A DNA stretch of 64,000 bases from Forficula auricularia (Eukaryota; Arthropoda; Insecta; Dermaptera; Forficulidae). The stretch spans positions 14,813,486 through 14,877,485 of the forward strand of contig JALMQS010000070.1 of NCBI GenBank assembly GCA_024734495.1. The letters run 5' to 3'. This document shows positions 1-64,000 of the stretch, piece after piece (the first letter of the stretch is position 1; every line of letters begins with the position of its first letter). A model generated the notes under the pieces. It was not told where the DNA came from and did not search any database. It saw nothing but the letters and a program-made list of their open reading frames with translations. Both the position numbers and the translations under genes were made by a program.

Positions 1-545
1 CGTAGAAAGTTCGTCGTGATGCTAAAAGAAGAAATCCTAGATAATCCAAGAACAGAAGATCATCGTAGAAAGTTCGTCGTGATGCTAATAGAAGAAATCC
101 AAGATAATTCAAACAGAAGTTCATCGTAGAAAGTTCGTCGTGATGCTAAAAGAAGAAATCCAAAACAACTCAAGAACAGAATACCATCGTAGAAAGTTTG
201 TCGTGATGCTAAAAGAAGAAATCCAAGATAATTCAAGAACAGAAGATCATCGTAGAAAGTTTGCCGTGATGCTAAAAGAAGAAATTCAAGATAATTCAAG
301 AACAGAAGATCATCGTAGAAAGTTTGTCTTTGTGCAAAAAGAAGAAATTCAAGATAATCCAAGAACAGAAGATCATCGTAGAAAGTTCTTCGTAATGCCA
401 AAAGAAGAAATCCATGATAATTCATGAACAGATGAAGATCATCGTAGAAAGTTCGTCGTGATGCCAAAAGAAGAAATCCAAGATAATTCAAGAACAGATG
501 ATCATCGTAGAAAGTTCGTCGTGATGCTAAAAGAAGAAATGTCAA
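1..545. repeat. 63-bp tandem repeat, about 9 units
   Basis: Nine units of 63 bp (spacings 63, 61, 63, 63, 63, 63, 66 and 63) start at the window edge and end near 545. Because 63 is 21 codons and units 3 to 7 keep the period, long reading frames appear on both strands (plus 140-427, minus 60-545). The plus frame reads a peptide repeat containing HRRKFVV and MLKEEIQDNSRTE. The first units are thrown out of phase by the 61-bp spacing. No start context, splice site or known domain is visible. I call it a minisatellite; a repeat-coding exon that continues to the left of the window cannot be excluded. Confidence 0.9.
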
Positions 546-1512
546 GATTTTGGACTTCTATAATAGTTTGTAACTTTATTATATGTTGTAAATTGAAGAG
601 AATATGAGGAATTTGAATTGATTTATGGGTTTTGAGCGGTTGCAATTATTAAGATGAAAATTTTTCCAATGAGTTTGTATTAATAATTTGCACCTTTTGT
701 TTATGCCAAGTTTCAACTTTTTACCATTATCTAATAACTCCTAAACTATTAACTCTACGACAAATTCTTTTAGAAACAAAGTTGTAGAGGATGTGATTTC
801 TGACAACTTTTGTTTAAAGAAATTCCAAAAAAAAAACCACCCAAAAGGGGGAGGGTCATAAATGAAAATTCTAGCGCTTTGAACCAAACTGAACCAAAAT
901 TGTATACCTACATATTCTATAGGCCCCCAGAAGACTAGAAATGCAAAAACTTGTCATCCAAAATGGGGGGGGGGGGTCAATCAAAAAATAAAAATTCTAG
1001 GCCTTTGGACAAACTAAACCAAATTTTGTATAAGTACTTAGACAAATATAAAAAATAATTGTTTTATAATGCTATTTTAAAGCAACTATTTTTCCAAATT
1101 TGTTAATAATTCCATTGATAAAGGTAAAATTTCTCCAGAAACAATTGGTATTCCAATATATAGATGTTTGAAGATGTTTTTATAATAATTATAAATATAA
1201 AAAAATAAAATAAATTATAAATTGATTCATATTAACCGGTTAAAGAGTAGGCATTAGTAATAATAATAATAATAATAAAATATTAAATAAGATTATAAAT
1301 AAAATAATAAATAATACAATTCTTTAATTATAAAAATAGTAAGAAATTAAATAATTTAATAATAGTATTCATTCTATAATTTATTAAAATTATTTGAATA
1401 GGTTAAAACATGCATGGTATTGGAAAAGAAATGACATTTCTTTAGGCAACTCAACCGATTGATTTTCATATAGTTAAAAGTTCAATTTATTAACAAACTT
1501 ATTTAATTGAAA
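546..1512. other. Upstream region of mRpS16 with a diverged repeat fragment
   Basis: No gene is visible. About 700-1040 is a minus-strand fragment of the poly-C repeat family also found at 41880-42100, 50420-51060 and 53335-53815, recognisable by a G-run near 965-977 and the surrounding AAAATTCTAG and TTTTGTATA blocks. 1200-1400 is AT-rich with a TAA microsatellite near 1256-1277. The final 100 bases before the ATG at 1513 are the likely mRpS16 promoter, but no clear TATA or initiator can be argued. Confidence 0.6.
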
Positions 1513-3460
1513 ATGTATCGAGTATTGCATCCTGGAAGTGGAGGTGCTAAGCCCATTCCATTTGTTGAAAAAGCAATTAAATTAATTCGACACGGATGTG
1601 TAAATCGGCCTTTTTATCATATCGTTGTTACTCATGTAAGTTGTCTATTATTTTAACAACGTTTTAGGTATTTTTGTTCATGGCAACAACTGAAGCAGTA
1701 TTAAAGATTTAAGGATTATAATTTTAATAATAATTATAAGATTTTGAAGAGTTGTTAAATTTTTAAGTATGACTTTTCATAAATTTATAATTTTCCCATT
1801 AATATATAAAAGAATAATTAACATATTAACGAGAATTGTTTTTAAACAATATATATATAAATATATCGCGAGAATACTGCTGGTTGAAGCTATTGGAGTC
1901 TGCTGAGCCTTAAGTCTGGACCAAGAGAGAATGAAAAGATGTGATCCTTTTGGGTATTTCGCGATTGGCCCGCATGACACTTTTTATATCAAACACTGAT
2001 ATGGATCACCAAATGAATTTGAAATCTAATGGCAAACACCTAACACACTTCAACAGATCGGGCGCTCAGTACTGGGAGATTGAATATAGGTATAACATCT
2101 CAGATTTCAAATTCATTTGGTGATCCATATCAGTGTTTGATATAAAAAGTGTCATGAGGGCCAATCGCGAAATACCCAAAAGGATCACATCTTTTTCATT
2201 CTCTCTTGGTCCAGACTTAAGACTCCAATAGCTTCAACCAGCAGTAGTCTCGCGATATATATATCTTGTTTAAAAGCGCGATCAAAAACAATTCTCGTTA
2301 ATGTGTTAATTATTCTTCGATATACTAATGAGAAAATTAACTTTACTATTTCAAGTTAGAAATATATAAATTCGGATATTATTTTCACTTAATATTTGAC
2401 AAAAATCATCTGCATTCGATTCGCGATCGAATCAAATACAGGAATCTTATGATGGAGACTATAGTTTTGGAAGCTTTGTCTTTATCTTCTGTCAACTATA
2501 AATAGACTTATCATATTTTTGGGTAGTAATATTGGAGTACCAATAAAGGTATTCCAGCAATACAATCTTTACCGGGAATTATTTTCTGTTTATGCCATTT
2601 TTTCTCTTAATTTGCCTGGACTAATAATAAGTACCTGGAGTCACCGAGCGTTACACGGTAACCCCTGACCCCCCCTCCCGAAAACACACACCTCACCCCA
2701 CCCCAACCGCGCCTCCCACCCCCGGATCCCCCACAACTGCCCACCACCTCCTGCACCTTACACATCCACCCCACCCCGCACCCAGTTTTTGCATTTCTAG
2801 CTTTCTAATGGTCTACATATTATGTGTATATTTGTTTACTCGTACACCAATTTGCCCACATTCGTTCATATTGATAAACATTATAAAAAAATAAATAGGA
2901 AAATAATAATAATAAAAATAATCGTATAGGATCTGAAATAAAAACATAAAATTAAATAAATAATTTTTAAATAAATAATAATAATTGTTAATAGAATTTG
3001 TTTCATCAAAATCGGTAGAGCCGTTTTCAAAATAGAACAATGATACAAATATATAAATAAATATATATATATATATATATATAAACAATTTTTGCTCGAT
3101 TAATAAGAGAAGATAATCAATAAATTTTTTTCAATTTATCATTATATATAAAACCTTTCATTTTCATTTCAGAGACTAAGAAGAACGTCAGAATTGAATA
3201 TCGAACAACTTGGAGTTTACGATCCCATGCCCAATTATTTAAATGAAAGAATAGTCTCTTTAAATCTCGACAGAATCCATTACTGGATGGCAGAAGGGGC
3301 GACTCCTACAACTCCTGTAGCTGAATTGTTTGGATTAGCAGGATTATTACCAATCCATCCTCGAACAAGAATGACCGCCAGAAGACATAGACTGAAGGAA
3401 TTAGAAAACTCGAAAGAGAACGATTCTGAAGAAGTAAAATCATCGGAACAAAAAACGTAA
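1513..3460 (+). CDS. mRpS16: Mitochondrial ribosomal protein S16 (bS16m), two exons
   Basis: Component of the small subunit of the mitochondrial ribosome, acting in the matrix. Exon 1 is 1513-1635 (41 codons, donor GTAAGT at 1636). Exon 2 is 3173-3460 (acceptor CAG at 3170-3172, TAA at 3458-3460). The splice is phase 0 and gives 136 residues, close to the usual animal length. The bS16 fold is recognised by HPGSGGAKPI near the N-terminus, NRPFYHIVV at the end of exon 1, then EQLGVYDPMPN, LNLDRIHYW and the LGLAGLLPIHP block. The C-terminal tail is charged (KENDSEEVKSSEQK), as in metazoan homologues. The ATG at 1513 is the only in-frame start before MYRVLHPG. The 1537-base intron holds a fold-back repeat and a C-rich stretch. 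No frame damage is seen, so I take it as a functional single gene. Confidence 0.95.
1781..2452. repeat. Long fold-back element, family FB1, copy 1 (intron of mRpS16)
   Basis: The left arm (about 1781-2026) and right arm (about 2107-2340) are near-perfect inverted copies; both carry GGTCCAGACTTAAG or its complement. A third part (2350-2452), containing the palindromic GATTCGCGATCGAATC, follows the right arm here and in the other copies. The same family is at 21727-22218 and, deleted, at 57411-57632. No coding capacity was seen. It lies wholly inside the mRpS16 intron. Confidence 0.85.
2640..2812. repeat. C-rich, G-poor stretch with poly-C repeat end
   Basis: Roughly 2665-2790 is almost pure C and A on the plus strand with very few G. 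It runs into GTTTTTGCATTTCTAG, the signature of the poly-C repeat family found elsewhere in the window. It is probably an expanded C-tract of that family. The remainder of the intron (2813-3172) is AT-rich with a TA microsatellite near 3060-3082, and I see nothing else in it. Confidence 0.6.
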
Positions 3461-3610
3461 AATGATGTAAGAAATTAGATATTTAAAATATAAATATAAA
3501 AAAAAACAAAAAACACTTCAAATTTTTATCTTTTTCCGGATTTTATTTTTATTATATTTATTTTTGAGTAGAGATAAGCATTGAGTGAAATATCTTTACT
3601 GTACATATTA

Positions 3611-4861
3611 GCCCAGTAAATAGAGGATCCAAAAAGTGGTTCAGATTACATTAATTGCAGGAAAATATTTTTTTTTCTAGGATCGTTTGGTATGGTGTGG
3701 GTATGCCAAATCTAAGTTTGCGACCTCGAAAATGTAGGGGACAACTTTTGGTGGCCGAAAAACCTGAAATTTTCTGACTTTTTCCAGTTTTTTGCTTATA
3801 ACTCGAAAACGGTCAATATTTTGTAAATAACCGTTCTATAGTAAATTAAAGAGGACAAAATTCCACGTCGATTAAAAAAAAGAAATGTAAAATTGGTCCA
3901 CTAATTCGATTTTTAATGGGGATCCAAAAATCAGCCCCCTGGATCACTTTTGAATACCTATCCCAAAAATTCACACTTTTTTCGATTATTTCCCATTTCG
4001 ACCATGAAGGAGCACGTTTTCGACAAAGACCACTCTATATATTTTTAAACTAGATTAAATTTGCTACAATTCAAACAAAGTTTCATCTTAATTGGATAAT
4101 GGTAACCCTTGCCGGAATGAGGTTGAAGTTTTGATAAACTACAATTCTTTGCAAAAAATCGCAGTTTTTCCACCATAAAATGAAAACCACTCATCCTAGA
4201 AACTTGATTCCTATCTCATTGTTTAGGAAATTTTGTTGACTTGAACGTTTACTTGGACCACTTTTTTGTTAAAACTCTTAGATTTATAGATATCCAGCAT
4301 TTTCCATGATAGAAAATGATCCATTGTTTCAAAAAATCGCAATTTTTCCTTCATAAAATGAAAACCACTCATACTAATTACTTGATTTCTGTCTTATTCT
4401 CTAGGAAATTTTATTTACTTGAATGTTTACTTTGACGACTTTTTTATAAAACTCTTAGATTTATAGATATCCAGCATTTTCCATGACGCTTTTGAGGATT
4501 CGGATCATATCCTGTCCGGAAGATGTAGGATATCTATAAATCTAAGCGTTTTATCAAAAAGTGGTCCAAGTAAACGTTCAAGTCAATAAAATTTCCTAGA
4601 GAATGAGATAGAAATCAAGTTTCTAGGATCAGTGGTTTTCATTTTTTGAAGGAAAACTGAGATTTTTTGAATTATTTACAAAAAGGAACTGTTTTCGTGT
4701 TATAAGCTATAAGCTGGAAAAAGTGCGAAAATTTCGAGGTTTTTCGGCCACACTTTCGAGATCGCAAACATAGATTTGGCATACCCACACCATACCAAAC
4801 GATCCTAGAAAAAATCTTTTCCCCCAATTAATGTAAGCTGAAACCCCTCTATTTACTGGGC
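3611..4861. mobile_element. 1.25 kb inverted-repeat DNA element, TA target site
   Basis: Ends are GCCCAGTAAATAG at 3611 and CTATTTACTGGGC ending at 4861, each flanked by TA (3609-3610 and 4862-4863). Terminal inverted repeats are about 190 bp, including TTTGGTATGGTGTGGGTATG and its complement. The interior has further inverted repeats around 4146-4320 and 4320-4560 built on TAAATCTAAG and ATTTCCTAGA motifs. No transposase is visible, so it is non-autonomous. The TA duplication suggests Tc1/mariner-type mobilisation. A 27-bp block (ATAAGCATTGAGTGAAATAT and onward) stands just outside both ends, at about 3574 and 4863. Confidence 0.85.
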
Positions 4862-4863
4862 TA

Positions 4864-5809
4864 TAAGCATTGAGTGAAATATCTCTACTCTACCTACATA
4901 TATGTATATTATGTTGAAGGTTGAGTCCTTTAAGCGAATCTGGCTCTCAGGTTTGACTCCTGAGGCTCCTTCAACTTGTAATTGAATACCGCTTTTTTAC
5001 AATAGGAGTATGTTTTTAAATTTAGTTTGCAAAAGAAAATCATTAACTAATATACTTAATATAATATTTAAATATTTATAAGATTAATTTATTAAACAAA
5101 TAATAATATATGTATATTTTTATTTATATTTTTAGGTGAATAGTGTATTTAAGAAACAAGATTTTTTTCTATCACCATTAGAAAGATTAATATAGACTTT
5201 TGTATTAAAAAATATTAATAAAGATTTTTTTTAAAATAAATTTGTTGTTAAATTTATTCCAATCCGTTAATGCTAAACAGGTTTCTATATAATTATTTTA
5301 TTAATATTATAATAAACAAACTAATAATAAATATCCAAGAATAAACAAAATTACCTAGTGTTTTCAAGCATTCAAATAGCAATGAAATGATATGGAGAGT
5401 ATGTGTTCGAATTAAATGACGAAATGATTTGATATTTGTTAACTAGCGCCTCTGGCCTGAAGGATACCTTTGAGCAAGGGCGGCTTTAGGAATTTTATTT
5501 TGGGTAGCGAAGATTTACATTCTTAGTTTTTTTATTTATACTTAGTTGATATATAGTGGGTGAATTTTACATGTCCTTACCCAATAAATGACTCTCATCA
5601 TAAAAGATGTAGAAACTTTAAACACTAAAGTCGATAAGAAAAAATACACACACCAGCATAGCACCCAAATTTAAATATTTTTTTTTTTACAAAAATTGTG
5701 GCTAGCCAAATAACCTTGCAGCTGCCACTGCCTTTAAGGGTCCGAAACGTGGGTGGAATAAATATATTACACCAAGATTTTAGTCAGAATTTTATTTCTA
5801 TCTATATCT
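4864..5809. other. Intergenic, nothing recognised
   Basis: AT-rich sequence without a supportable gene. A hairpin at 4914-4977 looks faintly tRNA-like (see the rejected items). The stretch 5463-5500, with GGGCGGCTTTAGG, resembles the end of an older transposon but lacks a partner end. Confidence 0.5.
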
Positions 5810-6089
5810 TCTTCTTCGAGTGCCATACCCGAAACGGGTGTCGGCGCCTCTCCACAAATACCTGTGCTGAGTGTGTTTAGATGTTTTACACAGATATACG
5901 GGACCTACTTTTTAACGCCGGTTCCGAACGGCAAGTTTGGAGAGGTTACTAGGCAATTATACTCTTGGTAGGTTGCCATTACTTTCCAAGAGGAGGCGAC
6001 TGCAAATATCTGATCTGCCGAGACTCAGTCTCGAACCAGCGAACTTCGAGTCAGCGACCCGACACTCAAACCACTGACCCACAGTCGCC
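5810..6089 (-). mobile_element. tRNA-derived SINE, minus strand, with 9-bp target duplication
   Basis: Flanked by perfect TCTATATCT direct repeats (5801-5809 and 6090-6098). Read on the minus strand, the head resembles a tRNA, with an A-box-like TCAGTGGTTTGAG and a B box GGTTCGAGAC. The tail ends in GGCACTCGAAGAAGAAG. The head-to-tail order and long target duplication fit LINE-driven retroposition. It encodes no protein. Confidence 0.85.
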
Positions 6090-6367
6090 TCTATATCTAA
6101 AGAATATAAAAACTAAAAAGAAAAAAGTTAATTTAAATAAAATGACTGTCTATCAAGAGGGTGGGAGAGAATTCGTCCGAGACAAAAATATTTCAAATAA
6201 AATTTGGAAAACAACTATAGATTAACAAAAAGGAGAAAAACTGCACGTCAAATTCAAATTTTTTTTTCTCTAACCCTTGGCCTCAGGAACTAACTAATGC
6301 CCATTTAGCCAGTCATCCCAGAAAATCCAAATTAAATCCTACAAAAATACCACAAATGCATCCCTTA

Positions 6368-6610
6368 TTTGAGGCGTTCAAAAGCAGAGTGGACCAACCC
6401 ACAAATCTCATTTTCGCTGATAAACCTCTATAATCAAGTAGGTTTTTGATAAAACTAAATAGACAGGGTGGTCCAAACTTAGTTTTTAAACGTCCTTCTA
6501 GATTACAACACAGGTACCACTTTTGTCTCGAACCTTTACCTCTATTTTGCTGGATTTCTCATAAAAAACCAAAAGTGGGATAGTCCACTCTGCTTTCTGA
6601 ATGCCTCATT
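6368..6610. mobile_element. Short TIR element (MITE)
   Basis: Inverted ends TTGAGGCGTTCAAAAGCAG (left) and CTGCTTTCTGAATGCCTCA (right) enclose about 240 bp without coding capacity. TA lies outside both ends. 6611-7372 is AT-rich intergenic sequence in which I see no gene. Confidence 0.65.
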
Positions 6611-7372
6611 TATGGTAATGAAAAGTAAATAAAATACTCTCCCGCATGACTTTCACTAACAAGCTCTTTTGAAATAATTTTACTAATTTTCCTCTTGCAA
6701 AATAATTCACCGGAAATCAAAAAACACAAAAATAAAAGGCTAGTTCCCGTGAAGCAAAATCTTGCTATATTCCTCTTAACTAATAGCAAATATAAACATA
6801 AATAAAATTCCATTGATCTACAATTTATTAATTTTAAGATTTGGATGTTTCAAATATTTTTGCAAAACTTCTAAATAACTCGCCTCCCTTAATTTAATCC
6901 GAAATTAATTTTATGTCCGCCAAAGAATATATTTCAATCTTGATGAACAAACTAATTTAGGCATCTTTTGCGTCTACTTCCTTTTAATTTATATATTATA
7001 TATAAAATGTATTCTCGTTGAAGAAGTTGTGATAATTTAAAAGTAGTGATTGAGAAAAATTACTTATGACCTTTTTAGGGAAAATTGAAAAAAAAAAAAG
7101 TTTAAAATAAAGTAAATAAGCTTTTTTCTGATTTCAAACTAAACCTTTTACTACTTCTAGCCAATACTTAGCCAAGTTTCGAATTTTATTGCTCTGCGAC
7201 TTACCACTGCTGAACACAGGGATAGACTTTTTGGTGGTGAATTAATTTGTATTGTCACTTTTCACCCTTGGAAAGAGGGTTGATTTGTCATCTTATGATA
7301 ACTAAAATATTAAGGAATAAGACTGAAAAGGGAGTATGCGATGCTTTGAAAACACTTAATAATAGCTAATAA

Positions 7373-8512
7373 ATTGAAGGAGACAATAAAAGAGTGTTTC
7401 TTATGCTGGAATTATGAATTTTTAATTTATTTCATCATTGAGTATAGTCCTAAGACTGGTTTGACGCAACCACCCATCTCCACTCGGCTCTGTCCCCCAC
7501 CAGCTTTTTGACCTCTCTAAATGTCTGGCATCCCATATCCCCAATTATTTGGTTGAAATATTCTAATCTGGGCCTTCCCCTTCCCCTTTTCTTTCCCACC
7601 TCCCCTTCCAAGATATCCCTAAGCAGTCCCCCATGTCTCAGTGTGTGCCCCATCATCTGACCTCTTCTCTTCTTCAGACTCTTCCACAGGGTTCTTCTTT
7701 CTCCGATTCTTCCAAGAACTTCTTCATTTGTAATTTTATCCATCCATTTGATATTTATCATTCTTCTGTAGCACCACATTTCGAAAGCCTCTAATCTCTT
7801 TCTCTCCGCTTTTCTAATTGTCCAGGTTTCACGTCCGTACATGGCTATGCTCCATACATATGTCTTCAATAGCAACTTCCTGTTTTCTAAGCTGATTGAG
7901 GAGGAGCATAGTAGTTTTTATTTTGAATTAAACCCCATTTTTGCTTGGGCAATTCTTGATTTAATTTCGTTTTCGTTCCTCCCATCCCATGTTATTTTAC
8001 TTCCTAGGTAGCGGAATTCCTTAACTCCTTCTAGGTTTTCTTGGTTAATTTTGATGCATTCCTGTCTCGTTTGTTCTTTTTTTATACATACTAGGACCTT
8101 GGTTTTATTCTTGTTTATTTTTATTTTTATTTCTTCTATTAGGATTTGGTTAATTCCATTCAGAGTGTCCTCTAATTCTTTTTTGCTGCTTCCTAGAAGG
8201 GCAATGTCATCGGCAAATCTTAACATTGACCTTGGATTTCAATACCTGTATCAATTTTGTCTTTGAATTCTTTTATCGCTTCTTCTATGTATAAGTGACA
8301 GCACACATCCTTGTCTTACACTTTTTTTTATTTTGCCTTCTCTTTGCTAATTTCCAATATTTATTATTGCCATCTGGTTTTGGTATATATTGTAGATTAG
8401 TCTTCTCTCCCTAAATTTATTTATAACGATATAATTCCAGCAGAAGACACAATCTTTTATTGTCTCCTTCAATTTATAAAAATTCTGCTACCCTTGGCAA
8501 AAAGAAACTTTC
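7373..8512. mobile_element. Composite retro-inserted element carrying an RTE LINE piece
   Basis: Perfect 12-bp direct repeats AATAGCTAATAA flank it (7361-7372 and 8513-8524). Left end ATTGAAGGAGACAATAAAAG recurs inverted at 8455-8472, and the right end CTGCTACCCTTGGCA matches the terminus of the small relative at 12048-12190. The RTE-like reading frame lies between the inverted copies. The long target duplication indicates retroposition rather than a cut-and-paste transposon. Confidence 0.7.
7450..8226 (-). pseudogene. RTE/BovB-like LINE reverse transcriptase, C-terminal fragment
   Basis: Two minus-strand frames carry the C-terminal half of an RTE-type reverse transcriptase. 8226-7918 has the catalytic FADDIALLG motif and FRYLGSKIT. 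7875-7450 has WTIRKAERKRLEAFEMWCYR, GRGRPR and the final EWRW block. The pattern (RYLGS, then SWT.R/K.AE, then FEMWCWRR) is typical of the RTE clade. The two frames are separated by a short gap and frame change near 7876-7917, and the N-terminal endonuclease and palm are absent, so it is dead on arrival. It sits inside the composite element. Confidence 0.85.
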
Positions 8513-8524
8513 AATAGCTAATAA

Positions 8525-9165
8525 CGTTTTCAGTTGGATTCCAGTGCATCCTAAACGAGAGCTGAAATGATAAAGATTTTATTTGTGCACAGATTGTTCA
8601 AAAGAAAATGCTCTAAATTTAAGTTGGTTGGGGATTTGGAAAATGGAGACTATTATTTAATATACATTTTATAAAATAAATTAAAACAGCTCCACTATAG
8701 ATAATATAAAAATTATTATATTTCATATATTTATACAATTAAATTTTTTAAAACATAAATTAATTTGCATATCATAAAATGACACGCGGAAGGAAAGTGT
8801 TTAAAATATTTAACAAAAGTAAGAATTCCTAAATATTCAAAACAATTTTATTTATTTATTTTTTTTAAATCTTTTATATAAAAAAGGACATAAACATTTC
8901 TAGAGGAATGGTGTAATTTTTCAATTTATTTTATGATCATTCATTTTAATAATAAAAAAATAACTTTTAAAATAAATAGTAATATTTTTTTATTATTTTA
9001 TAAGAGAAGTCTTGAATTTTTCTTTTTATCTGATATTAATTTTACAAATAATTTAATTTTGATTAGAAAATTGGTAATTAATTCATTTAAATTTCTTTTG
9101 TCTAGAAGATTAAATTTTCACTAAGTTTTATGTAAGAAATAATAATTCATACTCATAAACTATAA
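8525..9165. other. Intergenic, nothing recognised
   Basis: Strongly AT-rich. The only open frame (8933-9124) is low-complexity F/L/N/K and is not supported as a gene. Confidence 0.5.
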
Positions 9166-9356
9166 GGTAAAGCTCCAGTAGTGGGTCATATACCTGCAGT
9201 GAGCCACATGCAATAAAAGTGCAAAAATTAGCTTATCTAACTTTGAAAAATTGTGCTATATATAGCGTTATTTTTCAAAGTTAAATAAGCTAATTTTTGC
9301 ACTTTTATTGCATGTGGCCCACTACAGGTATATGGCCCACTACTGGAGCTTTTACC
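9166..9356. repeat. Small fold-back element
   Basis: Arms of about 85 bp pair almost perfectly around a short loop near 9255-9270. The outer ends carry AGCTCCAGTAGTGGG and CCCACTACTGGAGCT. The arms also contain an internal repeat of CATATACCTGCAGTG. A single RNA or DNA strand would form one long hairpin. No coding sequence. 9357-9973 is AT-rich with a TA microsatellite and no gene that I can see. Confidence 0.9.
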
Positions 9357-9973
9357 TCATATTTAAATATATATTTATATTAAAGAAAAAAATAGAAAAA
9401 GAAAGAAGTTTTTGATTTTCATTTACAAAATGATCATTTAAGAACAAAGTGAAAAAACACCAATAGCATCACCATTGAACTACAGCACTAAAATGGGCTC
9501 CTTGGGATTAAAGTGCTTTTTGTTTTCTAGGAGTTGCTTTTTGATAAACCCCTGAAACAAAGTGATTCAATCTCTCTCTTTTTTTTTTTAAGGTAAGAGC
9601 ATCAAAGAGCCCAGACCTGTATTTTTTTTTTGTATTTTTGTTTTTTCTTTATTTAATATATATATATATATATTATATAATATGTATATATATAATATTT
9701 ATATCTTCAAACTTTAAAAAATATATTAATTTTCTAAAATTGCTTAAAAAGATTTTTCTCTATATCTTAACAATAGTTTTTTACACCATCAATCTCAGTT
9801 TTCATCAAATATTGAAAATGAATTCCATTTTTTTTCTTTTTAAATAGAAATTACAAGTAATTTCTTCACGTCATGCTTTTTAAATTATTAAGAGTCAAAT
9901 TTACAATAACTAGGAGATAAAAGTAGCCGAGATTAATCAAAACTGGAAAGTTTCAATGTTTGAAAAAAAATTA

Positions 9974-10623
9974 CACTGTTCGACAAACATTTTCCCCCGT
10001 AAATCTAAAAATGGATTCCGGTAGTTTTATATGCTGATTATCATGCAATTTCCCAATTTTTTACAACACGTCAGATTTTTGAGATATTATAGGTCAAAAT
10101 GACGAATAAGGCCATTTTGACCAATTTTCCAGTCCCATTAAATATTAAACAGCAATATTTGAAATCAAAATATTTTGTTGACGTAATAGAAAACAGTTCC
10201 TCTTTGATTTTCAAATTACCATTTGTTTTTATCTCAATTATAACTCGAGTTATATTTAAAAAACTAAAACTACGTGATTTTAAACGATAATAAACATGGA
10301 TAAAAACATAAGTTTTTAGTCTTTTAGTTAAAACTCGAGTTCTAATTGTGCTAAAAACAATTGGTAATTTGAAAATCAAAGAGGAAGCTGTTTTCTATTA
10401 CGTCAACAAAATATTTTGATTTCAAATATTGCTGTTTAATATCTAATGGAACTCGAAAATAGGTCAAAATAGCCTCTTTCGTCATTTTGATCGATAATAT
10501 CTCAAAACTCTGACGTGTTGTAAAAAATCGGAAAATTGCATGATAATTAACGTATAAAACTCTACTGGAATCCATTGTTAGGTTTACGTGGAGAAATTTT
10601 TGATTAATTTTTGTCGAGCAGTG
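9974..10623. mobile_element. Non-autonomous TIR element, TTA duplication (PIF/Harbinger-like)
   Basis: The outer ends are CACTGTTCGACAAA and TTTGTCGAGCAGTG, each bordered by TTA (9971-9973 and 10624-10626). Inverted repeats run about 290 bp inward with a few differences, so nearly the whole element folds back. A 3-bp TTA duplication is the hallmark of PIF/Harbinger, though the terminus is not one I can assign. Frames of 60 to 100 codons here are only mirror images of each other across the arms. Confidence 0.75.
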
Positions 10624-10626
10624 TTA

Positions 10627-11051
10627 TTAGTAATAATAATTTTATTAAAAATAATATTAGATTCATAGATTCAAAAAGGAGAATTTTTCTGGATTGTTAG
10701 AATTAAAAATTTCATCTATTTTTTATGTAAAAAATCCTTGTAGGGAGATTATAAGTGTTAAAATGTTTTACGGAATTTCCGCTAGTGTTTGGGTCCTCTC
10801 GAATGAGATAGAATACGGCCATAAGAGATTTCTATATAGATTTTAAAAATTTGAATGTAGATATATAGACTAAGGGTGAGGAACCTGCGGCTCACGAGTA
10901 TAAATTTCGGATATGTCATTCATAATTTCAATTTAATAGAATTATTTATAAATATTCAGTTCTTAAAAAATAGCGTTGAAATTTTTATTAGTCAACTTTG
11001 TACTTTATTATCAGAGGCGTTTCGGGGGATGCGATAGGTACACAAAACTAA
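10627..11051. other. Intergenic, nothing recognised
   Basis: AT-rich single-copy-looking sequence without open frames or repeat ends that I can recognise. Confidence 0.5.
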
Positions 11052-11406
11052 CCCAGGTAACACACAATATCCCCAGAATATTCTAAGAATGTCCCCCAGA
11101 ATATTCTCTGAATATCCCAAGAATATTTTAAGTTATTTAAAGGGCATATATATTCCAATTATCTCCAGGAGATCCACAGAATATTTGTATGGTCGTTAAT
11201 CTTCTGAGAATATTCTTTTCCGAATATTCCAAGAATGCGCAACTAGGAATATTCCGGGAAAGGGAATTTAATGTCCTACACGAATATTTTAGTTCTAAGA
11301 AAATTCCCAGAATATCTACGAAGATTGAAAGATTATTCACAGGATATTCCAATGTCCAGAGAAGATATTATCAGAATATTTATAGATTATTCTTGTGCTA
11401 CCTGGG
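11052..11406. mobile_element. MITE filled with GAATATTC motifs
   Basis: Inverted ends CCCAGGTAACACA (11052-11064) and TGTGCTACCTGGG (11394-11406). The interior is a run of variants of the palindrome GAATATTC, with clear copies near 11096, 11103, 11208, 11220 and 11249, separated by C/G-rich spacers. Its TIR architecture is clear; the superfamily is not. Confidence 0.75.
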
Positions 11407-11874
11407 AAGGGACTCCAAAATAAAACTATCAAATATGCTAGAGTCAAATCTCGATAATTTAACCCTCTAGAAGACTTGAAAAAAAACCTCACCATCTCGG
11501 AAAAATAAAATTATTAGAAGTTTACCAAGTATGATTATTTTAGCTCTGTAAATCGAATTTCTATTTAATATATTCTCTATAAATCAAAAAATTACTTTAA
11601 CCCCCATAATTCGAAGTATAGCCTTTTTTAGACAAATTACAAATTAATTCAGGTAACACCCGTATAACAAGGCTTTCGTCTAACACGGCATTATTCTATA
11701 ATATAACTTCCGTGTTATAAGGAGACTACCTGAAATTCGAGTCTCTATAACTATAAATCGAATTTTATTTCTTAATCCAAAAACCTCAATAAATCGATAT
11801 TTTTTGTATTTGTTCTATCTGATTTGAAAAACTTTATAAATTCAAATTATATAAATAAATACAGTTGTTTAAAA
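11407..11874. other. Intergenic, nothing recognised
   Basis: AT-rich sequence. Short repeats of CGAATTTC and TCTATAAATC are present, but no gene or complete element is visible. Confidence 0.45.
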
Positions 11875-12025
11875 AACAATCATAAAAACGTTTCAGGAGA
11901 AATTCTTCCCTTTTCAATGAAAAATGTTAAAAAAAAAAATATATTAATAAAAATCTCATTGAAAAAGAGACAATTTCTCCTGAAACTTTTGGAATATTAA
12001 TAAAAGTTTTTATGATTGTTTTGTT
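11875..12025. repeat. Palindromic repeat around TTTCAGGAGAAATT
   Basis: The left arm, AACAATCATAAAAACGTTTC, returns inverted at about 12006-12025. Inner arms carry TTTCAGGAGAAATT and AATTTCTCCTGAAA. Related single arms occur near 1110-1146 and 30840-30930. It may descend from the ribozyme-bearing families, but the catalytic core is not intact. Confidence 0.6.
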
Positions 12026-12047
12026 TTGAATTTATTATAAAATATTA

Positions 12048-12190
12048 ATTGAAGGAGACAATAAAAGAGTGTGTCTTCTGCTGGAATTATAAATTTTATT
12101 TATAACGATGATTATAATTCCAGCAGAAGACACACTCTTTTATTGTCTCAATATATAAAAATTCTGCTACCCTCGGCACAAAAACTTTCA
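12048..12190. mobile_element. Small palindromic element related to 7373-8512
   Basis: It starts ATTGAAGGAGACAATAAAAG, folds back around 12100-12110 and ends with CTGCTACCCTCGGCAC and AAAACTTTC. Near-identical 11-bp AT-rich sequences flank both ends (ATAAAATATTA type), in line with the 12-bp duplication at its larger relative. The CTGCTACYCTCGGCA end is shared with the most abundant repeat of the window (32665-33150). Confidence 0.65.
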
Positions 12191-12310
12191 ATTTAATAAA
12201 ATATTAAATAAAATATTTCATTATTCATGTCCATGATTAATAATTTAAGGAATCGTAGGGAGTTGGACTTGACTTTAAATCAAATACAAAGTTTTTATTT
12301 AAATACGCCA

Positions 12311-12348
12311 AACGTTTCGTTGCTGGTTTGCAACCTCTTCAGTGGCTC
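12311..12348 (-). ncRNA. Hammerhead-like ribozyme motif A
   Basis: On the minus strand: CTGAAGA (12342-12336), one free G, stem II GTTGC/GCAAC closing a 6-base loop, then GAAACGTT. The outer stem is GCCA/TGGC. This satisfies the hammerhead core CTGANGA...GAA with the cleavage base U. Stem III is reduced to the self-complementary ACGT. The right-arm copy at 12764-12792 (plus) keeps stem II but has AAAAC in place of GAAAC, so it is probably inactive. Confidence 0.7.
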
Positions 12349-12448
12349 ATTTATTAAACTTATTTGTCTGGAGTTTGAACTAAGAGAAAAACTATTTTCA
12401 AACAGTATCCTTACAAATCACACAATTTTATCAAATAATATAATACAT

Positions 12449-12630
12449 TTTTTTTTTTTTTTGGGGGGGTTTTCGGCCTTTCTAGCCATAAGCCTAATAC
12501 TAGTTATAATTTTTTTAAATTTGTCTCTACCCCCGGGGTAAGATTTTAGCTGGATGCCTCGAGTCGGATTCGAACCCGGGTCCCCTGGTTAGCTCGCTGT
12601 CATGCTACCGCCTAGCCTATCTGACCCCCC
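12449..12630 (-). mobile_element. tRNA-derived SINE, minus strand, 12-bp target duplication
   Basis: Perfect AATATAATACAT duplications (12437-12448 and 12631-12642). Minus-strand reading gives a tRNA-like head with B box GGTTCGAATCC and ends in poly-A (plus-strand T-run at 12449-12462). It landed inside the fold-back element, so it is younger than that element. Confidence 0.9.
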
Positions 12631-12866
12631 AATATAATACATAAACTTTTTAAAACAATGTAATTGTTTCCTGTCAAAATAATTAAAAGAATCAAATTGA
12701 ACAAATTTTTATTTATTATGTACTATTAAAAATTCCAGACAAATAAGTTTAATAAATGAGCCACTGAAGAAGTTGCAAACCAGCAACAAAACGTTTGGCG
12801 TATTTAAATAAAAACTTTGTATTTGATTTAAAGTCATGTCCAACCACCTACGATTCCTTTAATTAA

Positions 12867-13434
12867 ATTAAATTTATTTTAATTTAAAGAAAAAGCTTTT
12901 TCCATGAGTTTCAACTATATCTACAAATTACAGCTATGCTGTTTTTGTTTTATAAACAATTCTTCTACTTATATTTTCATTTTCCAGGAAAAAGCAACAA
13001 ATAAAACTTGCACAGGCCCATGATAATGATAAGAAGCTGTGTTAAATTGCGACATCTGAATGAAAAAAGGTTCCCCCCACTGTTCTAGATTATATTTCAG
13101 AAATCAAAAAGTCAAAGCAGATGATAAAATCAATTATTGTATTTAATCCTTCTAAAGGACAGAGTTAATTTATATGATAGCACCAAAGTAATCAATTCGT
13201 CACTATTATTGATTTTCAATTTTCCAAATATATAAAGAATAATTAGTATGTCTCTGAAAAAATATTATTATTTGTCCTTTTTAAATCTATTTCATACTGG
13301 TCTTAAATAAAAACAATTATATTTATGAAAATAAAAATTAAAAAAAAAAAAGAGAAGATCCAATGAAATAGAAAATATTTATATAAATGAAGAATTAGAT
13401 TATTATAGAGAATAGAAAAAGAGTCGAAAATAAT
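12867..13434. other. Intergenic, nothing recognised
   Basis: AT-rich sequence with no supportable gene. Confidence 0.5.
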
Positions 13435-13625
13435 ATGTACCTATAATTAATGTACAGAATCGGGGAATGTACACATTCACCATCCCCTGGTTAGGTAAAT
13501 GTGAGTTTATTATCTTATAAATATTTACAATACGCACATTTGCAGGTAAATGTGTACATTTCTGTCTGCTTCTTAGGAAATGTGGAAATAGTCGGGAAAT
13601 GTGCATATTTATCGGTAAATATAAA
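13435..13625. repeat. GGTAAATGTGTACATTT iterated repeat
   Basis: Degenerate, spaced copies of GGTAAATGTG and its partly palindromic forms (AATGTACACATT, AATGTGTACATT) fill about 190 bp. A second cluster lies at 14555-14665. It has the look of a MITE interior like that at 11052-11406, but clear terminal repeats were not found. Confidence 0.5.
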
Positions 13626-13956
13626 TATATCTCATTCTAAATAAATATTTGAATCTAATAGTAAATTAATAAAGTTCATTTTCATCCACAGAATTTTTTC
13701 TTTTTTATATTTATTAGCTCCAAATCAACTGTAAAAATTATTAAAATTTAAATTGACTCCATCGAAGTGAAACTGTGCTAAACCTACCCCAACCTAACTG
13801 AATTTAATATAAAAGAAAAGAAAGTTGAATAGAGCTTGTTCCTAAAAGAACTGAACTTAACTTAATTATGAATCAAGACTTGTTTTGGGTCAATTTTTTA
13901 ATAGAACCGAATTTTTAAAACCGAACTCTGATCCCGCCCTAACAATATATATCAGC

Positions 13957-14295
13957 CATAGAGTAATATAGAGTGGAAGGCTACCGTATATCAAAAAAGC
14001 GCTCTCTAGCGACTGCAGGGCGAAAACTCTTAGTTCTTAAAAGCTATCCAAAGATATAGAACATTCAAAGCCTTTGTCATAGATAAAAGATACATACCCT
14101 TTGTTATATATATATATATTATATAAGCGCATTTTTTACTCTTTTCAATGTCACCAAAATTTGCCCCGAAGAGATCGGTTTCCGCCATTTTATTGCCCAA
14201 TGGTTTCGCCTTTGTCTCGCCAGAGAGCTCTGTAACTCGTATACGCTAAAATACATTGGCTCCTTATGGAGCATTCCACTCTATATACTCTTATG
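13957..14295. mobile_element. P-element-like MITE with 8-bp target duplication
   Basis: Ends are CATAGAGTAATATAGAGTGG on the left and CCACTCTATATACTCTTATG on the right. Perfect 8-bp duplications ATATCAGC flank it (13949-13956 and 14296-14303). Eight bases is the P superfamily target size, and the larger relative at 29816-30499 carries a THAP exon. The interior shares GCGCTCTCTAGCG, AAGCCTTTGTCATAGATAAA and GAGAGCTCTGTAACTCGTAT with that copy. No coding sequence here. Confidence 0.8.
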
Positions 14296-15214
14296 ATATC
14301 AGCTAATTTTTATTTGAAATATTATTTGTATAATTGAAAGGAGAAACGAACTTTTTTTAAGAATAGAATTTAAGAACTAAACCTAACTTATGATTTGTTT
14401 TCAAACAAACTTATTTTTTTCTATAAGACCGAAGAACTCTCTTAAAATAATATATATATATATATTTTTTTATTAATTATTTAATAGCTCAGTGAGTAAT
14501 CTCAAAATTTCACATAATATATGAAGTTGACCTCATGTCTACTCACAATTATCACCAGCTCTTGGTAAATGCGAGTATTGCCGGGAAATGTAGAATATAT
14601 TTACATTTCCTTAAAGTGGCTTAATGTGCACATTATCCCGATATTCCTACATTTACCATAGCATATACCTATATGGTATTTTAAAAGTAGGCATTGAAAT
14701 TCAATATGCTTTTTTTTATTTACTATTAGATATTTAAGTAATTGAGTCATTTATATATTTTTATTTAAAAAAATAAAACAAAAAAATCTAAATAAAATAA
14801 GTTACTAAATTTAAAAACTAAATAAAATAAAATAAAATTTATTCTTAAACTTAAAAAAAATCAAAAAAAAAATCGAAGTCTTTATGTTAAAATTTTAAAC
14901 CTTTATATATAATATATTATATATACGAATATCACTTTAGGAGAAAAATATTTCTTTCAAATGTCAAAAGCAAAATATGTTTAAAAAAATATAAAATATT
15001 TAAAATGTTATTGTAGAAATTAAAAAAAAAAATCAATATTAAATCGATTTCATTGGACTTTTACACTTTAATAAAATTAATTTTTTTCATTCATAATATG
15101 AAATCGATTAGATATCAAATTTTTAGTTTTTTTCTACTACAAATTTAAATTTTTGTTTATATTCTAAGGTAAGAAGAAAAATTCCAACTAAAATTGAAAA
15201 GATTTTCTTGCCGA
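14296..15214. other. Intergenic, AT-rich, nothing else recognised
   Basis: Contains the second iterated cluster (14555-14665, GGTAAATG-type) and long A/T-rich low-complexity stretches. No gene is visible. Confidence 0.5.
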
Positions 15215-15480
15215 GAGTAGCAGAGCTGTGGCTATTTTTAAGAGGAAATCAATGAGGGTATTCTCTGCTTGATGTAAATGAACACTTATATATAAATAAA
15301 TATACCGTATATATATATAATTTTAGTTGTTAGAGACTATAGTTTCGAAGGTCTTCATTTTCAGTCTTTTTTTAAATAAATATTTTATTTGTTTTTTCCC
15401 CTTGAGCATGAATACACATTTAAAATAAAGAATCGTTTGTAAGTTAGATTAACTTTTCAATAGTTACTAATGATGAATGA
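15215..15480. repeat. Fragment of the abundant ribozyme-bearing family (K)
   Basis: Starts with TTGCCGAGAGTAGCAGAG, includes TTCTCTGCTTGATG and a TA-rich segment, then GAGACTATAGTTTCGAAGG. The last part is a diverged minus-strand hammerhead-like motif: GAAACTATAGT is kept, but CTGANGA and stem II are damaged. The family is described at 32665-33150. Confidence 0.7.
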
Positions 15481-15569
15481 ACCAACTTAGAAACTAATCT
15501 TCACTAAGAATTCATGCCCAAGAAAAAAATCCAAATAAAATATTTATAAAAAAATCCAATATATATATA

Positions 15570-15980
15570 TATATGTTAACGTTAGATGAACGCGAAAGTT
15601 AAAACTTTTTATCTGGTCACTGCCCCATTTTGGTTCAATTGGGACCAGACTCGCTTTTGTCACTGAACCAAGAGTTGAAAAAAGATATGAACCCAGTCGG
15701 GCACGATCCGACATCCTCCGCGTTAAGCCCGCAGATGCCTTTTCCATTTAAGCGATGGGTCCCCAACTAGGTCACATAATCAAATGGAAAATGGAAATAA
15801 TTAAATGGAAAAGGCATCTGCGGGCCTAACGCAGAAGATGTCGGATCGTACCCGACTGGGCTCATATCTTTTTCAACTCTTGGTTCAGCATCAAAAACGA
15901 GTCTGGTCCCAATTGCACCAAAATAGGGCAGTGACCAGATAAAAAGTTTTAACTTTCGCGTTCATCTAAAGTTAACATAT
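15570..15980. repeat. Fold-back element whose arms carry a tRNA-like head
   Basis: Arms 15574-15760 and 15790-15978 are inverted copies separated by about 30 bp. Each arm, read outward from the centre, has an A-box-like stretch CGCTTAAATGG, an anticodon-arm-like CTGCG/CGCGG hairpin and a T-arm-like GTCGG/CCGAC with a 7-base loop. This looks like two head-to-head copies of a tRNA-derived SINE. The B-box loop (ATCGTGC) departs from the consensus, so transcription is uncertain. Confidence 0.7.
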
Positions 15981-16816
15981 AAACAATCTAAATAAAATTT
16001 ATTATTGAATATCTGAACAAAATTCATCTGTTTCGATTCCCCAAAGCATTAGACAGATGGGCATTGTAGTAAATATATATGTATGTTTTTTGCATCAATC
16101 AGAGGACACCCGCATTTTTCTCTTAAAAACTCCAACAGTCTTATTATAATCAAAACTTTAATTTTGTTTTAAAATATTTAAATATTTATTTTTATTAGAT
16201 CCTTTTGTAAAAATGAAAGAAAAAAATATTCTCTTTAATTATAATAATGTATTTAGTTGTGGAGGAAATTAAGATTGACAAAATAATTATTAGATAGTTC
16301 AATGTTAATTAAATGAAATCGAGAATCCCATAGAATCTCATTGGATTAATGTTAATAAAAAAAATACATTGTGAATGAAAACTGGGTTCTAAGGACTAGA
16401 AATAACTTGTCAATTCATATTTAATAAAAAATGACTACCCTAAATGGATAGAACGAAACAAATAAATAATGATAATACATAAAACACATACGACACAATA
16501 ATATGAGAACTTTTTAAAATTCAAGAGGGGAATTAATGGTTGACGAAAAATATATTTAATAAATTAAGAATATTATATATATATATACAATCTAACTAAA
16601 TACTTTGCGTTCTCCCCGTTGAGAAGAAAAAACTATAATTGTGAACCCTAAGAGTCTTTTTTTTAATATAAATATTAATAAATTTGCTTTTGTCATTTGG
16701 AAACAAAAAAAAAAAAAATAAACTAAAAAGAGATATTGAAGAAAAGATTAATTTATATAATGGAATTCATTTTGGCGATTGATTTTACCCACATCACTCT
16801 TGATGGTGATTTATTT
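15981..16816. other. Downstream flank of Mau2, nothing recognised
   Basis: AT-rich intergenic or 3' UTR sequence of Mau2 (transcribed from the right). A minus-strand AATAAA lies at 16815-16810, almost touching the stop codon. Other AT-rich candidates follow further downstream, so the true poly-A site is undecided. Confidence 0.45.
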
Positions 16817-19800
16817 TTAAAGAAGAGCATTTGAGGTACTCGGGGGATTTCCAACAATCATCGGCATATTCCCCTCTGTCCAGTGGATGAGATTGTGTTC
16901 AGCCATTTGTGAGGATTGAAAATGGTCTTTAAGTAACATTTGGGAATAATTACAATGCATATTAAAGGCGTCATTTTCCCGTGTAACGTCGCCGCATAGT
17001 CGATAGAGATCTAGAATAATACCGAACAAAATAAATATTAATACAAAAATAAAGCTTTAGAATTATCAGTCGGAAATAAAATTTTTTATTATCTTGTGTC
17101 CTTTTTTTACATTTTATAATATTAATTAAAATAATTGTTTATTTATTCAACTATTTGTTTTATTTTGATTCAGACACATGCTTTTTTTTATTGATATTGA
17201 TGTGAGAAGGAGATACACCAAAAAGGTGCATCCCCTAAAGGCCTGGGTTGGCCCCTCCACCATGAAAAGAAGAGGGGATTTTATTTTATTATTTTATGGG
17301 CAGGGTAGGAGTTTAAGGTATCTGGATGCGGGTCTTAAACAGCTGTTAAGTTGGGGTGAAGACGGTGGCTGGAAGTGAGTTCCAGTCTCTGGAGGTCATA
17401 GGGTTAAAAGAGTTGGTTCGGATTTTATCCAATTTAACAGCGAAGGGGTAATGAGCTTTCGAAAACCGCGTGTTTCTAGCAAAGAGGGCTCTAGGAGGAT
17501 AATTCATTTCAGCTCGACTGAACAGACACCATGATAGTATCTGTACATCTGTAGTACAGAGAAAGCGCAGAAACGGTTCTTCGGTGAACCAGGGAGTCGA
17601 GTGGGTTTGTTAGGGCCGGGTCTCCTATTAGTTTAATTGCTCGTTTCTGAATTGCATCCAGTGAAATTTTGCTTCATTTTTATTCCCTCGCCTGTTAGTT
17701 AAATAAATTAAAAGACGTATCAAAATAATTTTATCACAAAGCTGAGACCTGGTTAGATCGTTTTTATTTTTTTATCTTCGAAAATAATTAATAAAGTCTA
17801 TTTCATCATGAAATGGACTTTTATAGAAGAGAAAGAGTTGATGATTAGAAAAAGTTTAGAAAAAATGTCTTAAAATGGACAGGATGTGGAAGAAACGGTA
17901 GTAGTTACATTTATTTATTTTTTTCAGATCATTTTTACTTTAATTTGAAAGGGAGACCAAACAAACAGAAGAGTAGGATGATAATATGCATTTAATAAGC
18001 CTATTATTTTTGTAATATTTTTTACTTTATTTTATATATAGCGTTGAGGGGAAGTGGGTGGTTGGGTAGAGCCAGTGTGTATACTCGAGATAGATAGATG
18101 ATGATAATTTACCTTTAAGAATAGCTGAGGCCCATAGTTGGACATGTACATCGGGAATTTTGCTTGCTAGTTGCATAGCAGGTGTTACCATATTCATTGA
18201 CTCCCTACTGTTCCCTAGAGAAAGGAATATGTGACCCAGCAATACCAAAGAACAAGAAGTCAATCGATTTAAGTCTTCTGCATTTGCCATTTTTAATGTT
18301 TCACGAAGAAATCGCCTATTGAAAAAAAAGAAAAGAAAATAATGAAAAAGATTAATTACTAAGAAATTTTAACTAAAGAAGAAAAAATTATTTCTAATGT
18401 AAAAAGAAAGATGTATTAGACATTTTTCAGTTTATATAATATATTGAATAGAAAGAGAATAGGCATTAAAAAATATTTATCGATTTTTTTAATTTTATTG
18501 AAATCAAAATGAAATTTTGTATACATTTATATCAGGGATGTTGCGGATGCGGATTTTTGAAGGCTCACATCCGCGGATGCGGATGTTCAAGATCTTATAT
18601 AAATATAGTACTATATATGAATGAAGAATTAAAACAATGATAAAGTAATTATTAACATTTTTATTAATGAAAATTAGTATTAAGTATAATGTTCCTATTT
18701 TTTTAACTTCACTAACTAATTTTCATATTAGTAAGTGAAGTTAAAAAAAGGAGCGTTATACATAATAAAGAGTAATATTGCCGCCTTTTCTGATTCAAGG
18801 CGGTTCGTAAATTAAACCGGAGCTACTAAATAATTGTTCGCTAGGAACAGTGCCTAGTGGAGTGGATAAAAATCTTCGTGCTATCGGTGATAATATCTTA
18901 AATTCCTCTCGATGAGCACTCCACCATTTAAGAGGATTTTCTTCCACATTGACTTTTTTTTTAGTGCAGTAAGAAAGTAATTATTTTTTGAGTACAGCTT
19001 CAGTGCTACCATTTTCTGGTATTTCTTGACTATCATTTTCACTAGACGAATCTAACATCATAGTAAGGTCGTTTTTTAAGCATGGCTTTCTGACGAAACT
19101 TAATGTCACTGGTCCTAGTTGTTCCATATCCTTTTCAGTGGAATCAGTCATTCTCATTCTTTTAGCCCCTTCGGAAATGGCATTAAGTGAACCGAAAACC
19201 CGCCCAATTTCTTTCTTGTCTCAACTTGTATTACAGTCGCATCCGCATTGATTATTGCGGATGCGGGTGCGAATATTCGCAACATCCCTGATTTATATCA
19301 TAAAATAAAATTTAAATTACAAAGAAAATATACGTAGTATCTATCAGCTTCCTAATTCGAACAGGGATGGAATCAACAGTTGTGCAAAATTTATTGTGGG
19401 TCGTTTCTAAAAGCCTGAATTGAAATTGATTTTGTGAATTCTTATGTAATTATCAAATGATATTATGATGTATATGTATAGAAAATTTTATTATGATCTT
19501 ATTAAAAGCTATAGATGAAAATAAACATAGACTAGAGCAGGGCTCTTCAAACATTTTCACGATCGGTGCACCAAATTTTCAGTAGGCGCACATCTCTCAA
19601 AACGTAGAAAATAACAACTTCACTATATTTACAATTTACATAATACCTGCAATACCACTTAATTATCTAATCATTAGATAAGATTTAACGATTTTTTTAT
19701 TATAAAGCTTCTTTTTATTTATTTATTTTGAAGATGTAACATTTTTTTTTACATCGTCGCGGTGCATCCGAAAGTTCTCCGCGGTGCATAGTTTGAAGAG

Positions 19801-22800
19801 CCCTGCACTTGAGGCACTACTTAAAGGAGAATTAAATTATTATTCTTATGGGAGAAAATATTTTGTTTCTCAGATTATTCTGCCAAAAGATGTCAAGAGG
19901 GGTGAATTTGCAAATAATTTAGATGTACGAGGTTTGTTCAAAAGAAAAGGTGAATTTTGAATTTTCGCGGGCTGTGTACATTCGATTATCGAAATTTTTT
20001 GTTATGTTGGTACACATGTGTTAGTCATATGTTGGCATTATCAGCCCATTTGGATTAGTAGTTTGTTGTTGTTGTTGTTGTTTGTGTGTGTTCTTCGATT
20101 TTTGACTTTTGAAAAAAATGAATCAAAGAATACGTGGAAAAAAAAAATCATGGATTCTGCATCACGATAATGCACCAGCTCACACATCAATGCTTGTTGG
20201 CCAAAAACAACACCCTAATCATGCCTCAACCAACTTATTCAGCAGATTTGGCTCCCTGCGACTTTTTCCTATTCCCAAAACTGAAGAGGCCAATGAAAGG
20301 AAAGCGTTTTGCCACAATTGATGAGATAAAGTCAGAATCGAAGAACGAGCTGATGGCCATACCGAAAAGCGCATTTCAGAAGTGCTTCGAGGATTGGAAG
20401 AAGCGCTGGCATAAGTGCATTATATCTGAGGGGGATTACTTTGAAGGGGACAAAATGGATATTGATGAATAAATAAATACTTTTCAAAAAAATATAAACT
20501 TCACCTTTTCTTTTGAACAAACATGGTAATTATTAATTCTATATATCTTGAAGAGATGTCATGTTTGAAGCGATTTTCATGATAAAATTGACTAATAATA
20601 TAATTTTAATGAATTGGCTAAGGGGCCAGTTATGGGAAAAAGTTGAAATAAAAGTTATCTCTTATTTAATACTTTATTTTAAGCAGACGTAATCGATATT
20701 TTACACGTTTCGAGCGCTACACCGCTGCTCTTCATCAGTGCACGTAAGCTGGAAAAGATTAGTGCATGTCTTAAATTTTTGTTTTAAACTTTTATAATAA
20801 ATTTTTAAAGGGTGGAATTGAGGTTTATATAGTGACTCAGCCAAGTCACAAAAACAGGCACAGTTTAACTCCAGCAGACGTTTTACATTTAGAATAATTT
20901 CACTGGTAAACAAGCTATTACAACAGAACAATTGCAATTAATGTCCTTCGTTCTGCCTTCATTTTACATATATAGAACCCATCATCCCCATAAAGTATTA
21001 AATAAGAGATAACTTTTAATTCAACTTTTTCCTATAACTGGCCCCTTATCCAATTCATTAAAATAAAATAGGGCCGCCAAACACAGTTCTATTTAAATAA
21101 TAATAATAATGTTTACTTGGCTTCATTATAACGTCCTTGGAAGAACGACTGCAATCCTTGGACGTAATAAGCTGCTGCTCGAAGTGAATGTGAATGAGAC
21201 GGCAAGGATTCTGGATTTATTCGCTCAAAAAGCGCTGCGAAATCCTGATCCCGCTTGGCTCTTAAATACACAATTGCTAAATTTAGATTTGAAAAAGTCC
21301 AGAGTTCTCTCTCTTGTGATGTCTGTGTAAAGAAATAAAATATTTCATTAGAAAAAAAATAATACATATTTTAAAAGCATAATCTTAAACTTAAAATATT
21401 AATTAATTTTAAAAAGTTAAATATAATTAAAACAGGAATGTCAGGGAATTGGACAATAAATAAAAAACAGTTTTTATTAAATGGGCCAGACGTTTCGTCG
21501 ATTTATTTCGACTTCCTCAGTGGCCCATTTCATCACTCTTTGTCAAAAGACAATTCCACTATGCGATGAAACATCTTTAATCTTTTTTATTATAACTACA
21601 ATACATTCTTGGCCTCAATTATTCAACAATCTTGAACCTTTTTATCTCCTTTTAACAATTAAAAAATCAAAATTCTTATAAAAATCCTTTATGTTGTTTT
21701 TATTTTTAAACAGAAAAGCATCTAAATTTATAATTTTCTCATTAATATATCAAAGAATAATTAATTCATTAACGAGAATTGTTTTTGATCGCGCTTTTTA
21801 AACAAGATATATATCGCGAGACTACTGCTGGTTGAGGCTATTGGAGTCTGTTGAGTCTTAAGTCTGGACCAAGAGAGAAAGAAAAAGATGTGATCCATTT
21901 ACGCTAAACGCGAAATGATGCTGGATTATAGCTAAATGGATCATATCTTTTTCATTCTCTCTTGGTCCAGACTTAAGACTCGGCAGACTCTAATAGCCTC
22001 AACCAGCAGTAGTCTCACGATATATATCTTGTTTAAAAAGCGCGATCAAAAATATGTTAATTATTCTTTAATATATTAATGAGAAAATTATAAATTTATT
22101 TAACTTCATTATTTCAAGTTAGAAATATATAAATTCGGATATTATTTTCCTTTAGGTAATATTTGACAAAAATCACCTGCTTTCGAAGCGCGATTGAATC
22201 AAATACAGGAAACTTATGATACAAAGCATCTGTTCAAAAATAAAAACATTTTTTATTTATTGTCCAATTCCCTGCTATTCCTGTTTTAATTAATACTTAT
22301 AAAGGATGCGAGTGATATACCGTTAAATATAATTTTTTTTTATTTGGCTCTTTGAATAGTTAAAAGAGAAATATTTATTAAAGCAAAGATAGAATTTAAC
22401 TTTGTTTTATGGCCTAATACTGCGATTCCTAATCTTGGAGTAATATGACCCATGGCCGTTGATTTTTACTAATAGAGAAAATACGGCCCTGTTAATCCTT
22501 ACCTATATATATCTCAATGTTAACATGTTTGTGTGAAATTTTAAAAATTCCGACAGAGGGCCTAAAGGAGAGCTTTTTTAAATTTGCTATTTATTTTAAT
22601 TGTAAATTCATTAGATATATATTTAACGAGAGGATTACCGATGGCGGTTAGGCGAAGCCCCCGGACTTGGAAACTTATTACACTTTTAAATTTTATTTTG
22701 TTCTTTATATCGGGTGTTTTTTTTAGAGGTATAGAACTTCGAATTGAAACAAAACACAAGAAAATCGTTTTAATGTCCATCAATTTGGCTTTATTGGAAG

Positions 22801-25800
22801 GATAATTTTATGCCATTAATGTTTAAATATGATTTCGGGCATGTGGCCGCCGCGGCTGGCTCGAATAAATCCAATTCTACAGGTCCAATTTTCAACCACT
22901 TTTTCGAGCATATGGGGCCGTATGTTGGCAATAACGCCACGAATGTTGGCTACGTCAACAAGCAAAATTGCCGCATTTGGAGTGAAGAGAATCCACATGA
23001 GACCCTTGAGACGCCATTACATCCACAAAAACTGACTGTTTGGTGTGCTCTATGGGCTGGTGGAGTCATTGGGCCATACTTCTTCCGAAATAATGCTGGA
23101 GAGTCAGTTACCGTTAATGGAGACCGGTATAGAGCCATGATAACCGACTATTTTGTTCCCGAATTGGATGGCATGAATGTGGATGAGTTGTGGTTCCAAC
23201 AAGACGGCGCTTACATGCCACACAGCGCACGTCACATTCGATGAGCGCATAATTTCGCGGAATGGACCTGTCAATTGGCCACCAAGATCGTGTGATTTGA
23301 CACCATTGATTATTTTCTTTGGGGATATGTGAAGTCGCTCGTCTACGCCAACAAACCAGAAACGTTAGGGGACTTGGAAGCCAACATTCGTGGCGTTGTT
23401 GCCAACATACGGCCCCATATGCTCGAAAAAGTGGTTGAAAATTGGACCTGTAGAATTGGATTTATTCGAGCCAGCCGCGGCGGCCACATGCCCGAAATCA
23501 TATTTAAACATTAATGGCATAAAATTATCCTTCCAATAAAGCCAAATTGATGGACATTAAAACGATTTTCTTGTGTTTTATTTTAATTCGAAGTTCTATA
23601 CCTCTAAAAAAAACACCCTATATATTGTTTAATTGTTTGTGAACGTATTTGTGTTGTGTTCATCTTATAGCGTAAAGCAGGGATACTTATTTTTATTCTT
23701 ATATTCTTTTAAAAGTATTGGAAATATGCTGAGTTTTTTATATTTATATTTTTGATTTATTAAATAAATTATTTAATTAATAAATGTTTTTTTTTTCTTA
23801 ATCTATTTTTAAGATAAATTTTTTTGGGGAAAATCAATTATTCATATGTGGTACAGTAAAACTAAATTATATCCCAAACAAACTTTTGGCCGTTTCAAGA
23901 CGCTGCCAGCCAGGGCAACCAGCCCGGAGGGCCTAGGTGCAGAGAGCGTTTCGAAGGCACGCCCGTAGCATCTAGTATGTCATAAATGATAAAAAATGGA
24001 TTTATCAAGTTTACACTCTAAGGCAGGGGTCGGCAACCTGCGGCTCGGGAGCCGCATACGGCTCTTTCGATGTCAAGATGCGGCTCTCCAGTTCCATGCG
24101 CAAATATTAATAATTATATTATTTTATTTTCAAAACAACAAGTTATGAGCCAGATTTAACCAAACTTTCAAAAGGCATGCAAGGCCAATGCTCCCATTGA
24201 TGTAACTATCTATTTTTCAACAATTATAGTTATACTAGCAAACGTAAACTTTACTCAAAAGTTAAATTTATCAATAGACATTTCATCTTCACCCTTCAGC
24301 TGATCACGAGCTGCTCATTTGTCGTGTTTTCAAGATATTCAGCTTTTTTCATCTGAAAGTTCTGATGCTTGTTAACTCAAGTATGATCAGATTTTCGCGA
24401 TTAGAAGTTATATTATCCAAGCTTCTACTCTTGAGTTATTGTGGGTATCAGAATCCAGGCAGACATTCAGGTACCCAACACACAGATGACGATAATGTTA
24501 GAAAAGGATTTTGCATCACATTTCAGACATTTCTAAATACAAATATGCAAAAACATGAGCATTTTATATTCGTTTCGGTATTCGGATCATCCAGAAAATA
24601 GAGTGTACCGAATAGAAGTGTCTTTATTACTAAAACAATAATTAATGGTTAAATGAAGTAAAAAAAGTGCGGATTCTTTGTGCCTGTTAAGAATTTCATC
24701 TAGGATTATTTGATTACTAATTTTATTAATCTAGAAGAGCTAGCTAAAATACTTTAATATGTTTTGTGAAAAACATTTGTATGTTTTTATATGAATAAAT
24801 ATTATTTCATATATAAAGCAATTTATTTTAAATCAAAAATCAAATTTATATACCTAATCCTAATCAAATACTACCATAATATTGAAACAAAAATGTTAGT
24901 GGCTCTTTAAAAACTGGGAAATAATGTAAATTCTAACTTTTGGCTCTTCCGTCTCAAAGGTTGCCGACCCTTGCTCTAAGGCGACGATATATTTCAAAAA
25001 GTATTTCGTATCTTATATTAATTTAAAATAGCTCATGTGCGTTTTCGTGGGATCCAGGTCTTATATAAATAGAAAAATCTAAAGATCTCTTCCACGAAAT
25101 CTCTCATATGCATGTTCAACTGTACATGAATGTATATTAAGGATTAGAGTTAGAAAAAAAAGAGTATTTTTACCCTAAGTGCCGCTGTGAATTGCGCCTC
25201 CGCAGCCTCGAGACAATTCATACTCATTGCATATAGACCTAGAAGCGTATGAATTTGTGGCCTATGCGATGCAAATAATTTCGGCTGATGTTGACATAAT
25301 CCACATGCCTGGCTAATTTCTTGTAATGCTAACGTCTTGTTCCCCATTACCAATCGACACATAATTATATGCTCCAGTAGCATTAATTGGAAAACTGTTA
25401 ATATGGGTTTGTTATCGACAACTAAAATGAAAAATGGATTATTAAAAAAATGTCAATTATAAACAATGGTAGATTTTAACAAATTAAATCGGGATTTTAT
25501 CATATTTTTATAGCTACCAGACTTACTTTTAAGTTTCTCGATTTGCATAAGAGCTTTGTCGGTGTATTTTTGCGCCTTGTCCATATAACCGGCTTGCATA
25601 CTATGCATCACAGTAACAAGGTACACTAATACATACAAATGCTCTTTTGCCATCCAGATAAACATGTCCCCAGCGTTGGGTCCACTGACCACTAAAATGA
25701 AAAAAAATATTTTGGATTAGATTGTAGTTAGAGGTATGAGTTTTATAATCTAGATTAAAATTTACTTTCATCTGAAGGCCAGTTAGGTTGCATAATTGTT

Positions 25801-28800
25801 TGTATGCTTTGTTGGAGTTGTTTAAGGCACGGCTTTACACTTTTCACTTGTCCAGCCATCAAATAATGGCATACCTAAAACAAATAATACAGATTTTATG
25901 ATTTGGCCAAAATTAAAAAAAAAAATATTTCATGGCTTTTTTTAAAAATCAAAAGAATTCAAATCTAGTTGCTTATCTGTTTTCGCAAAATTTTATTTTT
26001 CTATTATCTTTAGTTTTATAATGTTAAAATAATTTATTAATTGTTTAAAATACAGTTCTTTTATCAAAATAATCTCAAAACTTTTATTAAGTACTGGATA
26101 TCTAATTCACCATTCATTATAATATTATAAATAAACATATTCACTACGAATTAAGCCAGTAAAAGTACATTAGGATATTTAATATACATTTTGAGAATGT
26201 TATGATAAAAGGACTGTATATATTCTATAAAATTTTGTTAAGGTAGTTTTTTCGCGACAATCCACAGAAAAAGTTTTAGCCTCGTAACCACTCTATACAT
26301 ATGAACGGTGCTAAAATTTTAGGTTATGTTTTTTTAACGTGACTGTACTTTTTACACTATTATATCCTGTTTATGAATGGATCGTTTCCAAGCCATTGAT
26401 CTTATATACCCTCCACTAAAAATAATCGCCCAAATTTTTATCAAAACTACGAGGTAAATAATTTCAATTTTTTTTAAATTACTCCAAATATATTATTCTA
26501 ACAAATATTAGTTTTTCATCAAGATGTTGAAAGTCCTTCAATGAAAAAAAAATAAAATAATGATCATTTTCCCACCCTTTCCCAATATACCATATGTAAA
26601 AAATTTCATTTTTAATTGGAATTATTTCATGTTTGGTGTGGTAAATCGTCTTCAAATTTTAACAGTGTGTTTATTATGCTTTTAATGACTTATATTCCGA
26701 GTTTCGAAGACTTCTTGAATTTTTGCATTTGTGAAAGAACTAACATAATATAAAAATAATATAAAAAGAAAAGAAAATGTTGGAAAATAGAAAAAAAAAT
26801 TGAAACTAGATCAGCCTCTTGAAAATGAAGGTAAGGCTGTTTTTCAAAATAAGTTAATACCAAAAGCGATCACAACAGAAACGCTAAGTATTATCTCACA
26901 AGATAAATACTTTATCCGAGATAGCTTCGCTTTGTACGCTATAGATAAAGATAAAATATGGCAGTTCTGATCAAAAATAAATTGTTGAAAATATAAGCCT
27001 TTAAAGGACTAATCAAATTCAAAGTTTATTAAATCTACTTTGCATCCCTCACTGGCGAATCGAGTGATAATTTATTCACATTTGGTCCCTTTGATTTGGA
27101 CTTTCTCAAGCTCTTTGATTGATTTTTATTAAATATTATTTGTTTAAAATGCACACAGTTAATCAATAAAATTTGAAATAAAAATCTAATCACTTAGTTT
27201 GGCCCTTGCTTGATTATATTAGAATCATAAGATTTCTAGTGAAAATAGAACAATCACTTTTTTCTCATACAAAGAACAGTAGAATCATCAAGCAAGGGTA
27301 GTAAATGTAATTTTTATGAAGGAACTATGTGCTTTTTAAATAAAGAATATCATAGTTAAATTTAAGAGCTTGAAAGAGTCTAAAATAAAGTTACGAAATA
27401 TCGGAATTAAATTAATTTTTATGTGATGTTAACATAACTATGAATCCTTATTAATTTAGGGGGAAGTATTTTGTAAATAAAAATGAAAAAAAATAAATAA
27501 ATATGTCTAATTGTATTTCTATATATTCAATCAGAAAGTTTGCAGGTAAAAAATTTATATTTAATGAAATTGGAGTCGAAAATAGACCAAAATGGTGATT
27601 ATTTTTCCGAAAATCTTGAAATCTAGTTCCAGACTCAAAATTTAAAATTAATACTTTTATTTTTCGAAAACTTTTCAATTGATTTTCAGATTTCTTATTT
27701 TGGAGAAAAAATCATCAGGTCAAATTGTATTATATCAGATAGTAAGTACATCATATAATGTTTTAAATAAGTTTAAATATGATTTTATGTTGGGCCGCAT
27801 TCATTGCAGTGCTGGGCCGCGGGCTGCTGGTTGGACAGCCCTGACTGTATTCTCATTAAATTATTTCGTTACAAAAATTTGTCAATTCTACTATAAAGTT
27901 TTAGTTTTTATTCAAAGATTTAATAGATAAAGAAAAAATATGGCCTCTACTGAGTTAATTTATCACAGAGGGGTCTTGAATGAAACAACAAGAAACATCT
28001 CAAATTAAACATTTTATTAATTAATTTAGTAAAATACTAGCTTGTTTTTTAATTTTTGAGATTTCGATCAAACCCATTTCTCTTGCCGACAACCTTTTTC
28101 GAACTACAACCCATCATAACTTACTTGTAATACTAGAAAGAAAACTTTCAAATATTCTTTTTGGTATTGACTTCCCTGCCAAGTATCAACCAAATGGCCT
28201 GCCTGGTTCAGCAACGGATGGACTTCAGGGAATTTTTTATCAATAAGGAGAAGCTAAAAAAGAAGGAATATAATTTTTTTTAATAATATGGAATTTATTT
28301 TTTGATTTTAAATAAGAATCATTGAATATTCCTTACCATTCCTCTGCTGAGCAGAAATAATACCTGCGTGTAGGGTGCATTGGAGATTTTGGCATAATCA
28401 ACTCCAACGCCAAGAAGACTACTTGCTAGTTCATAGCCGCGTTCGCTTGCGTGGATTTGCTAAAACAAATAAAAACACAATCAATACATAAATAATAAAT
28501 TATTTTGTAGTAAAAATATTAGAGGTCTTGGGGAAGACTTTTGGTTTTAAGTAAAAATCAAGTGAACACTAAAGTTTTTTTACTTTCACATTTATATTCT
28601 ATAGAATATAATGGGGAAGTATTGCAATGGCCTCTCTGGATCCTGACTCTTTGAGAGTTTGTATCTCAGAGATGAAAAAAGTTAATTTAATTTTGTAACT
28701 TCTAGGTGGAAGGAATCGATGTCCTTAATAGTTGAAAATCGGATTTAGGGCATAAAACCGGAAATTGTGGTCCCCAGGGGCCAAAAAACAGCAAGTTTTT

Positions 28801-31800
28801 GGTTAAAATCGGAAAACCGGAAGTGTACATTTACATGAAAGATTTTCGTTTTTTTTTTATTTTCTCAAAAATAACTAACGATTTTTTTAAAAATTAGTTT
28901 TTTTATCAAGTGACATGAGTTATTAGTTGTGTCAAATTTTTAATCCGATTGAAATAAAGGAAGGGGTTGTAAATTAGGAGTGTCGTAAAATAAATATTTT
29001 AATCGTTCATATCTCGTCTTCGGAAAGTCGTAGAGCCTTGAAATTTGAAAGTTAAGCTATCTAGAGGCTACAAGAACTATAGAAAAACTGGAAGTTGATG
29101 TTTACGTACATAAGAATAATACTTTAGGTCTAAAAATTTTCCTCCAAAATTTTTACCACAAAATATTATAATATGAATAAATAAGGGAACAACCATCCAG
29201 CACCCTGTATGAAGATTTTCTACTTGATATTGATATTATTAATATACTACTCTTTGAAATTATAAATCGGGTTTGTGAGATTCCGGGGTTAATTCCACAA
29301 ATACACAACGTTTAATCTTAATTTTCGTCAAGCATAATCGAATTAAAATTACAAGTGCTTATGCTTGATTATCATCTATATTTCAACTATTACATCTATG
29401 TATTCATTATTAATTTGATTATAATATCTTACTGTATACTACTAATTTTAACAATAAAAATTAAATAATATGAATGCTTATTTATTATCATTGTTTTGTC
29501 TATTTATTATTTTTAAGTGTAGTATCCAATGTATCTTTTGGTTATTTGTCATAGTGTATAGGTATATTATTGTTCATTATTTACTATCTTTTTTAACAAG
29601 TATAATTTATGTGTAGCCCAAGATATTTTTTCTTCATCCAGCAACCCAAGATTGGACACCCGTGATATATAGAATTAATAATTAGATAAAATCAAGCGAA
29701 TTCACCCTTCTGGACATTTATTGATAGAAAGCTATCGGGAAACGAATTCTATTTTAAATGAAAAGATATTGTTCTGTCGAGAGTAGCAAAGTTGTTGAAT
29801 CACAAATATGTATAACATAGAGTAATATAGAGTGGAAGGCTACCGAATATCGAAAAGCGCTCTCTAGCGGCTCGGAGCACATTATTCTTAGGCCCGGTTG
29901 TATGTCGCAAAGTAAATGCTTTTTACCACTAACCAAGGGTAGATGGTAAATGGAGGGGCTGGGATGGACAATCAGATGACAGGAACTTTCCGTGCCTGTC
30001 ATCTGAATGGTCATCCCAGGTCCTCCATTTACCATCTACCGTTTGTTAGTGGTAAAAGCATTTACTTGCGACATTAACCGGCCTAATCATTAAGAGCTAT
30101 TCAAAGCCTTTGTCATAGATAAAAGATTCATACAGGCTTTGTGCTTAAAGTTCATTTAGAAAATTTTCCAACGTACAAATTTATAGATTAAAATATTATT
30201 AAATATGCCTAGTTCTCGACGTCAATGTTTTGTGAAAGGTTGCTTTCGCGACACAAAATCAGATAAAGAACATACTTTTTTTAAACGACCTAAAAATCCT
30301 GAAATGTAAGTACCCTATATAAAATTAAATAGTAATTTATTTCTTTGATTTATACATGTTAATTCTTTAATAATTTAATTATGAGCTAAAGGGGTCCCGC
30401 CATTTTAATGCCCATTCCGAACCGCCAGAGAGCTCTGTAACTCGTATACGCTAAAATACATTGGCTCCTATGGGGCCTTCCATTCTATATTACTCTATGG
30501 TCTATGTTTTCTACTGCCTGTTTAAAAAAAGGGCGCACTAATCAAAATTTATATAGGTATAACGCCTATTTCAAGAAATGGTATCAAAAATTTGATGCTC
30601 ATTAATCAAAACTGCACTAATCAAGGGATTCCTGTATATATAATTTATTTATTTGTGTAGTTTCGAAGTTTTGACCGTCATTATCAGTCTTTTTAATTAT
30701 AAATACTTAATTTGTTATTTCTCATGGGTTCAATTAACCGATTTGATATAGATAAATTCGTTTTTTTTGTTATAGCAAGCAGGCTGCCTACATAACAAAA
30801 GATTGACTTTGTCAATAGTTGTTTTATCATTCCTTTTTAAAGCAATTTTTTCAAAAATTGCAAATTTCCATTGATAAATGGAGAATTTCTCCTGAAACTT
30901 CTGAATTTTTAATAAACTTTTCTAGATTGTTCTATAAAAGATTTGTATTTATTTATATATAATAAACCTAGATATTTATATATACATATAAATATGTTTA
31001 ATTGCAGAATCTCATTGATTTCTCTTTAAAAATCTATTCCCCCATAAGAATAATGTATTTACTTTCCCATTAGTCCCCGAATAACAAGCTCTATATTATT
31101 TATAAATATATATATAAAAATAAAAAACTCACCGCCAGTTGAAATATTAACCTACAGTGCCAGTAGACATTATGCTGGGAAAGTTCAATTGCTTTTCTTA
31201 AAATTGGCTTAGAGAGATTGGAGAGGGTTTGTTGTTCGTAAAGTTCAGCAAGAACACTGGCAGCTTCGAATTTCACATCGTCAAAAGCATTTATGACTTC
31301 TGATGATATCCACTGTGAAACAAAAAAAAAATAAAATAAAAATTTAATTAAAATCAAAACATAGTTTAATTTAAAAATATAGATAAATAAGAGTCATGTA
31401 CAAGTACAAAACTTATTCTTTGTAAAAATGTTGACACACTCTTAGATAATAAGCTGCCTTAGATATTAACAGTGGTAATAACCATAGTAGCAAACAATAA
31501 ATTTCTAACGAAATCACGAGTGATTTTCTATTAAATCCGATCTGTCATGGATAATTTTTATTACATGTTAGAAGGTTTATATTCATTTTTTAGGGAAGTG
31601 AACCCGAATGCCAAAAAACAATCCTGGCTTACCTTCGAAGTGAACCCAACTGATATTATGTATGGGACTAAATGACATTTGGGTTCACTTCCCGAGAGAG
31701 TGAATACAAGCCTTCTGGAATGTAATAAAAATTACCCATGCAGCTAGGATTTAGTAGATAAATCTCCCAGGATTTCTTTAATGTTATTGTCTAATTTCTG

Positions 31801-33029
31801 AGAACTTAAGAATTTAAATGAAATATCGCTAAGATAGTTTGTTAGATGAATATTATATAAAAGTAGTAGGAAAGTTGAGATTTCTAAAATTGTCAACTGC
31901 TAAATCCGAGGTGTAATGGATATTTTTAATATACATATGTGAGGGGATTGTATTTATTCCCTCAAAAATTGAGATCTAGAGTCAAATATCAAGCGGGGCA
32001 ATGGCTTGCCCTCCGAAGCTAATCCATTCTGGCATAAATAATAACACGGGAAAAAATTTACTCCATGATTCAATTTTCATTCAAAAATGCCGGTGTCATT
32101 TGATTCTAAATCTAAACATTCAGTTTAACCATATAGTTTAAATAGAATTTGGTGAGGTTTTGGATTTTTGAAGATTCTCAAAAATTCAATGAAAATTAAA
32201 TTTTTAAATTAATATTAAAATTAAAATTGCTGATAGTAGCAGAGTTAAGATTTCTAAAGAAAATCACGAGAGATTTTAATGCTTGGAGGTTCTTACAGAT
32301 GCACGACATATTCGAGACAGGGAGGAATTTAGGCGTTGTATAATGAGAGAGCCTAAAACAACCTCTGGATCTGAGACTTTATCAGGCTCTTATTTTTAAA
32401 CTTTGATGAAGAAGAGACAAGTAATTATATACTATAAACATTTTAAAGCAAAAGCCTAATGAAGTCTCAATGGGAGAGAACGTGTATCTGATTCGAAATA
32501 AAGTATTTTATTTATAAAATATATCCAAATCTAAATTTCCGATACTTTCACTTTATTTAATCTATCAAATATTATTTGAATATAAAAATATCATAATCAC
32601 AAAGAGATCGGTGATATTTTATTTTTCTCACCTAAATTGTTTTTTTTTTATCCTTAACCAATTTATATAGAGAGAGAAAAAAGAGGTTGTCCTCTGCTTG
32701 ATGCAAATAAACATACACATATATATATATATATATATAAATTATATATTATTTATTTGTTTGAGACTATAGTTTCGGAGGCTTGGCCCTCATCATCAAA
32801 CTTTTTAATTATAAATATTATTTTTCATGGGATCAGTATCAGTTTAGATATTGAAATTTTTTTTCCTTCTTTCTCAGCTTGTGAGCCAGGCAGAATTAAA
32901 AATACCTAGGAAAGAAGGGAAAATTTTTTCAATATCTAAAATGATACTGATGACATGAAAAATAATATTTATAATTAAAAAGACTGATGATGAGGGCCAA
33001 GCCTTCGAAACTATAGTCTCAAACAAATA

Positions 33030-33073
<44 letters not shown>

Positions 33074-36000
33074 ATGTTTATTTGCATCAAGCAGAGGACA
33101 ACCTCTTTGTTTCTCTCTAAGAATCAACAACTCTGTTACTCTCGGCAAAATAAAAACTTTTAAATTTATATATGACTTAAAATGAAAATGATCGAAACTA
33201 ATTAAGATTATATTATATATATAATATGTCAATCGAAGAGAGGAATTAGAAATGATTGATTGTAAACAAAAATATTAGTAAATAATTATATAGGCTAATT
33301 AGAGATAATGTTTTACTAAATATTATTAATTTATTATAACAATTGTATATACATTTTGTAGAGCTTAAAGTCTCAAAATAAGACAAAACCTCGTTAATTC
33401 GAAATGAACTATTTTAAAGAAATCAGGAGAGGTTGACTTCTACTAAATTCGAGCTGTTATAGTTAAATTTCAGTACAGTCAGAAGGGTTGTATCATATTT
33501 ATTAAATTTAAAATCACTAAACCGCAAAACTTTACCAATGAATATTAAATTTGAGTGAAATATTTAGCGTGATTTTAAGGTTGATTCACAACGAGTGTAA
33601 AATTTTTTAGGCAATTATTAGATAGGTCATTTTAATTAAAAATTTTTATATGAACTTAGTTAGGTTGGTTAGATTTTACAGAACTAAACCTTTTCCAATT
33701 TTATATCAGAAAATCCCAATTGTATTTGAGAATTATCAAAATGAATATTAGAAAATCTCAGTTGTAGGTATTTTAGAAAATGTCAATTGTATTTCAGAAA
33801 ATAAACATATAAACAGTAACTATATAATTGATATTTTCTAATATTCAATTGAAAATTCTGAAATACAATTGGGGTTTTCTGAAATATACATGAAAAAGAT
33901 GTAGAGATGGTGAAATTTTTATTTAGAAATATCTACATACATTTAATATCTATTTAACAATGAAAAGAATACACAATATTGATTGTTATTTCGATAGCTC
34001 ACAAAAATGCTCAAAATGGGCTCTTTGAGATCGTAAGCAAACTTGATACTTGTGAGTTATTGAGTCATAAATCTGTATCATGATATTATGAAGCAAATTT
34101 GAGTGCCAGTATCCATTATTCTTTGCGAGATTTATTTCAATACTGTGAACGAGACCCATTAGGTGACCTCAAGGGTGTTATGTTCTGTTTTAAAATAACA
34201 ATTAAGAATTTCATTAATAAATAGATATTAAATTTATGTACACATGAGGATTTTTAAATAAAATTTTGGTTAGCTGTAGTTCTGTAAGAGATTTAAATAG
34301 GAAATATCTTCATATAACATTTTTTGTTTAAAATAACCTCTCCAATAATTGAACAATTTTGTTTTGCTAAGAGTTGTAGATACATAAAGGGAAAGCAATG
34401 AGGTTGTCCTCTGTTTGATGGAAATAAACATATGCAAATCGTTTTTTATGTGGCTAGCTTGCAATAACAAATTGAACAATTTTGTTTTGCTGAGAGTTGT
34501 TGATTTATAAAGGGAAAGCAATGAGGTTGTCCTCTGTTTGATGCAAATAAACATATACAAATCGTTTTTTTATGTGGCTAGCTTGAAATAACAAATTGAA
34601 CAATTTTGTTTTGCTGAGAGTTGTTGATAATTAGTAGAGATTGTGGTGTTGGTGCAAGGTGAAACATCTTTATGAGAGTTGTTGATTTTTAAAGGGAAAG
34701 CAATGAGGTTATCCTCTGTTTGATGCAAATATACATATACAAATCGTATTTTATGTGGTTAGCTTGCAATAACAACAAAAATCCAATAGGGAAATTGAAA
34801 CCATGTGAAATAACATATAAAATATTTCTAATTAAAAGACTGATGAAAAAGGTTAAACCTTCTCTAACAAATTAATTTTATATATACCTATATATTTAGT
34901 ATATTCGTTATATATATACTATATATCTGGTTAGAAAAGAAAAAAAAATATTGATTGTTTATATAAATGAAAAAATATAAATCTTTTATAAAAAACAATC
35001 CAAAACACGTTTATTTAAAAGCCAAATGTTTAGGGAGAATTTCTCGCTTTTTCCAATGGTTCATTGAACGTTTGGCTTTTGAATAAACGTGTTTTGGATT
35101 ATTTTTTATAAAGATATTGTATTTTTTCATAAATCTGTTTATTTAGATCAAGTAGAGGATAACCTCAATAATTTCCCTTTATCCCCAATAATTGTCTATA
35201 AAGTTTTTTTACACTAGTTGTGAATCACACTCTGTATATGTCAGATGGGTTCGCCTCAGTAGACAATCCATTGGCCAGGTTTATTAATTAGCACTTGGGT
35301 TTAATTCCTGAGGGGTGAATACAACACTTCTGACATTTAATAAAAAATTATAAATAACAGCTGGGATTTAGTAGAATAGTACAATATTTCATTTCTTTAG
35401 AATTTTAAAGAGAATTTGAATTTTTATAAAATATTTCATTAATAAAAGATATCTAGTAATTGAATGTAAAAATATCAAGATCAAATCGAGATCGATGAGA
35501 TTTTGTTTCTCCCGCCTAAATTTTTTTTTATGGTTAACGAATTTATATGATTTAAAAATGAAAATTATTGAAACCAATTTTATATTATATTTTAAAATAA
35601 TGTTTGATTTTTGATATTAATGATGAATGAAAAAAAGAATCGAAAACGCCAGGAGACAAAATTTTATGGGACAAATATGTCAATCGAAGAGAGAAATTAG
35701 AAATGATTAATTGTAAATTTCATTAATAGATATTAAATTTATATGTACATATGAGGATTTTTAAATAAAATTTTGGTTAGTTCTGTAAGAGATTTAAATA
35801 GGAAATATGTTCATATAACATTTTTTGCTTAAAATATCCTCTCCAATAATTGAACAATTTTGTTTTGCTGAGAGTTGTTGATTCATAAAGGGAAAGCAAT
35901 GAGGTTGTCCTCTGTTTGATGCAAATAAACATACAAATCGTTTTTTATTTGGCTATCTTGCAATAACAACAAAACGAATTTATCAATATCCAATAGGGAA

Positions 36001-37858
36001 ATTGACACCATGTGAAATAACAGATAAACTATTTCTAATTAAAAGACTGATGAAGAAGGTTAAACCTTCTCTAAGAAATTAATTATATATCGTCGCCTTA
36101 GAGAGTAAACCTGCTAACCCACAACAAGTTAATTTTACAGGGCAGAGAAAAAACAAACAAAATTTAATATTGTTGTTATGGAAAAAATCATTTTTGACAT
36201 TTTTTTCTACAACTTACGATCGTAATTTTAAGTAGCAGTTTTACTTGGACGAAGCTGCATTTCTTTTTCTTTCGAACGGTATTAATATGTCATATAAGAT
36301 AAAAAATGGAGTTAGCAGGTTTACACTCTAATCCGACGATATATATATACCTATATATGAAAAAAAACAATCCAAAACACGCTTATTTAAAAACCAAACG
36401 TTTGGCTTTTAAATAAACGTGTTTTGGATTGTTTTTTATAAAAGATTTGTATTTTTTTCATTTATATAAACAATGAATAAAATTTTTTCTTTTCTATATA
36501 CCTATATATTTAGTATTACTTGTAAGGAAAGGGGTGATTGTTGTAAGTGAAACATAGTAAATAAAAGAATATATAAAAAAAAAGATGTACTATCTCAACC
36601 AGTTAGTCTAATGTAACTCCTGAAGATGGGTGAATAGCCCGAAATATATTAAGTTTTATTTTTAAACTGTTGTAATTTTATTCCTGTGAATCCCCACATC
36701 TATATATTGTTTTATATATATGTTTATTTAGATCAAGTAGAGGATAACCTCATTAATCATCTCGATATATATGTGTGTATGTTTATTTGCATCAAGCAGA
36801 GGACAACCTCTTTGTTTCTCTTTGTGAATCAACAACTCTGCTATTCTCGGCAAAACAAAAACTTTTCATTAATTTCCCCCTCTATCCCCAATAATTGTCT
36901 AAAGTTTTTTTACACTAGTTGTGAATCACAGTCTGTATGTCAGATGGGTTCGCCTCAGTAGACAAGTCATTGGCCTGGATTATTAATTAGCACTTGGGTT
37001 TAATTCCTGAGGGCGTGAATACAACCCTTCTGACATTTAATAAAAATTATAAATAACAGCTGGGATTTAGTAGAATACAATATTTTAAGACAATTTTAAC
37101 TTTTATAAAAGATATCTAAGTCCAAATTTCCAGTCCTTTTATTTTATATAATTTATCAAATATTAATTGAATGTAAAAATATCAAGATCAAATTGAAATC
37201 GATGAGATTTTGTTTCTCCCGCCTAAATTTTTTTTTATGGTTAACGAATTTATATGATTTAAAAATGAAAATTATTGAAACCAATATTATATTATATTTT
37301 AAAATAATGTTTGATTTTTGATATTAATGATGAATGAAAAAAGAATCGAAAACGCCAGGAGACAAAATTTTATGGGACAAATATGTCAATCCAAGAGAGA
37401 AATTAGAAATGATTAATTGTAAACAGAAACATTAAGATATAATTATATAAGCTGGTTTGAGATAATGGTATAATATGTATGATTTGTTTTTTGTAAGAAA
37501 TATTGGAAGAAATCGCAGTGGAAAATTTCTAGAGCGATTATTAATGGAGATGGAAATTTGACAGTTTGTTGGATATGGTGGGAACGAAACGGTGGATTGG
37601 AATTTGACAACGGGGATGAATTGAATTCCTTACAGCTTGTTCGAGGTGACTTCTCGCTAAATCAATGTTCTTTGTGTGTGTCAAGAGAATATTGCCGAGT
37701 TGCAAATGAGTCCTGGCTTCCACTCGGGGGGGCGGCTTGAAATTGAACACTGCCTGCAGACACTGGATGCAAAGTTTGATGTTAGGCGGACTCGAGGTCC
37801 GGAAATTTTCCGCTAAGCCCAATAATGAAAGGTACCAGGCATCTTGTGAAGATGCCAT
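16817..37858 (-). CDS. Mau2: MAU2 / Scc4 cohesin-loading subunit, ten exons
   Basis: Partner of Nipped-B/NIPBL in the complex that loads cohesin onto chromatin; a TPR-rich nuclear protein. Exons in transcript order: 37858-37634, 31312-31133, 28459-28337, 28253-28125, 25874-25766, 25691-25527, 25421-25174, 21322-21117, 18315-18113, 17010-16817. All have GT donors and AG acceptors, and phases join without a break into 1782 bases (593 residues plus stop), near the roughly 610 of vertebrate MAU2. Recognisable blocks are [14 protein letters not shown] (N-terminus), [72 protein letters not shown], the [20 protein letters not shown] block spanning exons 8-9, and [17 protein letters not shown]. The C-terminus ends NALL. 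The start is the ATG at 37858; the preceding in-frame codon is GTG. Introns are swollen by transposons (intron 1 is 6.3 kb, intron 7 is 3.9 kb). Confidence 0.95.
17200..17690 (-). pseudogene. CR1/Jockey-like LINE, reverse transcriptase C-terminal fragment
   Basis: Minus-strand translation in Mau2 intron 9 gives [15 protein letters not shown], then [13 protein letters not shown], and after frame breaks [11 protein letters not shown] and a truncated tail. These are the C-terminal landmarks of non-LTR reverse transcriptases of the CR1/L2/Jockey group. Several stops and shifts make it a relic. The stretch is clearly richer in G+C than the surrounding intron. Confidence 0.8.
18533..19290 (-). mobile_element. 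hAT element with degenerate transposase
   Basis: Terminal repeats begin CAGGGATGTTGCGGATGCG (left) and end TTCGCAACATCCCTG (right). Perfect 8-bp duplications ATTTATAT flank it (18525-18532 and 19291-19298), as for hAT. The minus strand (about 18945-18810) encodes part of the hAT C-terminal dimerisation domain: [13 protein letters not shown], then [19 protein letters not shown] and LFSSSGLI. The rest of the transposase is missing or shifted. It lies in Mau2 intron 8, in the sense direction. Confidence 0.9.
19538..19805. mobile_element. hAT-type MITE
   Basis: Inverted ends CAGGGCTCTTCAAAC and GTTTGAAGAGCCCTG. Flanks GACTAGAG and CACTTGAG match at 6 of 8 positions, a decayed 8-bp duplication. 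No coding sequence. Confidence 0.8.
19928..20526 (+). mobile_element. Internally deleted mariner element with transposase 3' half
   Basis: Inverted ends contain GTTTGTTCAAAAGAAAAGG and its complement, bordered by TA (19926-19927 and 20527-20528). The 5' leader joins directly to the C-terminal part of the transposase. 20134-20472 encodes, after a shifted start, [20 protein letters not shown] (the region with the last catalytic Asp in mariner DD34D enzymes) through [12 protein letters not shown] to the stop. An upstream frame encodes [11 protein letters not shown], so a frameshift separates the second Asp from the third. The N-terminal DNA-binding part is deleted, so it cannot transpose itself. 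It is in Mau2 intron 8, antisense. Confidence 0.9.
20604..21065. repeat. Fold-back element with hammerhead-like motif
   Basis: Arms carry TTTTAATGAATTGG, GGGGCCAGTTAT and AGTTATCTCTTATTTAATAC with their complements on the right. The element ends 52 bp from the 3' end of Mau2 exon 8. The motif at 20707-20738 lies in its left arm. Confidence 0.8.
20707..20738 (-). ncRNA. Hammerhead-like motif H
   Basis: On the minus strand: CTGATGA, one free A, then GAGC...GCTC with inner GC pairing, then GAAACG. The base after ACGT is G, which is not allowed at a hammerhead cleavage site, and stem I is poor. It is probably a decayed copy. It is in sense with Mau2 intron 8. Confidence 0.5.
21479..21530 (-). 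ncRNA. Hammerhead-like ribozyme motif B, complete
   Basis: Read on the minus strand: stem I 5' strand AAATGGGCCA, core CTGAGGA, one free A, stem II GTCGA/TCGAC with loop AATAAA, GAA, then ACGT, cleavage base C, and stem I 3' strand TGGCCCATTT. Stem I is 10 of 10 paired and stem II 5 of 5. All invariant core bases are present. Stem III is replaced by self-complementary ACGT, so two molecules would have to pair. Predicted cleavage is between 21489 and 21488. It lies in the sense direction of Mau2 intron 7. Confidence 0.8.
21727..22218. repeat. Fold-back family FB1, copy 2
   Basis: Closely matches 1781-2452: GGTCCAGACTTAAG arms, AACCAGCAGTAGTCTC, the ATATATCGCGAGA segment, and the trailing block ending GGAAACTTATGAT. 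The loop differs and is much shorter than in copy 1. Confidence 0.85.
22293..22709. other. Intron sequence, nothing recognised
   Basis: Mau2 intron 7. Frames here that read through the neighbouring element's inverted repeat are not supported as genes. Confidence 0.45.
22710..23622 (+). mobile_element. Tc1/mariner element with its 3' end inverted onto its 5' end
   Basis: Terminal repeats start GGGTGTTTTTTTTAGAGG and extend about 220 bp inward. The left arm (22718-22942) is an inverted copy of the last part of the transposase gene plus 3' UTR (23398-23610), so the true 5' end has been replaced by a reversed 3' end. TA-rich flanks are present on both sides. Confidence 0.85.
22943..23514 (+). 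pseudogene. Tc1/mariner transposase, C-terminal part
   Basis: An open frame reads [32 protein letters not shown] (the second catalytic Asp is in QQDGA) and stops early at 23242-23244. After that stop and a frame change it continues with [39 protein letters not shown] and a stop at 23512-23514. The pattern is one of the abundant insect Tc1/mariner transposases. No start codon or N-terminal helix-turn-helix remains. Non-functional. Confidence 0.85.
24024..24973. mobile_element. Non-autonomous hAT element
   Basis: Left end CAGGGGTCGGCAACCTGCGG, right end GGTTGCCGACCCTTG, and perfect 8-bp duplications CTCTAAGG (24016-24023 and 24974-24981). The interior has no transposase that I can recognise. 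It inserted into the end of a MITE of the 36086-36352 type (TTTACACTCTAA ... CGACGATATAT is rejoined across it). Confidence 0.9.
26245..26745. repeat. Single arm of the 39340-40275 fold-back element
   Basis: Matches the right arm of that element: AGCACCG..TTTTAGGTTATG near 26310, CATCAAGATGTTGAAAGTCC and TTGCATTTGTGAAAGAAC at the end. It is a solo half in Mau2 intron 4. Confidence 0.75.
26746..27780. other. Intron sequence, nothing recognised
   Basis: Mau2 intron 4, AT-rich. Short inverted pieces near 27200-27300 share GCCCTTGCTTGATTA with its complement, suggesting another small fold-back repeat of about 120 bp. Confidence 0.4.
27781..27843. mobile_element. Possible orphan hAT terminus
   Basis: GC-rich block ending GGTTGGACAGCCCTG, the mirror of a common hAT start (CAGGGCTGTCC). 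No matching opposite end was found. A similar solitary end, TTGGACACCCGTG, lies at 29651-29663. Confidence 0.35.
28480..29815. other. Intron sequence, nothing recognised
   Basis: Mau2 intron 2. AT-rich, with GGAAAACCGGAAGTG near 28810 and ATATTTCAAC-type AT blocks. No gene or complete element identified. Confidence 0.4.
29892..30084. repeat. Palindromic insert within the P-like element
   Basis: Arms GGTTGTATGTCGCAA / TTGCGACATTAACC, GTAAATGC and CCATTTACCATCTACC with complements. The whole 190 bp forms one hairpin with loop near 29985. Splits the P-like element, so it inserted later. Confidence 0.75.
30205..30305 (+). pseudogene. THAP-domain first exon of a P-like transposase
   Basis: The frame from ATG at 30205 reads [16 protein letters not shown], then [11 protein letters not shown], and stops being open at the donor GTAAGT (30306-30311). 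Cys-x4-Cys followed by the FFKRP element matches the first half of a THAP zinc finger; the second Cys-x2-His pair would lie in a later exon that is missing here. P-element and THAP9 transposases start with such a domain. Confidence 0.75.
30507..31132. repeat. Diverged pieces of ribozyme-bearing repeats
   Basis: 30645-30760 holds a degenerate family-K segment (GTAGTTTCGAAG, then GTCATTATCAGTCTTTTT). 30840-30930 repeats the TTTCTCCTGAAAC arm seen at 11875. Neither carries an intact ribozyme core. Confidence 0.5.
31550..31730. repeat. Fold-back repeat around GGGTTCACTTCCC
   Basis: ATTACATGTTAGAAGG, GGGAAGTGAACCC and their complements near 31680-31728 form two arms of about 60 bp. Related fragments lie at 33420-33500, 35240-35380 and 36940-37080. 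It is in Mau2 intron 1. Confidence 0.65.
31731..32664. other. Intron sequence, nothing recognised
   Basis: Mau2 intron 1. It includes a fragment of family-K-like sequence around 32225-32280 (TAGTAGCAGAGTTAAG). Otherwise no gene or element. Confidence 0.45.
32665..33150. repeat. Reference copy of the abundant fold-back family K
   Basis: Two arms about 200 bp long. From the outside in each has GAGGTTGTCCTCTGCTTGAT, a TA microsatellite, TTTGTTTGAGACTATAGTTT, the hammerhead-like motif and ATTTTTCATG..GATACTGAT. The right end is CTCTCGGCAAAATAAAAAC. Fragments recur at 15215, 34360-34790, 35860-36070, 36760-36870, 41430-41565, 44900-44980 and 49650-49785. Confidence 0.85.
32984..33018 (+). ncRNA. 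Hammerhead-like motif K, 8-base palindromic stem III
   Basis: CTGATGA (32984-32990), free T, stem II GAGGG/CCTTC with one G-T wobble around loop CCAAG, GAA, the self-complementary ACTATAGT (33010-33017) and cleavage base C at 33018. The outer stem I is short (GA/TC, then a gap). The mirrored arm copy (32773-32799, minus) has TTGATGA and a mismatched stem. It is antisense to Mau2. Confidence 0.6.
34340..34800. repeat. Tandem array of family-K fragments
   Basis: Four repeats of a segment with TTTTGTTTTGCTGAGAGTTG, AAAGGGAAAGCAATGAGG, TTGATGCAAATAAACATA and TATGTGGCTAGCTTG, about 120 bp apart (near 34360, 34485, 34610-34710 and a further part). Such a head-to-tail array suggests local tandem amplification. 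The following 34838-34865 motif (CTGATGA, AAGG/CCTT) lacks GAAAC. Confidence 0.75.
34975..35115. repeat. Palindromic repeat around AAACGTGTTTTGGATT
   Basis: Inverted arms AATCCAAAACACGTTTATTT and its complement enclose AGCCAAATGTTTAGGG. A tighter copy at 36360-36450 is almost a perfect palindrome (AAACGTTTGG centre). Confidence 0.7.
35160..35720. repeat. Local duplication, left copy
   Basis: Nearly identical to 36860-37430 in the same orientation, about 1.7 kb apart. Shared markers are CAGATGGGTTCGCCTCAGTAG, ATTAGCACTTGGGTTTAATT and AACGCCAGGAGACAAAATTT. The two differ by few substitutions and small indels, so the duplication is recent. Both are in Mau2 intron 1. Confidence 0.85.
36047..36069 (+). 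ncRNA. Degenerate hammerhead-like motif L
   Basis: CTGATGA, free A, and a perfect stem II GAAGG/CCTTC with loop TTAAA are present, but TCTAAG replaces GAAAC, so catalysis is not expected. Useful as an independent stem II that still pairs. Confidence 0.45.
36086..36352. mobile_element. MITE with AGTAAACCTGCTAAC ends
   Basis: ATATATCGTCG, GAGAGTAAACCTGCTAAC (left) and GTTAGCAGGTTTACACTC, CGACGATATATATA (right) form inverted ends of about 35 bp. The interior is non-coding. A relative borders the hAT element at 24024. Confidence 0.7.
36613..36656 (+). ncRNA. Hammerhead-like motif F, ATATAT stem III
   Basis: CTGAAGA (36620-36626), free T, stem II GGG/CCC with loop TGAATAG, GAA, palindrome ATATAT (36644-36649), cleavage base T at 36650, stem I AACT/AGTT with the closing pair mismatched. 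It is a close relative of motif G at 38411. Confidence 0.6.
36860..37430. repeat. Local duplication, right copy
   Basis: Partner of 35160-35720. It ends about 200 bp downstream of Mau2 exon 1 in transcript order. Same markers and order throughout. Confidence 0.85.
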
Positions 37859-38314
37859 CACCTAAATTGTTTTGGTTTCCAGACAAGCATCTGCATTACA
37901 GCTCCGCCATCAATGTTCTGGACGGGGATACCAACATGCCGGAAATTAAATTCCGACAGCCAGCTACATTAGGGAAAACTTGCGGAAAGATATTTATTCG
38001 ACATTTGAATCCTGCCAATAATCAAATTTCGATTTAATTATAATGTTAAAGTAATTAATGACGCTTTATAAATGGAGGGAAATATTTGGTTGCGTATTTG
38101 GTCAAAGATTTAACATATATAGACATGTCATTATCGCCATCTTTTTTAAGCTAGTTGTTCCGCCAAATGGGTTTTCTTGGGATTTTTTTTGAAATTTAGA
38201 CAGATTATTATTTAAATAATTCTGCATCGATTGGTGGCAAAACGAAATTTATAAACAATATAGTTCCGGAGATATTAAATTTCAAAAATAGTTTTTCAGA
38301 CTCTTCTACATTGA

Positions 38315-38516
38315 TTAATAAAGTAAAGGGTGTGTAGTTTCACAGTGAATGAAATAAAACTCAAAGAGGTTTATACAAACTCAACATATTTTAGTTTAGT
38401 TTTAACTTGTAAACTCCTGATGATGGACTAATAATCCGAAATATATTGAGTTTGTATAAACCTCTTTGAGTTTTATTTCATTCACTGTGAAACTACACAC
38501 CCTTTACTTTATTAAT
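38315..38516. repeat. Fold-back element with hammerhead-like motif at its tip
   Basis: Arms CCCTTTACTTTATTAA / TTAATAAAGTAAAGGG and GTTTATACAAACTC / GAGTTTGTATAAAC pair for about 90 bp. The motif at 38411-38453 lies at the turn. Confidence 0.85.
38411..38453 (+). ncRNA. Hammerhead-like ribozyme motif G, complete
   Basis: Stem I 5' strand AAACTC, core CTGATGA (38417-38423), free T, stem II GGA/TCC with 7-base loop, GAA, 6-base palindrome ATATAT (38441-38446), cleavage base T (38447), and stem I 3' strand GAGTTT. All core positions match the hammerhead consensus. Stem II is only 3 bp. Confidence 0.7.
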
Positions 38517-38870
38517 TAATATCATGTTTCACCTAAAACCTACACCACTTTCCCTAAGTACAATCTTATACATTGCACTATAGTGAATATCGGAAAATTT
38601 ACATACATATTTAATTATAATTAAGAAACCCTTCTTATCATTTTTATAAAAAACTAAACCAACATTAAACAATAAGTAATACATATTTTAAGACAATTTT
38701 GATTCATAGTTACAACACAGTTTCTGAGATAATAATGAATAAATAATGAAAAATGTATAAAAAAATTCACACTAAAAACAATTTGACAACAGCGCATTTA
38801 TTTAATAAAGCGAGCATGCGCTAGATTTTTTCAAAATTATAATTTTCATATGGTGTAACGTAGGAGTTGA

Positions 38871-39069
38871 CTTTTTACATCTTAGGCCTCAGTTTTTATA
38901 CTAAGGATCAAGGCAGGAACTTTTTGTGGCCCGAGCGGCGTGTGCCGCGGATGCTCTTATTGCTGTGCTCTGGTGTCATATTGGTCCTTGTTATGGGGTA
39001 AAAATAAAATTTTAATACTATAGAGTTGGCCAAATGCTTTGTTATGAGCAAACCCAGGGAGGGGAAAAA
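38871..39069 (+). mobile_element. Unrecognised retroposed insert, 14-bp target duplication
   Basis: Perfect AACGTAGGAGTTGA duplications (38857-38870 and 39070-39083) and an A-run at the 3' end, so a LINE-mobilised insertion. The body is locally GC-rich (GGCCCGAGCGGCGTGTGCCG) and has no B box or open frame that I can identify. It may be a SINE or a retrocopy of a small RNA. Confidence 0.65.
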
Positions 39070-39339
39070 AACGTAGGAGTTGATTACATTTGTTAAAAAA
39101 TTACAAAACGATTTTTATAGATATAAATCGAGCTTTAAAATGTATTTTATCTGTCATTTTAATATAAAAATTTCAATCTTTTACAATGGTGCCAGATTTG
39201 TCAAACGAGCACGGGATTGGCTAGAATCGGTATATAAACAGCAAAAAGTTTTGGGCTTATGAATTATGAATCCTTATTGTCTGTTCTATATACTCTAGCA
39301 TTAACTTTTTTCTAGTATTGTCGCGAAACAACTACTTAA

Positions 39340-40275
39340 GGTAGTTCTTTCACAAATGCAAAAATTCAAGAAGTCTTCGAAACTTGGAACATATAAGTCA
39401 TTAAAAGCATAATAAACACACTGTTAAAATTTGAAGACGATTTACCACACCAAACATGAAATAATTACAATTAAAAATGAAATTTTTTACATATGGTAGA
39501 TTGGCGAAGGGTGGGAAAATGATCATTATTTTATTTTTTTCATTGAAGGACTTTCACCATCTTGATGAAAAACTAATATTTGTTAGAATAATATATATTT
39601 GGAGTAACTTAAAAAAAATTGAAATTATTTACCACGTAGTTTTGATAAAAAATATAAAACAAAGCATATTTGGGCGATTATTTTTAGTGGAGGGGATAAA
39701 ATATCAATGGCTTGGAAACGATCCATTCAAAAGAGAATATAGTAGTGTAAAAAGTACAGTGACGTTAAAAAACATAACCTAAAATTTTAGCACCGTTCAT
39801 ATTTATAGAGTGGTTACATAAGAACGGTGATAAAATTTTAGGCTATGTTTTTTTAACGTGACTGTACTTCTCACACTACTATCCTCTATATGAATGGATC
39901 GTTTCAAAGAGACTGTTGTTATATCCCCTCCACTAAAAATAATCGCCCAAATGTTTATTATTTTATATTTTTTATCAAAACTACGTGGTAAATAATTGCA
40001 ATTTTTTTTTAAGGTACTCTGAATATATTATTCTAACAAATATTAGTTTTTCATCAAGATGGTGAAAGTCCTTCAATGAAAAAAATAAAATAATGATCAT
40101 TTTCCCATCCTTTCCCAATCTACCATATATGTAAAAATTTCATTTTTAATTGCAATTATTTCATGTTTGATGTGGTAAATCGCCTTTAAATGTTAACAGT
40201 GTGTTTATTATGCTTTTAATGACTTATATTCAAGTTCGAAGACTTCTTGAATTTTTGCATTTGTGAAAGAACCTA
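39340..40275. repeat. Large fold-back element, arms about 450 bp
   Basis: Arms 39345-39800 and 39825-40270 are inverted copies. The ends are GGTAGTTCTTTCACAAATGC and GCATTTGTGAAAGAACCTAC. The frame 39477-39782 lies wholly in one arm and is not supported. A single arm recurs at 26245-26745. Confidence 0.85.
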
Positions 40276-40292
40276 CTAATTTACTAATTATA

Positions 40293-40768
40293 CTAATTTA
40301 TAGATACTATATCAAGACATGTGCTCTGATGAGCTTCGGGGTGGGGGTCCACGTCTATATCAGCTTCTTTCACCTTTGGTACATCATTTTCTGTTAAATT
40401 AGAATCTGTTAGAGAAATTTCTAATTCAGCTGCATGTTTTTGAAGTACTTCTTTTTCCATATTTTGAATTTTTCCCAGAAACCCAAATAATCCATTATGA
40501 TTTTTTAATTGTTCAAAACGATTCAAATTCAATCCATTTGACATGAACTTTTACGGGTATCAGTTTCCTATATTATAAAGTATATATTATATAATAATAA
40601 ACACATTAATAAATTTCATCCAGCAATGCGAACTTAAAATAAATATATTTTTAATTATTTGAATAATTCATAATTATCGTCAAAAGCAATTTGCTTTAAA
40701 TTTCCAAAAAAATAATTTGTTCATTTTGATTGGGCCCAATCGCTCCAATCGCCCTTTATCCGGCCCTG
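40293..40768 (-). pseudogene. hAT transposase remnant (zf-MYM/DUF4371-like type)
   Basis: The minus frame 40544-40293 reads RFEQLKNHNGLFGFLGKI, then MEKEVLQKHAAELEISL. This resembles the segment before the C-terminal dimerisation domain in zf-MYM/DUF4371-type hAT transposases. A hAT-like terminus, CAGGGCCGGATAAAGGG, lies at 40768 reading in the same direction. No dimerisation domain follows in frame. 84 codons is far below the family length. It could instead be a small host exon, but nothing supports that. Confidence 0.5.
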
Positions 40769-41245
40769 GGTCGAGGGGCCGAGCCCCTGCCTAGTAAGAG
40801 GGCCGCTGAAGGCGGGCCTTGTAGCTAGTAGAATTCTAAACAGTTCAAGTCGAGGAGGATATACCGTACCGTTTAATTAAAAAAAAATCAATCAACCCGA
40901 AATAATTTTCAATTTTTTGAGATGAGTAATTAGAAAAATTTTAAACAATTTGTTTATTTCCCCCAAGAATTTTTTAATTCCCCCATAAGAATTTTGAAAT
41001 TATCTGTGTGTGTGTATTTTAGTTGTCAATCTTTCCAGAGCGCTGTTCGAAGAACGAATTTGATGGAAAAGTTGACTGTCTTAATTTATCTAAACTTTGG
41101 ATAATATGATTTGATATTTTTTAGACAAATATCCAATACGTCATCCAAAAAGGAATATTTAAAAAAAAAGAATAAAGGTAAATTTAATTTCCAAATAAAT
41201 GAAACCAAAGTTTTCTATTTGATTGATTGTTTGTTTTTCTAGGCT

Positions 41246-44200
41246 ATGGCTACTTCGACACCCTCTCCAGATGTGCCAATGAACGCCGAAAATTTCGAAC
41301 CCTTGGACCCTTCTTTACAAAATATCATTGATCAGAATTCTCTGCGATGGATTTTCGTGGGCGGAAAAGGAGGAGTCGGAAAAACCACTTGCAGGTTTAC
41401 ATTTAATCCAAAATAACCATCATAAAGAATAACAAAGAGGTTGTCCTCTGCTTTTGATGCAAATAAATATGTCTATGTTTATTTGCATCAAGCTGAGGAC
41501 AACCTCTTTGTTTCTCTGTATGATTCAACAACTCTGCTACTCTCGGCAAAACAAAATCTCTTCTACCAAAATAACCTCTTAATCACATAATCACATACCT
41601 CAATGACAAGAATGATTTCGTAGAATTTATTTCAACCAAAACATTCTGTAAAAAACAGGCCAAGTTCGAAAAAGTAGTGAAATCTTGTGAGTAGCCAAGT
41701 TAAATTCGCCAAGAATAAATAAGTTGAGAAAATAGTAGATCTCTCAACTTGATTATTCTTAATTATTCTTGGCGAATTTAACTGGCTACTCACTAGATTT
41801 CACTACTTTTTCGAACTTGGCCTGTTTTTTTACAGAATGTTTTGGTTGGGATTTCTCTTCTTTTTGTAAGCTATGAGGAAGCCCCTTCGTCCAAAGGGCT
41901 AGAATTTTCATTTTTGCCCCCCCCCCCCATTTTGGGTGGTTAGTTTTTGCATTTCTACCCTTCAGTGGGCCCACAGAATATGTATACAAAATTTGGTTGA
42001 GTTTGGTCCAACGGGCTAGAATTTTCATTTTTGAGCCCCCCCATTTTGGGTGGTTAGTTTTTGTTTTTCTAGCCTTCTGGGGGCCCACAGAATATGTATT
42101 TGACTTTTCTGTTTACATTCTTCAAGATCTCACTATGATTACTCTTAAAGTTCAATTTCGAGTCAACCACTACGCCGAGGTATTTAAATGAATCCACATA
42201 TTCCAAATTTACACCATTCAGATAGATTGGACTTAACCCTTTAGTTAGTTGCTTCTAGAACCTCCGGAACATGGTTAAAACTCACAACATATATTCGTTT
42301 TATCTTTATGAAATCTACCTAGTTTTTAATTTACTCTTAATCAGACCATGGTTTGAAAGATTATAAACCTACCGAAGATTTACTATTCTAATTATCAGGC
42401 TCAAATACGGACATTCAATCAATATCTGTTCCAGATTGAACTTAGAGAACACCCGTTTTGCGAATACGTTGGAATTTCGGTGCATGCAACTCTTCTAGGG
42501 AAAATAGCTTCAAACATTTTTTATATGAAAATTTTATCATTTTAATAATTATCGTATCCGTAAATTCCTCTACTCTTACTAGTATTGATAAAGGATGAAA
42601 CTTTTCCATATAACCTAATCGATTCTCTTTTTTTATTAATTTTTTCAGCTGCAGTCTTGCTGTTCAACTATCGAAAGTTCGTGAAAGTGTTTTAATTATC
42701 TCAACGGATCCAGCTCATAATATTTCTGATGCTTTTAATCAAAAATTTTCAAAAGTTCCAACTAAAGTGCAAGGATTTGAAAATCTTTTTGCAATGGTAT
42801 TTGATTCAACTAATATTCATGTATTATTTATAAAGAAATCATTAGGTCTTCAACTAAATCCACGCATAGATAGATAATCTCGAGGGGTGAACCGCGACCT
42901 AAAATCGTGTACACCTACTTCCACTTCCACTTTCAATTCCAAGTGGAAGACAATAGATGACAATAGATTTTCTAATGAATTCCAAAGTAATTCCAAATAA
43001 TTCCAAAGATGGTGTACACCTAATTCCAATCGCGGTTCACCCCTCGGCTAATCTTGATTACATGTCCTCTGCCCTCAAATCCAATTGCTACCATGTGAGA
43101 TGGACCCATCTAAGATATGTATCACTCTAAATATTTCACTCAAAAATTTCATCTTCATTTGTAAAATTTCGCAATCTAATGATTCTGAATTTTAACATAT
43201 AGCCATGCCAGGATTTAGTAAAAGACAATCTCTCGTGATTTCTTTAGAAACTTAAGGTAGTTGTTTCACCATATGGGTTTTCTTAGGATTTTTTTGAAAT
43301 TTAGACAGATTATTATTTAAATACTTCTGCATCGATTGGTGGCAAAACAAAATTTATGAACAATATAGTTCCGGAGATATTAAATTCCAAAGATAAGAGT
43401 TTTTCAGACTCTTATACATTGCTCTCTATACGGGATATCGGAAAGTTTACATACATATTTAATTATAATTAAGAAACTCTTCTTACCATTGTTATAAAAA
43501 ACTAAACCAACATTAAACCATAACTAATACATTTTTAAGAAAATTTTAATTCATAGTTACAACACAGTTTCTGAGATAATAATGAATAAATAATGAAAAA
43601 TTTACACCAAAAACAAGCTGACAACAACGCATGTATTTAACCTAAAAAGTGGGTTAACTTTAGTAATTTTTTTGACGTTTTTTCGCTTCAGCCATTGTCG
43701 CAACAGTTTTCAATCGCTTATTAAGAACTTTTTGTTTTATAAATCTCCCTTTATAATGTACTTTATCTGAAATTTCTATGATAAAATATATACAAGCTCG
43801 GACAGTGTTGCCAGATTTGTCAAACGACTACGGGATTGGCTAGTAGTCGTACATAAAGAGCATAAACTTTTGGGCTTATGAATTATGAATCCTTATTGTC
43901 TGTTCCATATACTCTAGCATTAACTTTTTGCTAGTATTATCTCGAAACAACTACCTGTTTTTTCTGCAATTTGAACTTTTTTATTATTAATATTAATTTT
44001 ATTTGTTAATATTATAAGCTATTTATTTCATTTGTTCTTGTTCTCTAGGAAATCGATCCCAATGTTGGCTTTCAAGAATTGCCTGAGGAATATTTTGAAG
44101 GCGAAAATGAAGCCATGAGGTTAAGCAAAGGTGTAATGCAAGAAATTGTGAGCGCTTTTCCAGGGATCGATGAGGCTATGAGCTATGCCGAAGTTATGAA

Positions 44201-47200
44201 GTAGGTTTACTTTTGATTTGACCTCAATTCTAATAGATACAATGACGCCTCGTCATAATAGAAAGATAATTTTAAAAATTAAATTAGAAAATATAGTTAA
44301 AATTGAATGTAATGGAAGGCAGCCCAGGGGTAGTGAGGAAAGAAAAAATTAACACATATCAAATAAGGTGTAATTTATTGGAATCCTTCCTCCTTTCCTT
44401 TCAAACCGACGTTTCGGAGGATTTTTCCCTCCTTCTTCAGGTTTTGAAAGGAAAGGAGGAAGGATTCCAATAAATTACACCTTATTTGATGTGTTAATTT
44501 TTCCTTCCTCATTACCCCTGGGCTGCCTTCCATTACATTCAATTAAAATTTCTACCAGTCCGTCTCTCTCCAGAGAAAATTTCGTTGCAAAAAAAATATA
44601 GTTAAAATTTTAGAAAAATTCTAGCACGAGCCTAGAATCGAACCCGAATCTTTCACGTATCCGGGCTGATACTGTTTATACATTAAGCTAGTGGCGTACC
44701 TAGGGGGGTGCGGAGGGTGCGGTCCGCACCGGGCGACACATATTTTGGGGCGGCATTTTTTATATTTAGTTATAGTTGTAAAAAACAACTTGTTCTCTTC
44801 ATAAGTTTACTATTCGATTATGAATTACCATATGATTTCGAATATTTTTCCTCGTCGTCAAGTAAATGTAGGATAGAAAATATTATTAATTATATTAGAT
44901 AGCATCAAGCAGAGGACAACCTCTTTGTTTCTCTTTATTAATCAACAACTCTGCTACTCTCGGCAAAATAAAAACTTGTCAATTCAAATAAAAACTTTTT
45001 AAGAAAATATTATCTCTAAAAATCTAAAAAAAAGCGCTTGAAGGCCCTCTTGATCTACTAAAATTTATTCAACAGTATAGATGGGAAATTCTGTATCCAA
45101 TATTATAATTTTGCTAAGAATTTTTTTAACAATTGCTATCAGTGTTGTTAATTGCGAAAGGAGCTTCTCCAAATTGAAGTTGATAATTTTTTTTTTTGTA
45201 AATTAGTTATATGTTTTATCTCATAGGTGGGGAACCAGCGGCCTCCTTAAGTTTCTTGTGGCCTTTAAAAAAGTATCTTGTATTTTTATAAAAGTTTCAT
45301 TTATAGGTATATCAACTTATGCGGCCTCCTTTATTACTGCCTAATTTAAATATGGCATCCAATGGTATACCTATAGTTTGTCTCAATTACAATTATTTAT
45401 TATTGTTTATTAATTTATAAAAACCATCAATTTATAAACTTAGAAAGGACGGAAAAAGTTCTAGGTACGCCACTGCATTAAGCTACAGGTTCCAATCTCA
45501 AACCACTCCCAGATGATGATAGTTTTTATGAAAAAGACCCAGGTTTTAATTACCGTTTGTTCTATAGGTTTTCCGGTCAATAAATAATACATTAATCCCT
45601 TAATCATTCATATCCAAGCTTTGATTCTTTTATTAGATCATCATCATGTTTACCATATAAACTGATTCGATAGCAATATAAATACGATCTAATAAATATC
45701 GAAAGTTTTATGTTTATGAGGCCAGCTTGCTAAAACAACAAAACCAAGGCAATAGCCAGCAAACAATTTCAGTGAGGGTTAGTTAATTTTCGGTCGGAGG
45801 GTAGCTAGCTACCTAGCGAGCGAGATGTTAGGATAATATAGACATACTCCTAGGAGTGGGAGACATGACACCCTGATGCCCAGATTGCTTTTTTTAGCAG
45901 AGTATTATTTTTATTCATATCTATTCAATACCCTGAAGAAGAAGAGAAACAAGTCTTCGAAATGTCGGAATTTGAATAAAATTTTAAATAATTCATGGAC
46001 TGCCTTTCATTATTTATTTATTATATTAGACGGACTAAAGTCCTTTTACACTATATATATACATATATATATATATATATACAATAATTTTTTTTTAATA
46101 TAAATTCAAGTGGGTAATACATATAAAGAATATATAAAGAACATAAAGATTATACATATATATATATATAAAAATAATTTTAAATATAAATCCAAGAATA
46201 TATAAAGAACATAAAGATTTTATAAATTATTATAAATATATTATAACCTACTTATTTCGCTTACCAGTCCGTCTTTCTAAGAAAATAAATAACATTAAAC
46301 TATTTTTATTAAATTTTTATTGAACGTTTTATTTATATCCTGTAAAATTTTGATCCTTAACTCAACATTTCGGGGGTGGGGGTAATACTAACCCCTCCCT
46401 CCCCGCACTAGATAGGGCCATGAACAAAACGAATATTTTTAATCCTATCTCAATCCTATAATAATGAATAAACTATGATAATATTTTCCCCAGACTTGTA
46501 AAAGGTATGAACTTCTCCGTTGTGGTTTTCGACACTGCACCTACAGGCCATACTTTAAGACTTCTCTCTTTTCCTCAAGTAGTGGAAAAAGGTTTAGGAA
46601 AATTAATGAGGCTCAAAATGAAGGTTACCCCATTTATTTCACAGGTGAGATATGATTAATATAGTTATTTTATTAAAATTACTATTTTCCTACTTAATCT
46701 AATTTTTCATTTTAGTTGTCTTCCTTAATGGGATTTAATGAGTTCAATGCTGAATCCTTTTCTTCAAAAATGGAAGATATGCTCAGTATAATTCGACAAG
46801 TCAACGAGCAATTTAAAAATCCGGTAAACATTTTTTAGATTAAAAATTTTAATTTCAAAACAAAAATTTGAAAAAAAGTTGAAAAAAAATTATATATAAA
46901 AATATGTCAGAAGAGTACTTTTCACTCCCTCGAGAATCGAACCAAATTCTCAAAATTAGCAATCTGGGCCAATTGGCCAGAGTTGAGCCCCTCTGACATA
47001 AGTATCCGGCTAAATAAAACAATCTTCTGGCATATAATTAAAAATATTACGTCACTCAATAAGTCCCCGGTCTGACACATATATGGCAACATTTTGACAG
47101 ATCCACATAATTTCCGGGTAGTACTAACCTTCAAACAGTATGTGTCAAAATTTCATGGCATTCTGACCGTTAGTTTAGAGGTTACAGTCGTTTTAGTGAC

Positions 47201-50200
47201 CCCAGTTTTGTAATTTTCAAGACAATGGATAGAAAGGAATTTCGTGTGTTGATTAAACACTGTTTTTTGATGGGGAAAAATACTGTTGGAGCCAAGCAGT
47301 GGCTTGATAAGCATTATGGGGACTCTGCACCAGGGAAATCAACTATTATTGACTGGTATGCTGAATTTAAACGCCGTCCACAAGCACCGATGATGCTGAC
47401 CGGTCTGGTAGCCCAAATTCGGCAGTTGTTCCGGAAAACATAAAAAATGTCCACAAAATAGTTCTAAAAGGCCGTAAAATGAAGTTGCTTGAGATAGCTG
47501 ACACCTTGAAGATATCAGAAGGTAGGTAGTGTCTATACAATTTTACATGAAAATTTTGGCATGGGCAAGTTGCTTTCGAAGTGGGTGGCGCGTTTCCTCC
47601 CACCGGACCAGAAACAACAACGACGATTCAGAGCGCTCTTTGGAGCTGTTCAAGCGAAATAAAAAGGATTTCTTGCGTCGGTATGTGACAATAGATGAAA
47701 CATGGATCCACCACTACACGTCTGAATCAAAAAGATCGTCAGCTGAGTGGACAGCAGCCGGTGAAAGTCGTCCAAAGCGAGCAAAAACTCAAAAGTCCGC
47801 TGACAAGATTATGGCATCCGTATTTTGGAACGCGCATGGAATTGTGTTCATCAATTATCTTGATTATCCGCCTCCGTGGTCTAATGGTCAGAGTAACTGA
47901 CTGGCAACCCGGAGGTCCCGGGTTCGATTCCCGGCTATGCTCAGAAATTTTTCTGTAAGTATAGGGTCTGGAACGGGGTTCACTCAGCCTCGTGAGGATA
48001 AGTGAGTAGCTGCTTGATTGAGAAGTAGCGAATCTCGGTTAAGAAAAACTGAAACGAAGGTTGCAGATGTGCGTTGAGCTAACCGCTGACCCCTCGGTAC
48101 TGTTTCCAATTAGGACAGCAACCAATTCAGTAGGCCAAGACCACATGAAGGGTTGTCGAGCCAGAGATTTATTTATTTTTATTTTAATTATCTTGAGAAA
48201 GGCAAAACTATCAATAGTGAATATTACATGGCATTATTGGATCGATTGAGTGCAGAAATCAAGAAAAAACGGCCCCACATGCAAAAGAAAAAAGTGTTGT
48301 TTCACCAGGACAATGTCCCGTGTCACAAGTCGATGAACACAATGGTTAAATTGGATGAATTACGCTTTGAATTGCTTTCCCACCCACCGTACTCTCCAGA
48401 ATTGGCCCTCCGCTACTACTGGCTTTTTGAAGACATGATAAAGATGCTCCAGGGAAAGAAATTTGGCTCAAATGAAGAAGTGATTGCCGAAACTTAGCAT
48501 TATTTTGAGAGCAAAGACAAATCGTTTTACATAAGGGCATCGAAAAGTTAGAGGAGCGTTGGAATAAATGTATCACTCTTGAAGGAGAGTATGTTGATGG
48601 ATAAAGTGGAGTTTCTAAAAAAAATTTGTTTATCTTATTAGACCGGAGACCTATTGAGTGATGTGTTAATCCATTCTAACTCGGATCAGATAGATGATAA
48701 CCTCTTGTGATTTCTTTGGGAAAAAATTTGATTATAATGTTTTTTAGTAAAAAAAATTATTATCATAAACACATAAACAACATTACTTGATTGAAATAAT
48801 AATGGAATAATAATAATAATATTTTTATAGCTATTTAATTATTAAAAATCAATTAGATATTTTCTTTTTGAGGTCTGATGATCAGGTTAATGATTTGAAA
48901 TATTTTTACTACTACTGATGAATATGGAAAATAGTTGAAATAATATTAAGGTAGTTGTTTCGCGACAATACTAGCAAAAGTTAATGCTTGAGTATATAGA
49001 ACAGACAATAAGGATTCATAAGCCCAAAACTTTTTGCTGTTTATGTACCACTACTAGCCAATCCCGTGCTCGTTTGACAAATCTGGCAACATTGTCCGAG
49101 CTTGAATATTTTTATCATTGAAATGACAGATAAAATACATTATAAAGATAGATTTATAAAACAAAAAGTTCTTAATAAGCGATTGAAAGCTGTTGCTATA
49201 ATGGCTGAAGCGAAAAAATGTCAAAAAAAGTACTAAAGTTAACCCACTTTTTAGGTTAAATACATGCGTTGTTGCCAGCTTGTTTTTAGTGTAAATTTTC
49301 ATTATTTATACATTATTATCTCAGAAACTGTGTTGTAACTATGAATTAAAATTTTCTTAAAAAATGTATTAGTTATTGTTTAATGTTGGTTTAGTTTTTT
49401 ATAACAATGGTAAGAAGAGTTTCTTAATTATAATTAAATATATATGTAAACTTTCCGATATCCCGTATACTGCAATGTATAAGGTTCTGAAAAACTCTCT
49501 TTGGAATTTAATATCACTGGAATTATATTGTTCATAAATTACGTTTTGTCACCAATCGATGCAGAAGTATTTAAATAATAATCTGTCTAAATTTCAAAAA
49601 AATCCTAAGCAAATCCATATGGTGAAACAACTACTTTAATTGAAAAGATTTTGTTTTTCCGAGAATAGCAGAGTTTTTCATTCATAGAGAGAAATCAATG
49701 ATGCTTGGTGCAAATAAACATAAATAGTATCTGTTTATTTGCATCAAGCAGAAAGAACCTCATTGATTTCTCTTTATGATATTATCTTGTTTATTTACCA
49801 TCTTGGGATCTAATTTTGAAATATTCTTCAAGTGATGATAGACATCTTGGTAGAGACAATTCATTTCAACTTTATCTAGTTTCACCATGGGTAGTCCAAC
49901 CCAGAAAAATCTTTCAAATCATTAATCTGATTTTAATGACTCAAAAATAAAATATTTTAATTGAATTCTAAAAATAAAATACCTGAAAAAATAATTGCTA
50001 CATTATTTAATTCAAATAATGTTTTTGTGACCCTAAGCCTAATTTTTTGCTAAAAAACGCATATTTATTTTTGAAAGATCTATCCAACGATACTCCATTT
50101 GAAACACGTTCTTCCTTTAAAATTTTGAAGTTCTGACCTAATGGATATATGATCGTACTTACTGTTTGTTGTGGAAATCGAAACTATCATCAAAAGATAG

Positions 50201-53200
50201 TTTAACTAAGCTTTGTTATTTAATTATTTTCACCAAATTGCGATCACGTCTTATTAAGAAAATAAAGGGGTAGCACGAGGATGTGAATGTGAATCACCCT
50301 TAATGCCCATACGTTTGATAAAGTTAATAAGCTGACGTGTTCTGATGTGGCCATCCACTTGAATTTACCATTACACCCTGGCCCCTCACTTATATTTAAT
50401 AAAATTATTTATAATCATCTAGGGGGGGGGGGGTAGTTTTTGCAGTTTTAGACTTCTGGGGGCCCGCTGATTATGTATACAAAATTTGGTTGAGTTTGGT
50501 TCATAGACCTATATTTTCATTTTTTGGACCTACAACCCCCCCCCCCCATTTTGACCGGTTAGTTTTTGCATTTTTAGGCTTCTGAAGGACCAATAATTAT
50601 GTATAAAAAATTTGGTTGAGTTTGGTACAAGGGCCTAGATTTTCATTTTTTGAACCTACAACCCCCCCCCCCCCCCATTTTGACCGGTTAGTTTTTGCAT
50701 TTTTAGGCTTCTGAAGGACCAATAATTATGTATACAAAATTTGGTTGAGTTTGGTACAAGGGCCTAGATTTTCATTTTCTGACTCTACACCCCCCCCCCC
50801 TCCCCCCATTTCGGCGGGCTGTTAGTTTTTGCATTTTTAGACTTCTATGTGCCCACGGATTATGTATACAAAATTTGGTTGACTTTGGTACAAGGGGCTA
50901 TATTTTCATTTTCTGACCCCCCCCCATTTTGGCCAGTTAGTTTTTGCATTTTTAGACTTCTGGGGGTCCTCTGATTATGTATACAAAATTTGGTTGAGTT
51001 TGCTCAAATGGCCTAGATTTTTAATTTTTAACCCCCCTCCACCCCCCACTAATTTTGGGTCGATATGCACCAATTTCAATCAGCTCTTAATCTCAATGCG
51101 CCAAAACTACGTGTGAAATTTGGTTTTGATATTCCTATTAGTTTTTGAGCTAACTCGTCCACAAAATTTGGTAACGCACAGACTAACAGAATAACAGACT
51201 AACAGACATTTTGAGAAAACAATTATTATCTCGTAAAATATAATTTTTTCGATGTTCAATTATTAGGGCTTTTTTGTAGACCGAAATGGCCATGGTTTCG
51301 CTCAATTTTTTAAATCAAAATAGTTTCAGCCGTTTTTTAGATATTTCGAAAAAAGAAGCAAAAAAAAATACTTTTTTCATGCACGATTACAATACTTGAC
51401 CATACCCTGTATGGTAAAGTAAAAAATCATCGATTAACATATTGCATTTTTTCAGGATCAAACTACGTTTATATGTGTTTGCATTGCTGAATTTTTATCC
51501 TTATATGAAACTGAACGATTAGTCCAAGAATTAACCAAATGTGGCATTGATACGCATAATATAATCGTCAATCAACTTTTATTTCCTGCGAAAAATGATA
51601 AACCTTGTCGAATGTGTTCGGCCCGCCATCTTGTTCAAAAGAAATATTTAGATCAGGTAAGAAAAGATATTATTCTATATTCTAAATATTTAGACTTCAT
51701 GTAAATAAAATCAAAAATAATTTAAACACGACATTTCTTCTACTTTATTTGAGGCTTTTTCTAGCTCTTGATTGTTTTACAATAGGTTTATTGAATATTC
51801 TTTTATTGAAAAATCTACATTGTTAATCAAACTATGTATATTGAAATAAAATACATTAATGTTGTTAGAGTTCGTGGCTGTGATGGAACCGAGGGGTGAT
51901 CCGCGTTTGGAAGTAGGTGTACACCTCTTTGGAAGTATTTTGGAAGTACTTGGAAATATTTGGAAGTACTTGGAAATATTTGGAAGTACTTGGAAATATT
52001 TGGAAGTGCTTGGGAATGTTTGAAAGTGCTTGGAAATATTTGGAAGTGCTTGGAAATATTTGGAAGTACTTGGAAATATTTGAAGAACTTGGAAATATTT
52101 GAAGAGTACTTTTAAATATTTGGAAGTACTTGGAAATATTTGGAAGTGCTTGGAAATATTTGGAAATACTTGGAAATATTTGGAAGTACTTTTAAATATT
52201 TGGAAGTGCATGGAAATGTTGGAAGTACTTGGAAATATTCGGAGTACTTGGAAATATTTGGAAGTACTTGGGAATGTTTGGAAAGTGCTTGGAAATGTTT
52301 GGAAGCGCTTGGAAATATTTGGAAGAACTTGGAAATATTTGGAAGTACAAGTGGAAGTAGGTGTACAGCATATTAGGTCGCGGTTCACCCTCGGGTGGAA
52401 CTGTAGTAGATGAAGTTGGATGCACCTGGGTTCAATAAAACACCTTGAATAAAACGTTTCGGCCTGAATTTATTTGGCCATCTTGTATTAATTGGGCTAC
52501 AAAATTTACAAATAGATGTTAACATTGATATATTTTTATGCTTATTATCATAATATTACAAGTTGACCAAGTCGGTTGTTTAACTCAGTTATACCTCAAA
52601 ATGCAGGCACATATGCTGATTGAACCAACAAGCCTTGTCAAAAATAAAAATTGTAGCTTCATGTGGAGTAAATTTATAACGTGCCTGTGCCCATAGGTTC
52701 AAAATGAATGTAATGAGTTTATATAAATTGTTTTCTATATAATTACTGTAAGTTTAAACAACCAACTTGGTCAACTTGTAATATTATGATAATAAGCATA
52801 AAATATATCAATGTTAACATCTATTTGTAAATTTTGTAGCCCAATTAACTGAAGATGGCCAAATAAATTCAGGCCGAAACGTTTTATTCAGGGTGTTTTA
52901 TTGAACCCAGCGCATCCAACTTTGGCTGATACCTCCTCCTTCATCTAATACAAAATGGATTAATTACTGGTACTTGATAATTTTAGAATATGTTTCATTC
53001 TATATTAATGATATCATTTTAAGAGCTTGATAAAGTATCAAATAAATAAAAATAAAACGGAAACGTCACTATCATACAGTGTGTCCCAAAAATCTGGACA
53101 CATAAGCAAAAATACATATTTATTCATTTATCCCTATGACATATAGAGACTGGAACTCTCTTCCCCCGAACGTCTTTCCAGCAAATTATAACCTCCAATC

Positions 53201-55300
53201 TTTCAAGACCTGCATCCACAGATATCTTCGACTCCTACCCAATCCCTAAATCTCTTCTTATCTTCACGATACAAGGGTCCACACTACAGAGGTTGTACCT
53301 TCTTGGTGCAACTTCTTCTTGTATCAATATCATTTTTGACCCCCCCCCCCCCTACCATTTTGGTGCGTTAGTTTTTGCATTTCTAGCTCTCTAGAGGCCC
53401 ACAGATTATGTATACAAAATTTGTTTGAGTTTGGTCCAAGAGCAAGAATTTTCATATTTTGACCCTCCCCCCTTTTTTGGGTGGTTTTTTGGGGGAATTT
53501 TTTTAAACAAAAGTTGTCAGAAATCACATCCCCTACAACTTTGCTCATAATAAAATTTGCCGGAGAGTTTAGGAGTTATTTGATAATTTTCATTCATCTG
53601 CCCTCCAAACCCCCTTTTGGGATCAAAATATCAAAACGCTATATAGCTATAAACGTAAGTTAGACAAATATGAAATTTCATAATAATCCCTTCAGCCGTT
53701 TTTACGTGAATCGTGAGCAACTTTTCACGGAAACCACGGAAACATACACACAGACAGACATGAATTTTTTTGAGGGCCAAAATTTGGCATGATTTGGACC
53801 AATGTACAGACAAAACCTTAATTTATATATACCGGGTGAGTTTTTTATCTTGAGACAGTCTTATAACTCAAAAACAGTGCATTATATGGAAAAAAGTTTC
53901 AAATAAAAGTTTGTTTATATCGAGGGGGAAATTAAACTACGCTATTGATTGTCTACCTAGAACAAGCTTTCAAGGGTATTTCATGGTCAAGTTCTGTTTT
54001 TTAAATTGAAACCTATATTTTTCTTTACATTTCCTAAATTTACAAAAAAAGCTGAATAACTCATTAGAACTATTTTTTTATACGACATCAAATAAACAAA
54101 ACATTAAATCAATTAGATCTCAAAAAAATCCAAATAATAATTATTTTTAACAATTGTTCAACTTAATTATCGAATAATAATGATCAAATATTTAATTATT
54201 AAATAAATAATTTAATAATAATTAATAATTTAATAATTTTCCGACTATGTTCTGTGACATTCCAGAGTGTACCGCAAGTCTTCTTGGATGAATTTCAGTT
54301 CCAATTTCCTTATTTTTTTAACAGATTTATAACACGATAAAATGAAGCTTGTGTGGGTGTATTCCTATCAGGCAAACGCTCGGCATCCATTTCAATGGCA
54401 GCCCCATAACATTTCTTCCACATCCCCAGCATAAATTAAGACCATTTCAATTCTTTCTTCAACAATAAAAATGCTCCATTATTATTATGATAATACAATA
54501 TAACTATTAACTGGATTGACACGAGAAATAAACGTTTTTAAACTGAAGAATTTTACGTAGTTCTATTAAGTAGAAAATAATCTCTTAAATCTGAGTATAA
54601 CGAAGTTTTAATATCATAAACACTTATTTTCATTGTTGTGACTTTTCGATTTAATAATTAATTATTTAATCATTATTATTTGATAATTAAGTTGAATAAT
54701 TGTTAAAAATAATTATTATTTGGATTTTTTTGAGATCTAATTGATTCATGTATTTTGTTTATTTGATGTCGTATAAAAAAATAGTTCATATGAAAGTTGT
54801 TCAGTTTTTATTGTAGAATATGGTGACGTAAAGAAAAATATATGTTTCTATTTAAAAAACACAACTTGATCTTAAAATACCCTTGAAAGCTTGTTCTAGG
54901 TCGACAAACAATAGCGTAGTTTAGTTTCCCCCTCGATATAAATAAACTTTTATTTGAAACTTTTTTCCATATAATGCACTGTTTTTGAGTTATAAGACTG
55001 TCTCAAGATAAAAAACTCACCCGGTATATATATATATATATATTGTTTGAGAATTTTTGAAGTTTCTTAAAATAAATGAATTTTTTCAATTTTAATGATT
55101 TTTTCATTTTTATTTTTATCTTATAAATGATGATTCAAGTTAATTTAAATACTTATACATAATTTTTTTTGCAGATTTATGACTTATATGAAGATTTTCA
55201 TATCACCAAATTACCGCTCTTGGATCGAGAAGTTCGAGGAGCCGAACACGTTCAAAGTTTCTCGCTCAATTTAATCAAACCTTATACACCAGATAACTAA
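41246..55300 (+). CDS. Get3: Get3 / ASNA1 tail-anchored protein targeting ATPase, seven coding exons
   Basis: Cytosolic homodimeric ATPase that carries tail-anchored membrane proteins to the ER receptor (GET/TRC40 pathway). Coding exons: 41246-41394, 42649-42796, 44049-44200, 46494-46644, 46716-46823, 51456-51656, 55175-55300; every junction is GT-AG and in phase, giving 344 residues. Features: deviant P-loop [10 protein letters not shown] (residues 39-48), switch I STDPAHN (catalytic-type Asp 70), switch [12 protein letters not shown] (Asp 163), the zinc-binding CRMC (Cys 287, Cys 290) at the dimer interface, and methionine-rich client-binding helices around residues 187-225. The length equals animal orthologues. 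The ATG at 41246 lies 4 bases after an acceptor (TCTAG, 41238-41242), so a 5' UTR intron from the donor GTAAAT at 41178 is likely. A poly-A signal AATAAA follows at 55336. Introns 2 to 6 are inflated by repeats. Confidence 0.96.
41430..41565. repeat. Family-K fragment, short palindrome
   Basis: AAAGAGGTTGTCCTCTGC and its inverted copy face each other, followed by CTCTGCTACTCTCGGCAAAA. It is in Get3 intron 1, with no ribozyme core. Confidence 0.75.
41630..41860. repeat. Fold-back repeat in Get3 intron 1
   Basis: Arms contain ACATTCTGTAAAA, GGCCAAGTTCGAAAAAGTAG and GTTAAATTCGCCAAGAATAA with complements to the right of 41740. No coding sequence. Confidence 0.8.
41875..42110. repeat. Poly-C repeat family, two units
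   Basis: Two units with CATTTTTGxxCCCCCC, TTTTGGGTGGTTAGTTTTTG and GGGCCCACAGAATATGTAT. The frames on the opposite strand that contain NHPKWGG are artefacts of this repeat. The rest of intron 1 (42111-42648) shows nothing recognisable. Confidence 0.8.
42878..43048. mobile_element. MITE with CGAGGGGTGAACCGCG ends
   Basis: Left CGAGGGGTGAACCGCGACC and right CGCGGTTCACCCCTCG are inverted. Inside are GTGTACACCTACTTCCA, GGTGTACACCTAATTCCA and spaced TTCCAA motifs. It is the short relative of 51889-52394. In Get3 intron 2. Confidence 0.85.
43255..43955. mobile_element. AAGGTAGTTGTTTC element, copy 2, uninterrupted
   Basis: Full copy of about 700 bp: AAGGTAGTTGTTTCACCATA at the left and CTCGAAACAACTACCTG at the right. 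Inverted relative to 48953-49640. It has no long open frame. Confidence 0.8.
44300..44550. repeat. Fold-back element with hammerhead-like motif at its tip
   Basis: Arms pair for about 110 bp (AATTGAATGTAATGGAAGGC, GGAATCCTTCCTCC and their complements). The ribozyme-like motif occupies the turn. In Get3 intron 3. Confidence 0.9.
44399..44450 (-). ncRNA. Hammerhead-like ribozyme motif C, complete
   Basis: Minus strand: stem I CTTTCAAAAC, core CTGAAGA (44440-44434), free A, stem II GGAGG/CCTCC (5 of 5) with loop GAAAAAT, GAA, ACGT, cleavage base C (44408), stem I return GGTTTGAAAG (9 of 10 pairs). Antisense to Get3. The diverged relative at 61429-61460 keeps CTGAGGA and GAAACGTC but has a weak stem II. 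Confidence 0.75.
44590..45530 (-). mobile_element. tRNA-derived SINE, minus strand, split by a hAT element
   Basis: Minus-strand reading joins a head at 45530-45484 to 44688-44600. A-box-like TAGCTTAATG straddles the hAT insertion, and the B box GGTTCGATTCT is at about 44646. It is followed by an A/T-rich tail towards 44590. Boundaries are approximate. Confidence 0.6.
44689..45475 (+). mobile_element. hAT element inside a SINE
   Basis: Left end TAGTGGCGTACCTAGG, right end CTAGGTACGCCACTG, with perfect 8-bp duplications CATTAAGC (44681-44688 and 45476-45483). The plus strand near 45040-45190 encodes hAT C-terminal pieces: [14 protein letters not shown], then, in another frame, [20 protein letters not shown], the dimerisation signature. 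A family-K fragment (about 44900-44980) is nested within. Confidence 0.9.
45705..46130 (+). repeat. Penelope-LTR-like fragment with hammerhead-like motif
   Basis: Begins with GAGGCCAGCTTGCTAAAACA, a block also seen in the family-K fragments near 34450-34760 (GGCTAGCTTGCAATAACA), and continues through the motif at 45922-45975 to a TA microsatellite near 46055-46080. It is not palindromic here. Sense to Get3 intron 3. Confidence 0.6.
45922..45976 (+). ncRNA. Hammerhead-like ribozyme motif E
   Basis: CTGAAGA (45933-45939), free A, stem II GAAGA/TCTTC (5 of 5), GAA, ATGT (ACGT with one change), cleavage base C, and stem I TATTCAATACC against GGAATTTGAATA with one bulge and one mismatch. All core bases are present. 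Confidence 0.65.
46855..47000 (-). mobile_element. Probable tRNA-derived SINE, minus strand
   Basis: Minus-strand reading has A-box-like TGGCCAATTGG and B box GGTTCGATTCT, then an A-rich tail. A tidy target duplication was not identified. In Get3 intron 5. Confidence 0.55.
47225..48604 (+). pseudogene. mariner (DD34D, SETMAR-like) transposase
   Basis: Starts [20 protein letters not shown] and [14 protein letters not shown] (N-terminal helix-turn-helix part). After frame shifts it continues with [12 protein letters not shown] (first catalytic Asp), [20 protein letters not shown], then, beyond the [34 protein letters not shown] (second Asp) and [16 protein letters not shown], where the third Asp region of the usual S-D-Y-W-L-F type is altered to R-Y-Y-W. 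It ends EGEYVDG at 48604. Several shifts and stops make it dead. Confidence 0.92.
47864..48185 (+). mobile_element. tRNA-derived SINE inserted in mariner, 11-bp duplication
   Basis: Perfect AATTATCTTGA duplications (47853-47863 and 48186-48196). The head has A box TGGTCTAATGG and B box GGTTCGATTCC with a good T-arm CCGGG/CCCGG, then an unrelated body and an AT-rich tail (TTTATTTATTTTTATTTT). Removing it and one duplication restores the local transposase frame. Confidence 0.95.
48953..49640. mobile_element. AAGGTAGTTGTTTC element, copy 3
   Basis: Left end AAGGTAGTTGTTTCGCGACA, right end ATGGTGAAACAACTACTT. Close to 43255-43955 in reverse orientation. Non-coding, apart from a short ATGGCTGAAGCGAAAAA start shared by the copies. 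Confidence 0.8.
49650..49785. repeat. Family-K fragment
   Basis: Facing copies of GCAAATAAACATA with CCGAGAATAGCAGAG at the left. The ribozyme core is absent. 49786-50325 shows nothing recognisable. Confidence 0.65.
50326..51420. repeat. Poly-C repeat element, long copy
   Basis: Starts GCTGACGTGTTCTGATGTGG and ends ACCATACCCTGTATGGTAA. The interior has about six tandem units of roughly 115 bp, each with a run of 7 to 15 C, TTTTGACCGGTTAGTTTTTG and TATACAAAATTTGGTTGAG. The 3' part (51060-51420) is unique sequence with AACAGACTAACAGACATTTT. A second copy is at 57692-58503. It looks like a LINE-type 3' tail or a non-autonomous retroposon; no protein is encoded. Confidence 0.8.
51889..52394. mobile_element. 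MITE with an expanded 10-bp palindrome array
   Basis: Ends CCGAGGGGTGATCCGCG and CGCGGTTCACCCTCGG are inverted. Between them (51935-52355) are about forty 10-bp units: GG followed by AAGTACTT, AAATATTT or a variant. It is the expanded relative of 42878-43048. Long frames on both strands (such as the 203-codon minus frame) come only from the repeat. In Get3 intron 6. Confidence 0.9.
52406..52947. repeat. Fold-back element with hammerhead-like motifs in both arms
   Basis: Arms carry TTGGATGCACCTGGGTTC, AATAAAACGTTTCGGCC and TAATATTACAAGTTGACCAA with complements. The ribozyme motif is intact in the right arm; in the left arm ACAAGA replaces CTGAAGA (52456-52487, minus). Confidence 0.85.
52840..52892 (+). 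ncRNA. Hammerhead-like ribozyme motif D
   Basis: CTGAAGA (52849-52855), free T, stem II GGCC/GGCC (4 of 4) with an 11-base loop, GAA, ACGT, cleavage base T, and a weak AT stem I (AATTAA against TTATT). Core bases are complete. Sense to Get3 intron 6. Confidence 0.65.
53145..53334 (+). pseudogene. CR1/Jockey-like LINE, 3' end
   Basis: The frame 53145-53249 reads [34 protein letters not shown] and stops, the C-terminus of a non-LTR reverse transcriptase, followed by a short 3' UTR. Everything upstream is truncated, as in 5'-truncated LINE insertions. Confidence 0.85.
53335..53815. repeat. Poly-C repeat family with trailing sequence
   Basis: Two C-run units (53340-53353 and 53460-53475) with GTTAGTTTTTGCATTTCTAG, then CTACAACTTTGCTC, GGAGTTATTTGATAATTTTC and a tail with ACACACAGACAGACATGAA. 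The tail is typical of LINE or SINE 3' ends in insects. Confidence 0.7.
53832..55024. mobile_element. TIR element with 430-bp arms and HTH remnant
   Basis: Ends CCGGGTGAGTTTTTTATCTT and AAGATAAAAAACTCACCCGG with TA on both sides. Arms run to about 54240 and from 54620. The loop (about 54490-54300, minus strand) encodes [11 protein letters not shown] and, shifted, [20 protein letters not shown], resembling the helix-turn-helix (DUF4817-like) segment common at the N-terminus of insect transposon proteins. Confidence 0.8.
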
Positions 55301-56032
55301 GCTTGATTATTTATCGCATGGTTAAAAGACGAAAAAATAAATATTTTTTTTTTTTTTTATAATTCACTAAATGAACTAAATAATTGTGGCATATTATCAA
55401 TTGATTTGTTAATTCGTGTAAATTTTAAACAGCTTTAATGAAACATCTTTTTTATTACATTTTTTTAATAGAAAAGCTAAGAAAAAATAAAACAAAAAAA
55501 AAAACTTTAATTTGGAATATTTTTCTAATCAAAAACAAAAGTACTTTCATTTTAAAAGTATCATCATTGAAATCTAAGATCTCAAAATATTAAATGATAT
55601 AATATGTTATTTTAATTTTTTTTATTAGTTATTTAAAATATTTATATATAATATTGAAATGTATATAGATATATCAATTTTTTTCCTTCTATTTTTAATA
55701 AATCTTATCATAAGTGGAAATGTACGAGTTTTGAGATAAGATTCCATTTATCCTTAAATGAATTCGCATTTTATTCACTTCCATTTGAAAAATGCTAAAT
55801 ATATTAATTAGTTCTTAAGTTTTCTTTTTATTTTCCCAAATATCCATTTGAATTTTTTAAATAAAAAAAAAAATGAAAAAAATATAATTTTATATGGAAA
55901 ACATTTCTTAACATTATATATGCATATCTATCTGTATTTTGTTTTAGTTGTTATGTATTTGTAAAAATATGAAATACTGATTTAATAAATTTTTTTCCTT
56001 ACTTATTACTTTTATTTAAAATTGTTCATTAC
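55301..56032. other. Get3 3' flank
   Basis: AATAAA at 55336-55341, 36 bases after the stop, is the likely poly-A signal, with further AT-rich candidates. No other gene is visible; the sequence is extremely AT-rich. Confidence 0.55.
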
Positions 56033-56713
56033 TTAAGGACGTTCCCTAATATAGCTAAGATGTAGTTCGCTCTTTCCCCTACTCTTACATGCGGAGAAAT
56101 TCAAAAATATTTTCAGTGCGTCGTTTCTCGGATCTGGCAACATTGCATTCTTACCGACGCTAAAAGACAAAGAATAAAAAAAAAAAAACACTTCATGAAA
56201 CAACTCAATTCCAGATGAGAACAGTATGGTTAGGTTGAGAGAATTAGTTAAAAATCTCAAATTCACCAGCTGCAGAAGTTTTTTAGATATGGAAAAATTG
56301 AGTGATTTTAGTGCAACGTTGTCAAGTCGCCTTCTCTCACTTGTCTGTCCTAAGAGAAAAAATAAAAACCAACAAAAGTACCTAACTTTTAACATTTTTC
56401 ATACTTAACGAATACCGCTTGATACAATTATTTTAACAGGAAAATACTTGTTCTATCTTCAGTTAATGATTCTCAGTTTTTCAAAATAATATCAAGAAAA
56501 TTACGATTGTTATTTAATGAAACAGTCGCTTTAACATCAATCGGGATAGGGTTCGCGTGTTAAATATGCAAATTTCAATGGTCAATATTTATAAATTTAG
56601 TGCCGCAAGGACTATTGAAAAAAATTTCTACGTATAAAGGACACTTATAAATATGTGTATCCAAAGTTTTAAAAGGATTGCAAGAAAATCGATTTATTAG
56701 AGAACGTCCTTAA
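56033..56713. mobile_element. Non-autonomous TIR element at TTAA (piggyBac-like target)
   Basis: Ends TTAAGGACGTTCCCTAATA and TATTAGAGAACGTCCTTAA. If the terminal TTAA on each side is the target duplication, it matches the piggyBac target. The 120-codon minus frame (56395-56033) ends in the inverted repeat and shows no known domain. Confidence 0.6.
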
Positions 56714-56963
56714 TTCACATACATTGGACTAGTTTATCTTAATGTCTGATTAGATTATAAGATTAAATCAAAGATAGTCTTCTGCTTGATAGAAACAAAT
56801 ATAAATTAGTAAAATTTCACCATTCATATCTCAACATGTTTTCAATCAATTTTGACTTAATACTAAAATAATCCCAATGTGTTATTCATAAAAAAGTGAT
56901 GACAAGGGAAAGGCCTTCGAAACAATAATCTGAAATTAATATATTGTATATATATATATAATA

Positions 56964-57255
56964 TATATAACAAATTAAATGGCTCATAAATATATACCCA
57001 TAGATATGAGCCATTTATTTTGAAAGTGGAGCACGTTCATTTTTTGTTATTTCGAGATAGTTGTATTTGTATTTATATATATATAATATATATATACATT
57101 TTGATCAATTTATAAGGATATTATGCTCACTACACTGACTGTGATATTATAAATATGAAAAGAAGACATCATGTTTAACTAAAACAGGCATTAACTCATT
57201 TTTTTTTCAAAATTGGAATTGCCCCACTTTCAAAATAAATGGCTCATATCTAAGT
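56964..57255. repeat. Inverted repeat around ATATGAGCCATTTATTTTGA
   Basis: GATATGAGCCATTTATTTTG at 57002 returns as CAAAATAAATGGCTCATATC at 57232, with CCACTTTC inward. The centre is TA-rich. A shorter repeat of AATGGCTCATA lies at the left edge. Confidence 0.7.
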
Positions 57256-57410
57256 TAGTATGTGTGTAATATTAACATAAAATCTTTTAAATGGGCCAAT
57301 ATAATAAATAACAATAAAATAATTTTGTGTATGGTCAAAAATAAATAAAAAATAGTTCTAACTAAAAAAACCGAGCTTTCCTTTATCTTATAAACATTTT
57401 TAAAATAAAT

Positions 57411-57632
57411 TTATAATTTTCTCATCAATATATCAAAGAATAATTAACATATTAACGAGAATTGTTTTTGATCGCACTTTTTAAACAAGATATATATCGC
57501 AAGACTATTGCTGGTTGAGGCTATTGGAGTCTGCTGAGTCTTAAGAGAGATAAATTCGGATATTATTTTCACTTAATATTTAACAAAATCACCTGCATTC
57601 GATTCGCGATCGAATCAAATACAGGAAACTTA
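57411..57632. repeat. Fold-back family FB1, copy 3, deleted
   Basis: The left arm up to CTGAGTCTTAAG joins directly to the trailing block AAATTCGGATATTATTTTC ... GGAAACTTATGAT, so the right arm and loop are missing. Confidence 0.8.
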
Positions 57633-57691
57633 TGATTTTTAAGATACATACGAATTAAAACATTAAGTACTTACTGTATTAAAAAATATAA

Positions 57692-58503
57692 ATAAGCTGA
57701 CGTGTTCTAATGTGGCCATCCACTTGGCTTTACCATACAACCTGGCCCCTCACTTATATTTAATATTTAATAAAATCATTTATAATCATGTAGGGGAGGA
57801 GGGTTAGTTTTTCCATTTTTAGACTCATGGGGACCCACTGATTATGTATACAAAATTTGGTTGAGTTTGGTACAAGAGCCCATATTTTCATTTTTTGACC
57901 CCCCCCCTACCCCATTTTGGGCGGTTAGTTTTTGCATTTTTAGACTTCTGGGGTCCCACTGATTATATATACAAAATTTGGTTGAGTTTGGTACAAGAGC
58001 CTATATTTTCATTCTTTGACCCTACACCCCCCATTTTGGGCGGTTAGTTTTCGCATTTTTAGACTTCTGGGGTCCCACTGATTATGTATACAAAATTTGG
58101 TTGAGTTTGGTACAAGGGCCTATATTTTCATTTTATAACCCCCCCTCCAACCCCCTTAATTTTGGGTCGATGTGCACCAAAATATAATCAGCTCTTAATC
58201 TTAATGCACCAAAACTACGTGTGAAATTTGGTTTTGATATTCACACTAGTTTTTGAGCTAGCTCGTCCACAAAAATTTGTTAACGCACAGACTAACAGAC
58301 ATTTTGACAAAACAATTATTATCTCGAAAAATATAATTTTTTCGATGTTCACTTATAAGGGCTTTTTTCTGGACCAAAATGCCCTGGTTTCGCTCAATTT
58401 TTTTTTAATAGTTTCTACCGTTTTTGAGATATTTCGAAAAAAAGAAGCAAAAAACACTTTTTTCATGCACGAATACAATACTTGACCATACCCTGTATGG
58501 TAA
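57692..58503. repeat. Poly-C repeat element, short copy
   Basis: Same ends as 50326-51420 (GCTGACGTGTTCT and ACCATACCCTGTATGG) but with about three units. The unique 3' part is closely similar, so the two copies differ mainly in unit number. Confidence 0.8.
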
Positions 58504-59274
58504 GGTAAAAATAAAAAAATCTTTCATTTCTACCATATATATTAATAAATAAAAATAAAAATAAAACTTAAATAAAATATCCATTAAAACACTGTGAAAC
58601 AAAATCGTTTCCTTTTGAAATTCTAAAAACTAGAGAATTTTAAAACTAAGATGTGAAATATCCGTACTAATATATACACAGAAGAACTTTATATGTATTA
58701 ATTTGAATAATATATTTTTTTTAAACAATCAAATAACATTAATATGTTTCAAGTAAAAACAAGTTATGATATGTATGTATATTTATTTATCAAGAGAGAG
58801 AACACATGACTATTCTTATAAATTGAACAAATTTGAGTACTCTCGTCAAAAAAACTTAATTTTCTCGGTCAGTATTATAATATTTTTAGAAAAATTTAAT
58901 TCTTTTTAGATATTTCCTATTGTATAGAATAGTTTATTGAGTTCTTTGATTAGTCTTTATTTATTTATGAGTAGAAAATTGCTCAAAATATTAGAAATTA
59001 TATAGATTTAAGAAATGAATTGAAAAGCCTTACGTAGGGAAATAAAAATAAACTGAAGAATTCATCATTTCACTACACTGTATTAGACTCTGTAGTGAAA
59101 TATCTTTTCTTCTGAAGCATCTGATTGGAAAAATTGAGTGTACGATAATGTTCAGTAAAGATGGGGTTGTCCTCTGTTTGATGTACATAAACATAGTGAC
59201 CTCACTCAACTCATCAGAGTACATGTCGTGATCTGATAGTATGTATAAAAAATAATTTTTATAAAAAAAAAATA
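58504..59274. other. Intergenic, nothing recognised
   Basis: AT-rich. A weak family-K trace (GTTGTCCTCTGTTTGATG) lies at 59164-59182. No gene is supported. Confidence 0.5.
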
Positions 59275-59670
59275 AAACCGACTTCAAAAAAATTAAATGC
59301 AACAAATAAAATAATAAGTAGGTACTCAAAAATCAAATAAAATGCACTAAAAGGTATAAAATAATTATCTTATTTAGTTACAACTAAACGACGAAATATT
59401 AACATGAAATCACTTTTTGAAATCGGTGCAAAAAATATACATTTTATGAATCGAAATCGAAGGATCTTAGTACGTTTGGCGGGTACGCTCGTTAATATAG
59501 TTTGTTTGGCACCGACTTCAAAAAGTGATTTCATGTTAATATTTCGTCGTTTAGTTGTAACTAAATAAGATAATAATTATTTTATACCTTTTAGTGCATT
59601 TTATTTGATTTTTGAGTACCTACTTATTATTTTATTTGTTGCATTTAATTTTTTGAAGTCGGTTTTATTT
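59275..59670. repeat. Fold-back element with ACCGACTTCAAAAA ends
   Basis: Arms of about 170 bp: CCGACTTCAAAAAAATTAA, AACTAAACGACGAAATATTA and complements; the loop has GGCGGGTACGCTCG. A second, shorter copy is at 62755-63025. Confidence 0.85.
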
Positions 59671-60424
59671 ATTTATTTTTTAAATTATTTTTATTTTTCT
59701 CTTTTATTTTTTTATTTGTTTTAGTCGTGTTATTAATAGTAACTTAATATAATTAATACCTTGCATGCATCTAGTAAGAGAAAGCGTCGGGCGAATGAAT
59801 CAGAAAATGATAATAAAATTCAATTCATAAATATAGAAATTCTCTCGAAACGTTTGTTGGTTTTAAAGGAATGTTTTCAGATTGATTTTTTTATAAAAGG
59901 TTTTATTTATTATAATTTCGATTATTTGCTCATAAGAATTGGAGATTTACGTTATTTCGTCATTGATCATATCATCAGAACTTGACCAAATTAATATGGG
60001 ACCACCCCTAAGGTACCCCATTTTCAATAAAAAAAGAATCATCGAAATCGGTCAACGTGGCAAAAAGTTATCGCTAAACAGACATAAAATAATAATAAAT
60101 AAATAGTTAGGTATCTTGGAGCTATACTGATCCAAACGCAGAAAGAATCATTAAAATCGGTTCATAAACAAAAAAGTTATGCCCGAACAAACATAACAAA
60201 AAAGGTCCAATACCAATGAAATTTATATTTTTACCATTCGGAAACTAGACTGAAACCAATGCAAAAATAATCATCAAAATCGGTTTATGAACCTAATTTA
60301 TGAACATAATTGGCGAAGAAATCAGGTAACATAGACACAAAAAAAAATCAGTCGAATTGAGAACCTCCTCCTTTTTTAAAGTCGGTTAAATAGTTTAAAG
60401 CGCATAAACACTTATTCATTGAGA
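59671..60424. repeat. Repeat tail ending AAAGTCGGTTAA
   Basis: 60000-60385 has repeated ATCATCGAAATCGGT- and AAAAAGTTATGCCC-type phrases and ends CTTTTTTAAAGTCGGTTAA. An inverted relative lies at 62540-62715. It looks like a retroelement tail associated with the ACCGACTTC fold-backs. The 74-codon frame at 59761-59985 is not supported as a gene. Confidence 0.5.
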
Positions 60425-60660
60425 CAGCGAGTCGAGAGAGGCGATAAGGTTCGGATAGTAAATTAGCCTGATAACTTGTTTCTGAATTTCATCCAGGGTT
60501 ACAAAAGAATACTTAGAGGCTCCTCTAGACAAATATGAACTGTATTCAAGACTGGGGTGGATTTAGGCCTTGAGAGTGAAAAGTTGCAAGGTCGTGAAGA
60601 ATCTCCATTGAACCTCATCTTTGCTTGAGCAATTCTGGATTTTGTGAATAATTTTAATAT
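60425..60660 (-). pseudogene. CR1/Jockey-like LINE reverse transcriptase fragment
   Basis: Minus-strand translation gives LEYSSYLSRGASKYSF, then TLDEIQKQVIRLIYYPNL, with a shift upstream. This is the same domain as at 17200-17690. Only about 75 residues remain. Confidence 0.75.
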
Positions 60661-60706
60661 AATCTAGTTGTAAAAATTCCTAAACATTAACGTAGCCAAG
60701 ACGAAG

Positions 60707-61359
60707 GTGATGATCATCACCAGAGAGCCCCAGATGTTCACAAATACTGAAATAATGCACAATGGAAGACCTATTGAACGAGTCAACAAATTCAAATATC
60801 TAGGAACATGGCTCTGCGAAGAATGGACATCGGACACTGAAAACAAAAGCCGTATTGAACAAGCTCGCAACGCCTTTTTTAATTGCAGGAAAGTGCTCAC
60901 TTGCACCGATTTCGACCTGAACCTCAGACTAAGGTTCGCAAGGTGCTATGTCTGGTCAGTACTTCTCTACGGGATGGAAGGCTGGACCCTAAAAGTAAAC
61001 ACCATTAATAAATTAGAAGCCTTCGAGATGTGGGTCTACCGTAGGATCCTCAAGATACCATGGACGGCAAAAATAAGTAATGAGGGAGTACTAATAAGGA
61101 TCAACAAAGGCCGTGAATTATACAACACCGTGAAGAAGAGGAAGGTGCCTATCTGGGACATATAATGAGAAGTGCAAAATACCAATTATTACAGCTGATT
61201 ATAGAAGGAAAGATAGAGGGGAGGCGAGGAATGGGAAGGAAGAAGATGTCTTGGTTGCGGAATAACAGACACTGGACGGGTCTCAGAAGCGTTCAAGAGC
61301 TTCTACACACCGCTAGGAACAGAGAAGGAATGCGGAATGGGGTCGCGAACATCCATTAA
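60707..61359 (+). pseudogene. RTE/BovB-like LINE reverse transcriptase, C-terminal fragment
   Basis: The first frame (60707-61165) carries FKYLGTWLCEEWTSD, VWSVLLYGMEGWTLK and LEAFEMWVYRRILKIPWTAK. After a frame change it continues (61165-61359) with EGRRGMGRKKMSWLR and ends. This is the same portion of the protein as at 7450-8226, but clearly a different family member. The palm is missing. Confidence 0.85.
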
Positions 61360-61428
61360 TGGATAAGCAGTCGAAGAAGAAGAAAAATTCTTATCGATGA
61401 ACATCGCTTTTATATTAATTTATAGATC

Positions 61429-61461
61429 CTGAGGAAAAAGGGAAAATCCTCCGAAACGTCG
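61429..61461 (+). ncRNA. Diverged hammerhead-like motif M
   Basis: CTGAGGA and GAAACGTC are intact, but the stem II arms (AAAGG against CCTCC) pair at only about three positions. It is a relative of motif C. Probably inactive. Confidence 0.4.
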
Positions 61462-61679
61462 ACTTTTGGAAAATTGAAAATGACGTTTAATTCAATTATT
61501 TCATTCGGAACATGCATTTCTCATTATTCTTGAGCTGCCTCTCAATCAAATCTCCATTTAATCTATATGTGGATAAAAATACTCTAAAATCTACGTCTTG
61601 TCTTCCTAATTTCTTTTCCAATTCACCCTCTAAAATATCCTTAGCGATCCTCCTGGTCTCAAGGGGTGGCCTATCATCA

Positions 61680-61900
61680 GTAGCGGCGCCAGTTCTTTCT
61701 TATGGAAATGCAGAAAATTTGGTTCAGGTAGATTACAAGGTTTAGAATTTTCATTTTTAACCCCCCCCCCCTTCATTTGGGGGGGGGGGACTTTGCATTT
61801 CTAGTTTTCTATAGTCACATAGTAAGTGTATAAAATATGGTTCAGATAGCATAGGTTCAAATTTCCATTTTTGTCCTCCTCTCTGTATCATATTGTATCG
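61680..61900. repeat. Poly-C repeat family fragment
   Basis: GAATTTTCATTTTTAACCCCC, a C-run and a G-run (61760-61792), TTTGCATTTCTAGTTTTC and GTATAAAATATGGTTCAG. One unit with a diverged tail. Confidence 0.7.
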
Positions 61901-62106
61901 GGTACTAGATATGTACTAGTATATGCAAAATTTCAGCTCGATCGGATAGAAAGTGAGTTGAAATTCGGAAATAAATTTGGATACAGAAAAACATCATACG
62001 AAATTTGCAAGTTAAATAAAAGCATGTAATAACAAAAGTATTAATAAAAAATAACTAATTAACCAGAGAAACTAGGGACAAAAACATAAAAAACTGATTC
62101 CCATGA

Positions 62107-62326
62107 TTTTTTTTTTTTTTTTTTTAATTCATGTCACCGGGAACAAAGCCCATTTAGACAGCACATAAGTAAAGTGTTAGTAGGGTTAGTGAGGGAGCCG
62201 AGTTTTCAGCCGGTAGAAATTTTTATTTGCCAGCTAGGATCGAACCCCGGCCTCCCACTTCAACATCGTCATAATCGATCGTTGCCGAAGCGAGGCCAAT
62301 GCGTTAGCTGACTGAACCAACCCGAC
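62107..62326 (-). mobile_element. tRNA-derived SINE, minus strand, 8-bp duplication
   Basis: TCCCATGA flanks it (62099-62106 and 62327-62334). Minus-strand reading shows A-box-like TGGTTCAGTCAGCTAACG, B box GGTTCGATCC, and poly-A (plus-strand T-run at 62107-62126). A different family from the SINEs at 5810, 12449 and 47864. Confidence 0.9.
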
Positions 62327-62754
62327 TCCCATGAAATTTTTAAAAATAATAAATATATATTCTGACTTTCTTCTCTGTAAAAAAACAAAACTGTGAAATA
62401 TGCGTGTTAGAAAGATTGCTTCGAATATCTTGGACGCTTGGGTCGATAGAAGGAATGAGAACAGAGCATGGCCTGATAAAGAAAAGACATTGAAAATATT
62501 TGCAGGTAAAAGATCAGTTGCAAGAAGAAATATTACGGTTTGGCCTCAATTTTCATTGGTATTAGACCTTTTTTGTTAGGTTTGTTCAGGTCTAACTTCT
62601 TTGTTTATGAACTGATTTCGATGATTCTTTTTTTATTGGAAGGAGGTATCTTAGGGATCGTCCCATCTTAATTTGGTCAAGTTCTGATGATATGATCACT
62701 ATTAATAACATTACAAAAAAGAGAAAAATAAAAATAATTTTTAAGAAAAAAATA

Positions 62755-63025
62755 AAACCGACCTCAAAAAAATTAAATGCAACAAATAAAATACACTAAA
62801 AAGTATAAAATAATTATTATCTTATTTAGTTACAACTAAACGACGAAATATTAACATGAAATTACTTTTTGAAGTCGGTGCCAAACATATACCTTTTATG
62901 AATCGCACTCGACGGATCTTACTTAGTACGTTTGGCGGGTACGCTCGCTTATAGGTATAGTTTGTTTGGCACCGACTTCAAAAAGTAATTTCATGTTAAT
63001 ATTTCGTCGTTTCGTTGTAACTAAA
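62755..63025. repeat. Second ACCGACTTC fold-back, truncated
   Basis: Close to 59275-59670: CCTCAAAAAAATTAAATG, AACTAAACGACGAAATATTA and GCACCGACTTCAAAAAGTAA. The outer right arm is shortened. Confidence 0.8.
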
Positions 63026-64000
63026 TAAGATAATATCTTTACTTTCGTGTGAGGATTGCCATTTTTAAATTCGTAGTTGTCTGCCGTCTTTTTAAATAAA
63101 CTTGTCTTATTGATTTTTAAAAATTACAAATAAAATTATTTATTAAATACTAAATACGATAATATTTGAGTTCGGAGTCCTGAGCCACTGAAACGAGCCA
63201 TTCTTATTACGTCCAGTGCTGTAGTTGTATATTTTATATAGAATTTGAGAATATTTGAATTTGATGTATATGTTTGTTTATTAACCGACGAAAGCCGATA
63301 TAATTTGATTTGTAGAAACAAACGTGTTTATGATATTTTTAAAATAATATCATAGCATAATATTTATTCTCTTTTAGAATTTATTATTCAAGAGAAGCAC
63401 TCACCATAAGAATATTTGAATTTATTTTAAAACTGTAGACCGTACTATTATAGCAATTTGATGAATTCATAATAATAATCAGAAAAAATCCATAACAAAT
63501 AATGTATGATATTGAAGGGGACTGTCTCGTCCCGAAAACTTCTCTCAATTAGAATTATAAATAAAAAAAGAAAGAGATCAGTTATATCAATTTTATTTAT
63601 CTCAGGTTCATAATACTGTGCGTTTATAATAAAATAACAAATAATTTTTATTAACGCTTTTAATTATTTAATACTATTTATTTTTTATTTAAAACTAATT
63701 ATAAGATATTATAGTAGCTTTGCTCTGTCCTCTGAGTCTTGCGCCTGTGGTTGCCACCTAATGGCTTTTTGTATATAATATATATTTTTTCTTAAATTAT
63801 TTATTTATTTATTTATTATATTATGTAATCGACGTACATTTAAATATATTAAATTATTATATTAGAAGATTTATCAATATTGTATGTAGTCTTAATGGAC
63901 TTGAATCCATAACAAATGCGTCGCTGATGGCGGGAGACTGGCGACACAGCATCGATAAAATCGACCTAAAGAATTATAAATAAAGAAGAAATCAATCTTA
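63026..64000. other. Intergenic to window edge, nothing recognised
   Basis: AT-rich sequence. The phrases TAAAGAATTATAAATAAA near the end and ATTAGAATTATAAATAAA at 63550 suggest an unrecognised repeat. No gene is supported. Confidence 0.45.

Follow-up and report, generated by a model that had tools for sequence, protein, structure and literature searches.

Hammerhead-like motifs with a minimal stem III in probable Penelope-type insertions of Forficula auricularia

Type I hammerhead ribozymes whose helix III is missing or tiny are known from Penelope-like elements and Terminons, their description being credited to Cervera and de la Pena 2014 and Lunse et al. 2017 in excerpts of later papers (PMC7761336, PMC6155905, PMC7229834). 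The same excerpts speak of copies scattered by the thousand through animal genomes and of a link to pseudo-LTRs; the motifs reported here resemble them in both respects. Penelope insertions of Adineta vaga, according to the excerpted text of PMC3846280, carry inverted pLTRs arranged mostly head to head with palindromes at the junctions, an optional one-sided tail of 31 bp, target-site duplications (TSDs) and unrelated DNA between the pLTRs, features that our elements resemble, the tail and the direct repeats in a part of them; the TSDs named there measure 8-10 bp as against direct repeats of 10-17 bp in three elements here, and no coding region was found in our copies. The word "ribozyme" is absent from that text. 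In PAc, a Poseidon element of Anolis carolinensis, portions of PMC11167929 place the cut at +26 and the start of reverse transcription at +111-118. As proposed for our copies, the PAc hammerhead lies upstream of the reverse transcription starts with a tail between two starts, and targets are AT-rich, both strands being cut and extended. This hammerhead needs protein in order to cleave, and mutating it leaves in vitro insertion unchanged; unlike the non-coding copies here, PAc is autonomous, with an ORF that begins in the ribozyme (PMC11167929).

Within 64,000 nucleotides of Forficula auricularia DNA (contig JALMQS010000070.1, positions 14,813,486 to 14,877,485; hereafter the window), we find motifs that share the type I core and the missing or tiny helix III with these ribozymes and that, judging from sequence features, are very probably minimal type I hammerheads of short non-coding Penelope-type insertions belonging to several lineages. 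The partnership of hammerheads and Penelope elements is itself already known, and the case described here adds to a known kind.

The pattern sought, CTGANGA followed by one free base, a hairpin and GAAA, is present at all nine places named in an earlier, sequence-only reading, although its plus-strand coordinates 36613, 38411, 45922 and 52840 lay 6-11 bases too low. On the minus strand, C3 of the motif falls at 12342 (motif 12303-12350), 20738 (20696-20746), 21520 (21481-21528) and 44440 (44400-44448), and on the plus strand at 32984 (32976-33027), 36620 (36612-36659), 38417 (38409-38456), 45933 (45925-45974) and 52849 (52841-52891). Altered copies lie at 12764 (12756-12803, plus strand; an inverted copy of the 12303-12350 motif), 61429 (61421-61468, plus strand) and 52445-52491 (minus strand; an inverted copy of the 52841-52891 motif). 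Of three copies previously named as decayed, 12764 and 61429 are among these altered ones, and 36047 proved to be a decayed relative of the 32984 copy. A strict descriptor, in which the core is followed by 0-2 free bases, a Watson-Crick stem and GAAA, recovered eight sites in the window with a stem of at least three pairs, each with one free base, compared with means of 0.08 (one free base) and 0.25 (0-2 free bases) in 100 dinucleotide shuffles of the window. With a stem of at least four pairs there were six sites versus 0.02 in shuffles, and among 180 permuted cores the true core gave six sites and the runner-up one. Shuffles and permuted cores together rule out chance or base composition as the source of the motif. 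The copy at 32984 enters the strict set only if a G-U pair is allowed. A looser scan, in which GAA suffices and G-U pairs and one mismatch are tolerated, added 44083(+), 48875(+) and 27718(-), which lacked further support and were left out of the count.

The hammerhead core letters (C3-U-G-A-N-G-A9, G12-A-A, A15.1, U16.1 and H17) count as intact at eight of 11 sites, the exceptions being 12764, 20738 and 61429, the last of which has the letters but a broken stem II; position 17 is not G in 10 of 11, and the segment from 15.1 to 16.1 is self-complementary in 10 of 11. As the sequence-only reading had proposed, stem II covaries across sites. Stem II together with an outer stem I, a pairing absent from that reading, scored 0.773 at seven sites as against 0.228 for shuffled and at most 0.205 for slid sequences, a comparison that involves few sequences and a structure picked on those same sequences. 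At a fixed offset, stem I forms 41 of 56 pairs, a count attained by 16 of 20000 shuffles; its pairs are complete (9/9) at 21481-21528 and mostly lost at 20696-20746. The core, the covarying stems I and II and the self-complementary segment all fit the hammerhead reading, and the predicted fold is that of a hammerhead with a minimal stem III. Cleavage is predicted after 12311, 21489, 33018, 44408 and 52883 for the motifs with C3 at 12342, 21520, 32984, 44440 and 52849, respectively. The sequence of 38417 folds no better than its shuffled versions, and the best fold of 45933 draws part of the core into pairing.

Stem II, which in hammerheads directly follows A9, is set off by one base wherever its own pairs are intact. 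The earlier assertion that every copy has this extra base stands for nine of ten sites, the tenth being 61429, whose first two stem II pairs are broken; at the standard spacing, with zero free bases before stem II, the strict descriptor found no site. An additional core nucleotide has reportedly been seen in one viroid hammerhead. Besides this free base, the F4 family shows an eight-base self-complementary segment (ACTATAGT in the hammerhead-like motif at 32976-33027), and published minimal hammerheads may share both traits. The covariance-model search proposed by the sequence-only reading gave no match to Rfam hammerhead families at E 10 in the whole window and in two short stretches.

Not every copy is in good repair, which bears on whether the motifs might descend from Penelope-type elements and yet be inert fossils devoid of ribozyme activity. 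The core is altered in 12764 (G12 changed) and 52445-52491, position 17 is G in 20738, two stem II pairs are broken in 61429 despite retained core letters, and decayed F4 copies occur. Against this, 12342, 21520, 44440, 45933 and 52849 retain core letters, stem II and a permitted position 17, and we regard the fossil reading as possible yet rather doubtful. Pairing that is conserved across lineages points to ribozyme activity in the source elements, not in every single copy.

The copies had been ascribed to at least eight unrelated repeat families. These families are not all unrelated, several of them sharing flanks or core variants, and we count about six or seven lineages. The 3' flank common to 12342/12764 and 21520 gave scores of 44 and 52, where 100 shuffles reached at most 34 and 33, and the core variant GAAATATATT is common to 36620 and 38417. 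The likeness between the flanks of 44440 and 61429 is weak (30 versus 26 for shuffles). Further weak flank likenesses, at 33-35 versus a shuffle best of 31-33, were set aside.

A model, R1, was trained on seven sites, which it scores at 37-59 bits. Among held-out copies, it gave 47 bits to 12764 and 24 bits to 52445-52491, both being inverted copies of trained sites, and 18 bits to 38417 (E 0.03); 36620 (E 0.67) and 32984 (E 1.4) were not significant. R1 also scores a non-hammerhead hairpin at 11879-11921(-) with 17 bits (E 0.05); its matches at 11879(-), 11951(+) and 30863(+) form a separate hairpin family and were not counted. Viral contigs contained 13 matches to the pattern, six of them with a stem II of at least five pairs. 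Eleven of the 13 loci reached E of at most 1 under R1 (top scores 28.9 bits for L007 and 27.3 bits for L004), E-values that are biased because the loci were chosen by the pattern itself. The scores of the viral loci are lower than those of 12764 and of the seven sites used for training, but exceed those of 52445, 38417, 36620 and 32984.

The window holds 47 inverted-arm elements, most without a motif. These elements make up 23.9% of the window and enclose 10 of the 12 motif copies, or 8 of the 10 motif loci (P 0.0003); inverted arms were not found at the remaining two loci, 45933 and 61429. In all six elements having an off-centre motif of their own, with head-to-head arms, the motif points outward. 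Arms end 39-107 bases beyond the motif in these six and in the centred one, and 189 bases beyond it for 36620, which sits within an F4 element, perhaps nested. The element at 12241-12865 has 136-nt inverted arms with an outward motif in each, that at 52402-52952 has long inverted arms, likewise with a motif in each, and that at 20593-21105 has 80-nt arms. The palindromic element at 38310-38520 surrounds the 38417 motif, and the palindrome at 44288-44609 turns exactly at the ribozyme motif, which occupies its centre.

Retrozymes might be invoked: these are small tandemly repeated units, equipped with type I hammerheads and copied via circular RNA, and in the animal ones stem III of the hammerhead is weak (excerpts of PMC7229834, PMC7761336). 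The arms here are inverted rather than tandem, however, and the motif-bearing unit is never repeated on the same strand within an element. We consider a retrozyme origin highly improbable.

Three of the seven motif elements have a tail of 29-48 bases on one side and, beyond it, flanking direct repeats of 10-17 bp: 21416-22334 (13 bp, GTTAAATATAATT; tail 22293-22321), the F4 element 32660-33172 (10 bp, AATTTATATA; tail 33119-33162) and 44288-44609 (17 bp, AAAATATAGTTAAAATT; tail 44545-44592). Random placements attained repeats of 17, 13 and 10 bp in 0.4, 0.7 and 2.9% of cases, the repeat-search windows having been widened twice after first looks and the control rerun for each of the last two. 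A convincing direct repeat is missing in the other four elements (8, 8, 7 and 0 bp): 12241-12865 has 8 bp only, 20593-21105 has 8 bp beyond a 28-base tail, a length reached by 17.7% of random placements, that of 38310-38520 does not convince, and none was found at 52402-52952. The F4 tail is conserved, with nine matches versus 0.06 expected, and repeats of at least 10 bp accompany 7 of the 14 copies of this tail, a count without a separate control.

Palindromic, MITE-like DNA transposons offer another source of such ends, their hairpin serving a transposase as DNA rather than acting as a ribozyme. Both the many motif-free inverted-arm elements and the pieces of mariner-type transposase in the window would suit them. 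DNA transposons leave a duplication of fixed length adjoining symmetrical ends, whereas here tails are one-sided and direct repeats unequal (10-17 bp); moreover, the core letters are single-stranded and strand-specific, and stems I and II covary. This explanation thus appears quite improbable. The Penelope link drawn in the sequence-only reading, on the other hand, gains support from the head-to-head inverted arms and, in part of the elements, from the one-sided tail and direct repeats, while nothing was seen in favour of its suggestion that the motifs were domesticated from such retroelements. The Pfam matches of 10 of the 12 ORFs of at least 110 aa included no Penelope coding domain (reverse transcriptase, GIY-YIG), and the copies would therefore be non-autonomous. 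Inspection by eye accepted no Penelope coding remnant among 23 ORFs of at least 50 aa inside the elements, and reading frames from ATG inside four motifs run, by eye, into a stop codon within a few codons.

Taken as Penelope-type insertions, the copies would depend on a Penelope-type reverse transcriptase encoded elsewhere, which would cut both strands of AT-rich DNA and begin reverse transcription at either of two points that lie downstream of the ribozyme. A palindrome with a one-sided tail could then arise where two cDNAs met head to head or where a single cDNA folded back on itself. The ribozyme would cleave its RNA after position 17, probably in dimeric form or helped by protein, and the likeliest use of this predicted activity is the trimming of transcripts to unit length. 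Against a dimer that cleaves in cis, no element carries two motifs on the same strand, the layout this would call for. More speculatively, and in our view with little likelihood, the ribozyme may shape insertion itself: two template RNAs would pair via the self-complementary segment (4, 6 or 8 bases by lineage), a dimeric Penelope enzyme would carry the paired RNAs and cut and extend both target strands, and the two cDNAs would be joined head to head, the turning point of 44288-44609 being set by the hairpin that the ribozyme sequence forms in the cDNA or by run-off at the cleaved RNA end.

The hammerhead variant described here escaped the Rfam models in these searches. Its many short non-coding copies, each with a motif and arm ends and sometimes with a tail and direct repeats, offer a natural record of the points at which palindromes turn with respect to the cut, and of any difference in insertion between intact and broken ribozymes. 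If the ribozyme did shape insertion, the hammerhead would help to build palindromic inserts, a role beyond RNA trimming.

Judged from sequence, the hammerhead-like motifs (CTGANGA, one free base, a hairpin forming stem II, and GAAA) are very probably minimal type I hammerheads carried by short non-coding Penelope-type insertions of several lineages. A scan confirmed the motif at all places named in the sequence-only reading, with some coordinates 6–11 bases off. The window has a GC content of 30.5%. A strict descriptor returned eight sites, all with one free base, versus 0.08 from 100 dinucleotide shuffles; among 180 permutations of the core, the true one gave six sites and the next best a single site. 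A looser scan added three sites without support (44083, 48875 and 27718). The extra base before stem II likewise held, being exactly one base in nine of ten sites, and at 61429 two pairs are broken.

The sequence-only reading had described stem II only; the bases flanking the motif also pair, forming stem I. In an alignment of seven sites and 13 pairs, 79.1% of cells paired as against 49.2% in shuffles, and 12 pairs changed on both sides, which two of 500 shuffles equalled. The proposed stem II covariation was borne out together with stem I (score 0.773 versus 0.228 shuffled, and at most 0.205 after sliding), in a structure tested on the same few sequences from which it was derived. Across ten sites, stem I had 58 of 80 pairs and stem II 44 of 50, each equalled by none of 5000 shuffles; minus the three weakest sites, stem II retained 32 of 35, equalled once. 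Position H17 in the copies at 36620, 38417 and 32984 had been set with pairing in view; the seven other sites, scored at a fixed offset, gave 41 of 56 for stem I (16 of 20,000 shuffles were as good).

The segment from A15.1 to U16.1, where stem III would lie, read ACGT in seven of 11 sites, ATATAT in two, and ATGT and ACTATAGT in one each. It was self-complementary in ten, and in the eleventh if G-U is counted; background rates for such forms were 145/423 for four bases, 32/458 for six and 13/386 for eight. Position 17 was C or T in 10 of the 11. Penelope hammerheads reportedly cleave as dimers, to go by the title of one paper.

No Rfam hammerhead family matched the window or two short stretches (E 10), and the fold of 38417 was no better than that of shuffled sequences. 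A model trained on seven window sites scored weakly for 38417, 36620 and 32984, and higher for some viral stretches picked by pattern. Two of the viral stretches (L004:2070–2119 and L007:6722–6771) carry the same motif with a seven-pair stem II and a partly paired stem I; they reached 27–29 bits having been chosen by the motif pattern itself, and may be chance matches or real hammerheads. A Pfam scan covering 10 of the window's 12 long ORFs turned up no Penelope domain. It did detect mariner-type transposase pieces and, at 18027–18368 on the minus strand, an ORF matching PF10345 (cohesin loading factor) that is likely a host exon; these matches mark the DNA as eukaryotic, presumably from an insect or another invertebrate.

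Inverted-arm elements, 47 in all, make up 23.9% of the window and hold 10 of the 12 copies of the motif, at 8 of the 10 loci (binomial P 0.0003); 45933 and 61429 lie outside any found in the window. In all six elements with an off-centre motif of their own it points outward. So does 36620, which may be nested in an element of the F4 repeat family; 44440 sits 2 bases off its element's centre (scripted label: inward). From motif to outer arm end is 39–107 bases (189 for 36620). No inverted-arm element of the window held two same-strand motifs, 20738 and 21520 sharing a strand but occupying separate elements. A 412-base palindrome (15570–15981) encloses a tRNA-Lys (CTT) call at 15688–15762(−).

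With a tail permitted on either side, direct repeats around the seven motif elements measured 17 (44288–44609), 13 (21416–22334), 10 (32660–33172), 8, 8, 7 and 0 bp, the last four unconvincing. In 4000 random placements, 17, 13, 10 and 8 bp were attained in 0.4, 0.7, 2.9 and 17.7%, figures to be read knowing that the search windows were twice widened and that the 17-bp repeat had earlier appeared as 8 and 12 bp and the 10-bp one as 6. The 17-, 13- and 10-bp repeats are found past a tail present on one side only, of 48, 29 and 44 bases respectively. Among motif-free palindromes, 2 of 16 had direct repeats of at least 11 bp. Both are motif-free elements with inverted arms and the F4 tail: 12049–12195 (palindrome 12055–12149; 12-bp repeats, tail 46) and 41419–41565 (palindrome 41419–41524; 11-bp repeats, tail 41). 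A third motif-free element, with inverted arms and an F4-type tail (7373–8512, 1.1 kb, 12-bp repeats), contains a 155-aa ORF that lacks a Pfam match and resembles a non-LTR retrotransposon piece. The F4 tail, CTGCTACYCTCGGCAMAA, had nine matches at ≤3 mismatches versus 0.06 expected. Around 14 tail copies, the opposite arm starts 4–14 bases ahead of the tail motif in eight (one arm common to two); two have tails at both ends and four other distances (−26, +37, −54, −55). Seven of the 14 are flanked by direct repeats of at least 10 bp, a figure without separate control.

The families proved less than unrelated: in flanking sequence 12342/12764 are distantly similar to 21520, a weaker similarity ties 44440 to 61429, and 36620 and 38417 have a core variant in common. 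By BLAST at E 1e-4, flank links stayed within families. Besides 32984 and 36047, family F4 takes in stretches near 15390, 30713, 34673 and 56890. By our count, about six or seven lineages remain. Within 34352–36897, two F4 copies ~1.2–1.5 kb apart have identical direct-repeat letters (CAATTATTGG); they are probably a local duplication and therefore not independent. A further hairpin family, CATTGA..GGAGAATTTCTCC..GAAAC, occurs at 11879–11997 and 30863–30909 and scores weakly with the hammerhead model.

For Adineta vaga, PMC3846280 describes Penelope insertions with inverted, mostly head-to-head pLTRs, junction palindromes, an optional 31-bp tail, TSDs of 8–10 bp and sometimes captured unrelated DNA, and favours self-priming. 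For PAc, PMC11167929 reports a cut at +26, reverse transcription starting mostly at +111–118 and a 30–40-bp tail located between a pair of start sites, with cutting and extension on both strands of the target. Priming from two ends would account for motifs that point outward, for arms of unequal length and for foreign DNA at the centre of an element; the window's elements do not distinguish it from self-priming. In 44288–44609, one of the seven motif elements, the palindrome turns at the ribozyme motif, its inner arms of 52 bases being 98% complementary and the flaw closest to the apex falling in stem I. Fold-back priming on stem I would produce this turn, as, alternatively, would cDNA run off cleaved RNA.

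Covariation in stems I and II and the forms taken by stem III support the hammerhead reading, and the anatomy of the elements supports its Penelope link; the suggestion of domestication was not upheld. Ribozymes of this kind are already known, and what the analysis adds is stem I covariation, self-complementary stem III forms and the anatomy of the insertions.
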